From Pisaster brevispinus (lineage: Eukaryota; Echinodermata; Asteroidea; Forcipulatida; Asteriidae), in assembly GCA_023634235.1 (NCBI GenBank), contig JAMKCF010000016.1, forward strand, positions 5,751,140 through 5,815,139: DNA of 64,000 nucleotides, in the 5' to 3' direction. Below, in pieces: positions 1 through 64,000 of the stretch. The position numbers were made by a program, and so were the translations under genes. The notes below the pieces were generated by a model that saw nothing but the letters and a program-made list of their open reading frames with translations, was not told the DNA's origin and ran no database searches. Numbering within the stretch: position 1 is the stretch's first letter; every line of letters begins with the position of its first letter.

Positions 1-430
1 CTCGGTGTAACAAGGGCCAGAGTAGGAACCTCATCAGTGACACCTGCAGTGTCTGCCGGAAACCTCAAAACTGTCTCCACATAACCAATGTAAGGGACTG
101 TATTTCCACTGGCTCCAACAACTTGAAGGCCATGTAGGGGCAGCAAGGGGCAATGAGACAACTTCTGTCGGTAGAACTCTTCAGCCAAACACGTCACCTG
201 TGAGCCGGTGTCTAGTAGGCATCGACACGGACGACCATCTACCTCAGCCATGACAATAGATGGGTCTCCGATGAGATCACGGGGTAGCCCTTGGAGGGGG
301 GTACCGTCCTGACTGAGGCATCCAACACTCTCAAGCCCGATGCCCAAACTGTTCACTCTTCTGGGATCTTGTTCCACATGGGCTGCCGGTTGTCCCCCTA
401 CTGGCAGCCACCGTCGTTTCCCGAACTTGG
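1..430 (-). CDS. Gypsy-type retropepsin (pol start), cut by window edge
   Basis: Read on the minus strand, this stretch encodes an aspartic protease with the active-site motif LLDTGSQVT, placed just downstream of a Gag ORF. The protease would mature the Gag-Pol polyprotein of an LTR retrotransposon. Its frame differs from that of gag: the gag stop is at 398-400 and the protease frame is open from about position 430 down to 1. A gag-pol frameshift, programmed or mutational, is therefore implied. Reverse transcriptase and integrase would lie left of the window. The family call rests on the DTGS motif and gene order. Confidence 0.75.
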
Positions 431-1474
431 GAGGGTGTTACTTGTCTTACATCTGGATGCCATCTGCCGTTGAACTAGGTTAGCGTCAGTCTTATTAGTG
501 CAGCTACCCATCATGTGACCAACTTGGCCACAGTTAAAACATATTGGCGGCTGTCTTGCCATCCGTGGCTTTGGCCTCGACCAGTGCGTCTGCTGGGCAC
601 CGGTGGATGTAGAGGGGTGGGGAGCAGAGTCTAAAGGCTTGGTTGGGAGACTTGGGGGTCGTCGGTCATTGGCCAGCTGGTTTCTTAATGCTGCGACTGT
701 TTCCTGTAGTTCCGTTATCTTATCTGATGTACTCACAGTTGCCGTAGCACACTTTGCTGTCTTAACCGCCCGCTTTTCCTCCTTCTCCCGTTCTCTCTGT
801 TCCTCTTGGCGGACTTCTTTCAAGAGTGAGACAAAGTCAGGGGGGTCGGTTCGCTTCTTCAAGTCCAACTGAAGTAGGAGAGTCTCATTGTATAGACAGC
901 CTCTTGAGAATTGATGGCTTCTGACATTGTTTACCCTCTCCTTTACAATTGTCCCAGCATCCTCAACTCTTGTAAGAAGTTCCTGCAGCCGGGTCAGGTA
1001 GTCGGATGGCTTTTCCCCTGACCTCTGATAGCAGTCACAAAACTTAAGGTAGAGTTCATCCCCATCTGCTGTAACGCCATAAGCTTTCTCCAGCCCATCA
1101 AGGCACTCCTCTGCTGTAGCCGATTTTCCTAATGCCCACACAATGTTACTTGCTGGGGGAAGGAGAGATTCTATTACCCGACTTAGCTTCTCTGATGATG
1201 ACACCCCTGCATCATCGACCAACTGGCGTGCTGGCCGCTTCCAACTCTCATAGTCGAATTCCCCACTTGGCACTGGAGCCTTACCAGAAAACAAGCGGAG
1301 CCTCCGCCTATGTGCAGTCTGTGTTACAATATGTTTCACTGATGGAGACGCATCATTTTTCGGTACAGTCGGCTTAAGGTCATCTAGGGACTTGCCGTGA
1401 TTCGAAAGAAATTCCTCTAACGCTTGGTCAAAAGAAACTGGCCCTGAAGAAGTTTCACCCTCTGAGTCAGACAT
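398..1474 (-). CDS. PNMA-like Gag of a Ty3/Gypsy retrotransposon
   Basis: A 358-residue ORF. Residues around 70-180 have the look of the PNMA/Ty3-type capsid (FDYESWKRPARQLV, then SEKLSRVIESLLPPA and later GEKPSDYLTRLQELL). A Glu/Lys-rich segment follows (EEQREREKEEKRA), then a Pro/Ser/Thr-rich linker and one CCHC zinc knuckle (CFNCGQVGHMMGSC) near residue 310. This is the usual order for a capsid-nucleocapsid Gag that packages element RNA. The start Met at 1474 lies 167 bp inside the LTR boundary at 1641. The ORF has no internal stop, so the copy may be fairly young. The exact clade (Gmr1-like is one possibility) is inference. Confidence 0.85.
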   Translation of the reverse strand: MSDSEGETSSGPVSFDQALEEFLSNHGKSLDDLKPTVPKNDASPSVKHIVTQTAHRRRLRLFSGKAPVPSGEFDYESWKRPARQLVDDAGVSSSEKLSRVIESLLPPASNIVWALGKSATAEECLDGLEKAYGVTADGDELYLKFCDCYQRSGEKPSDYLTRLQELLTRVEDAGTIVKERVNNVRSHQFSRGCLYNETLLLQLDLKKRTDPPDFVSLLKEVRQEEQREREKEEKRAVKTAKCATATVSTSDKITELQETVAALRNQLANDRRPPSLPTKPLDSAPHPSTSTGAQQTHWSRPKPRMARQPPICFNCGQVGHMMGSCTNKTDANLVQRQMASRCKTSNTLPSSGNDGGCQ

Positions 1475-1619
1475 GGTTAATTATTAATTACAACAAATAT
1501 TCAATAAAAGATTAAGTAATCAACATATAATGAATTGGATACTTCTTCTTGTTATTGTGTTTTGGTTTGACTGTGGGTCACTGATACAACAGCTGTTGAA
1601 AAGTGACTCGACCTGGTAT

Positions 1620-1635
1620 CCGGGTGGTGCCTCCA
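1620..1635 (-). promoter_or_regulatory. Candidate tRNA primer-binding site of the Gypsy element
   Basis: On the minus strand, just after the LTR terminus (CCCGTGACA) and a 5-base gap, the sequence TGGAGGCACCACCCGG begins. It starts with TGG, complementary to the CCA end of a tRNA, and would pair with a tRNA ending GGTGCCTCCA. The end resembles tRNA-Thr types, but I cannot assign the tRNA. Position and TGG start fit a minus-strand DNA priming site. Confidence 0.55.
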
Positions 1636-2275
1636 AATTTTGTCACGGGTATTACCTGGAAGATAGGATCCCGTAATGTATAACCGGTTCAAGGGTACGA
1701 CAAAATTAAATAAATATGATTCAATAACGAATATGAGGTCGATAAATGACAGTCCGGTCTTAATATATTTCACCAAAACCAATTCTCCAAATAGTATCGG
1801 CAAACAACAAATTAAGATGCAATCAAGAAGAAATAATAGCACAAGTCCAATTCAAATAAAATATAAGATTTCACATAGACAAAGATTTAAATACAATGAA
1901 AATAACAAAAGGATAAATAAACTTAGCAGTATGAAGACTCTTGGTAATAGATGAACTCCACCGTACGTTACGCGACGCGACTCCGATCCACGCGATATCA
2001 ACAAAAAGTTCAAGTGAAGAAAACCTGACGAACCGACGAAACAAATCCAGACAGCAACAGGAAAAAGTTCAATTGGTCAGATTTAAGAAGATACATCGAA
2101 GAATCGAAGACTAGAAGAAATTGTAGACAAACAGGTACACGATGAAATGAAGAAACTACGAAGATAGAAACTATTGATGATGTCCAAACACCTCATCTAC
2201 ATCAACGGTCAGCAACTCGTCTTCAACCCACAGTTGCGAAACTACATTAACACAAAGTAGTTACCAGCAAAGCAA

Positions 2276-2381
2276 CCTATGGTTGAAATAAAAGAGTTGT
2301 TTGGTCTTAGCACATCAACAGTGGCGATTCTAACAACAACTGCACCGTATTAGCTGTAAGACAGCTCAAGTCAGAATGCCT
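2276..2381. repeat. 106-bp exact direct repeat, copy 1 (in LTR)
   Basis: This copy begins CCTATGGTTGAAAT and ends AAGTCAGAATGCCT. It is identical, as far as I can compare by eye, to 3591-3696, which lies 1315 bp further right in the same LTR. Confidence 0.9.
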
Positions 2382-3590
2382 TAAATAACAACAAGCTTAA
2401 AATGTTAAATAAAGTCGTGAACAGTAAATAAACTAAAATAACTAACTAAACTCTAATAAAACCATCAATCATAATTCAACCAAAGTGAACAAAACCCTAT
2501 CAACTTAGGAAAATGCAAAATAAAGAAAGAACAAAAGAGCCATAAAGTTCAATGCACTCAATGGGCTCATTGTGAATGCCCACTACACCCATAGTAAAAA
2601 CAACCTTGGAGACACTATCATTACATGCACTAGGGACAGACTCTACCACTGACCAAAGGATGTCATTAACATATTCCAAGAAACTTCACTATTGCAGTGC
2701 TCAGTGTTGCCTTAGTAACCATTCACACACAGTGTATGTACACTCTGACCAAATGACCATGAATGAAACTCTATACTATGACTAAGAACAAAGTAATTGT
2801 TAACAAGTCAATAACCCTCAAAAGAACTAACTTCAATCAACAACATGAAAATGAAGCAAAGCAGAATATTAACTGAACCTTATGAAATCATTTCCTAAAC
2901 AATGATCACTGAATAAAATATGGAAATCCCTATGAAATTCCATAAGAAAGTCTATCAAGGTGAACTTATGTTTAATATTCTCAACAAAACTTAGCAAAGA
3001 AATGTCTGAGCAATATTAAATTCCATACTTCTCATAAATGAAATAGTCATGCTGTATGACCAATCTGAATCTAGCATGTTACAATGATAACGAAAACATA
3101 AGCATATCTATATTGGCTGTAGTCATGATCTATAACTCCAAAACTAAGCACAAGTAAATCCAATAAATGTGACTAAATATCAAAACAATCAATATAAGAA
3201 ACTCTCTATAAAACTTGGCTAGAGATGATATCAATCTCTTGCAAATAAATTCATGATGTGAAACCATAAATTATAAATTATCATTAAAAACTCTCAAAAT
3301 CAAAGTTAAACTCATCTTAACTATAAACCCTAAAATACTTCCTCAACCAGTCCTTTCCTCAAGCAACAAGGTAAAAGTTATATAAACTGATTATCATAAA
3401 AATACTAAAGAAGAACTGGATGTCGTAAACTCATGATCACATTAAATCTTCATTAGCTGATTGACTCAATCCATTCACTAGGAAAGCAAATGTTATAACC
3501 ACTATAACTAATATAATTCAACAATGAATAACCCCTGAATATTACTACTGTACTTAGGTTCTTCTTAGAAAGATAGAATATATCAACTCA

Positions 3591-3696
3591 CCTATGGTTG
3601 AAATAAAAGAGTTGTTTGGTCTTAGCACATCAACAGTGGCGATTCTAACAACAACTGCACCGTATTAGCTGTAAGACAGCTCAAGTCAGAATGCCT
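3591..3696. repeat. 106-bp exact direct repeat, copy 2 (in LTR)
   Basis: Second identical copy of the 2276-2381 segment. The sequence between the copies shows no ORF or termini that I recognise, so the cause (insertion with duplicated ends, or local duplication) is open. Confidence 0.9.
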
Positions 3697-3934
3697 AGCT
3701 GATTGCCAATAGACCCAATCTTATACCCATTCTTCCAACTTTCTAAGAAACCACCCACACAATCCACAAAGGAGAAACTTCAAGAACCAGTTAAGACAAG
3801 GAAATATGAGTTATCCTTGTTTGTTCCTGCTTAGGGAGAAAAGCATTAGTCATAATGACCCAACACTGTCTTAATGATGGGAATTAGACTAGCTCAAGTC
3901 ATACCCAAATGGCTCAATTTTGGGGGGTGTGACA

Positions 3935-6900
3935 TGTATTTTGAAGTTTTTCTCTCAGTTTGAACCAGTATCATTAAAAAAGAACACTTTAATCAATCAG
4001 GCACCTTTTCCTGAGCGTTCTGTAGGCTTGTTGAATAACCCACATTGATGAAAAACTTTTGATGACTTAAATCTCAGACTTTACCCCCCCCCCCCCCCAA
4101 AGCGTATATGCATTCCCTTACGAGTCATTCCGTGCCAACTCACCTGACGGGTTGGCAGGCCCCGTATCAGATTTTGCTATTTTTGTTTGTAAACATTCCC
4201 CTATGGGAGTCATGAACACTCACCAAATTTTAGAAAACTACTCCTTAACATTTCTGAGGTATGACCCCATAAAAGTTTAAGCCCCGCCCCTTCAAATTTA
4301 CTTTTTGTGTTTTGGGCATTTTTAGAGGCCTATATCTACAAATTGAGAAAAGATATGTAACTGCAAATTAATATACAGGGTACCTGGTACCCCATCAACT
4401 AGAATATACTGTCAAAACTAGCTTGGAACATTTTTATATCAAGGCATAGGTCTGTAAAAACTGAAATTTTAGGCCGCGGAATGATTTTTTCGTAATTTTT
4501 GAGACCACTATAGTGCCTAAGTGAAATGTCTGATTGATTTTGTATTACATTTGGTTATAAACTAGGTGTATATGTGTAACCTGATATAAGGATAGACCAA
4601 TCACACCTTTGATGGGTATTTAGCAGGGGTCTGAATGTGGGTCTGGCTGTAAAATTGCAAAAAATACCGCCTTTTTCAAGTGGTTATTTGACAACATGGG
4701 ACATTTCTTACAGATTTACAAATTTTCCCCCAAAATACTTTGTATCCAGTCTATTTGTGTGAGAAATCAAAAAAATTGACTCTTTACTCCTTCATTTAAA
4801 AAAAATCAAATGAATATGACTAATTTAAGGTTATTGTTGTACTATGAAGTTTTTAGTGAAATCACTTGTTTACAAAAGAGCCACAGGAGAACCTAGACTA
4901 AGTTCCTGCAGACATAGTTTGTACACCATGGAAGCGTAGTGCCGCCACTTGAATGAAAAAAATCCGCACTTTTTGTGTATATGTGTACAATAACTATCAT
5001 GTTCGTACAATATAGCTATCATACATACATTACTACTACTATTGGATGTACAAAATAACTCTCACTGACACGGTAACTCCGGACTTATCGTGTACAGAGG
5101 ATACTTATCCTGTTAGTACATATCTATCATGTTCGTACATGATAATATTGTCACCCCCCCCCCCCCCATACACGATAATTATCATGTGTATGTACAGAAT
5201 AATGACGATTCACGATCAACTTCAGACGCATCATGTAAAGTACACAATGTTGTGCAGCATCTCCATGCAAAAAGTACTCTCAAACAACCCCGAGATAGTG
5301 GCTTATGAATACAGAGATGAAATACTTTAAAATGGCAACCGAAACACGGCTTTGTTTGGATTTTATTAGGATGTTAACTAACAGTTTGTACCAAGCTTGT
5401 TTAAGAATATTATTTCACATGGAGATGCTTCACAAAATCTTTTTATACAGCTGGTCTTAAGGGGATGTGTTCATAAATCATAATTATTGTGTACGTACAC
5501 ATAACCTTTTGTGTAGTGTACAATTACGTACATGATAATTATCATGTACGAACATCATAATTGTCGTCTATACGTACATGGTAAGTCCGTAGTTATTTTG
5601 TATGTTGATAAGTAATTGTGTACTATACATGATAGTTATTATGTATGTTTATTGACGTAACAATGATAGTTATTGTGTATGTACACATTAAGACATGTAA
5701 GAGAAGGATTGCTTTTCATGTGGCGGCACTACACTTCCGTAGTGTACAAACTATGCCTGCAGGAAGTCAAGGCTCTGTCAGCTCTTTTGTAAACAAGTGA
5801 TTTCACTAAACTGCATGCATACACAACAATAACCTTAAATTAGTCATATTCATTTTTGTTTTACTTGAAGGAGTATAGAGAGTCATTTTTTTATTTATTT
5901 CTCACACAAGTAGACTGGACACAAAGTATATTTATAAATACCCATCAAAGGGGGGGGGGGGGTTGGTCTATCCTTATAGCAGGTCACACATATACAACTA
6001 CTTTATAACCAAATGTAATACAAAAGCAATTAGACATTTCACTTAGGCACTAGGGGGTCTCAAAAATGATGAAAAATCATTCCGCGGGCTAAAATGTCAG
6101 ATTTATAGACCTATGCCTTGATATAAAAATGTCATGCTGCTTTTGACAGTAGATTCTAGTTGATGGGGGTACCAATAACCCTGTATATTATTTTGTAGTT
6201 ACATATCTTATCTCAGTTTGTAGACATAGGGCCTCTAAAAATGCCCAAAACACAAAAAGTAAATTTGAAGGGGCGGGGCTTAAACTTTTAGGGGGTCATA
6301 TCTCAGAAATGTTAAGGAGTAGGTTTGTAAAATTTGGTGAGTGTTCATGACACCTAGTTTATAACCAAATGTAATACAAAAGCAATCTGACATTTCACTT
6401 TAAGCACCAGTGGTCTCAAAAATGACGAAAAATCATTCCGCAGGCTAAAATGTCAGTTTTGATAGACCTATGCCTTGATATAAGAATGTCCTATGCTACT
6501 TTTGACAGTATATTCTACTTGATGGGGTACCAGGTACCCTGTATATTAATTTGCAGTTACATATCTTTTCTCACTTTGTAGATATAGGCCTCTAAAAATG
6601 CCCAAAACACAAAAAGTAAATTTGAAGGGGGCGGGGCTTAAACTTTTATGGGGTCATACCTCAGAAATGTTAAGGAGTAGTTTTCTAAAATTTGGTGAGT
6701 GTTCATGACTCCCATAGGGGAATGTTTACAAACAAAAATAGCAAAATCTGATACGGGGCCTGCCAACCCGTCAGGTGAGTTGGCACGGAATGACTCGTAA
6801 GGGAATGCATATACGCTTTGGGGGGGGGGGGGTAAAGTCTGAGATTTAAGTCATCAAAAGTTTTTCATCAATGTGGGTTATTCAACAAGCCTACAGAACG

Positions 6901-6983
6901 CTCAGGAAAAGGTGCCTGATTGATTAAAGTGTTCTTTTTTAATGATACTGGTTCAAACTGAGAGAAAAACTTCAAAATACATT
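3935..6983. mobile_element. Foldback (large inverted-repeat) element, truncated on the left
   Basis: The sequence from 3935 (TGTATTTTGAAG...) rightwards to about 4980 reappears in reverse complement from 6981 back to about 5720. The arms share long near-identical blocks, for example 4110-4260 against 6660-6810, each including a homopolymer C/G run. The centre (4980-5720) is rich in TACATGATAAT/ATTATCATGTA-type palindromes. There is no transposase ORF, so this is a non-autonomous foldback element or an inverted duplication of a repeat. The left arm stops exactly at the Gypsy LTR end (3934), while the right side may continue past 6983. This suggests the Gypsy element inserted into the left arm and the rest lies left of the window. 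Confidence 0.8.
5990..6690. repeat. Tandem duplication (~357-bp unit) inside the right foldback arm
   Basis: The block starting TTTATAACCAAATGTAATAC near 6002 recurs near 6358, and each copy runs through AGTAAATTTGAAGGGG and GTGAGTGTTCATGAC. The matching left arm (about 4200-4560) has only one copy, so the duplication arose after the inverted structure formed. Confidence 0.8.
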
Positions 6984-7554
6984 TTTCCCATTTTTGGACA
7001 AAATTCCATTTTTGAGGCAGTATTGTCACAACAGGATACAATTGCCCAAGTTTTTCTCACCAGATATGGAAAGACCAATGTTGGCCCTAATCACAACCAA
7101 AAGGAAATTTTTCTGAGACCCCTGGCAAATTGAAATTTTTACGGCCAAAAATAGGGTAAAAATGTCGATTTTGCAAGTTCTAAAAACATGCTTTAATGCT
7201 TGATGCAAAAATAGCATAAGGGTAAAATTTATAGCAATAATTTTTTTTCTCAAGTAAGGCCAACTATGATACTTTGTAGTGGTATAAAAGGTTTTATTAA
7301 ATAATTTTGCATTTTGGTAGGGTGGAGTTATAAACATGAGCTAAAAAACAGTTTTTCAGACCTCCAAAACGACCTAAAATGCCCAAAACACAAAACGAGC
7401 TGTTACCATGGCAACGGGCTATATATGGATTTGAAAGTTCGATTTTGTTTACTTGCACCCTAAGGCCCTTCGTCCTACAAAGTATAAAAAAAGAAAGATT
7501 TTTTGACCGTGGACACATATGTCAAGTATTTACGTGAAATGACTCTTAAGTCGG
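6984..7554. other. Non-coding stretch right of the foldback element
   Basis: No supported gene. The sequence may be the outer, unpaired part of the foldback element, because it continues directly from its right arm. Short open frames on both strands here show no recognisable domain. A 14-bp palindromic GTTACCATGGCAAC lies at 7402-7415. Confidence 0.4.
7402..7415. promoter_or_regulatory. RFX X-box-like palindrome
   Basis: GTTACCATGGCAAC fits the RFX-family consensus of two half-sites with no spacer (GTTRCC...GGYAAC). It lies in repeat-like DNA with no nearby promoter that I can define, so binding is unproven. Confidence 0.3.
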
Positions 7555-7693
7555 TCTTATGTTGATTCCTCAGCTATGTATAAAAAATCACTTTACAGGC
7601 CAATACTTCTTACAGCTGACTAACTGTCCATACTGAAGCACATAGTTTTCCTACCTCTTATTTTTCTTTGCATTTTTAAAATGCTATTGAAAT
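7555..7693 (+). other. Remnant of a fourth copy of the duplicated intron flank
   Basis: The order TTGATTCCTCAGCTATGTATAA, then CTTCTTACAGCTGACT, then ATAGTTTTCCTACCT and TTTCTTTGCATTTTT matches the intron just upstream of exons A1 (8340-8455), B1 (17110-17225) and C1 (32172-32290). No helical exon follows; the copy breaks off at a SINE insertion. It marks an older or truncated member of the exon-duplication series. Confidence 0.65.
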
Positions 7694-8063
7694 TAACTAA
7701 ATCTTATTTTGGTTTTGCCCTTACACCGATGTGTTATAAGCACTGTATCAGTGCTTTCCCGTAAATATGTAAATATATAAGTTCTTTATCCCCGATGCAA
7801 ATGATTACATATAAATCGTTGCAGTACCGCTGCTAAGGATTCGTACCCGCCTCTAGCCATCAGGCTAGCTCGGTGGTCTAGTAGGAAGACATCTAGCTGC
7901 TCTAGCAATGCAAAGGTCGTGGGTTAGAATCCCACCCAAGTGATTGCCTGTGGTTTTTTCACAGAGCTTGCAAAAGCACTGAGCATGCAGTACTTTTTAC
8001 AAAGGGCAAAACCACAATAAGTTCTTTATCCCCGATGCAAATATTTATATATAACTAAATCTT
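7694..8063 (+). mobile_element. tRNA-derived SINE flanked by a 12-bp target duplication
   Basis: The direct repeat TAACTAAATCTT at 7694-7705 and 8052-8063 brackets the insertion. Inside is a tRNA-like head: a box-A-like TAGCTCGGTGGTCTAG near 7870 and a box-B-like GGGTTAGAATCCC near 7920, followed by GATTGCCTGTGG. Near its ends lie the inverted motifs TGGTTTTGCCCTT and AAGGGCAAAACCA. The segment TTCTTTATCCCCGATGCAAA occurs both before the tRNA head (about 7781) and at the 3' end (about 8022). Relatives lie at 36115-36290 (minus strand) and after each helical exon copy. Confidence 0.75.
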
Positions 8064-8527
8064 GCCAAATGTATGATGATGGAAATCAATTACATGTGAG
8101 ACACCATACTAAAAACGACCACGTGTTATCAGTTACGATCTACAAAATGTTGTAAGGATTATAAACTTGTGTTATGTAGTTCATGAAATTTTGAAGTGAT
8201 GTAATTTGATACCTGATGACTTATGACGAAATTTGTTTACCATGGCGTTAAGTTATAACTTTGAAAGCAGCATCTGTTTGGTGGAAAATAAATCGTTATT
8301 GGTCAACCACCAATCTATAAGAAACACTTAAGATGGCCTTGATCCCCCAGCTATGTATAAATAGCTTCACGAACCAAGACTTCTTATACAGTTGACTCAC
8401 TGTTTAAACTCAGATAGTTTTCCTAACCTTGCATTTCTTTTGCATTTTTCCCTTCAAACCACCTCTTGCATTTAGCTTCATCCTTAACCTTTTCACTCAT
8501 TTCAAAACTGTTCTGATTTATTTGTAG

Positions 8528-9536
8528 TCTATCCTGACTTGTCTGGAGCATGGCAGGCGTATCTCAAATGAAATTGATGATCTCTCAGTATTGGTAACAA
8601 AAGACATTCCTCCTGATCAGTTACATTCATTAATGGAGAAATTGATTGAGGAGCAGAAACAGCTTGTAAACCTCCAACAACATATGGCTACAATTGTAAA
8701 ACAAAGAGCAACTGACAGTCAACTGGATCCGTATACATCAGAATTACATCTTCTTTTGAGTAAGATTCACTTGGTGTCATTGAAGCTAAATCTGCAGAGG
8801 ATGAAATCTGTTGATGAAGCTCAAGAGAAAACAGACACCAAGGTATCAGAGAAACAACATCATGACAAAATGGAAAAGGCTCATTCTACACTTCAGACAG
8901 CATTGATTATGATTGGAAAATCAGTGAAAAGTGAATATAATTTTAGATCTTTGCCTTTGCTAGCTTATGATACACAGTGGTACGGGACAGAAAGTGTTTA
9001 CTACTGCCAACAAATGCTAGTTGATGATTTGCAAGCGCTAGTTCCACAAACCATACTGGTAAAGGAGCCTGTATATCACAAGCAGTACATGGAGAATCTC
9101 AATGTGCTCATTAATACCCAGCAGCAATTGGTTCAAATTGTCACAGATCTGCAAAAGTGGAAAAAAAGCAGCAAGCTGGGAAAGGAGTCCTTTCAGCAAG
9201 ATGACCTACCAGGTGGAGAGATTGGCAAACAACAACTAAATGAACTGGAACTGATAACAGAACAGACTGATTTGATAAAAGATTTTCTCCACTGGATACA
9301 ATTACACGAGAACCACTATTCTCATGAGGCCTTTTTTGTGATATGTTCTTTACAAATGGTGAATAGTGGTCATGATAGGAGTGTTATGAGAACATGGAAT
9401 GATGTCATAGAGAGCCATTTCTATGATATGTCCATGGTGTATGGCAATAAAGGAGAATGTGTTCTCAATGAACACATGATCATGCGAAGTCAAAGGAGAT
9501 TCTTGGATACAGTTGAAGTGTGGAATAGAAGACAAA
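8528..9536 (+). CDS. Helical exon copy A1 of the ZU5-UPA gene family
   Basis: An internal exon of 1009 bp, bounded by TTTATTTGTAG at the acceptor and AAA|GTAAGAAC at the donor (phase 0 in, phase 1 out). It encodes about 336 residues starting SILTCLEHGRRISNEIDD and is fully open. The protein is predicted mostly alpha-helical and Gln/Lys/Glu-rich (MEKLIEEQKQLVNLQQHM; KIHLVSLKLNLQRMKSVDEA; VYYCQQMLVDDLQALVPQ). I recognise no named domain. The middle is nearly identical to copies B1 and C1; the last 80 or so residues differ. The apparent stop downstream (9577) is only read-through into the intron. It may be a 5' cassette of the downstream gene or part of a separate duplicated gene. A coiled-coil scaffold role is inference. 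Confidence 0.75.
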
Positions 9537-9649
9537 GTAAGAACAAACTTATTACCAATGGTTTGTTATTTCAGTGAAGGATCAAACCATAAACATTTAA
9601 CAATTCAAATCAATAGATATAAAATTTACATTCGGGATAAAGAATAGTT

Positions 9650-9890
9650 TTTAGAGTTTCACCCATACACTTTTGTGTGTTAAGCATACTTTCCCTGTGT
9701 CCTGTGAAAAAATCCTAGGGATTTGCCATTCTAGACCAACAAGATTGTCCCTAAGACACCTGCTCTAGAATTTCAAAGTTCATGGGTTCAATTCCCACCC
9801 GAGTGATATGCCTGTGGATTTTCTTTTTGTCAGAAATCCGGGAAAGTGGTGTAGGAGTGTATACAATGCTTAACACAGTCATGACAGTGT
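9650..9890 (+). mobile_element. Old SINE-derived segment after exon A1
   Basis: It contains a tRNA-like box B (GGGTTCAATTCCC near 9784) followed by GTGATATGCCTGTGGATTTT, as in the SINE at 7694-8063. The same degenerate segment follows B1 (18430-18661) and C1 (33530-33790). It was therefore present before the exon unit was duplicated. Confidence 0.6.
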
Positions 9891-10090
9891 ATTCACGCAG
9901 TTAGTTCAAATCAAATCTATTATCTGGATAAACCTGTAGATTTTTACTATAGATTTCAATTTTTGAACTTTTGAACTCTGAAAAATTAATTTAGTAATCA
10001 AAAGAAATATCTAAATGTTTTTATTCTACTTTAAGTAGCTTTGGCTAGAGCGGTCACACCTCACCGCCCATTTCTGAAATAGTATCCCTC

Positions 10091-10885
10091 ATGAACCATG
10101 TTCTAACTAAAAACAATTTTTCGTTCATGGGTAAGAATTTCCTACAGGTACATGGCACCACAATGGGTACACGGATGGCACCATCAATGGCCTGCCTATT
10201 CATGAGCCAACTCGAACAGCGCATGTTGGCATCGGCCCTGTGCCGTCCCTGGGTCTGGTGGCGCTATATTGATGACATCTTTTTCATCTGGACCAGTGAT
10301 GAATCTAGCCTCACAGCATTCCTTAATCACATCAATTCTTTCCATAGGACCATCAAATTCACAACCGAATACTCAACCAAGGATACCCACTTTCTGGATT
10401 TCAAGGTTCTAAAGACGGATGATGGTTTGATCACAGATCTCTTTGTTAAACCCACAGATAAACACCAATATCTCCACTCAACCAGCTGTCATCCCCGACA
10501 CTGCAAAACCAGCATAGCCTACAATCAGGCCCTCAGACTCCGTCGAATCTGTTCTCATGATTCTGATTTTATCCACCACTCACTGGAACTTAAGAAACAC
10601 CTTGTCTCTCGGGGTCATAGCTCCCTGGCAGTCCATCGAGCAATCCAGAAAGTCAAGGCTTGTTCCAGGGGGTCAGTACTTTCCAAAAGACCCGTGCAAC
10701 AACAGAGTTCCAAGGAGAAAGTTCCCTTTGTTGTCACTTTCCACCCCTCACTTTCCCCCATTCGTACAATAACCAGTTCTAACCATCATATTCTTCACAC
10801 ATCAGATCGACTTCAAAGTGCTGTACAAGAAGAACCCATAGTTGCCTACAGACGGCCACCCAGTCTCAGGGGTCTCATTGTCTGA
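10091..10885 (+). pseudogene. Penelope-like reverse transcriptase, partial
   Basis: 264 codons covering the catalytic part of the RT: TTMGTRMAPSMACLFM, the YIDD box in WWRYIDDIFFIW, then HFLDFKVLKTDDGLITDLF and KPTDKHQYLHSTSCHP, all typical of the Penelope clade. The enzyme would copy element RNA at a nicked target. The N-terminal RT motifs are absent (5' truncation), and the frame stops at 10885 before the endonuclease, so this copy is inactive. Confidence 0.9.
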
Positions 10886-10926
10886 GCAGAAGTCCCCCCC
10901 CCCTTAATGATAATTTTAACCCCCCT

Positions 10927-11383
10927 TTGCCACAGGGAACTTTCAGGTGTTCCAACACCTCCAAATGCATCGTCTGTAGCATAGAATGGTCTGTAGACAA
11001 CACATCAGAGAATCGAACTCCTTCACCAGCCATACCGGTGGTTACCACCCATAGGTCAAGGGGTCATGTCACCTGCACCACCAATCTAATCTATTTAATA
11101 TCTTGCAAAGTTTGTGGTATTCAATATATAGGTGAAACGAGAACTAACACTCAAGAGACGTTTCTACGGCCACAGATCCACAGTCAACACCCATAAGCTG
11201 GATACACACGTAGGACATCATTTCAATCTTCCTAATCACTCAATTTCTGACATGATTTTACAGGGCATTGAGGCACTAGGAAACCACAGAGAGATTGTTC
11301 GTCTGAGTAGAGAAAAACTATGGATAAGACGTCTCCAGACCATTCAATCCCATGGTCTGAACATCCAAGAAGAAAATGATTAG
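10927..11383 (+). pseudogene. Penelope GIY-YIG endonuclease, frameshifted
   Basis: The frame from 10927 reads TCTTNLIYLISCKVCGIQYI, matching the GIY-YIG core (LIYLIxCxxCxxxYIGET), with a Cys-containing lead-in (FRCSNTSKCIVC). After YIGET the reading moves to the frame at 11132, which continues LTLKRRFYGHRS...HKLDTHVGHHFN as expected for this family. The domain is thus split by a frameshift near 11135-11150. This nuclease nicks the target DNA for Penelope retrotransposition. Confidence 0.85.
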
Positions 11384-11896
11384 TAACTTTTTGTCTTTGC
11401 GTTCTCCTTTTTACCACAGATAAGCCCCCCCAGTTTGCCTCGTTCACCAATAAACGGCTTTTCTCTCCTTCTCCCCATCGTTGATTTTGTCCTTTGTGTT
11501 TCCCATCTCTTGTGGTCAACCAGCCCCTTCCCCCAATCCCCCTCCCTTTTGTTACCCTCCTTTCTGTTCAGCCTCCTGCTTTCTCTGTGTTTTTGCCTCT
11601 CCATCATCTTTTTCCACTTGACTACTTTTGTTACATCAGTAATGTATAACATGTACCTGTTTATGTTTGTAGTCTTGTCATTTAGCCTTCGAGAAAGACT
11701 CTGCTAGGGTCGAAACGTCAGGCCACTAACTATTTTTTTGCATTAAGTAAAAATTTATGGTTTTTAAATGGTGTAAAGAAATGTGAGGATGACATTGATT
11801 TTTTCAAAGCTGGTCATTAAAAGTTTGTTAATGTACCTGGTTTAAGACTAGAATAGAAATTATGAAAGGACTGATTTATGTTTTTATATTTTATAG

Positions 11897-11967
11897 CTTT
11901 TAAGGGAAGGAAACATATGATACTTTCTGCTCAATACCGATCGATGGAAGATGACCCAATTACTGAG
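11897..11967 (+). CDS. Exon A2, partner of helical exon A1
   Basis: Acceptor TTTTATAG and donor GAG|GTGAGAC; phase 1 in, phase 0 out, 71 bp. Joined to A1 it reads on in frame with GRKHMILSAQYRSMEDDPIT, matching exon C2 (ERKHMIFSAGYQSMQDDPTE). Preservation of frame and splice sites in both copies supports a real exon. Together A1+A2 form a phase 0-0 cassette. Confidence 0.7.
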
Positions 11968-12039
11968 GTGAGACACTCTATCTGATTCAATATTTATTTT
12001 AGTCAATGGCTGATGATGCCACTTTATAATACATTGTAA

Positions 12040-12095
12040 AAGAGGGGGGGGGTGTTGGGGTTCGGGGACTACTGTGTAGCATGGGGGGGGGGGGT
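12040..12095. repeat. G-rich tract
   Basis: Runs of 8 to 12 G with short spacers (GGGGGGGG, TGTTGGGGTTCGGGG, then GGGGGGGGGGGG) directly precede the 1.7-kb tandem duplication. Such a tract could form a G-quadruplex. Confidence 0.6.
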
Positions 12096-13790
12096 CAAAG
12101 TGGCCATAAAATTACTTGAAATGACTGAAGTTTAATGGCACACATATTTTCACTCTGCTGTGGATTGATTTTTTATTTGTAACCATCAGTGGCCTAACCT
12201 GCACAATTGATCTTAAAAAGATTGTGCAGGCAGTAACAATTACAGAAAGGTACATTAGAACCAGCAAATGCAGCCATTTATACTAAAATGTATAACATAA
12301 TCCACATGTGTCTTGCATAATTCTTAGCAAGTCATCTGCCTTAAAAATACTACTACTCATTGCGTCTATTAATTTCGGATAATTAAACTCCTGCTCACTA
12401 TCTGACGACAATACTAAGGGCCTCATCTTTTACTATCAACAAAGACAGTAGACTCAGTTAAATGGGATATTAATGGCACAGCAGCATTGGACAATGGGGA
12501 TATGAAACATAAACATCACTTACACAATTTTTATGCAGATATACACACTCCCCCATTGTCCAACAGAGCCATTGCCATTCATACATCAATTTGTTGCTAT
12601 CAATGTGACGAGAACTTTCCTTTGTCCCTCTAACTTAATAATCTCCATAGACTAAGCGCACGCAGTAACGTGAGGACACAAAAATACAAAGGATTCCACT
12701 GTGAGAACAGCATTGTCCATTTTGTGTTCCTTTGTTCTACTGTCCCCTCTCTTCTGATATTACCATAACATCTGTCCATAGCAATGTTAACATTAACTTA
12801 TACGCGACTGTGCATGTACCGTGTACTGCAACACAACATAGCCTACAACGCTTCCTCAGTGGAGAGAGAATAACTTTAGAAAAAAATGTTTTAACAAGTA
12901 ACGGTAAAAAATATACAATAAACAATAACTTTGCTGTTTAAGTGTCAGTCTACCTGTTCAATATCAATTATTCATAAATATCCCAGACAGTTTTGCTATT
13001 CCTATTGGTGGAGAGCATGTCACGTAGGGTGTTACCCTGCGCTGCAGTGTGCTACAGTCCCACGCTGCGCAACATGGTACTTTCGTCGACTGTACCGTTT
13101 ACAAATTACGTGCAAAACTGATTTTGGCTGCTCACAAGCTCTTCCAACTCTTCTAACATGGTATCAATAGACTTACACAGGTTCACTGAATCGAAAGAAC
13201 CCACAAAAGGCCAAAAAAAAAAAAAAAAATCAATGTGTGCATCATGCACACTCAGTCGCTACAAAAAGAAAATAATGTTACTCAAATCCAACTTTGTTTT
13301 ACATTTGACTGCACTGCTTACCAGTCTTTTGAGAAACAAGGTATCTTATTTACTTGGCCTACCCTGAAACCACAGCTTCACCACCTTACAGTAAACAGCT
13401 GGGGTCTGCATGATGTCTGCAATAGCAAAGCCAGTGACAGAATGATTGGTTGTTTGTGGTAACAGAGATCTGAGATCAAGATCTTAGACCTTATAGAGTG
13501 TATCAAATGTCAACGTATTCTCTAAGGGGCTTCGAAGTTAAAGGTGACTGTAGGTCGATGACTCACCCCAAGCTAATTCTGTCGGTAATAGACTTATCCG
13601 GCTATGTTCCATTAGGGCACTTGCGAAATTTCGCGATTTTTGAGTGTACCGTTAATGAGTAAACACATTTGTTTACAACGGTACAGTCATGGAGTGTACG
13701 ATGCCACGACGAAGTATTTTAAACGGCTGATAAAGACCAGCTGGAGCTGTTTAAGACCGACTGGCTTCGCGTGGTGGGTGCGCAAGCAAA
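12096..13790. repeat. 1.7-kb tandem duplication, unit 1
   Basis: Starts AAAGTGGCCATAAAATTAC and ends GTGGGTGCGCAAGC. It is almost identical to 13791-15482, with only scattered substitutions and a few small indels. No supported gene lies inside; open frames occur in both copies simply because they are duplicates. The part from about 12940 onward retains a trace of the intron that follows exon C2 (GTGTCAGTCTACCTGTT). Confidence 0.9.
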
Positions 13791-15482
13791 GTGGCCATAA
13801 AATTACTTGAAATGACTGAAGTTTAATGGCACACATATTTTCACTCTGCTGTGGATTGAATTTTTATTTGTTACCATCAGTGGCCTAACCTGCACAATTG
13901 ATCTTAAAAAGATTGTGCAGGCGGGGGGATAACAATTACAGAAAGGTACATTAGAACCAGCAAATGCAGCCATTTATACTAAAATGTATAACATAATCCA
14001 CATGTGTCTTGCATAATTCTTAGCAAGTCATCTGCCTTAAAAATACTACTACTCATTGCGTCTATTAATTTCGGATAATTAAACTCCTGCTCACTATCTG
14101 ACGACAATACTAAGGGCCTCATCTTTTACTATCAACAAAGACAGTAGACTCAGTTAAATGGGATATTAATGGCACAGCAGCATTGGACAATGGGGATATG
14201 AAACATAAACATCACTTACACAATTTTTATGCAGATATACACACTCCCCCATTGTCCAACAGAGCCATTGCCATTCATACATCAATTTGTTGCTATCAAT
14301 GTGACGAGAACTTTCCTTTGTCCCTCTAACTTAATAATCTCCATAGACTAAGCGCACGCAGTAACGTGAGGACACAAAAATACAAAGGATTCCACTGTGA
14401 GAACAGCATTGTCCATTTTGTGTTCCTTTGTTCTACTGTCCCCTCTCTTCTGATATTACCATAACATCTGTCCATAGCAATGTTAACATTAACTTATACG
14501 CGACTGTGCATGTACCGTGTACTGCAACACAACATAGCCTACAACGCTTCCTCAGTTGAGAGAGAATAACTTTAGAAAAAAATGTTTTAACAAGTAACGG
14601 TAAAAAATATACAATAAACAATAACTTTGCTGTTTAAGTGTCAGTCTACCTGTTCAATATCAATTATTCATAAATATCCCAGACAGTTTCGCTATTCCTA
14701 TTGGTGGAGAGCATGTCACGTAGGGTGTTACCCTACGCTGCAGTGTGCTACAGTCCCACGCTGCGCAACATGGTACTTTCGTCGACTGTACCGTTTACAA
14801 ATTACGTGCAAAACTGATTTTGGCTGCTCACAAGCTCTTCCAACTCTTCTCACATGGTATCAATAGACTTACACAGGTTCACTGAATCGAAAGAACCCAC
14901 AAAAGGCCAAAAAAAAAAAAAAAATCAATGTGTGCATCATGCACACTCGGTCGCTACAAAAAGAAAATAATGTTACTCAAATCCAACTTTGTTTTACATT
15001 TGACTGCACTGCTTACCAGTCTTTTGAGAAACAAGGTATCTTATTTACTTGGCCTACCCTGAAACCACAGCTTCACCACCTTACAGTAAACAGCTGGGGT
15101 CTGCATGATGTCTGCAATAGCAAAGCCAGTGACAGAATGATTGGTTGTTTGTGGTAACAGAGATCTGAGATCAAGATCTTAGACCTTATAGAGTGTATCA
15201 AATGTCAACGTATTCTCTAAGGGGCTCGAAGTTAAAGGTGACTGTAGGTCGATGACTCACCCCAAGCTAATTCTGTCGGTAATAGACTTATCCGGCTATG
15301 TTCCATTAGGGAACTTGCGAAATTTCGCGATTTTTGAGTGTACCGTTAATGAGTAAACACAATTTGTTTACAACGGTACAGTCATGGAGTGTACGATGCC
15401 ACGACGAAGTATTTTAAACGGCTGATAAAGACCAGCTGGAGCTGTTTAAGACCGACTGGCTTCGCGTGGTGGGTGCGCAAGC
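13791..15482. repeat. 1.7-kb tandem duplication, unit 2
   Basis: Second copy, about 1695 bp from the first, nearly identical, which suggests a recent event. The most visible differences are an added GGGGG tract near 13922 and length changes in the A-run near 14905. Beyond GTGGGTGCGCAAG the sequence runs into a different, smaller tandem repeat. Confidence 0.9.
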
Positions 15483-15812
15483 TCATGTAATTACGCGGAA
15501 CGCAATATAGCTATTAGTACCAGCGCGTAATCTATTTTTACAAGCGCGCACAAACAACCCAACGCGCACCATAACAGAATTTTTAAAACGTTTTTGAAAA
15601 TGTACAAACTTTGAAAATTCGCTAAGAAGCAGATTGGGCGCGCAAGCTCATGTACGCCAATTTAGTTACGCAGAACACAATTAGCTAATAGTACCAGTGC
15701 GTAATCTATTTTGACACGAGGGTACACACAACCCAACGCGCACCAAACATAACTTTTAAAAAGGTTTTTGAAAATGTACAAACTTCGAAAATTCGCTGCG
15801 AAGCAGATTGTC
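15475..15812. repeat. ~170-bp tandem repeat, two diverged copies
   Basis: The block GCGCAAGCTCATGTA...GTACCAGCGCGTAATCTATT...GAAAATGTACAAACTTTG is followed about 170 bp later by a diverged copy. It is CpG-rich compared with its surroundings. Confidence 0.75.
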
Positions 15813-15866
15813 ACAGATTGTCTATAACATTTTTTTTGCTTTTTAACAAAAGGGCATTTATGAATG

Positions 15867-16022
15867 GGAATAAACGAGTAGTGACTCGTTCTTAAACGGC
15901 CGTTTGAAACCTTGCAGGGTCGTGGCCGTGCGATAAAGGCCCGCTTGGGCCTTTTTCGCACGGCCACGACCCTGCCGGTTTTAAACGGCCGTTTAAGAAC
16001 TCGTCGCCACTCTTTTATTGCC
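15867..16022. mobile_element. GC-rich hairpin (foldback MITE-like)
   Basis: A near-perfect inverted repeat of about 65 bp per arm. The arms carry CTTAAACGGCCGTTTGAAAC and TTTTAAACGGCCGTTTAAG, then CAGGGTCGTGGCCGTGCG and CGCACGGCCACGACCCTG; the loop is near GGCCCGCTTGGGCC. The outer ends ATAAACGAGTAGTGAC and GTCGCCACTCTTTTAT are also complementary. It sits in AT-rich intron DNA that is homologous to the region after exon C2, so it is an insertion. No coding capacity. Confidence 0.8.
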
Positions 16023-16025
16023 TTA

Positions 16026-16180
16026 TTTACTGCTGACAATAATCCCATCAGGGTGGAAGAGAAAAAATGGAAGATTCTAAGTACTATCTTGTTAACGAAT
16101 GACCATCCATAATATATATTTTGTGTGATATGTAAAATGTACCTTTGTTTCTTTAAATGACAAGCTACATGTTTTAATAC
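16026..16180 (+). other. Intron segment homologous to the region after exon C2
   Basis: GAAAAAATGGAAGATTC, GACCATCCA, TATATTTTGTGTG and TTAAATGACAAGCTAC recur in the same order at about 34250-34385. This shows that the A and C duplication units extended well past their second exon. Confidence 0.65.
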
Positions 16181-16195
16181 ATTTTTATTATAATT

Positions 16196-16400
16196 TAGCT
16201 ATTAAGTTCCCGTCTACAGGCATCATCAAGCAAGCCCATCGCAAGCTTATCCTTGTCCAGTTCCCGCTTTTGCAAACTAAACCTCTTTGGCATGACTTGG
16301 GCAGTACGACAACAGAGTCTAGCATTCTCCTGAAGATGATCAGAGTATACTGATCGAAACATTGAGTTGTCAGACTACCGGTTCTTTTGAGAACCTCACT
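16196..16400 (+). mobile_element. Retroelement 3' fragment with hammerhead-like motif
   Basis: A short open stretch ends in ...KPLWHDLGSTTTESS, followed by CTCCTGAAGATGATCAG, loop AGTATA, CTGATCGAAAC. The latter has the layout of a hammerhead core: CTGANGA, hairpin, GAAAC. A sister copy lies upstream of exon C1 at 31507-31560. The element family is not identified. Confidence 0.45.
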
Positions 16401-17302
16401 CATATGAATTTGTCATGTAAACTTTCTGTTGAATACATTCGCTGGTTTGTGTGCGCCTTCGTTACGTGTACAAATTACCTGGAAAACACAAGTTTGGTGA
16501 ATAAATGCAATCATATCTGTGGAACCCTTTATCGTACAAACTAGTCCAAAATGGTGAAATAATCCTGAATATCTACTCCTTCATGTCATATTTATTTTAC
16601 ATTCAGAAAACATTTTGCCACATCATTTTGAGGGTTTTTACGTCCAGTCTTGGTCAATTTTGTATGGAGAAATTCCTAAAGTCTACCTGAATTAGCCGCA
16701 TGAGGGCTCTTATGTTAACTTATTTCAGCAACCCGAAGGCCGATTGCATAGTCCAAAACAGATTTGGGAAGTGTACATCCTAACCAACAAACTGCTCTAA
16801 TTTTTATTTTTTAGTTGAAATTCAGTCCAATGAAAAGTTATTTCATAGCTTCAAAACAGCCCTTGCTAAAAGTCCGTTCCAAAACTTCCGCAGTGTCATG
16901 TAGTTCATGAATTTGTGAGATGATGTAGTTTGATACCTAATGACTTAATGATCCTGTAATGTATTTTACATGGCTAAGTTAAGTTATTAGCTACATGTAC
17001 ATTGTTGCATAAGCCCTAAAAGAGCTTGACAAGATAATGGTTTACTTGTCTTTCACTAAACAATTCCCCACTTTGAAAGCAGCTTTAACCAATCTATAAG
17101 AAACACTTAAGTTGGCCTTGATCCCTCAGCTATATGGATTAATAGCTTCACGAAACAAGACTTATTACAGTTGTCTGCCCTGTTTTAAATTAGATAGTTT
17201 TCCAACCTTGCATTCTCTTTGCATTTGTCCTTCAAACCACCTCTTAAATTATGCTTCCTTCACCTTTTCACTCATTTCAAAACTGTTCTGATTTATTTGC
17301 AG
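16401..17302 (+). other. Intron upstream of exon B1
   Basis: No gene seen up to the exon. From about 16890 the sequence is homologous to the introns before A1 and C1 (GTAGTTTGATACCTAATGAC; ATAAGAAACACTTAAG; CAGCTATATGGATTAATAGC), ending in the polypyrimidine/acceptor TTTATTTGCAG. Conservation is moderate, so B is more diverged than A is from C. Confidence 0.6.
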
Positions 17303-18311
17303 TCTCTTCAGAAGCATTTGAGGCATATCTCAAATGGAATAGATGGTCTCTCATCACTGGTATTAAAAGAGATTCTTCCTGGTCCGTTACATTCATTGAT
17401 GGAGAAATTGATTGAGGAGCAGAAACAGCTTGGAAACCTCCACCAAGAAATGGCTACAATTGTAAAACAAAGAGCAACTGACAGTCAACTGGACCAACAG
17501 ACATCAAGAGACTTGTCAGAATTAGATGTTCTTTTGAGTAAGATTCACTTGGTGTCATTGAAGCTAAATCTGCAAAGGATGAAATCTGTTGATGAAGCTC
17601 AAGTGAAACAACATCATGACAAAATGAGTAAGGCCCATTCTACACTACAGGAAACATTGAACAATCTTGGAATAAAGCTGAAAGGAAGTTATGGTTATAA
17701 ATCTTCACATGTCGGAAAGGATGACACACAGTGGTACAGGACAGAAAGGGTATACTACTGCCAACAAATGCTAGTTGATGATTTGCAAGCGTTAGTTCCA
17801 CAAACCATACTGGTAAAGGAGCCTGTATATCACAAGCAGTACATGGAGAATCTTGATGTGCTCATTAAGACCCAGCAGCAATCGGTTCAAAACCTCACAG
17901 ATCTGCAAAAGCAGAAAAAGGGCAGCAAGCTGGAGAAGGAGTCCTCTAAGCAAGACTACCTACCTGCAGGGGAGGTTGGCAAACAACAACTAAATGAACT
18001 GGAACTGGTAACAGAACAGACTGATTTGATAAAAGATTGTCTGCACTGGGTACAATTTCATACAGACTTGCTAGAGTACCACATTTGCCATTTCATCTTT
18101 GTGGTGATATGTTCTGTACATACTCTGAATTGTATTCATCTCAGGATTTCCCATGGTATTGATCACTGGACAAATGTCATGGAGAGCATCTTGGATGTTA
18201 TTGACTTGACGATGTATGGCGAAAAAGAAACATTTGTTTACAGTGAAAAAAAGATCATGCACAGTCAATGCAAATTCTTGGATAAAGTTGCAGAGTGGAA
18301 TAAAAGACAAA
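17303..18311 (+). CDS. Helical exon copy B1 of the ZU5-UPA gene family
   Basis: 1009 bp between TTTATTTGCAG and AAA|GTAAGAAC; phase 0 in, phase 1 out, about 336 fully open residues. It starts SLQKHLRHISNGIDGLSS and has the same helical, Gln/Lys-rich plan as A1 and C1. The core VYYCQQMLVDDLQALVPQTI is identical to the other copies, while the last 85 or so residues are strongly diverged (HICHFIFVVICSVHTLNC; TMYGEKETFVYSEKKIMHSQ). The reading frame extends upstream into the intron but homology starts at the acceptor. No partner exon like A2/C2 is found; a DIRS/LINE composite occupies that place. Function unknown; a coiled-coil scaffold is inference. Confidence 0.7.
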
Positions 18312-18429
18312 GTAAGAACAAACTTATTAGAAGGGTTTCTTTTTTTCAGTGAAGGATCACACCATAAACATTTAACAACTTAGTTCAATAGATACTAAAT
18401 TTACATTAGGGATAAACAATAATTTAAGT

Positions 18430-18661
18430 TTTTCACCCATACACCTATGTGTGTGAAGCATACTGTCCCCGAGTCCTGTGAAAAAACCTAGGAATTTTAG
18501 AGCAGATGTCTTATCACTAGACCAAAGAGATTATCCCTAAGACACCTGCTCTTGAACTACAAAGGTCACTGGATTCAAATCCCACTCCAGCTTTTCATTG
18601 AACTTCGGGAAGATGAAGAGGATACAGTGCTCATTGGTACAACAAAAACAATAATGTAGTT
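18430..18661 (+). mobile_element. Old SINE-derived segment after exon B1
   Basis: It contains a tRNA-like AAAGGTCACTGGATTCAAAT, as after C1, and ends near AATAATGTAGTT, where an unrelated DIRS fragment begins. This is the B-copy counterpart of 9650-9890 and 33530-33790. Confidence 0.55.
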
Positions 18662-19545
18662 AACATCTATGCTGAACCCCAGGTATACCAGGTTGTGGGA
18701 TGGTATGAGGTTGGACTTCTCCCAATTGATGACGAAGCCGACATCTTGAAGAAATTTAAGTGAAAGGTGAACATGTTCCTTGCATTCTTCTAGTGACTTT
18801 CCCATGATAAGGATGTCGTCTAGGTAAAAAAAACCAGCGGAGGCCTAACTTTGTAAATGTTCGAGGTGCACTGGAAAGGCCGAACGGTAGGCAAACGAAG
18901 TTGTAGATTTGGCTCTGCCATTTGAAACAGAGGAATTGATGGTGATTGCTGTGAACAGGAATTGTAAAATAGGCGTCCTTCAGGTCGATGGAGCATAGAA
19001 AGTCGTTTTTGATGAGGAGACTTTTCACTGTCGCAATACCTTCCATTTTGAAATGTTCGTAAGCCACAAACTTGTTCAGTGGCTTCAATAGGGCGAAGAT
19101 CTCCTGATTTCTTCGGAATTAGAAACAAACTTGAAATAAACTGGCCCTACTTGGGCTGAACTGGGCAAACTGCTCCTTTGAAAATTAAATTGTTCACTTC
19201 TTGTGAAAAAAAAGTGGATTGCCCTCGTGTAACCTTGGAGGCAAGCTTGCTTGCCTTTTCGGCATCTTATGAAGCCACCGAATAAGAGGTCAGCAGACGC
19301 AGCGTTTTCTTGATAGTGTCAAATTTTTTATCCAGTAACTCATCGAATGCCCGCTGACGATTAAGTGCTACTACCTGACTTGCTGATCCGAGCAGAATAA
19401 GTGAGGAGGAGATGTGATCCAAGACGAAAGATTTGTCTATCTCATCAAGCGTAGCAGGGTCGGAGATGGCGTTAAAAAGCTGCACCGTGGGCATAGCCGA
19501 ACGCAGCACGTGATTGTGAGCTTCTCGAAGACGATCATCTTGTGA
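18662..19545 (-). pseudogene. DIRS-type retrotransposon fragment (Gag end plus RT)
   Basis: On the minus strand a Gag-like segment (ISDPATLDEIDKSFVLDHI; ASQVVALNRQRAFDELLDKK) is followed by RT motifs: VAYEHFKMEGIATVKSLL, SIDLKDAYFTIPVHSN, CLPFGLSSAPRTFTK, and an LDD catalytic box in DILIMGKSLEECKEH, then LVYLGFSID. These match the RT of the complete DIRS element at 40787-45498 in order. Frameshifts (one at a T run next to the LDD box) and the loss of RNase H and recombinase make it dead. It joins a LINE at about 19545. Confidence 0.8.
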
Positions 19546-21310
19546 CACTTGATTGATGGCGGTTAGTGAGGTAAGACTTGAACCACTGCAGAGCTGTGCC
19601 ACATATCCCAAGTGAAGATAACCGGCCGATAACAACAGTGTGGTCAATCGTATCAAAGGCTGACGACAGGTCAAAAAATACAGCTGCTGTGACCCTGCCA
19701 GGTCCATTTGTTGGAGAATATGGCCTGACAGGTGAGCAAGAAGAGTTTCGACACTGTGGTATATGGGTGATAGGCAGTCTGTCGTTCATCAAGAAGATTG
19801 TTCGTTTGAAGATATGATGCAAGTCTGTCGAAACCAAGCGTTCAAGTATTTTGGAGAGGTACGTGAGGTTAGAAACAGGACGATAATTACGCATGATACC
19901 AGGGTCCAAGATGGGCCTTTTCAGCAATGGTCGAACCAGCGCCGTTTTAAGTTTGGAAGACACAACCCCAGAGGCTGTGATTGACGATGGTAGTAATGGC
20001 AGGAGCAATCTCATCAACACACACTGCTTAAGTATTGTCGTTGGGATTGGATCCAGCTCACATAATTTAGAGGGTGTTTTTAAGATGAGTTGCTTTACTT
20101 CCTCAATGGAGGCAGATCTAAAGGATGACAGCTCTGAGGAAGTTTTTGGAAGTGTCGGTGAAGTGTCAGTGGAAACTGGAGGTAGGCTGGCACGGATGGT
20201 TGACACCTTCGATTGTAAAAACTGTAGAATTGAAGAGAAGTTTCTGGTTACCAGAGCACTTGCCAACAACACTTGAATAATGGTGATGCTTTGCTCTCTG
20301 TATCAGGGCTGAAGTATGTTGACGCTGGTTACAATAGATTTGACGATGAATTTCAAGTCTCGAAGACCTCCATTTGCGCTTACACTGTCTACGATTGCAT
20401 TTGGCCTCTGAAATCTCAGCATTGTACCAACTGGTGTTAGGATGAATCTTGAAAGTACGTGTTTTAGATGGTGCATGCTTGTCTAAGATGTCAAGCAAAG
20501 TAGCATTGTATATTTCAGTTCCAGATGTATTTGACTCAGAACAAGTCTTGGTGAGCTGACGGTCTCTAATATCATTACATAAGGCATTCAGATTGAGTGA
20601 ACAGAGATTTCTCGAGGTGTAAATCCTTGTAGGTACAGCCGGTTTCTGCATATGTAGATTTAAGAAGACTGCAGAGTGGTCAGATATTCCTCCATCGACA
20701 CGGATGTCCCAGAGTCTGTGATCACTGGAGTGTAATGGGGAGATCTAGGGTGTGGCCTCCCTGATGGATAGCTACATGAATGTGTTGTTGCAGTCCATGT
20801 GCAGATAACAAATTAGTAAATTGTGATGGTTTTACAGCTGATGGGTTATCCATGTGAATGTTAAAGTCACCTGTTATAATTAAAGATGACTGGTCAAACA
20901 GGTAGCTATCTACAAGGGATGCAAATTCGTCCAGGAATGTACAGAAAGAGGCTGTAGACCCAGGTGGTCTGTAGATTATTACCAGATGAATCAAGGTTTT
21001 GTTGATCACCAACTCTGCCTGAAAAACTTCAAATGAGCTGTATGTACGTCCTATCTCTGTTGCGAATTTTAACACTGATGGTGCTTCGGAACTCCTCCCC
21101 CACGCTTATTGACTCTTGGTACTTGATTAAATGAGTAACCATCAGGAGTAAGATCAGCAATAACGGCAGGATCAATTTTAGTCAGCCACGTCTCAGAAAT
21201 TCAAATCACATCCAATCTATTCTCAAGGACGAACTCTTCAAGTGTAACAGTCATGTTTTTAATGGATCGAGCATTGGGCCGAACGCGGTCATTTGCACAT
21301 GTTGTTCTGA
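19545..21310 (-). pseudogene. LINE (EEP endonuclease plus RT), 3'-truncated
   Basis: Minus strand. From about 21310: NARSIKNMTVTLEEFVLENR and ISETWLTKIDP, the start of an apurinic-type (EEP) endonuclease. Then HLVIIYRPPGSTASFCTFLD and the catalytic LIITGDFNIHMD. The RT follows with ELDPIPTTILKQ, NYRPVSNLTYLSKILERL and motif A in AVFFDLSSAFDTIDH, ending at LQWFKSYLTNRHQ. The YADD half of the RT is missing because the sequence switches to the DIRS Gag. Several frameshifts and stops are present. The clade resembles CR1/L2-like LINEs, but that is inference. Confidence 0.85.
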
Positions 21311-21840
21311 GTGTATTTTAATCAAGTTTTCATGATTACCATCCACATGACGAAAGTTGTTACAGGATGGCCAGTGCCCAATCAAAACAGGAATACAAGG
21401 AGACATACCGTTGTCGAACAGACTTGAATTTCAGCATAAGAATTTGCTTCCGGGTAGGTCTAGTGAAAGTCATACATGTAGCATCTAATACCTCAACGTG
21501 CAGAACAAAATTCATCACAAAAAGCATGAAAATAGTTTGCAGGCTGCATGAAGTCGAAATACAACACATCAATGTATGAATGTTCAAAAAGACAGTAGCA
21601 GTTGAGATGATGATGGATGGCGCACAGAAAATGTGATTAAAACAGATTTAAAAAAACAAACATCAGAGAGAAAAATAAAAGTGGACTTCCATCTTGAACA
21701 GCGCCCTCGCAGTGCATGTACTGTACGTACTGTATTGAGTACTGCACGTACTGTATTGAGTACTGCACAGCTACATGTGCGAATACGTTTGGCGTTGCTC
21801 GCTATTTCATTGTATATTGCACAACAAAATAATTATATTC
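21311..21840. other. Intergenic or intronic stretch without gene
   Basis: No supported coding sequence. A short tandem repeat with GTACTGTATTGA and GTACTGCACG units lies at about 21718-21770. Confidence 0.5.
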
Positions 21841-22640
21841 CGTGTAATATTTGAAAAATTAATAACTCCTGAACCACACATTAGATTTTTATAATCCATA
21901 CGGCATCTGAAAGGTCTTGATAAATTAAACACGCGCTTCACAAAATGTGATTCGTTTGACCTTAACTTCTGGTTCAAGCCCTAGGTTGAAATTTAATATT
22001 TAAAAAAAATCTTAACATTGGATTTTTACAGACTATACATCATTGGGAAAGTATGTTTAAATTTAAGAAATGATACACTAATTGTGACCCCATTTGACCT
22101 TGACTTCCAGTTCAAACCGGAAGATCAAAGTAATATTTAAAAAAAATCATAACTCCTGAAACACACATTGGATTTTTATCGACTATACGTATTCATAAAG
22201 AGCTCCTAAGACTTCACAAATGCTACAAAGTGTGACCTCGTTTGACCATGACTTCTGGTTCAAAGTGAAAGTCAAAGCTTCATGTTTCAGAAAAATCAAA
22301 ACTTCTGAACTACACATTGTTTTTTGTACAATCTATACATCATTTGGAAAGTATGTAACAACCTAGCATTGATACTCAGGATGTGACCCAATTTAGTCTT
22401 TACTTCCGGTTCAAACCGGAAGATGATCGAACGTTAATATTGTAATTTGAAAAAAATCTTAACTTCTTACCACAGTTTGAATTTATATCATCTTACGTCA
22501 TCAGAAAGGGCTCCGAAGACTTAACACACATTTCACAGCATGACCTTATGTGACCTTGACTTCCAGTTCAAACCGGAAGTTGAAGTTTTTAATCGAAACA
22601 AATCTCCCTGAACCACGCATTGGGTGGATAAGGTGAAATG
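21840..22640. repeat. Diverged ~150-bp tandem repeat with CCGGAAG motifs
   Basis: About five copies, anchored by TTTGACCTTGACTTCC-type segments near 21955, 22098, 22240, 22391 and 22549. Each is followed by GGTTCAAACCGGAAG-like sequence, a poly-A stretch and CTCCTGAACCACACATTGG. The copies are strongly diverged, so the array is old. Related single motifs (GGAAGTAAAGGTCAAATGGG) occur near 24353 and 24788. Confidence 0.75.
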
Positions 22641-22792
22641 TCGTCACCTTTTTGAACCTCACATCTCATGTATACCTTGTTTTTGTGTTGTCACAAAAAG
22701 TGAATGTCTAAGTTCTTCTTCTTCTTCTTATTTTTGTGATGGCACAAAAACTCAATGTCTAATTATACTTGTGTGTCTTTTTTTGTACACAG

Positions 22793-22857
22793 AAGGAAAA
22801 CCACAGAAAGAAAAAGGAGCAAGAAAGACCGAAAAGGAGGAAGGAGAAATATATAAG
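22793..22857 (+). CDS. Candidate Lys/Glu-rich mini-exon (first copy)
   Basis: Acceptor TTTTTTTGTACACAG, then EGKPQKEKGARKTEKEEGEI, then AAG|GTTTGC. Phase 1 in, phase 0 out, 22 codons. The acceptor and the EGKPQ start are almost the same as in 31369-31424. The donor is weak in both. It follows exon B1, whose donor is also phase 1, so B1-to-this splicing would stay in frame. It could equally be a decayed duplicate. Confidence 0.45.
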
Positions 22858-25075
22858 GTTTGCTGATAAATAGTTGTATACTTTTTATTTCGCGTAAAAC
22901 AAATACACTATCCGTTATTATACAACATAATGTGATTAATGAAATCCAATTCCATTCGAATGAACAAGGGTTTACAAAAATGCTTTAGGAAATGGGAAAT
23001 ACTATAGTCTGTAGTAGGTTTTTGCCTTTCCCCCATAATTCTGCCCTGGAAATTGAAAAAAAACCCACCAACTTTGAGCAGTCCACCATCAAACCATGCA
23101 GAAACGTATGGCAGGTGTTATTTGCACAGGGTAGAGTTCATTCACCTTGAAAATCTCATTACAAATCGTGTGGTAGGTGGTACATGTGGGGCTGTCATCT
23201 GTTTGTACCATGGTTTGTACACATAAATCTTGGCAAAGTCTCAAGGGGTAGGGTACTCGATACAACCGTCATTCATTCTGTATTGTATCAGAGGAAGCCT
23301 GTGTGAGACTGGTTGACCTTTATCAAGGTAACAGACACCAAGCTAAAACAAACATCCACATGAGTGTGGAGGGGGGTAGTAGATTTCCCCAAAACCTTCT
23401 ATAAACTATGGTAAGTGTCACACAATACAGAATGCATTTTGAAGTATGCATTAGGCCTGTATTTAGCAAAATAATTTACCAAAATAACATTGGAAATGAT
23501 TTTTTTGTACAATTATTATGACTGAAAACATCTACAAACCCTCTGAAAGGTCTTGGGATTGATAATAATGGGTGTATAGCTTTATCCCCGGGTGTGGTAA
23601 GATTTCACCAAACCTACTACAAACTGTAGTAGTGCTCTTGTCATATGATCAATTGTTACAGAATTTGTGTTCTCCAAGGTTAAAGAGGAGTTTCTAGGTC
23701 AAATTTTATCATCATCCAAAAACAATCATTGACATTACATTTCAAATATATGGATTTTTACACTTTTGTACAGGAAATGGTTTCTTCACTCCTGAATTTG
23801 AGTGATACTGAATTAAAAAGGCATTGACTTTGATCTTTTGACTGACACACAAAGTTCCCTTTGGAATAAACAAACCCAATGATGTCATGTTGATATCCAA
23901 TTACGTCCTGTTTCAAATTTGAAATTTGAATTTGACCTTGGAGCCCCTTTTTTAATCTGAAATGCTGCACTTTTCTGGGAGTAGCAGGCTATCCCTTATA
24001 AAAAGAAAGCCAATGGTATTCAGTGGTAACCCAATGGTACCCAATGGTCAAATGGTACCCAATTATTTCTCAATGGTTATCCAATGGTAATGTTCTACTG
24101 AATGATTATTTAAATGGTAGAATTATTTTACCATTTTATGAGGGGCCGTTTATGACTAAATGAGTACATGTAGTTACAAATATATAAGAGCAAACCCATG
24201 AATGTAAGAGCAAACCCACAAATTGTTGTGACATCATCACTGATGTCATCAATTTGACACAGTTGCAGATGGATTTACTCACTAAGGTCTAACTACATGG
24301 TAAGCTTCATGTCTGAATCCATTTTGGTTAAAGAGGTATGAATGATTCGACTGGAAGTAAAGGTCAAATGGGGTTTCACACTATGAAAGATTTGTAGAAT
24401 TGTTAAAAGGCTTTCAGATAATGCGTTGGGTTTGGTTAAAAACATATATTGTTATATACATTTTGTTTTGTGATTTGGGTTTGAACAAAGAAATATTTAC
24501 TAGAGTAGGACTTGAACCAACTGCCTCCAGATTAACGTAGGTCTGTGCTTTACCATTGAGTCAATATCCTTGTTCTGGGGTGCCAGTCAGAAGCCATATA
24601 ACCCTAGCTGCCGTGAAACCAGGGATCACACCCAAGTTTTACAATACAACCTGGGAAGCAGCAGCCAGGGGATCACCTTAAGGGAATGGAACTATTTAAA
24701 ATTAAATATCAAGTAATAAACCATAAGGGAAACTGACTGGGTACATTTTAAATGGAGCAGGACTTCAACTAACATATATTTTTTCGATGAACGGTTTGGA
24801 CCAGAAGTGAAGGTCCAATGGGGTCACTTTGTGTAAGATATGTACAACGAGTCAAGAGCTCTCATATGGTGCAAAGATCTTGTATGTATCATTTATGGTT
24901 TTCTTGGTATGAGGTTTAAAAAACAAAAGCATTTTTTTAACTTTAATATAATGATGTTATCGATGATGTCATCATGCCAAAAATGTTGTGGTTTCATCTA
25001 CATTCTAAGGTCCAATTACATGTAAAGTTTCAAGTCTGTAAAATTTTTAATTTTTGTGAAATCTTCAGCGGCGTT
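22858..25075. other. Non-coding stretch with minor repeats
   Basis: No supported gene. It contains an 11-bp tandem repeat (CAATGGTACCC-type) at about 24010-24100 and a minus-strand tRNA-like fragment near 24505-24570 (GGACTTGAACCAACTGCCTCC, read as a box-B complement). Short open frames here have no recognisable domain. Confidence 0.5.
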
Positions 25076-25285
25076 CTAAAGGTAATTTTTTAGTAGGGCA
25101 CAAGGGGGGGGGGTTACCATTTTTTCTAGGGGGGCACTGCTGGAAAAAGCAATTATAGATCCCATTTGCACTTTAAAAAAACTTGATCTTGATATACCTA
25201 ATGGCAGGTTCCAAATGGGAAGGGGGGCCACCTGGGGGGGGGGGAATGACATTAGTGCCCCCACCCCCACCCCCATTAGTTACGC
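25076..25285. mobile_element. Short non-autonomous repeat ending GTTACGCCACTG
   Basis: Starts near GCGTTCTAAAGG, has G runs and C runs (GGGGGGGCACTGC; CCCCCACCCCC) and ends TTAGTTACGCCACTGG. Another member with the same terminal motif and C-run style lies at 40603-40780. Type unknown. Confidence 0.5.
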
Positions 25286-25304
25286 CACTGGAAGTCTTGT
25301 ACAG

Positions 25305-25365
25305 AAGGTTCAGGGAGAAGGAAGAAGAGGTCGGAAAAAAAAGAAAACAGTACAATAACAATAGG
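25305..25365 (+). pseudogene. Possible degenerate copy of the Lys-rich mini-exon
   Basis: GTCTTGTACAG|AAGG resembles the acceptor of the mini-exons at 22793 and 31369, followed by a Lys/Arg-rich reading (EGSGRRKKRSEKKRKQ). Its length (61 bp) would not keep the phase of the other two, so I treat it as decayed or chance. Confidence 0.25.
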
Positions 25366-25466
25366 GTTGGTCTGTTCACCGAACACCTTATAATGACAAG
25401 AGGTGTTTGAGGTAGTTGATAGAGAAGTGATGAAACGTAACACTATTTTCTCTTTTGTTCAACCAG

Positions 25467-25533
25467 TTCACAATGACTGAGGTTCTAAAGGGGATGACTG
25501 GGACAAAGAAAGGAAAACGTGACAAAAGCAAAG
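25467..25533 (+). CDS. Likely first coding exon of the ZU5-UPA gene
   Basis: Polypyrimidine tract and acceptor (TTTTGTTCAACCAG), an ATG at 25473-25475, then MTEVLKGMTGTKKGKRDKSK and a good donor (AAAG|GTTAGT), ending in phase 1. This matches the phase-1 acceptor of the mini-exon at 31369. Since a splice acceptor precedes the ATG, an upstream non-coding exon is expected. The peptide is basic and low in information, so the call depends on splice sites and phase. Confidence 0.5.
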
Positions 25534-26080
25534 GTTAGTTGCTATGGAGATTGGAAACCCATACAAGGATAGTCCTCAAGATTCTGTAGACATTCATGAA
25601 GTGACAAAACTTTGTCTTCAAAAAGTGTACATCCCCATAGGTAAAAAAAATTACACATAAATAATATTATGATCTTGCTTTTTTCTCAATCTTTTGAGCC
25701 TAATTTAAAACAAAACTGACAAAATATCTTGCTTTATGCTGCATAAAATAAACAAATCTGGGTTTTTTTATCGATTGCCAGTTGTTACCATATCATTCTG
25801 TTAAAAGCTAAAACTGGTTCATATTTTAAATTACCTTTGGTTAGATACAAATGGCCTATGTTGGAAGCAAATTGCAGAAATGTTGGAGTCATTGTTAGAT
25901 TGAATGTTACTATCAGGAAATCTACCTCCATGCTATCAGGGCACAATGTCATCAAGCTGTTGAAGCTAAACAATCCAGGACAGTAAATCAGGAAATATTA
26001 TTCCCCCTTTTTAATATTGATGTGCATTTTAGAGTTCAGGTTTTACAGAAAGAAAAAAAACCTACAGGTACAGGTAGGAA
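25534..26080. other. Intron stretch without recognisable feature
   Basis: I see no gene, repeat or RNA signature here beyond short chance ORFs. Confidence 0.4.
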
Positions 26081-26089
26081 GTTCCAAGG

Positions 26090-26460
26090 TGCAGCAGTAC
26101 AAGGGGAAAGCAAGTAGAATATCTCACTTTAGAACACACACTGTAATACGGATTAGGGACGAATTCAAAATCAAACAAGCGGTAACTCGGGGGCAATTTA
26201 AGAATCCCCCGAGGTAATACGGGGTAACTCAGCCTTGCATAGAACAATAGAGTCATGAATATCCGTCTGCACACGCTGGGTCAACTTGGTCGTGGATGGG
26301 CGACCGCGGATACAAAGAGCAATTGAACAAAAGGCCAGATTTGCATGAGGGACTATATAAACAAGGGATTATCGGATTAGTTACAGCTGCCTGGGTGCTC
26401 CAATAAATGTTCTGCTGATCGATTAACAAATTATGATTATGAATGATAAGCCAAAATATT
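26090..26460 (+). mobile_element. LTR-like fragment with TATA box and polyadenylation signal
   Basis: Contains GAATTCAAAATCAAACAAGC, then GCGGTAACTCGGGG, a TATA-like ACTATATAAACAAGGG near 26352 and AATAAA near 26403. This is the order of an LTR promoter, start region and poly(A) signal. A related GAATTCAAAATTAAACAGTC with the same GGTAACTCGGGG lies in reverse orientation at about 27445-27482. No coding part is attached. Confidence 0.35.
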
Positions 26461-27217
26461 GTTATTTTAAATGTCTCGAATCGTTCTTGTCTACCAAATT
26501 GTTCTTTAGTTCATTTTTAGAGCGGTCAAAATCGGCCACTGAACAGCAAGTTTACCTATTAAAACGATACCCAACAACATTTTATTGAAGGTCGTCGTGT
26601 TCATGTGTTCATGACCATCGTTGCGTCGTTAAAGAGACGGTCCATACACCATCTGCTTCCTCCAAACTGAATATACCACTATAATTAATAAACATACATT
26701 GTACATGTATTACTTTGGATATTTTGAATCCTGAATTCACAGGGCTGAAGACGGACGAAAACACTTTGTCGTTTCTGTTACTGTTTATAAGTACTTAATT
26801 TAGTTTACGTCTCATTTGTTTTCTTCAAAAATTTTAAGGTTTAGATTTTCAACCAAATGAAGAGATACCACAACCATGATGGACTGCTGATGAAGCAACG
26901 TATATAATTCAACTTGGAGCTGCAGCAGGTCAAGGTTTACCTACAACCTTATCTGGGGTCACTTGCTATGAAAACAAAACAAAACAACCAAACAAACATA
27001 AGCATGAATTTTGGCTCATCCTGGCTCGTTTTTCTTCATTGAAGATAATGTTAACCTGAACATCTCATCAATTTTCATTATTTGCGGGGAAGAAATACAT
27101 AACTTCATACCTTTTTTGAAATATAAGTTTCTCTATAATTTCTCAGTGGGCAAGTTTTGGCCTCCTTGAGGTATTCAATAGTTCTAAAGAAACCAATAGA
27201 ACGCAAACTCCACTTAT
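26461..27217. other. Non-coding stretch
   Basis: No supported gene. A stretch from 26840 to 26930 looks exon-like (AG before GTTTAGATTTTCAACC) but has an in-frame stop and no homologue in the window. Confidence 0.4.
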
Positions 27218-27268
27218 CTATTGTTGAACAATAGATATTGTTCAACAATATCTATTGTTGAACAATAG
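27218..27268. repeat. Three tandem 17-bp palindromes
   Basis: CTATTGTTGAACAATAG, then ATATTGTTCAACAATAT, then CTATTGTTGAACAATAG, back to back. The whole 51 bp is itself a near-palindrome able to form a cruciform. Confidence 0.85.
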
Positions 27269-27278
27269 CAATTACGGA

Positions 27279-27728
27279 TTAACCAAGCCTCTGCCAAACC
27301 GCAGCAAGGCTGGCGGCGATATCAAAGAAGGAAACTTGGCTCTCTGTGGCTCCAAGAGTGTTGTTCATTGACCTGTAGATAATGAGCTCATTATGGCCCG
27401 ACTTCCTTTTACCCCGTAAAACCCCGGGGGGAAATGAAGATTTACCCCGAGTTACCGACTGTTTAATTTTGAATTCCCCCCTTAAGGTACTGACGAGCTG
27501 ACATAAACTGCCAAGATGCTGAGATGCTCTTTTAGCTTTATAAAAGATGTATTTATCCAAGCTGAGGCTGGAAGTAATATCCAATCCATGGAGCCAGATA
27601 CTAGGAAGTTCCCATAATTGTTTGGAGTCCAAAATAAAAAACCCACAAAAAACCCAATCAGGTCGAGTTACAGCTCTCAAGCTGGATAAAGACAACAGAT
27701 GAGTTTTGTTTTGATTGAAGGTGACCAT
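27279..27728 (-). pseudogene. LINE reverse transcriptase C-terminal fragment
   Basis: On the minus strand, VTFNQNKTHLLSLSSL corresponds to the region after the RT catalytic box (FNxxKTxxL), and LPSIWLHGLDITSSLSLDKY with KRASQHLGSLCQ to the thumb-like part. The reading then leaves LINE similarity and enters an unrelated GGTAACTCGGGG repeat (27400-27490). Probably from the same degraded LINE as 29497-30470. Confidence 0.6.
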
Positions 27729-28188
27729 CCAGTCCTTATCCCAGGGAACAATATTTGTAAGTTTGTGGTTGTGAGTAGCACTAACTTGATCAATAGTGAA
27801 AAGTTGACAAAAAACCTTAGTGGGCAGTTACATTTTTTGTACAAGTGTACAGTGTGCTGAGATAATTGTATGCCGTGCACTTAAAGCAATAAATGATTAG
27901 ATTAGATATTAAAGACAAAGTCCCAAACATGAGAAAAATATTGGTGCTAGTTGCAATGCAGTCATTTGTACATATATGTACAAGTATTTACAAAAGAGGC
28001 ATTACCAACAATTACTTGTTTGCATTGTCGGAGGTAGGATGTGAAGACCTGCCATGCTTAGCCCTATCAGCTTTGTAGTTGCTGTTTTCCCTTTACCTCT
28101 TCTTGAAAAAACTCTGCCCCTTGAACCTCCGGCAAAGCTGGTGTAAGGTGTAAACGCTTATTCTCTTTAAAACCGAAGTCCTGATTGG

Positions 28189-28722
28189 TTAAAAGGTCAC
28201 TTTAAAGGCCAACTTGTTCACCAATTCGGTTTCCTCAATGTCCTTCATCAATGACGCCCCAAATAGTTCATTAAGACTGGGTGGGATGTTAATAACCTCA
28301 AACTTCTTGTCAACAACATCGTCAAAAGCATGCTGACGAGATTGGGCTAGGCTCTGACTTGCTGAACTGAGAAGAATTATGCCAGAAGATAAAGCATCTG
28401 AAATATTCTTGGGATCAGCGATGGCGCCTAAAAGTCTCTGAAGGGGGAGAGACATGATTATGAGACACATGAACTTCTCATTCACAACTACTGATATGGA
28501 ATTGGCTTGCGCTGGAGACCTTCTTAATACCGGAAGGTAGTTCCTGGCCAGTGAAAATGTGTCGTGTTCAAAAGGAACAGAAGAACCAACCCCTTCTTTC
28601 AAGTTGTCAGACGAGAATCTTTGAGTTCTAAGTTCTTCCCACCATTTCAAAACATTTTCTGAAATGGGGTTGCTAGAATCCTTACGATGAGGATTACAGG
28701 ACAGAGGTTTCTTGTTGACCAT
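28189..28722 (-). pseudogene. DIRS-like Gag (ORF1) fragment
   Basis: 177 codons on the minus strand with LGAIADPKNISDALSSGI and ASQSLAQSRQHAFDDVVDKK. It clearly resembles the Gag-like piece at 19267-19545 (ISDPATLDEIDKSF; ASQVVALNRQRAFDELLDKK). No RT follows downstream on the same strand, so this is a fragment. Confidence 0.6.
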
Positions 28723-28799
28723 GGCTGCTCATAGGTGAAGCTTGAATAAAGAGAAACCGTGGAGGAGGGATACCTCAAGTGTTTTAAAAACATGGAATT

Positions 28800-29310
28800 G
28801 ATGCAGATGCAAAGTTGTGTCCTTGAAAGTTCCAGGAAACTTGTCCAGGGGCCGGCGTGGCCACTGCTGGAGGTTGCATCATAGACATACCTGGTGGCTG
28901 CTGCTGCTCAGGACTGATCAAAATCAGTCGTGCTAGCCCGGGCAGGTATACTGGGGTGGTTTTTGCACAGACATCAACGGTGTACTCATAGCTGAGCTGG
29001 AACCACTGAGGTAGGGCTGTCCTGCAGCAGTAGAACAGCCCGAATTAGGTTTTGGGTACAACACCACGCCACCTGAAAAACTTTCTGTCTGCCATATAAA
29101 CGAACAGAAGTTTGGCACACTCATGTTGTTGGTGTAATCCAAGATTTGGATTGACCCAACATGCCAGGCCCAGAATCCTCATCTATCTCATTCGCTGCAA
29201 AGGCTAGAATGTCGACAGGGGCCTGCTCTTCCTTGTACAGCAGTGGTTGAGACATCACTGGGGGAGCTAAATAACTTACAGGAAACAAAAATGGTAAAAC
29301 TTTGGGCATG
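28800..29310 (-). pseudogene. Probable N-terminal part of the same DIRS-like ORF1
   Basis: Minus-strand pieces AFAANEIDEDSGPGMLGQSK and VVLYPKPNSGCSTAAGQPYL lie just upstream (in element sense) of the 28189-28722 fragment and in the same orientation. They have the acidic, low-complexity look of a DIRS ORF1 N-terminus. Frame changes separate them. The assignment is by position more than by motif. Confidence 0.4.
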
Positions 29311-29496
29311 TTACAAGTATGTAAAAGCCACGAATGGGGAGGTTACGATCAGACTGCTCACAAATAACAAAAGACTACAAGTCCAAGCATTCAACGAGTA
29401 TATGAGGCAACTGGGGAGAAGTTTGCATACTAATGAGGTTGTTTCATTAAGGGTGGAATCGGAGTGCAACACAAGAACAATTTACAGAGTGAGTCT

Positions 29497-30470
29497 CTAC
29501 GGAATTGGTGAAATATAATTAGTGTGAGACTGACAGTCAGGGAGTGGATGACCCTGACCACAGAGGGTAGAGTTTGCAGCAAAGGGTTTGGTAAAGATGT
29601 TTACTTCATCAAAAAGCGAGTTCTTCAGGGTCATGAAAACAAATTTAGGATGCTGCTGGCATTCCTCCAAAATTCTAGGCCTTAAAGATATTGAAATGAT
29701 ATAGAGTATTGGATGGTCTTTGCATAAAGTAAGTTTTAGCATTCTTCAAAACTAGTCTGCTTTTTTTACTTGGAAGGCAAAATTGATGATGAAGCTGTCT
29801 TGAACTATTCTTGTGATACAGGTGGAAATAGTGTTAGAGGTAGGAGCAAGCTTTGAGAATGTGGTTTAACCTAGATCTGAGAAGGAATGAAAATATACAC
29901 ATTGACACAGCCCTGTTCACTAACTTCCTCTGCTGCCCTTGAGGAATCAGGGTAAAATACTGAGTTCCATGGGAAATCACCAAAAAAGGAGCATAAATCA
30001 TCCCAGTCGGCCTTACCATTATGCAAAGTTGTCTGATGTTTGGAATACCTGAACCTCAGTGATGAAATGGTTGGAATTTCCCAGTGGTGCTACAGTTTTG
30101 GCACAATCTCCAGAGTTTGTGCACAAAAGCAGGTCCAGAAGATGTCACATGTTGCCAATGGTGTGATCAGGGATTCTCGTTGGGACAGATATATTTTTGC
30201 TGAGGTTGTGAGAAGCTTCAAAGTTGTATGCACAGAGGGCAGGGATGCATGTAGCGAGAGTGAACCAACTACTTCTCTGTGATGGCTGCTGGCATCACCA
30301 AAGACCGTTATGTCGAAGGATGGGTGATGATCAAGAGCTTCATCAATGCTGGTGAAAGTTGTACCAAACATTTTGCAGTTTCTGATTGTAATATCCTCTA
30401 TGCAAGTTGTTATTATACTATGCTTCAACATTATATTTGTTATTGATGTTATATGCTTCAATGCACATGT
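29497..30470 (-). pseudogene. Degraded LINE: EEP endonuclease end and RT start
   Basis: Minus strand. FDITVFGDASSHHREVVGSL corresponds to the catalytic GDFNxHH segment of a LINE endonuclease, with the Phe-Asn changed to Ala-Ser. Further on, FAANSTLCGQGHPLPDCQSH is typical of the linker before the RT palm. Frameshifts and stops are frequent. The middle of the RT is missing and a DIRS fragment occupies 28189-29310, suggesting nested insertion. Confidence 0.6.
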
Positions 30471-31141
30471 GAGAATCTAACATAAAAGCATACACATGAC
30501 CAGTTAGAATGTTGTCCGTGCCATTTTATTCATTGGTCCTAAAGTGCTTGTCAGATCATTACACTGACGACGGAGAGCAACAGAGAAAGTACAAATAGAC
30601 AGTGGAATGATGGAGTGCTAGACAAAAACGTCATGTTTACTGTGTCATGTCCTGGAAAGATGCTAAACGGCCAAGTGGTAAGGAGGCCTTGAGAAAGAAC
30701 AGAAAAAGTCCTGAAAAGAGTACAGGATCTTTTGTTATTAGGTGGCCATGACCTGCAACAAGGTTTTGACCTCATCATGCAGAGTGGTCAGTATCATGGT
30801 GACTGATCTTAGAGCTACCTGAGCAAAGATGTAAGAATAAACTCAGCCACTCCCTTATAGTGAAAATGGGTTAGCACAATAAACAAGGTAGTAGGATTTG
30901 GTTAGTAGACTGAGGCTAATTTTGAGATGAATAGCAATTCTCCTTTCCAATATTAGCACATCCCAATCCAATTAACCCCAATGCTCATCATACAACATTG
31001 TATTGCAAAACCCAAGTCACATACCTTTTATAAGTATCCTGAATCAATCCTTGCGTATATTGCATTTTTCAGGGAATACTAATTACCGATTGTTGCTCTT
31101 TGTTGTTGTTAGAAGTGTTTTATTTTATTAAATAAATGTTA
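30471..31141. other. Non-coding stretch
   Basis: No supported gene; open frames are short. It may hold more LINE remnant on the minus strand, but no motif is clear. Confidence 0.4.
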
Positions 31142-31253
31142 TTAAGAATCAGTGTTGGAGGTCTCGAGACCGGTCTCGAGACCATTTTTTACTGGTCTTG
31201 GTCTTGGTCTTGGTCTCGGGTGTACTGGTCTTGACTACAACACTGGTAAGAAT
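31142..31253. mobile_element. 96-bp hAT-like MITE with 8-bp TSD
   Basis: Terminal inverted repeats CAGTGTTG (31150) and CAACACTG (ending 31245) flank GGTCTCGAGACC twice in tandem and a GGTCTT repeat. The flanks TTAAGAAT (31142-31149) and GTAAGAAT (31246-31253) are an 8-bp target duplication with one mismatch. CAGTGTTG ends and 8-bp TSDs are characteristic of hAT elements. Confidence 0.75.
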
Positions 31254-31368
31254 AGACACAAGTCATTAGATAATACTACAGGTTACATCCTCGGATTACC
31301 TAATTTTCTTGCTATTAATGATACACAATTGTACTTTATTAATGTGTGTGTGTCTTTTTTGTACACAG

Positions 31369-31424
31369 AAGGAAAACCACAGAGTGCAAGAATTACAAAA
31401 GAGCAGGAAGAAGAAAAATTAAAG
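31369..31424 (+). CDS. Lys/Glu-rich mini-exon of the ZU5-UPA gene
   Basis: Acceptor TTTTTTGTACACAG, peptide EGKPQSARITKEQEEEKLK, donor AAAG|GTTCAT (weak). Phase 1 in and phase 0 out exactly bridge the start exon (25467-25533, phase 1) and the helical exon C1 (phase 0). A close relative sits at 22793-22857. The weak donor is the main doubt. Confidence 0.5.
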
Positions 31425-31506
31425 GTTCATTAATAAACAGTTATCCTTTTCAAGCTTATCCTATCCCACCTTTGCACACTTAACCTCTTAGATAGTAATT
31501 AAGCAT

Positions 31507-31565
31507 TACAGCATTCTCCTGAAGAAGGTCAGATTATACTGATTGAAACATTGAGTTGTCAAAGT
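31507..31565 (+). ncRNA. Hammerhead-like motif in a repeat fragment
   Basis: CTCCTGAAGAAGGTCAG, loop ATTATA, CTGATTGAAACATTG gives the order CTGANGA, hairpin, GAAAC. It aligns with 16322-16375. One extra base between the GA and the stem is atypical, so catalytic ability is doubtful. Confidence 0.3.
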
Positions 31566-32371
31566 ACCGTTTTTTTTCTTTCTTTGGAATATTGCTTAAT
31601 GCAGGAGTCCCACAGGGGATAAGATTGAGACCCTTTAGTTTTCTTGCAATGATCAATGCTGTAAAACCCTCTGATCAAATGCACACTTTCAAATATGTAC
31701 ACACCAGTTTGTAAATTTTGACAATCTAATCAACACAAATTCTATTCTGACAATCTAATCAATTCTTAGTTTTTTAATTTGCAATTAATAATCTAGTTGA
31801 ATGCTATCCAAATGAACCAAATCCTGCCAAATGTGGATTGTGGAAATCGTGAACTTCAAAATGTTGCAAGAATTATAAGTTTCGTGTAGTTCAGGAAGTT
31901 GTGTAGGGATGTAGTTTGATAGTAGTAGTAGGTAGTCCGGGAGCGACCAAGTGTTATCGTTGGGGATTAGTTATGATCTGCAAAATGTTGTAAGGATTAT
32001 AAACCTGTGTTATGTAGTTCATGAAATTGTGAAGTAATGTTATTTGATACCTGATGACTTAAGACGACATTTGTTTACATGGCGTTAAGTTATAACTTTG
32101 AAAGCAGCTCTGTTTGGTGGAAAATAAATCGTTATTGGTCAACCATTAACCAATCTATAAGAAACACTTAAGATGGCCTTGATCCCCCAGCTATGTATAA
32201 ATAGCTTCACGAACCAAGACTTCTTATACAGTTGACTCACTGTATGTTTAAACTCAGATAGTTTTCCTAACCTTGCATTTCTTTTGCATTTTTCCCTTCA
32301 AACCACCTCTTGCATTAAGCTTCATCCTAAACCTTTTCACTCATTTCAAAACTGTTCTGATTTATTTGTAG
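31566..32371 (+). other. Intron upstream of exon C1, homologous to copies A and B
   Basis: No gene. From about 31960 the sequence is nearly the same as 8150-8527 upstream of A1 (for example ACATTTGTTTACATGGCGTT and CAGCTATGTATAAATAGC). The A and C units are therefore the youngest pair. Confidence 0.7.
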
Positions 32372-33413
32372 TCTATCCTGACTTGTCTGGAGCATGGCAG
32401 CCTTGTCTCACATGCAATTGATGATCTCTCATTACTGGTAACAAAAGAGATTCCTCCTGATCAGTTACATTCATTGATGGAGAAATTGTTGGAGGAGCAG
32501 AAACAGCTTGTAAACCTCCACCAAGAAATGGCTACAAGTGTTAAACAAAGAGCAACTGACAGTCAACTGGATCTATCTACATCAGAAGACTTGTCAGAAT
32601 TAGATGTTCTTATGAGTAAGATTCACTTGGTGTCATTGAAGCTGAATCTGCAAAGGATGAAATCTGTTGATAAAGCTCAAGTGAAAACAGACACTAAAGT
32701 GTCAGAGAAACAACATCATGACATTGAAAAGGCTCATTCTACACTTCAGAAAGCATTGAACAAGCTTGGAAAAGCAATGAAAAGTGGATTTGATGTTAGA
32801 TCTTCTTTGAAAAGAAGTTATGGTTATAAATCTTCACATGTCAGAAAGGATGACACACAGTGGTACAGGACAGAAAGGGTATACTACTGCCAACAAATGC
32901 TAGTTGATGATTTGCAAGCGTTAGTTCCACAAACCATACTGGTAAAGGAGCCTGTATATCACAAGCAGTACATGGAGAATCTCAATGTGCTCATTAAGAC
33001 CCAGCAGCAATTGGTTCAAAACCTCACAGATCTGCAAAAGCAGAAAAAAGGCAGCAAGCTGGAGAAGGAGTCCTCTAAGCAAGACTACCTACCTGCAGGG
33101 GAGGTTGGCAAACAACAACTAAATGAACTGGAACTGATAACAGAACAGACTGAACTGATAAGAAGATGTCTCTACTGGGTACAATTACACCAGGAAGGCA
33201 TTTCTCATGAGGCCTTTTTTATGATATGTTCTTTACATATGGCGAATATTTTTCTAGTTAGGAGTGTTATGGAAACATGGATCGATGTCATGAAGAGACA
33301 TGTCAGCGATATGTCCATGGTGTATGGCGGAAATGGAGAACTTGTTTTCAATGAACAAATCATCATGAACAGTCAAAGGAGATTCTTAGATAAAGTGTGG
33401 AATGAAAGACAAG
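32372..33413 (+). CDS. Helical exon C1 of the ZU5-UPA gene
   Basis: 1042 bp between TTTATTTGTAG and CAAG|GTAAGAAC; phase 0 in, phase 1 out, 347 open codons starting SILTCLEHGSLVSHAIDD. Long amphipathic helices rich in Gln, Lys and Glu (HSLMEKLLEEQKQLVNLHQE; KIHLVSLKLNLQRMKSVDKA; NVLIKTQQQLVQNLTDLQKQ) suggest a coiled-coil bundle. No family recognised. It is the copy closest to the ZU5 exons and is followed in phase by C2, so it is the most likely N-terminal region of the ZU5-UPA protein. Relative to A1 it has an extra ~15-residue segment (SLKRSYGYKSSHVRK) that B1 shares in part. Confidence 0.8.
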
Positions 33414-33529
33414 GTAAGAACAAACTTATTACCAATGGCTTGTTATTGCAGTGAAGGATCAAACCATAAACATTTAACAATTCAAATCAATGGATATAAA
33501 ATTGACATTCGGGATAAAGAATAACTTTA

Positions 33530-33790
33530 GTGTTTCACCCATACACCTATGAGTGTTAAGCATACTTTCCCGGAAAAATCCTAGGAATTTGCCATTCTAG
33601 AGCAGATGTCTTATCACTAGACTAACGAGATTGTCCCTAAGACACCTGCTATAGAATTACAAAGGTCACTGGATTCAAACCCCACCTGAGTAATATGCCT
33701 GTGGATTTTCTTTTCATAGGCCTCTGGGAAAGTGGTGTATGAGTAGTATACAGTGCAAACACACATCGGTCTATGGGTACTACACAAGTA
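33530..33790 (+). mobile_element. Old SINE-derived segment after exon C1
   Basis: Contains GAGCAGATGTCTTATCACTA and AAGGTCACTGGATTCAAACC, then GTAATATGCCTGTGG; the same arrangement follows A1 and B1. It was inherited with the duplicated unit. Confidence 0.6.
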
Positions 33791-34068
33791 ATAATGTAGT
33801 TCAAATCAAGTTTATTATCTGGTTAAACCTGTATATTTTTACTACAGGTTTCATTTTTTTAACACAAGAATTAATTTAGAAATATCTAAAAGAAATATCT
33901 AAAAGTTTGTACTCTAAATTAAGAAAATTGATTTTGAAATGGTGTGAAGAAATGTGATGATGATTATTTTGATTTTTTCATGGCTGGTCTTTTGTTGAAG
34001 TTTGTAACCTGGTTTATGAGTTGAACATAATTTCTGAAAGGCCTGATTTATGTTTTTATATTTTATAG

Positions 34069-34136
34069 CTTCAGAGGAAAGGAAACATATGATATTTTCT
34101 GCTGGATACCAATCAATGCAAGATGACCCAACTGAG
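34069..34136 (+). CDS. Exon C2 of the ZU5-UPA gene
   Basis: 68 bp, acceptor TATTTTATAG, donor GAG|GTGAGA; phase 1 in, phase 0 out. Reads ASEERKHMIFSAGYQSMQDD then PTE. Conserved with A2 at the protein level, including HMI-SA-Y-SM-DDP, which supports real coding function. Confidence 0.75.
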
Positions 34137-35967
34137 GTGAGACACTCTCTCTGATTCAATATTGATTTAAGTCAATGGCTGATACCACTTTATAACCTTG
34201 GTAGTTTATTAGTGTCAGTCTACCTGTTAAAAATAAAATAGATTCTGCTGATACTGCTGAAAATAATCCAATCAAGGTTGATAGAAAAAAATGGAAGATT
34301 CCCGACGCTAACTGGTTAATGGTTGACCATCCACTTTATATATTTTGTGTACAATGTACCTTTGTTTATTTAAATGACAAGCTACTTGCTTGATTGTAAT
34401 TTTATTATAATGTATACATTCAATTAGGTTAATAATTTGTTTTCTCTTGTGGTAGAGAGGAAGGGAGCTTAAAGGTCAACTTGAACTAAAACACTTACAA
34501 AAATTGACCCTTAATATTTGTTTGTTGTGTGTTTAGTTATTATTTGGTCCTAAGTTTGAATTTTTGTGCGAAGCAATTTTGCTGAAATTCGATCGGAAAT
34601 ACTAGGTCCCTTTTAAAACATTTTTAAACTAGTGTTTTTTATCGCCATTGGCAGCGCTCCTTGTATTTTTGGAATCAATACGTCACACTTATATTGATTG
34701 CTTATATTCGTCTCTATGCATTTACTGATTGGTTTTTTGGATCATTACTTATTTTTTCAAGTTTTTTTCTCTCAATAACTTGTGTAAGTTGGTATCTTGC
34801 CGAGCAACTGTCAGTGGATTCCAGAAATAGTAAAAAGAGTTCCGAGGTGACTTTTTATTTCATTTTCCGAGGAATCCAGCGATGTTTGTTAACAATTCTC
34901 GGAAGGATCTCAAGTTGTCAAAAAGGTCCTTGAATGGTTTATATGAAGAAAGGATCACCAACCATATTTCACAAAATTTTACATTGTTGTTAAGTTGTTC
35001 ATAGATTTGTTGCGCTCGGAATAACTTATTGCCAGTGCGAAAGCCAACAAAATCATTGCAAAATTGATTTCCAAAGAAATCAAATTATTTCAATACGGCT
35101 CACTGGCATTTGACTATTTTATGGTTGCCATGATCTACTCGGCCAACTGTGATCTGTAAAACTACTACATATATTTGACAGAAATAATTCACCGGTGACA
35201 CAATCTTATTGAAAATAAGCGCTAGCCAATTAAAAAATGTGCCCATTGAACGTCTGCCCGCACTAATACAAATTGCACGGCCGAGGCACAAAATTGACAC
35301 GAACTACAGGGTTTGCATGTGCTTACACATGTATGATGCCAGTTGTGCGAACCGAGTGGCTCAGCTCCGCGAACATAATAAGCCCCTGCGAGATTTTGTC
35401 CTGTTCCTTTTCCCGAGAACTCCACTGGACACTTGAGCTGATATCACTCCCATCAGAAATGCTTGACGGAAAAAACTGTTCTTCATCAACACTGTAATAT
35501 GTCCAAAAACTGCTGCTTTCCGACATTTTGATCAGCCTATCTTTTGTTTTTGGGATGCCTTTTTGCATGTAAGACTACTGCGGGTTAAAAAAAAATTGAG
35601 TCCACTGGTGACGTCACAATTTTGTTTTGATCCCAGGCGCTTAAGAACTTTTTGTGTAACTGACGTTTTTGCCCAGAGGAACGCTGATTAAAATGTTTTT
35701 TTTTTTTAATGGTATTACACAATTTTTTATTGAGTTCCATTAATTTGTATATAATCATTATGCACTCGTTTACCTTTCTACAACTAAAAAACAATAATGT
35801 TAATTTTGATCAAGTTGATCTTTAAATTTAAAGTCTGTTTTTCAGGATATTTTTTATTTGTGTGTGTTTTTTTATTTTCAATATAAACAAGTTTGGACTC
35901 TCCACACCAAGTAACAAACAGGGTTTTGTGAATTGAAGGCAAACTTCATAATCTTTTTCTTCTCCAG
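34137..35967. other. Intron between C2 and the next exon
   Basis: No domain-bearing gene. A minus-strand frame at 35323-35568 encodes a Ser/Glu-rich peptide (SESSSFWTYYSVDEEQFFPS) of unknown meaning. The segment 34540-35650 has a different base feel from its flanks and may be an unrecognised insertion. Confidence 0.4.
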
Positions 35968-36037
35968 GTACAGGAACCTGAACTGGAAGTGATCCACAGC
36001 AGAATAGGAGAAATGTCTGTGTCAGATAAAGAGGACG
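35968..36037 (+). CDS. Linker exon of the ZU5-UPA gene
   Basis: Acceptor TTTTTCTTCTCCAG, donor GACG|GTATGT; phase 0 in, phase 1 out. Encodes VQEPELEVIHSRIGEMSVSD then KED, an acidic, probably unstructured linker. Good splice sites and phase fit on both sides. Confidence 0.65.
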
Positions 36038-36114
36038 GTATGTCAGCATATATCTGATATGAATGTCATGATTAGATTTTTCTTTAGAGTAAAAAACACC
36101 TAAATCCACAGGCA

Positions 36115-36290
36115 AAACACTCGGGATTGGATTCGAACCTACGACCTTTGCATTGCTAGAGCAGATGTCTCACCACTAGACCACCGAGATAGCCCAATGG
36201 CTAGTGGCAGGTCCGAATCCTTAGCAGCGGGTGGTGTACTGCAGCGATTTAATCGATGTAAATGTTTGCATTGGGGGTAAATACAATATT
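36115..36290 (-). mobile_element. tRNA-derived SINE, minus strand
   Basis: The minus-strand box-B region (complement of GGATTCGAACCTACGACC), the complement of GCTAGAGCAGATGTCTCACC and a TTTGCATTGGGGG end match the SINE at 7694-8063 read in reverse. Confidence 0.7.
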
Positions 36291-36399
36291 TTGGTACTGG
36301 AATTCTTGCTCCGTTTTTCCCCAGGGGGTGTTGTGTAATTCCCAATTCCAGACCTTAATCCTTTTGTTGTACAAAAAGGATTACAAGAGACAGATAGGC

Positions 36400-37560
36400 G
36401 GCCACCTTTTTTTCATTGTATTTATTGGCTCAAGTTGCTTCACTCCCTTGCCTCACTTCTCCTTGGTACACCTTGCCTTACTCTCTTTATCTTGCTACAC
36501 TCCCCCTTGGCTCAGGCACGCCGCCAAGAAGAAATTGTTAAGCAACCATTCCCAATGGTTGCCAAACAGTTCAAGGTAGAAACGGTTTAACAGCATTTGC
36601 CAAACCGTTGTAGGTTGTCATGAGCAACGAATTCAAGTTCTGGTGGTTCATTCATCGGGGTGTGGGTTTGAATCCCGGTCATGACACATGTGTCCTTGAG
36701 CAAGATGCTTTACTATAATTGCTTCTCTTCACCCAGGGTTATAAATGGGTACCTGCGAGGGTAGAGGTTGATATTGTGTTTGAAAAAGCCTTTGAAGCGC
36801 CAGTGCAGCTCGGGGCTAAATACTCCCCTGTTATTATGAATTTCAAATAAAACACACAAACCTTTAACGATCGTTGTCTATTTATTTCCAAAGTGCTTGC
36901 AAAGTGTTATTATACATTTAACTTTAAATCTATGTGTCCGTGTGTCCGTTTGGGGCAACTGTTCGACGGTTGCCGAACCGTTTCTGTTTGGACCGGGTAC
37001 CTTCGTTCTATTCATATTGCCTCACTCAACCTTGGCTTACATAGTCTCACTCTTTTCAACTTGCCTCACTCCACCTTGGCACGCCTTGCCTCGTTCTCTT
37101 CGTTTTGCCCCATCCCACCTATGCTTTCAGATTCCCAAACGGTTGAAGCTGAAAGAATGAAACGTTTGGAGCAATAATGGTTAAATGTCCTGCTTAAGGA
37201 CACAATTAAGTGTCAAGACTGGGATCCGAACCCACACCCCGCCAACACTGAAGCTTGAGTTTGGTGCACTTATCCACTCGGCCATGACACGCTTTACGTC
37301 ACTCTCTTCATCTTGCCTCACTCCATCTAAGCTCATATTACCTCATTTTGTTGATACTGCCTCATCCCACCTTGGCTTGCCCAGCTTCATTTTATCTATC
37401 CATGCTTCATCTTTCATCATCTTGGCTCACCTTGCTTCATCTGTTGTCATCTTGCCATGACTTCTTTGCTTTGCCTTGCCTTTACTTACCTCACTTCAGC
37501 TTTCTTCATCTTGCAGGCTTTCCTGCCTCTTCCTTGACCTGCCTGGGTCAATACAATTCC
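36400..37560. repeat. Degenerate pyrimidine-rich repeat with two SINE-like insertions
   Basis: A ~20-bp motif around TTGCCTCACTCCACCTTGG recurs many times (36430-36520, 37015-37110, 37310-37530). A SINE-like block at about 36600-36870 has GTGTGGGTTTGAATCCCGG, then TCCTTGAGCAAGATGCTTTA and TATAAATGGGTACCTG; a minus-strand tRNA-like fragment lies near 37205-37290. Open frames here are low-complexity artefacts. Confidence 0.65.
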
Positions 37561-37675
37561 ATTCTCTATCTTTCTACCTGTCATTTGTTTTTGAAAGAAG
37601 GATAAAGGAGATGTTATATGATAACAATTAAACATCACTTCTTGGTGCATTTAAAACTTCTAATTTGCTTTTTAG

Positions 37676-37725
37676 AAAAAACATCCATTGAATCACGAGA
37701 GACTGCTGAGAATACCTTAAAATCT
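37676..37725 (+). CDS. Linker exon of the ZU5-UPA gene
   Basis: Acceptor TTTGCTTTTTAG, donor TCT|GTAAGT (consensus); phase 1 in, phase 0 out. Encodes EKTSIESRETAENTLKS, a short Ser/Thr/Glu-rich linker. Confidence 0.65.
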
Positions 37726-37767
37726 GTAAGTATTGGAATAATTTCATTATTGTCAAGATGTGTATAC

Positions 37768-38170
37768 TGTTACGATCCAAATCTCAAAACTTTGTGTAAA
37801 AAAAAAGAAAAAAGATAAATGCCTGAGTATTCTCTGATGCAACAAAGAAATCAAACAAGGTGAGACTGATGTAAAGAACAAAGAATCTAAGTGATTTATT
37901 GATGAAACTATCAACCACTTCAACTATTGATTAGGTTTAACAAATGTACAATGCTTATGTTTAATAAACAAATATACATTTATCTTGTACTAACTAAGAA
38001 TATTTTACCGGGCAAAGGCATCAGCAGCGAGAAGGTATGGGCGAGGACCTAAGTCGGGAACTACAGGGGGCGAAACTTTAGCTCTAACTATGAGCTATCA
38101 CGGGGAATTCACTTTGACAAACGTTAAGAAACTACGGAAACAATGGGGATACAAGCTGGCTCCCGTCACA
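37768..38170. mobile_element. Candidate LTR (solo or end of a decayed element)
   Basis: Begins TGTTACGATCC and ends GCTCCCGTCACA, giving TG...CA inverted termini similar to the LTR ends at 1641/3934. About 403 bp, no coding. No flanking target duplication is visible (TATAC against AAATA), which lowers confidence. Confidence 0.4.
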
Positions 38171-39091
38171 AAATATTAGGAAGAAGATTTCAAAATACTG
38201 AAATGTAGATTTAGTTGAACATGTCCCTTCCAGAATTAAAGTCAGCTCTTCGCTGCACTCGGTTTACTCTCTCAAAATGCTTCTCAGACGAGTTGTACAC
38301 AATTACTGAAGTTGCGTAGCTTCCACCAGTCTTGAGTATTGAACCCTGTCGGAAATCTCTGCCAGTTTGAAATGAAAATGACTGCCAAGCGGTTTCAAGA
38401 ACAAAATGATACAAATGGAATTTGAGATACTGACATTTAAGTAAGATATAGACTAATCACATTAATTTCCTCAACAACAACTACAAATGCGTAGGCCGAT
38501 AGCTATACATATTTTCTACACTCTTGAAGGGGCCACCATTGAGATAGGATGCCATCTTTGAAAGTGGTGGTTGCTGCCCCAGTGGTATTGATAATATATT
38601 TACATGTATGAAAGTGACTGACGCTTATGACCTATAATTTGTCGACAGAACGAATGCCGTTGAGTTCTTTATACTGATATTGTTTTTTGGGGCTGTGAGA
38701 CTGCCATTTTGAAAAATAAGGTCGCCATTTTTAAAATAGTGGACCTAATAGTCTGATCTCACTCAATATTGCTTTTGTTTTAGTTGTTGGACTCGGAAAA
38801 CACATACATAGCACCTGTAATGACCATTCTAAGCCTCTTTACCTTTTGAGATACGTAGTTTTTTATCAGAATTTGCGGCCATTTTTCATAATGGCTGCCG
38901 GCCAAGACCACAGGCCAAATCAAATATAGCACTAGCTCATATCTTAAATTGTATGTTTTGGTATAAAGTACATGTTTGCAAAGTTTTATGCTTTTACCAC
39001 AAAGTGCACAAAATTTCCACTTATCCACTGGACTACATGGGAGTAAATGTACAATAAATTGTGTGTTTGTTTCTTTGTTTTTCTAATAAAG
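38171..39091. other. Intron stretch without recognisable feature
   Basis: Short ORFs only; several GCCATTTTT/AAAATGGC-like motifs occur around 38700-38900 but no structure I can name. Confidence 0.4.
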
Positions 39092-39191
39092 GATGGCATT
39101 GACAAGTCCATTGATGAAGACAGCAATCTGAGTGCTGAAGGAAATACTTCAACCACACAGACTACTCAGGCAGTTTCTCTGAAGACACCAG
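39092..39191 (+). CDS. Linker exon of the ZU5-UPA gene
   Basis: Acceptor TTTTTCTAATAAAG, donor CCAG|GTGAGC; phase 0 in, phase 1 out. Encodes DGIDKSIDEDSNLSAEGNTS then TTQTTQAVSLKTP, a Ser/Thr-rich acidic linker leading into the ZU5 exon. Confidence 0.7.
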
Positions 39192-39827
39192 GTGAGCAAA
39201 CAGTCAAAGGTTGACCCCTAGAAATTGTGTTTTGAGTTAAGGAATACTTGGCTATTACCATGAGGAGAAGCACTGTAGATGGGGATAAAGTACACATTGC
39301 TTTTGTCATGGTAATCAAATAGACATTTACACTTATGTGTATTGTTTTTGAAAAGAAAAGTTTACTCTAGTTATTCAAATTGAGGATTTTTTGCTGGTGG
39401 AAGGAGACAATCTGCTTAAGTTGTGCACTTGTAATCGTGGTCATCTTTAAGCAAGAGGAGGCTTGGAGGAGGCTTGGTTTGTGTGGGATGTTCACAATCT
39501 AAACCTATAAAAATGATCAAGTGAGGTCGCAGAGACACCTTGATAATACATTTTCTCTATGAGCTGTGGTGCTACTGAGAAGAACCGGAGAATGTCTGAT
39601 CATATTCAAGAGATTCCTGCAGTCAATCAAAGTACACTCATTGCAATGTCGAGTTGTTACACCACCCATTCTTTTTAGAGTAAGTTAATATACATGTGTC
39701 TCTGCAGACCTCACTTGATTGCATTCTCACCATGCACAGTTTGAAATCCCATTGATACCTATATGGCTCTTTTCTCTGAATAAAAATAATCTCATTGGGA
39801 ATGTGACAACTATGTTTTATTTTCCAG

Positions 39828-40453
39828 AAATATCTTCACATCTTAAAAAGCTGCTGAAAGAGTTTAACAAACAGACTGTGGGCATCAGTGACATTGAGAA
39901 GACTGACGTCTTGCTGCAGTTACCATACATGGCAGTTGGCTTCTTCGATAATATAGGTGGCATTTTGGCTCTGGAGAAATATGATGTGCACCTTTACATT
40001 CCGCCTGGTGCAATAGCTGAGGGCCCACCCCAACAAGTGTATATCTATGTCAACCCTGATGGAACAGTTGCTGATACAGTCAATGGTGAAGAGGAACAAT
40101 TGTCACCAGAGATTTACTGCGGTCCTCCAGGTCTTACATTTGAAGACAGTTTGGTGTTGTCGTTTCCTCATCATGCAGAGTCATCTGACTGGGAGTTTAC
40201 TGCTAAGATGTCTTCAGCTTCTTCAGCAGCCTGGCAAGCCCTGAATAACAGCACTGGTGGTCAGTTGGTGTCTGCTAAGGGAAACAAAGCAATTTTTCTG
40301 GTCAATCATTTCACTGGGTTTGCATTGTTTGGCAGATCCTTGGGTAACAGTAAAAAACGAGTGAGAGTTGGTGCCTTTGGAGATCATATCTTTGATCAGA
40401 GGAGTTATGCTTTTCGGGTTTATGTATGGAAGGATGACAGGGTGTCTGAGGAG
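39828..40453 (+). CDS. ZU5 domain exon
   Basis: Acceptor TTTATTTTCCAG, donor GAGGAG|GTAATA; phase 1 in, phase 0 out, 209 codons. After a short helix (SSHLKKLLKEFNKQ) comes a ZU5 domain: FFDNIGGILALEKYDVHLYI, PPGAIAEGPPQQVYIYVNPD, YCGPPGLTFEDSLVLSFPHH and VNHFTGFALFG. ZU5 is a beta-sandwich that binds its partner UPA and cytoskeletal or signalling proteins in UNC5, PIDD1, ankyrin and ZO-1. The end (RVRVGAFGDHIFDQ; YAFRVYVWKDD) starts the UPA domain. The HFS autoproteolysis site of PIDD1/UNC5CL-type ZU5 is not seen; the local sequence is HFTG, the common ankyrin/UNC5 form. The ATG upstream in the same frame is intronic. Confidence 0.9.
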
Positions 40454-40463
40454 GTAATAATTT

Positions 40464-40602
40464 GAATACATTTTTCAAACTGTATTTATGAAAGAACATT
40501 TAAGGAATTATTTTTATAGTGAAAATATGTATGGTGCATGCATTCAAGTAATTCATGGAAAAAGCTAGAAACAATAGACACATATCAAAACTTGTATATT
40601 TC
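40464..40602. repeat. Intron unit 1 of an old tandem duplication (left part)
   Basis: GAATACATTTTTCAAACTG...TTATGAAAGAACATTT...GCATGCATTCAAGTAATT aligns with 45690-45790. It is separated from the rest of its unit (45500-45690) by a short repeat and the DIRS element. Confidence 0.65.
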
Positions 40603-40780
40603 AGGTGCCTGCGCCCCCCCCTCTTGCCCCCCCCATATGAAATCACAGAAAAGTATATTCTTATAATATATAAATCAGTTAACATATTTAATGATAATCT
40701 TGAACTTCTTTGGCACCCCCAAATTTAATCTTTGCCCCCACTTGCCCCCCCAAATGAAAATGTCTAGTTACGCCACTGTG
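40603..40780. mobile_element. Short non-autonomous repeat ending GTTACGCCACTG
   Basis: C runs (GCGCCCCCCCCC; GCCCCCACTTGCCCCCCC) and the terminal CTAGTTACGCCACTG match the element at 25076-25285. Confidence 0.5.
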
Positions 40781-40849
40781 CATTATAATTTAAAAATTAT
40801 GTGAATGAATGAAACATAATTAGAATTCTATGAATAATAATGAAGTACA

Positions 40850-40984
40850 AGTCGAAGAGGGATTGCATTCCTTTCTACGCGATTGCGTGCGACCACACAA
40901 TACATTCAAAGGTTGTATTGATATTCAAATGAGCCCAGTGGGAGATGCCCATATATAAGCCATGGGGCAAGAGCCATCTTTTCT
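40850..40984. repeat. DIRS left inverted terminal repeat
   Basis: Reads GAGGGATTGCATTCC...GATATTCAAATGAGCCCAGT...GGGGCAAGAGCCATC and is the reverse complement of 45331-45467 with few differences. The outermost left end (40787-40849) is not part of this match but is copied in the ICR. Confidence 0.9.
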
Positions 40985-41052
40985 GAGGGTAGAAGTCATA
41001 AAGTTTTTGACCAAACAGTTGGGAGGGTACATAATCGCAGTTTTGGGCGGGA

Positions 41053-41169
41053 CCCTCTTCGACTTGTACTTCATTATTATTCATAGAATTCTAATTATGT
41101 TTCATTCATTCACATAATTTTTAAATTCTATTTCATAACACTCGTACAAGTCTTCAGAGGGATTGCATG
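41053..41169. repeat. DIRS internal complementary region (ICR)
   Basis: 41053-41127 is the reverse complement of the left end (40787-40861); 41124-41169 is the reverse complement of the right end (about 45453-45498). The two parts meet at a shared AATT. Such a junction is the diagnostic feature of DIRS1-type elements. Confidence 0.92.
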
Positions 41170-41295
41170 TTCAAAGTTAGTTACAAACCCACTGTGATGG
41201 TCAAAACAAATATATATACATATACACCAAAACGTCTGAGAATATTGATCATGATGTTTTATTATCAAGTTTTTCCAACAAAAATATAAAGTAGT

Positions 41296-42513
41296 TTACA
41301 TACCAGATTTAAGCACTACTTCACCGAATGATACTTCTTCGGTTGGCTTATTATAAAACTTAGCAAACGTATTTGCGTTTGTCCAGTCTGCTGTTTTCAA
41401 TATTTCTTTGAGCGTTACACCGTGTGCAAAAGCTGCTGAGGTGGATGCACTGCGAAAACTATGAGCAGTGTAGATAGCAGGATCTATTCCCGCTTCACAT
41501 AAGACGGTTTTCATCCATCTAGCCACCGTTGCAGTTGTTACTTTTTTATGTGGCTTTTTAGTCGAAATGAACAGTTTTGTTTCTTTACTTTCTGCTCTTA
41601 GACTTTCAGTACGATCTAATTAATCTTTCAATGTGCGGAGAACGCATACTTTCGGGTTCTCGTCAAAATTATTAAGAACTACTTTGTTTTGTCCCAAACT
41701 TCTCTTTGGGCAATTAGTTTTCAATATATCTATAACAGAAATAACACAAGAGTTATCTGTAAAGTTCAAGTAACGAGTATCAAAACTAGCGAGCGTTTGT
41801 GTCCTCTGGGCTGACACAAGTGCCATTAAAGTTACAAGTTTCTGGCTTAAAACCAACAACGAAAGTTTATTGTTAAGTGGCAATGATTTTACATAATCTA
41901 ACACGCTTGAAACCTTCCATGTTTTAGAATATCTTGGTTTCGGGGGTGTTGTATTAAATACCCCTCTCATTAAGCGTACTATTAGCGGGTGTTGTCCCGC
42001 TGCATGTCCCTCTAATAAAGGTAGAACTGATGACAGAGCTGATCTGTATGTGTTTAAGGTGGAATATGATTTTCCATTGCAATGTTCATAGGCTAAAAAA
42101 TTGACTATGTCCGCTACAGCTGGAGATAATGGATTAACCTGTTGTCCACTACACCAACTAGTCCAACATTTCCATGCCGACTCGTATTGCGATTTTGTCC
42201 GTGATCGCCATGAATTTGCGATGAGATTTGAAGCTTCTTTCGAAATGCCTGTTGCTTTCCAATGTTCCCTGAGATTACCCAAGCGGTCAGGTGTAGGTTT
42301 GGAACGATTTGATGTGGTTGATACATCAGACAATTTTCCGGTAGTTTGATTGGGTTTGCAATCACCATCTGTAGCAACCGTGGAAACCACGGCTGGGCCT
42401 TCCAGAGGGGGGCGATGAGAAGGCAACACGGAGTTTGATCTCGTGATACTTTGTCCAGAATTCTGCACAGCAAACAAAATGGTGGAAAAATATAAGGTGT
42501 CATACATGACCAT
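41296..42513 (-). pseudogene. DIRS tyrosine recombinase, one in-frame stop
   Basis: Minus-strand frame with an N-terminal core-binding part (SQYESAWKCWTSWCSGQQVN; VNFLAYEHCNGKSYSTLNTY) and a catalytic domain holding the first Arg in LVSAQRTQTLASFD, the HxxR motif in TAHSFRSASTSAAF and the nucleophile Tyr in ANTFAKFYNKP. It would join the circular cDNA to the target. A TAA at 41620-41622 splits the frame in the middle of the catalytic domain; both halves are otherwise in the same frame. It overlaps the end of the RT/RNase H ORF by 400 bp, as is usual in DIRS. Confidence 0.9.
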
Positions 42514-44963
42514 GGTAGTGAGAAGGCGTCAATGGCCCAAGCATGAGGATCTGATTTCCATGACACATAGCAATCTATCTTGTAATTTGTGCAAGATGCA
42601 AACAGATCGATATCTGGATATATTTTGGTTTTGTCCACGATATCCCAGAATATATAGGCATTTAGATTAAATTCTTTGTTCAATTTCTTACGAGAAAGGT
42701 AATCTGCAACGACATTATCTACACCCGAAATGTGGGTTGCTGATAGAGTGATATCTCTATCTGTACACCAGTCATATATTACAGATGTGAGGTCATTTAA
42801 AGGGCCAACCTTTCCTCCCATTTTTGAGATATAAGAAACGGTTGTGCTGTTGTCTGATTTGATCAGAATATGAACACCCTTCAGATTGTCACAGAGAATT
42901 AGCAATGCATTTTGAGCTGCTAATAATTCCAGCATATTTATATGCAATTGTTGTTGGGTCTTTGACCACTTACCCTGTGTATGGGAATTGTCTGTTTCGG
43001 AGAAAGCACCCCAGCCTGTATTACTGGCATCTGTACAAATAACATCAATAGATGGTTTCTTAATTTGTGATTTTATTGCATCACATGGAATAGCAAGCCA
43101 CCATCTTATTACCTTGGTCATGGCATTTGTTACTGCAATATTTGCATCGAAATTTCCATTTTCCTTAGTGAGGAAATGTGATTTAGCAAATTCGAGTTCT
43201 CGAAAATGTAACTTTCCTTTGGGAAAGGCCTCAAAAGTGGCGACAATCATACCTATGATTTTTGCAAGATTACGCAAGGTCACTATTTTCTTTTGCAGAA
43301 TTTTTGTTCCTTCTAATTTTAATTTTAGTATTTTTGATTTCGGAACACTAATTGTCATTGCCTTTGAATCGAGTTCAACACCAAGGTAAGTTATATGGGT
43401 ATGTGGCTGTAAGCGGGATTTTTCCCTGCTAATTTTGAATCCCAAAGATTCCAGCAACTGTACCATAAACATGGTATGTCGAATGCTTTCATTCTCTGAT
43501 GAAGCCATGATAAGGATATCGTCTATGAAAATTATCAAGCGAATACCCGCACTTCTCGCTTTTGCTAAGACTGGTTTCATTACCTTCGTGAAAATACGAG
43601 GGGCTGAACTGAGCCCAAATGGTAAACAGGTAAACAAGTAGAATTGGTTATCCCATGAAAAACCAAGATAAGTTTGATCAATCTTACCCATGGGGATTGA
43701 AAAATATGCATCTTTCAAGTCAATGGAAGTAAGAAAGTCATTATCCTGAATGATTTCCTTTACCAATTTTATATTTTCCATTTTAAAGTGTTCATATCTG
43801 ACAAATTGATTCAAATCTTTCAGATTTATAACCGGTCTCAAACCACCAGACTTTTTGGGGATGGTGAATATGTTTGACACGAAACGACAGTTAGCTTTTT
43901 GAGTGGGTCGGATTGCACCCTTTTTAAGGAGTTCTTTGATCTCCTTATTTACCGTCTGAATTTCTGCATCAGAAAAGTGTATTCTCTGTGGTTTGACAAA
44001 TTGTACCGGGCGTGCAATGAAATCAATGCTGCAGCCCTTAATGGTGTTTAATATCCACCTGTCAGAGGTAATCTGAGACCAGTTATTTTGGTAAAGTTTT
44101 AACTGCCCGACACTTGCCGACTTAGCAGTAGAGTTATTGTTAACATACCAGTTTTTTGGGTCAGCAACATCAATGCTTGAAGTTGTCGCTGCTGGTTTTT
44201 GGTGGTAATTCTTGCCACTAGTTTTCCCTCGGCGATTTCCACTCGGGTAGTAAGGTTGCAATGGGCGACTGTAGGGGTGTACTCTGCTCTGGGAGTGACG
44301 CCCTGTACCGAAACTGTTCGGATAAAAACCGCGGGATTTTTGTCCACGGTTTGCATAACCATCAAACCGACGGTTTTGTGTACCTCTATCGTCTGAATAA
44401 GTCAGCTTTCTACCGGCTTTGAAAGCCTCGGCCACCTGTTTCATTGAGGAGTTTAAGTCGTTTCCGAATAACTTCTCGGTCACAGGTGTGTTTCTCGCAC
44501 ACAGACCCTTATACATCGGGTTAAGGCAGGGCTTTAATTCTTCCCTTCGCTTCATACTCAATTCGTATGATGCGTTACCTGACAGTGTTATGCCATCTAG
44601 GGCATATTGTTTTACCTTTTCGGCGTTTATTGCTGTACCCGCCTTGGCGGCTTCCCGTAATTCGTTGAGAATATGAAAATACGGAATCAAACCTGTAATC
44701 ACGTGTTTTTGAATTTGTTGGGTGCCAACATCTTTAGACCGGGCAGAGGCCGGAATGGTGCCCCACAAATCTGCGTCCACTCGTGGAGCGCATACTGCCG
44801 GCGCATTAGCCGGTGTCACATATTTCTCTGCGATTTTTGTATGTGTCTCCTTTTTGATAGGTAGAGTCACTGCTTTTGTCGCCTTTTCGGCCAAATTTGA
44901 AAAAAAATTCCGCCCCTTTGGCTTCAGACGTATCATAAATGTCATCGCAAGACAAATTATCAA
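42114..44963 (-). CDS. DIRS Gag-end/RT/RNase H/methyltransferase-like ORF
   Basis: 949 open codons on the minus strand. Residues ~40-270 are the C-terminal part of the Gag-like protein (HVITGLIPYFHILNELREAA; then an Arg/Gly/Tyr-rich tail). RT follows at ~330-560: FTIPKKSGGLRPVINLKDLN, SIDLKDAYFSIPMG, CLPFGLSSAPRIFTKVM, catalytic FIDDILIMASS, THITYLGVELD. RNase H at ~640-760 has VICTDASNTGWGAFSE and ISGVDNVVADYLSRK. Then a DIRS-specific Dam-like methyltransferase region (YPDIDLFASCTNYKIDCYVS; IAPLWKAQPWFP). The first ~20 residues are out-of-frame noise before the 8-T run at 44900-44907. Confidence 0.95.
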   Translation of the reverse strand: MIICLAMTFMIRLKPKGRNFFSNLAEKATKAVTLPIKKETHTKIAEKYVTPANAPAVCAPRVDADLWGTIPASARSKDVGTQQIQKHVITGLIPYFHILNELREAAKAGTAINAEKVKQYALDGITLSGNASYELSMKRREELKPCLNPMYKGLCARNTPVTEKLFGNDLNSSMKQVAEAFKAGRKLTYSDDRGTQNRRFDGYANRGQKSRGFYPNSFGTGRHSQSRVHPYSRPLQPYYPSGNRRGKTSGKNYHQKPAATTSSIDVADPKNWYVNNNSTAKSASVGQLKLYQNNWSQITSDRWILNTIKGCSIDFIARPVQFVKPQRIHFSDAEIQTVNKEIKELLKKGAIRPTQKANCRFVSNIFTIPKKSGGLRPVINLKDLNQFVRYEHFKMENIKLVKEIIQDNDFLTSIDLKDAYFSIPMGKIDQTYLGFSWDNQFYLFTCLPFGLSSAPRIFTKVMKPVLAKARSAGIRLIIFIDDILIMASSENESIRHTMFMVQLLESLGFKISREKSRLQPHTHITYLGVELDSKAMTISVPKSKILKLKLEGTKILQKKIVTLRNLAKIIGMIVATFEAFPKGKLHFRELEFAKSHFLTKENGNFDANIAVTNAMTKVIRWWLAIPCDAIKSQIKKPSIDVICTDASNTGWGAFSETDNSHTQGKWSKTQQQLHINMLELLAAQNALLILCDNLKGVHILIKSDNSTTVSYISKMGGKVGPLNDLTSVIYDWCTDRDITLSATHISGVDNVVADYLSRKKLNKEFNLNAYIFWDIVDKTKIYPDIDLFASCTNYKIDCYVSWKSDPHAWAIDAFSLPWSCMTPYIFPPFCLLCRILDKVSRDQTPCCLLIAPLWKAQPWFPRLLQMVIANPIKLPENCLMYQPHQIVPNLHLTAWVISGNIGKQQAFRKKLQISSQIHGDHGQNRNTSRHGNVGLVGVVDNRLIHYLQL

Positions 44964-45360
44964 AATCTCCCTTTTTAGGAGTACTGGCTGCCACGTTACT
45001 GGTCAGCTCGAAAGTCTGATTTGGATCATAGCAGGTAAACTCCTGCCCAAATAAGTCTTCATCGAAAGAATTGTCAACTGGAAATTCAGTTACTTGTTGT
45101 TTTCGCATGTTCATCAGCATGTTTTGCATGCTGGTGAGTGAGACCGAAAGCTTTTTGATGCCTGCTGAATTAGCCTGAAGCTTAGCTTCTAAGCTTACGT
45201 TAGTTGTATGCTCTTGAGTCCGCGGTTCAGCGGGGGCTTGGCCATCTTGGAAGTCAGACTCCATGTCTGACGGGAGATCTAAATCAAGAGAGTCCATCTC
45301 GTCGTCCGCAATTAACACGCTGTCACACGAAGAAAAGATGGCTCTTGCCCCATGGCCCAT
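44806..45360 (-). CDS. DIRS ORF1 N-terminal part
   Basis: Starts MGHGARAIFSSCDSVLIADD just inside the right ITR. Acidic N-terminus (MDSLDLDLPSDMESDFQDGQ), a helical stretch (LEAKLQANSAGIKKLSVSLT), then DDIYDTSEAKGAEFF. At the run of eight T the natural continuation passes to the frame of the 949-codon ORF, so ORF1 and the RT ORF are either fused by frameshifting or separated by a one-base mutation in the run. Confidence 0.8.
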   Translation of the reverse strand: MGHGARAIFSSCDSVLIADDEMDSLDLDLPSDMESDFQDGQAPAEPRTQEHTTNVSLEAKLQANSAGIKKLSVSLTSMQNMLMNMRKQQVTEFPVDNSFDEDLFGQEFTCYDPNQTFELTSNVAASTPKKGDFDNLSCDDIYDTSEAKGAEFFFKFGRKGDKSSDSTYQKGDTYKNRREICDTG

Positions 45361-45467
45361 GGTTTATATACGGGCATCTCCCACTGGGCTCATTTGAATA
45401 TCAATACAACCTTTGAATGTATTGTGTGGTCGCACGCAATCGCGTAGAAAGGAATGCAATCCCTCTG
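45331..45467. repeat. DIRS right inverted terminal repeat
   Basis: Reverse complement of 40850-40984; contains the start Met region of ORF1 at its inner edge and TTTATATACGGGC, a likely TATA-type promoter element for minus-strand transcription. Confidence 0.9.
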
Positions 45468-45498
45468 AAGACTTGTACGAGTGTTATGAAATAGAATT

Positions 45499-46020
45499 AC
45501 TTTATGTTCAGATCAGTGATTACAGATCTATTGAAGGAATCAGGCTTGTTTAAGTTAACAGCATGTAGAATCTTAAAGACAGAGTTGTAGTCGTTAGAGA
45601 AATTAATTTGTAGAATTAAAATTTTTAACTTGCTTGATACAAAGTTGGACAAAAGGCCATTTCTGCTTAGATGTTTTTATTTTACGTGAATACATTTTAT
45701 CAACAATTATTTATGAAAGAACATTTTGTGAATTATTTTTAGACACTTAATAATACATAGTTGCATGCATTCAAGTAGTTAAAAAAAAAAGCTAATTATA
45801 ATTTACACTTCGATATTTGAGCTGGATTTCAATTACTGTATGTTCAGATCAGTCATTGCAGACCTATTGAATGAAACCTAGGCTTGTCTTATTTGACAGC
45901 ATGTAGATCCTTAAGACAATTGAATGGAGTTGTAGTTGTTAGAGAAGTTGAATTGCAGAATTTAAATTTTTAAAATTCGCTTGTTACAAAGTTGTACAAA
46001 ATGTAAATTCTGGTCAGATA
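45499..46020. repeat. Intron tandem units flanking the DIRS insertion
   Basis: TATGTTCAGATCAGTGATTA... at 45503 recurs as TATGTTCAGATCAGTCATTG at 45839, with matching downstream blocks (ACAGCATGTAGA; GAGTTGTAGT). With 40464-40602 this shows a ~340-bp tandem duplication whose first unit was split by the DIRS element. Confidence 0.7.
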
Positions 46021-46126
46021 GGTGTCTTTGTTTTTTGGGTTTGTTTTAATAGATGACTGTTTAACTTAAATTACCATTATGTCATTGTATTTTCAAAATT
46101 CTAATTGTACTTGTTTTGCCTCACAG

Positions 46127-46270
46127 AGAGTTGTGGAGTTTGAAAAAAAAATCAAATCAGAAATCTTGGATGCCTTTAGAGATCTGAAGTTTCTCAAAAA
46201 TAGAGGGCACATGTGTGTGGAAATGACAGAAATCAATGAGGAATGGCATGTACAACCACAAAATACACAG
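46127..46270 (+). CDS. UPA domain exon 1
   Basis: Acceptor TTTTGCCTCACAG, donor ACACAG|GTAAGG; phase 0 both ends, 48 codons. Encodes RVVEFEKKIKSEILDAFRDL, then KNRGHMCVEMTEINEEWHVQ. With the end of the ZU5 exon it builds the UPA fold, the second module of UNC5/PIDD1/ankyrin supramodules. The ATG-to-stop frame around it is longer only because of intron read-through. Confidence 0.85.
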
Positions 46271-46675
46271 GTAAGGAAATATATTACAGATTCTTTACCA
46301 TAATTACTGCGTAAGTTGAACATTATTTGACATTTGCAGTTAGCTGATCTTGTTTACCTATGTAGACAAAACGTAGTTGAACAAGCACCTTTTAAGAGAC
46401 TCAAGCAATTCTCAGGGACTTGAGATTCCAGATATCAGTTCTTCTCATTAATTAGATTTTCTTATATGAGAACACCTAATTGAAAATACAAGTACAGAAT
46501 CAGTACTTGACAGCTGACCATATTGCTAACAATTGTCTTTCTTAGATGTATAGACAAACAAACCAGACCTCAGAAAACATTAATTTGTTTCTTTTATGAG
46601 AGCTGATATCATAGAGGCAAAGGAGAGTTTAACTTTTCTCGAACCTTAAAGTTTCCTCTCAATTAATCTTTTCAG

Positions 46676-46852
46676 GAGATTCATAAAGAGGATGTATGGT
46701 CTTTACTTCAGAATTCAGTCTCATTTAATGTGAACATTAGCAGATCTAGCAACACAGATGATATTCCATACATGGCTGTCAATTGTTACCAGCAACAAGA
46801 AAGACTTGATAGGCAAGGGAGGAAGATTCGGCTCTCCGTTGGACCAAAGCCA
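46676..46852 (+). CDS. UPA domain exon 2
   Basis: Acceptor AATTAATCTTTTCAG; 59 codons reading EIHKEDVWSLLQNSVSFNVN then ISRSSNTDDIPYMAVNCYQQ and RQGRKIRLSVGPKP. The VW...F.V..S pattern suits the UPA C-terminal half. The donor GTGGGT at 46853 keeps phase 0; the alternative GTATAA 4 bp on would put a stop in the next exon, so I chose the former. Confidence 0.75.
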
Positions 46853-46965
46853 GTGGGTATAATCAGACAATTATTGAAACATGATTAGAGGTTGTTATGG
46901 TCTTGAAAAGGTTACACAAGATATTTCACAAGTAAAACAAGCTCAAGTGGGTTGTTTCCTTGATG

Positions 46966-47761
46966 CTAGGTTCCCACTCTCGTGCGGTCAGCTAATGAAC
47001 GAAACGATTGACATTTGCAGCTGATCGTGGATTTTTTGTTTCCTTCTCTGAAATTCCACGTTTGGATACGAGTTGATGTGAGTCGATACGTACTGGTATG
47101 ATTTGGTGCACTTGGATGCGATTGAGTCACAATTGGTCAATTTCAGGTGACACAGTCTGTCACGATCTGGTCTCCTGTTCAAATACGATCAGATGCGTTC
47201 CGATTGGGTTCATGATTGGGTCCCGATCTGACACGATCATCACGACCAAGGTTCCCGATTTGGGACGATCTGGTACGTGCATGTACGTTCAGATACGTTC
47301 CGATACGATCATCAGGAACTGATGCGCTCTGTTGCGATTGGATACGATTGTGGTCACGATTTCATTCACGATCGGGATCGAAAGTGATCACGATTTGAGC
47401 CACGATTGGACCCTGACAGGTATATATACAGCCTGACTGACCAGGGGCTTCATTGAACTTTTACAGAGCGTGGTGTTTGTCTTGTCCAAGGTTGATCCTG
47501 ATCACCATGATTTGGAAGTACGATTAGATGCGATCTGTCGCACTTTGTTACGATCCAATGCGATCTGTTGCGATGATCACGCTTGAAAATGTATTCGTGT
47601 TCATCGTAGAAAATGTTTGAACCGTCCCCAAAATTTTTTCCTAAGATCCACACAATTGCCACGACTCAAGATCTGGTAAAATGTGATAGGATCACTACGA
47701 TTACTCCATGATTAAGACCACGATTTCAATCGTGGTGCGAATCGTGATAGTGGGAACATAG
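46966..47761. mobile_element. MITE-like element filled with CGATC/CGATT motifs
   Basis: Inverted ends CTAGGTTCCCACTCTCGTGC and the complement of ATCGTGATAGTGGGAACATAG. The interior is dominated by short variants of ACGATCTG, CGATTGG and CACGATTT on both strands, so it is highly self-complementary. No transposase. I cannot define the target duplication or superfamily. Confidence 0.65.
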
Positions 47762-48058
47762 CATGATGTTTACACGGAATAAGCAACCAAAAGTGGCATA
47801 GAAAGATAACTTGCATACTATTAAAACTCAAACCTGTATGAGTAACTTCAGTCAATGAAATAGGATCCCATCTTTGCAACTGCATTAGTGGAATTTCAGT
47901 TATATTCAGAATGTTCTCTTTTAACTGTTTGTCTATTCAGTATCTTTTTTGCAGCCACTCTAATATTAAGGCTTGTAATTACTTGGTTGTGTTCAGTAAT
48001 ACTCAGTAAAGTAATGGTTCCTTGTAATGATTGACCGTATTTATTTCCCCCACTGCAG

Positions 48059-48133
48059 ACACAAATGAGAAATAACAACATGAAACATACATGTGGTGCT
48101 CAGAGGCCTGTTTGTGAGGCACAATATTCAAAT
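48059..48133 (+). CDS. Linker exon after UPA
   Basis: Acceptor TTTCCCCCACTGCAG, donor AAT|GTAAGA; phase 0 both ends, 25 codons: TQMRNNNMKHTCGAQRPVCE then AQYSN. No domain; good splice sites and phase. Confidence 0.6.
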
Positions 48134-49172
48134 GTAAGAAGTAAATTGTATTAAACTGTACCAATATTAGCAAGGTAATAATATTATATAAGACAACTAA
48201 TGAATAAGAATCACAGAAGTATCAAACCATGAGTCGGGAAAAATTATTGAAGTTCATTTGTGGTTCTCTCCAAGCTTTTGCTGGAATGCTATCTTGGATT
48301 ACTAATGACACAGCAATAACTACTAAAGGGTAGGACTAAACGGGGAGAATGAAAACATCAAGTTCTGAACCACTTGTCTGATAAATAATAGGTTAAGGTA
48401 ATAAACAATAAAAACTTTCAATGAAAATTTTATAATACAAAGAGAGGAACATTTTTATTGAGACAGTAATAGACAGCATTTTAAGATTTGTTTTCATTGA
48501 AACAAATTATGGGAGCACCGAAAATCTTGATATTGAGGGAGATGGATTTGATGAAACTAAGTTTGAATAATAAAAGATAATGGAACTAACAGACTGTTTA
48601 TAAACAAATTTTACAATTTTACCTAGGCTTGTACTTTTCCTAAACATGTATATAAAAGTATTTACAGAAGAAGGATGACACGTGACATGCACCTATCAAA
48701 TGACAAGGATCTATGTGTGAGTTATATCCAAAAGAGTTAAGGTCACTTGTCATGGTGGACAAGGTTGGCGCCGACATGAAGTCATTCACATTGTTTAGAA
48801 GGGTTTTTTAGAATTTGTGTATGATGGACAAGTTTCTGTGTTTATTGTTAAACAAAAGTTTCAAAGAGTCTTTTCAAATGAGAAGGATCTATGTGTGAGT
48901 TATATAAAACGAATATTGAATGCATTTCATTTGTGCATTTTCTTCTGGAATAGTCCAGATTTCACAGAGTGATTATGTTGTGCAATACTGCATTCATATG
49001 CATCCAATATTTGTATACTATATTGCTTTTAAAGCCATCTTTTATGAACTACCAAGTTGAGATATACCAGTACTGTGGTGTGATGATTTGTTCATATGAA
49101 AATGCCAAGTTATTTGTGTTGAGGAAATTAAAATAATTTGTTAAGAAAAATATTTATGTTTGAACTTGACAG
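48134..49172. other. Intron without recognisable feature
   Basis: No gene seen. The phrase AAGGATCTATGTGTGAGTTA occurs twice (about 48707 and 48884), a small local repeat. Confidence 0.45.
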
Positions 49173-49238
49173 CCTGCTACATGCCATACTGAGGGAATTT
49201 GTGCTACTTCTCTGCAATTACCAGAGACCGAAGTCGGA
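49173..49238 (+). CDS. Linker exon after UPA
   Basis: Acceptor GAACTTGACAG, donor GGA|GTAAGT; phase 0 both ends, 22 codons: PATCHTEGICATSLQLPETE then VG. Followed by the 14.7-kb intron that contains the minisatellite. Confidence 0.6.
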
Positions 49239-49479
49239 GTAAGTGTTACAGTTTTATCATTATTCAGTATACTGTATCAGGTGTATTAGTTTTACAGCAA
49301 AAAAGTAAACAGAAAAGCAATATGTTTTTTGCATTCATAGTTTCTGTATCAGCAACAATGTGTTACTTGTACAACAATACAAACACCTGTTGGTACCTGT
49401 TAGGTGTTCAGGTTTAAGCAAAGATTTTTAATCTTTTCATATGGGTTTAAAAAAAAATAGTTTTTCAAAATTTAAGTAT

Positions 49480-50790
49480 TGTATTGTATTTTTATTTATT
49501 GTCCAAACCAACATTATTACAGGAAAGGGAAAACAAAACATAACAGAATCTTTAGATATACAGATAAAAACTAAATACATAAATGTTAAGAATTAAAATA
49601 GCAAAAGATGAATTAATAAATAAATGCATAAATACAGCAAAAAACTATTTAAAAAAAACCCATAAATTTATAAATGGATGTTTGTGTTTGTTCTTGTTTA
49701 TGCATCTGACGAAGGTCCGGTTTGGATCGAAAGCTAAGGCCATCTCCCCTACTAATTTGATAAACATATATAATATAAACAAATAAATAATTAATTAAGT
49801 AATAATAATGACTTCATCAGTAGTGGTACAGGCTAAAGCACGTGAAATCTGATTACGAAATGAACTTAGGTGCCCCCCAAAACAACACAAGTTTGATGGA
49901 ACCCGTTTTAGGTGGATGAAATCCTGGATATAAATCCACGCTTTGTGGTCTCAGCGCGATTCCATTGAACATGTATGATGTGTGTGTTGGCTTGCCTTGT
50001 ACGACGATTGAGAACATGTAAAATAAATGGGTTGAAGTCAGTGTTGTTAAATGATTGTGGAAAAACTTATAGATAAATAGACAGCAATTGATAATTCTTC
50101 TTTGTCTAACGGGTGGAAGCCTGTAAATATCACACAGATCAAGATAATCCAAATTACAATTATAACCCCTGGCATTAGTAAGGGTCCTCTGTACAAATTT
50201 AAGAAAAGCAGTATTGAACACCTTTTATCCTATGTGCCTGATGAGTGGAGATTGGAATAAAAACAACAGTACAATTTTCTAAATTCGGTCTAATTAGTGA
50301 ACAAAACAAGGTGCGTAAAACGTGTTCATCTTTCATTGAACGAAAATTCCGCCATACCAGACCACTCATGCGATTAGCTTTCTTGATGATAAAATTCACA
50401 TGAAGGACAAAGGTGAATTTACTGTCAATTAAAATACCAAGATCTTTCTGAACATCAACCCTATTAAGAATAGTATCACCCAGTGTATAGTCAAATTTGA
50501 ACAGTTTCTTCTTAACAGTCACAGTTAAAACACTACATTTATTAACATTTAGGGATAGATGCCACATTTTAGACCAACTCAAAATCTTATCAAAGTCAGC
50601 CTGCAAAGAAAGAGTATCTGCATTTTTACTAATCTGTCTAAAAACTTTCAAATATCAGTATATAACAAACTGTTATTATCTAAACACCTAGAAATAAAAC
50701 CTGAAATATTGTCTGATCCAGTTGCTTTAGAAGAATCAATATCTTTTAACTTACGTAACCTCTAAGTCAGAAATATAAATATCGGGCATG
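49480..50790 (-). pseudogene. LINE with internally deleted RT
   Basis: Minus strand. KDIDSSKATGSDNISGFISR (50640-50770) is the first RT motif; it is followed almost at once by a degenerate YADD-like segment and SLNVNKCSVLTVTVKKKLFK, QKDLGILIDSKFTFVLHVNF and IIKKANRMSGLVWRNFRSMK, so most of the palm is deleted. The C-terminus (49853-50221, another frame) has VRQRRIINCCLFIYKFFHN. The 3' end is a TATTG/TATTT-type simple tail near 49480-49500, typical of LINE 3' ends. Dead copy within the long intron. Confidence 0.75.
49700..49740 (+). ncRNA. Hammerhead-like motif inside the LINE region
   Basis: CTGACGAAGGTCCGGTTTGG then ATCGAAAGC: CTGANGA, a 5-bp stem, GAAA. The order is like the motifs at 16330 and 31519; a spare base before the stem makes activity doubtful. 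Confidence 0.25.
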
Positions 50791-51082
50791 GCGTTTAGAT
50801 TTAAATTTTCACTGCAGAGAACAGAAGGCAATGAGTGTTGACGTTATTTAAGCCTTAATGAAACTCCAAAAACTGGAACAACATCAATGATGGCAGCTTC
50901 AACAAAATCATATAGAGCGATGTTGCTTCATTACAATTATCTGTGGCTTCAAGCAGATTCCAGGGAGATTCCAAACGTCCTGCAGATGTCATTTGAATCA
51001 GCTTCGCGAAAGTTAAAAATTGGACAGCAGTGAGGTGGTGCGGTTTTGATGAATCGCTCATAACAAAGTTCTGATAAAATAT
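50791..51082. other. Short non-coding stretch before the minisatellite
   Basis: No gene or repeat recognised; open frames are short. Confidence 0.4.
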
Positions 51083-54000
51083 CTTCAAAATCAACCAATA
51101 TGAGTTTATTTGGGATCCCTACAGCCTCAATCCTTCAAAACCAGCCAATATGAGTTTATGTAGGATCCCTACAACCTCAATCCTTCAAAAAAAAAACCAA
51201 TATGAGTTTATGAATGATTCCCTACTGCCTCAATCCTTCAAAATCAACGGGTGTTAGTTCATGTAGGATCCATACTGCCTCAATCCTTCAAAACCAACCA
51301 ATATGAGTTGATTTGGGATCCCTACTGCCTTAATCCTTCAAAACCAGCCAATACGAGTTTATGTGGGATCCCTACAGCCGCAATCCTTCAAAATTAACCA
51401 ATATGAGTTGATATGGGAACCCTACTTCGTCAATCCTTCAAAACCAAGCAATATGAGTTTATGTGGGATCCCTACTGCCTCAATCCTTCAAAATTAACCA
51501 ATATGAGTTTATATTGAATCCCTACTGCCTCAATCCTTAAAAAACTAACCAATATGAGTTTATATTGAATCCCTACTGCCTCAATCCTTCAAAACTAACC
51601 AATATGAGTTAATAATGAATCCCTACTGCCTCAATCCTTCAAAACTAACCAATATGAGTTTATGTGGGATCCCTACTGCCTCAATCCTTCAAAACCAAGC
51701 AATATGAGTTTATGTGGGATCCCTACTGCCTCAATCCTTCAAAACTAACCAGTATGAGTTCATGTGGGATCCCTACTGCCTCAATCCTTCAAAACTAACC
51801 AATATGAGTTTATGTGGGATCCCTACTGCCTCAATCCTTCAAAACCAAGCAATATGAGTTTATGTGGGATCCCTACTGCCTCAATCCTTCAAAACTAACC
51901 AATATGAGTTCATGTAGGATCCCTACTGCCTCAATCCTTCAAAACCAAGCAATATGAGTTTATGTAGGATCAATAATTTCTCAATCCTTCAAAACCAACC
52001 AATATGAGTTTATATGGGATCCTTACTGCCTCAATCCTTCAAAACTAACCAATATGAGTTCATGTAGGATCCCTACTGCCTCAATCCTTCAAAACTAACC
52101 AATATGAGTTTATGTAGGATCCCTACTGCCTCAATCCTTCAAAACTAACCAATATGAGTTTATGTAGGATCCCTACTGCCTCAATCCTTCAAAACTAACC
52201 AATATGAGTTCATGTAGGATCCCTACTGCCTCAATCCTTTAAAACTAACCAATATGAGTTTATGTGGGATCCCTAATGCCTCAATCCTTCAAATCTAACC
52301 AATATGAGTTTATGTGGGATCCCTACTGCCTCAATCCTTCAAAACTAACCAATATGAGTTCATGTAGGATCCCTACTGCCTCAATCCTTTAAAACTAACC
52401 AATATGAGTTTATGTGGGATCCCTACTGCCTCAATCCTTCAAATCTAACCAATATGAGTTTATGTAGGATCCCTACTGCCTCAATCCTTCAAAACCAAGC
52501 AATATGAGTTTATGTGGGATCCCTACTGCCTCAATCCTTCAAAATTAACCAATATGAGTTTATATTGAATCCCTACTGCCTCAATCCTTAAAAAACTAAC
52601 CAATATGAGTTTATATTGAATCCCTACTGCCTCAATCCTTCAAAACTAACCAATATGAGTTAATAATGAATCCCTACTGCCTCAATCCTTCAAAACTAAC
52701 CAATATGAGTTTATGTGGGATCCCTACTGCCTCAATCCTTCAAAACCAAGCAATATGAGTTTATGTGGGATCCCTACTGCCTCAATCCTTCAAAACTAAC
52801 CAATATGAGTTCATGTGGGATCCCTACTGCCTCAATCCTTCAAAACTAACCAATATGAGTTTATGTGGGATCCCTACTGCCTCAATCCTTCAAAACCAAG
52901 CAATATGAGTTTATGTGGGATCCCTACTGCCTCAATCCTTCAAAACTAACCAATATGAGTTCATGTAGGATCCCTACTGCCTCAATCCTTCAAAACCAAG
53001 CAATATGAGTTTATGTAGGATCAATAATTTCTCAATCCTTCAAAACCAACCAATATGAGTTTATGTGGGATCCTTACTGCCTCAATCCTTCAAAACTAAC
53101 CAATATGAGTTCATGTAGGATCCCTACTGCCTCAATCCTTCAAAACTAACCAATATGAGTTTATGTAGGATCCCTACTGCCTCAATCCTTCAAAACTAAC
53201 CAATATGAGTTTATGTAGGATCCCTACTGCCTCAATCCTTCAAAACTAACCAATATGAGTTCATGTAGGATCCCTACTGCCTCAATCCTTTAAAACTAAC
53301 CAATATGAGTTTATGTGGGATCCCTAATGCCTCAATCCTTCAAATCTAACCAATATGAGTTTATGTGGGATCCCTACTGCCTCAATCCTTCAAAACTAAC
53401 CAATATGAGTTCATGTAGGATCCCTACTGCCTCAATCCTTTAAAACTAACCAATATGAGTTTATGTGGGATCCCTACTGCCTCAATCCTTCAAATCTAAC
53501 CAATATGAGTTTATGTAGGATCCCTACTGCCTCAATCCTTCAAAACCAAGCAATATGAGTTTATGTGGGATCCCTACTGCCTCAATCCTTCAAAACTAAC
53601 CAATATGAGTTCATGTGGGATCCCTACTGCCTCAATCCTTCAAAACTAACCAATATGAGTTTATGTGGGATCCCTACTGCCTCAATCCTTCAAAACCAAG
53701 CAATATGAGTTTATGTGGGATCCCTACTGCCTCAATCCTTCAAAACTAACCAATATGAGTTCATGTAGGATCCCTACTGCCTCAATCCTTCAAAACCAAG
53801 CAATATGAGTTTATGTAGGATCAATAATTTCTCAATCCTTCAAAACCAACCAATATGAGTTTATGTGGGATCCTTACTGCCTCAATCCTTCAAAACTAAC
53901 CAATATGAGTTCATGTAGGATCCCTACTGCCTCAATCCTTCAAAACTAACCAATATGAGTTTATGTAGGATCCCTACTGCCTCAATCCTTCAAAACTAAC

Positions 54001-57000
54001 CAATATGAGTTTATGTAGGATCCCTACTGCCTCAATCCTTCAAAACTAACCAATATGAGTTCATGTAGGATCCCTACTGCCTCAATCCTTCAAAACTAAC
54101 CAATATGAGTTTATGTAGGATCCCTACTGCCTCAATCCTTCAAAACTAACCAATATGAGTTTATGTAGGATCCCTACTGCCTCAATCCTTCAAAACTAAC
54201 CAATATGAGTTCATGTAGGATCCCTACTGCCTCAATCCTTCAAAACTAACCAATATGAGTTTATGTGGGATCCCTACTGCCTCAATCCTTCAAAACCAAG
54301 CAATATGAGTTTATGTAGGATCCCTACTGCCTCAATCCTTCAAAACCAAGCAATATGAGTTTATGTAGGATCCCTACTGCCTCAATCCTTCAAAACTAAC
54401 CAATATGAGTTCATGTAGGATCCCTACTGCCTCAATCCTTTAAAACTAACCAATATGAGTTTATGTGGGATCCCTAATGCCTCAATCCTTCAAATCTAAC
54501 CAATATGAGTTTATGTGGGATCCCTACTGCCTCAATCCTTCAAAACTAACCAATATGAGTTCATGTAGGATCCCTACTGCCTCAATCCTTTAAAACTAAC
54601 CAATATGAGTTTATGTGGGATCCCTACTGCCTCAATCCTTCAAATCTAACCAATATGAGTTTATGTAGGATCCCTACTGCCTCAATCCTTCAAAACCAAG
54701 CAATATGAGTTTATGTGGGATCCCTACTGCCTCAATCCTTCAAAACTAACCAATATGAGTTCATGTAGGATCCCTACTGCCTCAATCCTTCAAAACCAAG
54801 CAATATTAGTTTAAGTAGGATCCATACTGCCTCAATCCTTTAAAACTAACCATTATGAGTTTATGTGGGATCCCTACTGCCTCAATCCTTCAAAACCAAG
54901 CAATATAAGTTTATGTAGGATCCATACTGCCTCAATCCTTTAAAACTAACCAATATGAGTTTATGTAGGATCCATACTACCTCAATCCTTTAAAATTAAC
55001 CAAAACTAGTTTATATTGGATCCATACTGCCTCAATCCTTCAAAACCAACCAATATGAGTTTATTTGGGATCTGTACTGCCTTAATCCTTCAAAACCAAC
55101 TAATATGAGTTTATGTGGGATCCCTACTGCCTCAATCCTTCAAAACCAACTAATATGAGTTTATGTGGGATCCCTACTGCCTCAATCCTTCAAAACCAAG
55201 CAATATAAGTTTATGTAGGATCCATACTGCCTCAATCCTTTAAAACTAACCAATATGAGTTTATGTGGGATCCATACTACCTCAATCCTTTAAAATTAAC
55301 CAAAACTAGTTTATATTGGATCCATACTGCCTCAATCCTTCAAAACCAACCAATATGAGTTTATTTGGGATCTGTACTGCCTTAATCCTTCAAAACCAAC
55401 CAATATGAGTTTATTTGGGATCTGTACTGCCTTAATCCTTCAAAACCAAGCAATATGAGTTTATGTGGGATCCCTACTGCCTCAATCCTTTAAAACTAAC
55501 CAATATGAGTTCATGTAGGATCCCTACTGCCTCAATCCTTCAAAACCAAGCAATATTAGTTTAAGTAGGATCCATACTGCCTCAATCCTTTAAAACTAAC
55601 CATTATGAGTTTATGTGGGATCCCTACTGCCTCAATCCTTCAAAACCAAGCAATATAAGTTTATGTAGGATCCATACTGCCTCAATCCTTTAAAACTAAC
55701 CAATATGAGTTTATGTAGGATCCATACTACCTCAATCCTTTAAAATTAATCAAAACTAGTTTATATTGGATCCATACTGCCTCAATCCTTCAAAACCAAC
55801 CAATATGAGTTTATTTGGGATCTGTACTGCCTTAATCCTTCAAAACCAACTAATATGAGTTTATGTGGGATCCCTACTGCCTCAATCCTTCAAAACCAAG
55901 CAATATGAGTTTATGTGGGATCCCTACTGCCTCAATCCTTCAAAATTAACCAATATGAGTTTGTATTGAATCCCTACTGCCTCAATCCTTAAAAAACTTA
56001 CCAATATGAGTTTATAATGAATCCCTACTGCCTCAATCCTTCAAAACTAACCAATATGAGTTTATAATGAATCCCTACTGCCTCAATCCTTCAAAACTAA
56101 CCAATATGAGTTTATGTGGGATCCCTACTGCCTCAATCCTTCAAAACCAAGCAATATGAGTTTATGTGGGATCCCTACTGCCTCAATCCTTCAAAACTAA
56201 CCAATATGAGTTTATGTAGGATCCCTACTGCCTCAATCCTTCAAAACTAACCAATATGAGTTTATGTAGGATCCCTACTGCCTCAATCCTTTAAAACTAA
56301 CCAATATGAGTTTATGTGGGATCCCTACTGCCTCAATCCTTCAAAACCAAGCAATATGAGTTTATGTAGGATCCTTACTGCCTCAATCCTTCAAAACTAA
56401 CCAATATGAGTTCATGTAGGATCCCTACTGCCTCAATCCTTCAAAACTAACCAATATGAGTTTATGTAGGATCCCTACTGCCTCAATCCTTCAAAACTAA
56501 CCAATATGAGTTTATGTAGGATCCCTACTGCCTCAATCCTTCAAAACTAACCAATATGAGTTCATGTAGGATCCCTACTGCCTCAATCCTTTAAAACTAA
56601 CCAATATGAGTTTATGTGGGATCCCTAATGCCTCAATCCTTCAAATCTAACCAATATGAGTTTATGTGGGATCCCTACTGCCTCAATCCTTCAAAACTAA
56701 CCAATATGAGTTCATGTAGGATCCCTACTGCCTCAATCCTTTAAAACTAACCAATATGAGTTTATGTGGGATCCCTACTGCCTCAATCCTTCAAATCTAA
56801 CCAATATGAGTTTATGTAGGATCCCTACTGCCTCAATCCTTCAAAACCAAGCAATATGAGTTTATGTGGGATCCCTACTGCCTCAATCCTTCAAAACTAA
56901 CCAATATGAGTTCATGTGGGATCCCTACTGCCTCAATCCTTCAAAACTAACCAATATGAGTTTATGTGGGATCCCTACTGCCTCAATCCTTCAAAACCAA

Positions 57001-60000
57001 GCAATATGAGTTTATGTGGGATCCCTACTGCCTCAATCCTTCAAAACTAACCAATATGAGTTCATGTAGGATCCCTACTGCCTCAATCCTTCAAAACCAA
57101 GCAATATGAGTTTATGTAGGATCAATAATTTCTCAATCCTTCAAAACCAACCAATATGAGTTTATGTGGGATCCTTACTGCCTCAATCCTTCAAAACTAA
57201 CCAATATGAGTTCATGTAGGATCCCTACTGCCTCAATCCTTCAAAACTAACCAATATGAGTTTATGTAGGATCCCTACTGCCTCAATCCTTCAAAACTAA
57301 CCAATATGAGTTTATGTAGGATCCCTACTGCCTCAATCCTTCAAAACTAACCAATATGAGTTCATGTAGGATCCCTACTGCCTCAATCCTTCAAAACTAA
57401 CCAATATGAGTTTATGTAGGATCCCTACTGCCTCAATCCTTCAAAACTAACCAATATGAGTTTATGTAGGATCCCTACTGCCTCAATCCTTCAAAACTAA
57501 CCAATATGAGTTCATGTAGGATCCCTACTGCCTCAATCCTTCAAAACTAACCAATATGAGTTTATGTGGGATCCCTACTGCCTCAATCCTTCAAAACCAA
57601 GCAATATGAGTTTATGTAGGATCCCTACTGCCTCAATCCTTCAAAACCAAGCAATATGAGTTTATGTAGGATCCCTACTGCCTCAATCCTTCAAAACTAA
57701 CCAATATGAGTTCATGTAGGATCCCTACTGCCTCAATCCTTTAAAACTAACCAATATGAGTTTATGTGGGATCCCTAATGCCTCAATCCTTCAAATCTAA
57801 CCAATATGAGTTTATGTGGGATCCCTACTGCCTCAATCCTTCAAAACTAACCAATATGAGTTCATGTAGGATCCCTACTGCCTCAATCCTTTAAAACTAA
57901 CCAATATGAGTTTATGTGGGATCCCTACTGCCTCAATCCTTCAAATCTAACCAATATGAGTTTATGTAGGATCCCTACTGCCTCAATCCTTCAAAACCAA
58001 GCAATATGAGTTTATGTGGGATCCCTACTGCCTCAATCCTTCAAAACTAACCAATATGAGTTCATGTAGGATCCCTACTGCCTCAATCCTTCAAAACCAA
58101 GCAATATTAGTTTAAGTAGGATCCATACTGCCTCAATCCTTTAAAACTAACCATTATGAGTTTATGTGGGATCCCTACTGCCTCAATCCTTCAAAACCAA
58201 GCAATATAAGTTTATGTAGGATCCATACTGCCTCAATCCTTTAAAACTAACCAATATGAGTTTATGTAGGATCCATACTACCTCAATCCTTTAAAATTAA
58301 CCAAAACTAGTTTATATTGGATCCATACTGCCTCAATCCTTCAAAACCAACCAATATGAGTTTATTTGGGATCTGTACTGCCTTAATCCTTCAAAACCAA
58401 CTAATATGAGTTTATGTGGGATCCCTACTGCCTCAATCCTTCAAAACCAACTAATATGAGTTTATGTGGGATCCCTACTGCCTCAATCCTTCAAAACCAA
58501 GCAATATAAGTTTATGTAGGATCCATACTGCCTCAATCCTTTAAAACTAACCAATATGAGTTTATGTGGGATCCATACTACCTCAATCCTTTAAAATTAA
58601 CCAAAACTAGTTTATATTGGATCCATACTGCCTCAATCCTTCAAAACCAACCAATATGAGTTTATTTGGGATCTGTACTGCCTTAATCCTTCAAAACCAA
58701 CCAATATGAGTTTATTTGGGATCTGTACTGCCTTAATCCTTCAAAACCAAGCAATATGAGTTTATGTGGGATCCCTACTGCCTCAATCCTTTAAAACTAA
58801 CCAATATGAGTTCATGTAGGATCCCTACTGCCTCAATCCTTCAAAACCAAGCAATATTAGTTTAAGTAGGATCCATACTGCCTCAATCCTTTAAAACTAA
58901 CCATTATGAGTTTATGTGGGATCCCTACTGCCTCAATCCTTCAAAACCAAGCAATATAAGTTTATGTAGGATCCATACTGCCTCAATCCTTTAAAACTAA
59001 CCAATATGAGTTTATGTAGGATCCATACTACCTCAATCCTTTAAAATTAATCAAAACTAGTTTATATTGGATCCATACTGCCTCAATCCTTCAAAACCAA
59101 CCAATATGAGTTTATTTGGGATCTGTACTGCCTTAATCCTTCAAAACCAACTAATATGAGTTTATGTGGGATCCCTACTGCCTCAATCCTTCAAAACCAA
59201 GCAATATGAGTTTATGTGGGATCCCTACTGCCTCAATCCTTCAAAATTAACCAATATGAGTTTGTATTGAATCCCTACTGCCTCAATCCTTAAAAAACTT
59301 ACCAATATGAGTTTATAATGAATCCCTACTGCCTCAATCCTTCAAAACTAACCAATATGAGTTTATAATGAATCCCTACTGCCTCAATCCTTCAAAACTA
59401 ACCAATATGAGTTTATGTGGGATCCCTACTGCCTCAATCCTTCAAAACCAAGCAATATGAGTTTATGTGGGATCCCTACTGCCTCAATCCTTCAAAACTA
59501 ACCAATATGAGTTTATAATGAATCCCTACTGCCTCAATCCTTCAAAACTAACCAGTATGAGTTTATGTGGGATCCCTACTGCCTCAATCCTTCAAAACTA
59601 ACCAATATGAGTTCATGTAGGATCCCTACTGCCTCAATCCTTCAAAACTAAGCAATATGAGTTTATGTGGGATCCATACTGCCTCAATCCTTTAAAACTA
59701 ACCAATATGAGTTTATGTGGGATCCCTACTGCCTCAATCCTTCAAAACCAAGCAATATGAGTTTATTTGGGATCCATACTGCCTCAATCCTTCAAAACTA
59801 ACCAATATGAGTTCATGTAGGATCCCTACTGCCTCAATCCTTTAAAACTAACCAATATGAGTTTATGTGGGATCCCTACTGCCTCAATCCTTCAAAACTA
59901 ACCAATATGAGTTCATGTAGGATCCCTATTGCCTCAATCCTTCAAAACCAAGCAATATGAGTTTATGTGGGATCCCTTCTGCCTCAATCCTTCAAAACCA

Positions 60001-63000
60001 ACCAATATGAGTTTATGTAGGATCCCTACTGCCTCAATCCTTTAAAACTAACCAATATGAGTTTATGTGGGATCCCTACTGCCTCAATCCTTCAAAACTA
60101 ACCAATATGAGTTTATGTGGGATCCCTACTGCCTCAATCCTTTAAAACTAACCATTATGAGTTTATGTAGGATCCCTACTGCCTCAATCCTTCAAAACCA
60201 ACTAATATGAGTTTATGTGGGATCCATACTGCCTCAATCCTTTAAAACTAACCAATATGAGTTTATGTGGGATCCATACTACCTCAATCCTTTAAAATTA
60301 ACCAAAACTAGTTTATATTGGATCCATACTGCCTCAATCCTTCAAAACCAACCAATATGAGTTTATTTGGGATCTGTACTGCCTTAATCCTTCAAAACCA
60401 ACCAATATGAGTTTATTTGGGATCTGTACTGCCTTAATCCTTCAAAACCAAGCAATATGAGTTTATGTGGGATCCCTACTGCCTCAATCCTTTAAAACTA
60501 ACCAATATGAGTTCATGTAGGATCCCTACTGCCTCAATCCTTCAAAACCAAGCAATATTAGTTTAAGTAGGATCCATACTGCCTCAATCCTTTAAAACTA
60601 ACCATTATGAGTTTATGTGGGATCCCTACTGCCTCAATCCTTCAAAACCAAGCAATATAAGTTTATGTAGGATCCATACTGCCTCAATCCTTTAAAACTA
60701 ACCAATATGAGTTTATGTAGGATCCATACTACCTCAATCCTTTAAAATTAATCAAAACTAGTTTATATTGGATCCATACTGCCTCAATCCTTCAAAACCA
60801 ACCAATATGAGTTTATTTGGGATCTGTACTGCCTTAATCCTTCAAAACCAACTAATATGAGTTTATGTGGGATCCCTACTGCCTCAATCCTTCAAAACCA
60901 AGCAATATGAGTTTATGTGGGATCCCTACTGCCTCAATCCTTCAAAATTAACCAATATGAGTTTGTATTGAATCCCTACTGCCTCAATCCTTAAAAAACT
61001 TACCAATATGAGTTTATAATGAATCCCTACTGCCTCAATCCTTCAAAACTAACCAATATGAGTTTATAATGAATCCCTACTGCCTCAATCCTTCAAAACT
61101 AACCAATATGAGTTTATGTGGGATCCCTACTGCCTCAATCCTTCAAAACCAAGCAATATGAGTTTATGTGGGATCCCTACTGCCTCAATCCTTCAAAACT
61201 AACCAATATGAGTTTATAATGAATCCCTACTGCCTCAATCCTTCAAAACTAACCAGTATGAGTTTATGTGGGATCCCTACTGCCTCAATCCTTCAAAACT
61301 AACCAATATGAGTTCATGTAGGATCCCTACTGCCTCAATCCTTCAAAACTAAGCAATATGAGTTTATGTGGGATCCATACTGCCTCAATCCTTTAAAACT
61401 AACCAATATGAGTTTATGTGGGATCCCTACTGCCTCAATCCTTCAAAACCAAGCAATATGAGTTTATTTGGGATCCATACTGCCTCAATCCTTCAAAACT
61501 AACCAATATGAGTTCATGTAGGATCCCTACTGCCTCAATCCTTTAAAACTAACCAATATGAGTTTATGTGGGATCCCTACTGCCTCAATCCTTTAAAACT
61601 AACCAATATGAGTTTATGTGGGATCCCTACTGCCTCAATCCTTCAAAACTAACCAATATGAGTTCATGTAGGATCCCTATTGCCTCAATCCTTCAAAACC
61701 AAGCAATATGAGTTTATGTGGGATCCCTTCTGCCTCAATCCTTCAAAACCAACCAATATGAGTTTATGTAGGATCCCTACTGCCTCAATCCTTTAAAACT
61801 AACCAATATGAGTTTATGTGGGATCCCTACTGCCTCAATCCTTCAAAACTAACCAATATGAGTTTATGTGGGATCCCTACTGCCTCAATCCTTTAAAACT
61901 AACCATTATGAGTTTATGTAGGATCCCTACTGCCTCAATCCTTCAAAACCAAGCAATATAAGTTTATGTAGGATCCCTACTGCCTCAATCCTTTAAAACT
62001 AACCAATATGAGTTTATGTGGGATCCCTACTGCCTCAATCCTTCAAAACTAACCAATATGAGTTTATGTGGGATCCCTACTGCCTCAATCCTTTAAAACT
62101 AACCATTATGAGTTTATGTAGGATCCCTACTGCCTCAATCCTTCAAAACCAAGCAATGTAAGTTTATGTAGGATCCATACTGCCTCAATCCTTCAAAACC
62201 AACCAATATGAGTTTATTTGGGATCTGTACTGCCTTAATCCTTCAAAACCATCTAATATGAGTTTATGTGGGATCCCTACTGCCTCAATCCTTCAAAACC
62301 AAGCAATATGAGTTCATGTAGGATCCATACTGCCTCATTCCTTCAAAACCAACCAATATGAGTTTATTTGGGATCTGTACTGCCTTAATCCTTCAAAACC
62401 AACTAAAATAAGTTTATGTGGGATCCCTACTGCCTCAATCCTTCAAAACCAAGCAATATGAGTTCATGTAGGATCCATACTGCCTCATTCCTTCAAAACC
62501 AACCAATATGAGTTTATGTGGGATCCCTACTGCCTCAATCCTTCAAAACCAAGCACTATGAGTTCATGTAGGATCCCTACTGCCTCAATCCTTCAAAACC
62601 AAGCAATATTAGTTTATATTGGATCAATACTGCCTCAATCCTTCAAAACCAACCAATATGAGTTAATTTAGGATTCCCTACTGCCTCAATCCTTCAAAAT
62701 AAAACAATATGAGTTTATTTGGTATCAATACTTAGCCAATTATTCAAAACCAAGCAATATGAGTTCATGTGGGATCCCTACTGCCTCAATCCTTCAAAAC
62801 CAAGCAATTTGAGTTTATTTAGAATCCATACTGCCTCAATCTTTCAAAACCAACCAATATGAGTTTATGTGGGATCTCTACTGCCTCAATCCTCAAAACC
62901 AACTAATATGAGTTTATGTGGGATCCCTACTGCCTCAATCCTTCAAAATCAAGCAATATGAGTTTATGTGGGATCCCTACTTTGTCAATCCTTCAAAACT

Positions 63001-63846
63001 AACTAATATGAGTTTATGTGGGATCCCTACTGCCTCAATTCTTCAAAACCAACCAATATGAGTTTTTGTAGGATCCATACTGCCTCAATTCTTAAAAGTC
63101 AACCAATATGAGTTTATGTAGGATAAATAATTTCTCAACCCTTCAAAACCAACCCATATGAGTTTATGTGGGATCCCTACTGCCTCAATTCTTCAAAACC
63201 AACCAATATGAGTTTATGTGGGATCCCAACATCCTCAATCCTTCAAAACCAGCGAATATGAGTTTATGTAGGATCAATAATTTCTCAATCCTTCAAAACC
63301 AACCAATATAAGTTTATGTGGGATCCCTACTGCCTCAATCCTTCAAAATCAACTGATGTGAGTTTATGTAGGATCCCAACATCCTCAATCCTTCAAAACC
63401 AACCAATATGAGTTTATGAAGGATCCATACTGCCTCAACCCTTCACAATCAACCAATATGGGTTTATGTAAGATCCATACTGCCTCAATCCTTCAAAATC
63501 AACTTATTTGAGTTTATGTATAGGATCCATATTGTCACAATCCTTCAAAACCAACCAATATGCGTTTATTTGGGATCCCTAATGCCTCAATCCTTCATAA
63601 CCAAGCAATATGAGTTTATGTAGGATCCATACTGCCTCAATCCTTCAATTTCAATTGATATGAGTTTATATAAGTAGGATCCCTACTGCCTCAGTCCTTC
63701 ACAACCAACCAATATGAGTTCATGTAGGATCCCTATCTGCCTCAATCTTTCAAAACCAACCGATTTGTGTTTATATAGGATCCCTACACCTGCGTCATTC
63801 CTTCAAAATCAACCGATATGAGTTTATTTAACTGCCTCAATCCTTT
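51083..63846. repeat. 12.8-kb minisatellite, 50-bp unit, about 255 copies
   Basis: The unit reads TCAATCCTTCAAAACTAACC, AATATGAGTTTATGTGGGAT, CCCTACTGCC (50 bp). Most units carry a GGATCC site and a CCAAT pentamer (CAAGCAAT in variant units). Central copies are nearly identical; both ends (before ~51450 and after ~62600) are more diverged and have indels, as expected for arrays that turn over in the middle. Marker variants (TCAATAATTT; TAAAAAACT; CCATTATGAG) recur at fixed larger offsets (1051, 800, 3301, 1701 bp), showing nested block duplications. All frames are closed, so it is non-coding. It fills most of the intron between 49238 and 63940. Confidence 0.97.
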
Positions 63847-63939
63847 TCTCAAGTTTTTTGCTACCTATCCCTCCACCTCCACAAAATAAAACAAGTATAA
63901 TATTAATATTCTTTTATTTATTTTTAATCTGCAATTTAG

Positions 63940-64000
63940 AGTGCAATTTCAAGTGGAATCATAAGCCGTAAAGACAGAAGACTTTGCCCAGAGTCAGTGA
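63940..64000 (+). CDS. Next exon of the ZU5-UPA gene, cut by window edge
   Basis: After the AT-rich tract, TCTGCAATTTAG is a good acceptor; the phase-0 reading SAISSGIISRKDRRLCPESV continues past the edge without a stop and fits the phase of exon 49173-49238. Any death/CARD module or further linker would follow. Confidence 0.55.

Follow-up and report, generated by a model that had tools for sequence, protein, structure and literature searches.

A tandemly duplicated, predicted helical module in front of a probable ZU5-UPA-Death gene of the starfish Pisaster brevispinus

In PIDD, NLRP1 and CARD8 the ZU5-UPA unit acts as a self-cleaving switch, the domain placed in front of it determining what is sensed. 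PIDD carries leucine-rich repeats and two ZU5 domains, NLRP1 and CARD8 end in a CARD, NLRP1 possessing in addition NACHT and LRR regions, and UNC5CL is named beside UNC5B as a close known system. According to the passages of PMC3210808 that deal with cleavage, the cut in CARD8 falls between Phe-296 and Ser-297, Phe-296 being equivalent to UNC5b Leu-677, and PIDD and Nup98 cleave at HFS; cleavage is demonstrated there at Ser sites only, Thr being named as nucleophile of the reaction class generally. In marine invertebrates, some TRADD-N proteins are fused to FIIND or UPA-ZU5, and the relevant part of PMC8195603 describes the TRADD-N fold as RRM-like alpha+beta and predicts self-cleavage for such fusions.

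The stretch of P. brevispinus DNA analysed here (the window, 64,000 nucleotides, C16:5751140-5815139) holds three copies of a module exon (A1, B1 and C1), the last of them upstream of a ZU5 exon, as the earlier note had stated, and of further exons that extend past the end of the window (Table 1). Upon splicing in silico, the chain C1-(C2 or D)-E2-ZU5-U1-U2-F-G-H-I reads without interruption through 962 or 956 residues, its sole stop being at the end, and covers 53 kb from C1 to that stop. The spliced model passes the Pfam cut-offs for both ZU5 (21 bits) and UPA (27 bits) with the scores given in Table 1. Exon G has 61 bases inside the window and a further 267 bases past its end, while exons H and I lie outside it, the Death-like exon I being found at 85429-85704 (window numbering), 21 kb beyond the window. 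Exon I scores 18.1 bits against a Pfam Death cut-off of 22.6 and is 66% identical to the Death part of the Asterias amurensis protein P0003, but is devoid of some P0003 residues. Taken together, the C1-ZU5-UPA-Death anatomy very probably corresponds to one gene. An earlier model in which U2 ended at the stop at 46887 was dropped once F, G and Death were found. The product of exon G gave nothing convincing in Pfam or PDB, its DED-like look being only an impression. Regarding the first exon, no convincing match to the N-termini of P0003 or P0005 was found in the window, nor to those of P0003, P0001 or P0005 in the 20 kb upstream. The satellite, 12.7-kb in length, and a DIRS-like element are both intronic.

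Table 1. Features of the locus, in window numbering.
Feature	Position	Strand	Phase	Observations
Exon A1, module copy A	8528..9536	+	0 to 1	whole-genome match 2.6e-151
Exon A2	11897..11967	+	1 to 0	81.3% to C2 region (blastn)
Exon B1, module copy B	17303..18311	+	0 to 1	
Exon C1, module copy C	32372..33413	+	0 to 1	
Exon C2	34069..34136	+	1 to 0	one possible C1 partner
Candidate exon D	37676..37725	+	1 to 0	alternative to C2
Linker exon E2	39092..39191	+	0 to 1	66.7% identity, 30 residues, to P0003 and P0004
ZU5 exon	39828..40453	+	1 to 0	HFT motif close to end; Pfam ZU5 66.8 bits
UPA exon U1	46127..46270	+	0 to 0	with U2, Pfam UPA 44 bits
UPA exon U2	46676..46852	+	0 to 0	weak donor GTGGGT
Linker exon F	49173..49238	+	0 to 0	tblastn to P0003 E 0.024
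50-bp satellite, about 254 copies	51083..63827	+		in F-G intron
Exon G start, helical, before Death	63940..64000	+		75% identical to P0003, 89 residues

Relatives of the predicted product, all of them predicted proteins, were found in Asterias, where the source names them only as uncharacterized, and share with it the module, the ZU5-UPA-Death chain or both. P0003 (1063 aa, labelled LOW QUALITY) joins module, ZU5, UPA and Death in a single chain, with Pfam ZU5, UPA and Death all matched (Death at 29.1 bits, above the cut-off), and is 62% identical to the spliced C1-C2-E2-ZU5-UPA model over 97% of the model. The A. rubens protein P0004 (LOC117301407) starts within the module tail and continues into ZU5-UPA-Death; its start is 72% identical to the P0002 tail over 36 columns, and its score against the module tail of the window was reached by 0 of 1000 shuffles. 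Module content differs among these proteins, at 49-62% identity: one in P0003, the tail alone in the annotated chain of P0004, and two in series in A. rubens P0001 (LOC117301753), which is without ZU5, while P0005 of A. amurensis is a ZU5-UPA-Death protein without the module. The earlier note had envisaged an uncharacterised helical module, intact and repeatedly duplicated, at the N-terminus of a ZU5-UPA protein, and both the in-frame spliced model and the A. amurensis fusion agree with it; beyond that note, the exons outline a full, predicted ZU5-UPA-Death-like gene whose fusion appears conserved in Asterias. Its suggestion of death-fold signalling is likewise supported by the Death-like exon past the window and by the A. 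amurensis relative that clears the Pfam Death cut-off.

PIDD1 shows the ZU5-UPA-Death order predicted for this gene, PIDD has an HF/S self-cleavage motif, to which the HFS of P0003 and P0004 corresponds, and the death domains of CRADD (8.9e-09) and PIDD (8.4e-06) are among the best matches to the Death profile, together with that of ankyrin-3 (3.1e-08), ankyrin death domains scoring nearly equal to that of CRADD. Unlike PIDD, P0003 and the spliced model have one ZU5 and no LRR, bear an unrelated helical module instead, and in the starfish gene an additional exon product separates UPA from Death. NLRP1 and CARD8 (FIIND) share with this gene the ZU5-UPA unit, and their cleavage Phe coincides with its Phe when aligned via UNC5B, but they differ in that the end here is Death-like (the C-termini of P0003, P0004 and P0005 match Death, with no CARD match) and in that HFT stands where those proteins read SFS. 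UNC5B has in common the ZU5-UPA-Death unit and gives the top match to ZU5-UPA among solved structures (1e-17), whereas no Ig or TSP ectodomain occurs in P0003 or in the spliced model, which lacks the first exon. As in the TRADD-N proteins treated in the cited part of PMC8195603, a lineage-specific domain is attached to a ZU5/UPA unit in a marine invertebrate; unlike TRADD-N, the module is all-helical in a weak model and has no Pfam family above threshold.

The three module exons were found open and with common splice sites and phase, as had been claimed for them, comprising 336 (A1), 336 (B1) and 347 (C1) whole codons plus one base each, with acceptor TTTGYAG/TCT and donor CAAR/GTAAGAAC (slashes at the splice points). 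The homology of their flanking introns, also proposed in the earlier note, extends beyond the exon edges at 79.5-84.8% identity in blastn: 84.8% for A against C (8128-10035 / 31966-33923), 79.5% for A against B (8309-9798 / 17088-18585) and 81.1% for B against C (17085-18585 / 32146-33685). The description of the encoded region as Gln/Lys-rich holds only mildly, with ~9% Q and 7 to 9.5% K. That it matches no known family stands, the module being below every Pfam, NCBIfam and PDB threshold, and literature searches on echinoderm or Asterias ZU5, invertebrate FIIND, UNC5CL and sea urchin death domains listed no paper on it.

The module gave 2 matches among 1772 candidate proteins, at least 4 among 7999 and, with a profile, at least 3 among 7997, in searches whose limited lengths mean that remote relatives may be missed; among the matches listed it occurs only in Asterias and in two environmental proteins. 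It would thus be lineage-restricted, with close starfish relatives alone found so far among the matches listed. Some 460 kb from this locus, the contig carries another ZU5 exon accompanied by UPA and Death exons, with no module match there. Mobile elements fill the window, and the module might on that account be taken for a transposon-encoded domain, present in hundreds of copies; instead, three matches were found in the 549.7 Mb of the genome, all inside this window (counts for repeats in the genome search being lower bounds). This, together with spliced exons of conserved phase and the fusion of the module to ZU5-UPA-Death in another species, leaves the transposon explanation a practically negligible probability, barring numerous strongly diverged copies that escaped the search.

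Downstream of A1 and C1 lie the small exons A2 and C2, counterparts of each other and both of phase 1 to 0. The end of C2 at 34136 coincides with that of the span flagged in the earlier note, and its product resembles the A. rubens P0004 sequence that follows the P0004 module tail; candidate exon D is open in phase 1 to 0 only, and 7 of the 17 residues of its product are identical to the P0003 linker. A1-A2 and C1-C2 are thereby predicted to be frame-neutral cassettes, phase 0 to 0, which makes insertion, duplication or skipping possible with the ZU5-UPA-Death part unharmed; the lack of the module in P0005 is expected if the cassette is optional. Direct joins of C1, A1 or B1 to the ZU5 exon are also in frame, so these splices are possible, while direct C1-E2, A1-C1 and B1-C1 splices were ruled out, since they break the frame and bring in 25 or 26 stops.

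Whether all three copies serve the ZU5 gene has an alternative answer, namely that C1 belongs to it and that A1 and B1 are drifting spares, outside the ZU5 transcript or in a small module gene like LOC117301753. Several observations concur with it: (i) tblastn found no partner exon for B1, (ii) an RT-like ORF at 10049-10882 separates A1 from A2, (iii) the two-module A. rubens P0001 is without ZU5, and (iv) dN/dS, whose computation among the copies the earlier note had proposed, is about 0.9 in all three pairs (0.91 for A-B, 0.89 for A-C and 0.94 for B-C, every bootstrap range spanning 1), a value also compatible with relaxed constraint on spare copies. Against it, A1-A2 fits onto C1 in frame and without a stop, B1 fits in frame onto C2 or D, splice sites are intact, and the reading frames of A1, B1 and C1 are preserved beyond chance: 17/17 exon indels are divisible by three against 7/31 in the flanks (sums over three pairwise comparisons, hence not independent), and with 131, 135 or 176 random substitutions C1 kept an uninterrupted frame in 2, 3 and 0 trials out of 2000. 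Drifting spares are thus a real possibility, if somewhat short of even.

The average amino-acid constraint on the module is weak, and uneven along it. Across six full-length modules (a seventh, partial row being omitted), 75 of the 120 residues at C1 positions 81-100 and 161-260 are fully identical, against 8/87 at positions 261-347. Divergence among the copies is also patchy: A and C are identical at 386/397 sites of the upstream intron and at 872/1000 of the exon, while in mid-exon B equals C and A is the odd copy. Ordering the sites by odd copy gave 126 runs against a shuffled mean of 188, and 88 against 127 inside the exon alone, values as low being reached in both cases by 0/10000 shuffles. 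Exchange between tandem copies would be the simplest reading of this patchwork, in which case the divergence of exon relative to intron is not readable as selection.

Modelling of the module from six sequences resulted in an all-helical but weak model (pLDDT 61.1, pTM 0.65), and that of full-length P0003 was unusable (pLDDT 40.7). Structure searches with the module model returned nothing significant; Smac- and ClyA-type bundles top the lists, at levels common for helical models generally, and no fold is assigned to the module. That it is a helical domain with a ClyA-like fold which acts on membranes once released by the ZU5 cut is considered very improbable.

Considering the architecture as a whole, we give roughly even chances to the locus being the front part of a long ZU5-UPA-Death signalling gene with a lineage-restricted, cassette-duplicated helical N-terminal module. 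A candidate cleavage site is consistent with this proposal. The Phe of an HF(S/T) motif aligns to Leu at position 137 of the UNC5B chain 3g5b, which we take to be residue 677 on the basis of a protein length of 945; by alignment, HF(S/T) appears to occupy the place where CARD8, NLRP1 and PIDD self-cleave. Self-cleavage of the protein at this motif, between ZU5 and UPA, is accordingly conceivable, its likelihood lying near the middle of the scale.

The same ZU5-UPA-Death chain could instead be an uncleaved scaffold or guidance protein of the ankyrin/UNC5 type, its module binding a cytoskeletal or membrane partner. The rank of UNC5B among solved structures, the ankyrin-3 Death match and the long helices of the module model point in that direction, whereas the presence of HF(S/T) at a cleavage position that reads QLG in UNC5B, and a P0003 and spliced model without Ig, TSP or ankyrin repeats, make it rather unlikely. 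For the cytoskeletal branch suggested in the earlier note, the one supporting point is that ankyrins possess ZU5 and UPA as well, along with a Death domain resembling the one here.

If the signalling gene is as proposed, a mechanism that we advance more tentatively than the cleavage would be as follows. The protein would cut itself at HF/(S or T), separating ZU5 from UPA; module and ZU5 together, as the N-terminal fragment, would remain bound and keep UPA-Death silent, until the module side was disturbed or lost and UPA-Death was released; the released UPA-Death might then assemble via its Death domain, of CRADD/PIDD/ankyrin kind, leading to signalling of the caspase or NF-kB type. The last third of the module, which is variable, would serve as contact surface for a partner or invader protein. 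A stronger version, in which the protein is a self-cleaving sensor like NLRP1/CARD8 whose Asterias-like module was diversified by cassette duplication and patchwork exchange, copies A, B and C being used alternatively or serially with different contact surfaces, is regarded as quite improbable.

Should the switch operate in this manner, a young, duplicated and restricted front module on an old switch would constitute a natural case of front-end gain, and the cassette phases point to its route, through frame-neutral insertion and duplication. The residue after the Phe varies: the motif is HFS in P0003 and P0004 and HFT in P0005 and this gene, and HFT is present in 6/6 ZU5 loci of the own genome in which the alignment covers the site, this gene included. 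The occurrence of HFS and HFT among such close relatives bears on the cleavage chemistry.

Relatives of the predicted ZU5-UPA-Death gene of the window are found elsewhere in its own genome. A paralogous gene on the same contig (C16), about 460 kb away, carries HFT, a form of the HF(S/T) motif near the ZU5 end, at the position of self-cleavage in CARD8, NLRP1 and PIDD; the own-genome search with the N-terminal helical module gave no match at this paralogue. HFT is also the motif of two loci on contig C20, which are other ZU5 genes with front ends unlike that of the window gene.

Features of the window and related ZU5 loci (window positions unless a contig is named)
Feature	Position	Strand	Remark
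Paralogous ZU5, UPA and Death exons (L004, L006, L010)	C16:6.23-6.25 Mb	-	
ZU5 loci L011, L012	C20:3.26-3.29 Mb		long repetitive N-terminal open frames
Direct tandem duplication	12096-15482		1.7 kb, 99% identity; between A and B units
Repeat pair	34238-34414 / 16028-16197		78%; downstream of C2 / upstream of B1
Satellite array	51083-63827		50-bp unit, ~254 copies; in intron of ZU5-UPA-Death gene
DIRS-like retroelement	41620-45363	-	long overlapping ORFs; in ZU5-UPA intron
Inverted repeat pair	40845-40984 / 45331-45478		92.6%; with DIRS-like element
Reverse-transcriptase-like ORF	10049-10882	+	between exons A1 and A2
Gag-like ORF	398-1480	-	

The repeat pair downstream of C2 and upstream of B1 suggests that the tandem unit reaches beyond the partner exon, and a further small exon may lie there.

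The reverse transcriptase of the DIRS-like element matches Pfam RVT_1 (94.2 bits); a recombinase, presumably encoded by its ORFs, had no Pfam match in them. The ORF between A1 and A2 reached 27.1 bits against RVT_1, below the cut-off, and the Gag-like ORF, matching Pfam PNMA (106.4 bits), contains a zinc knuckle.
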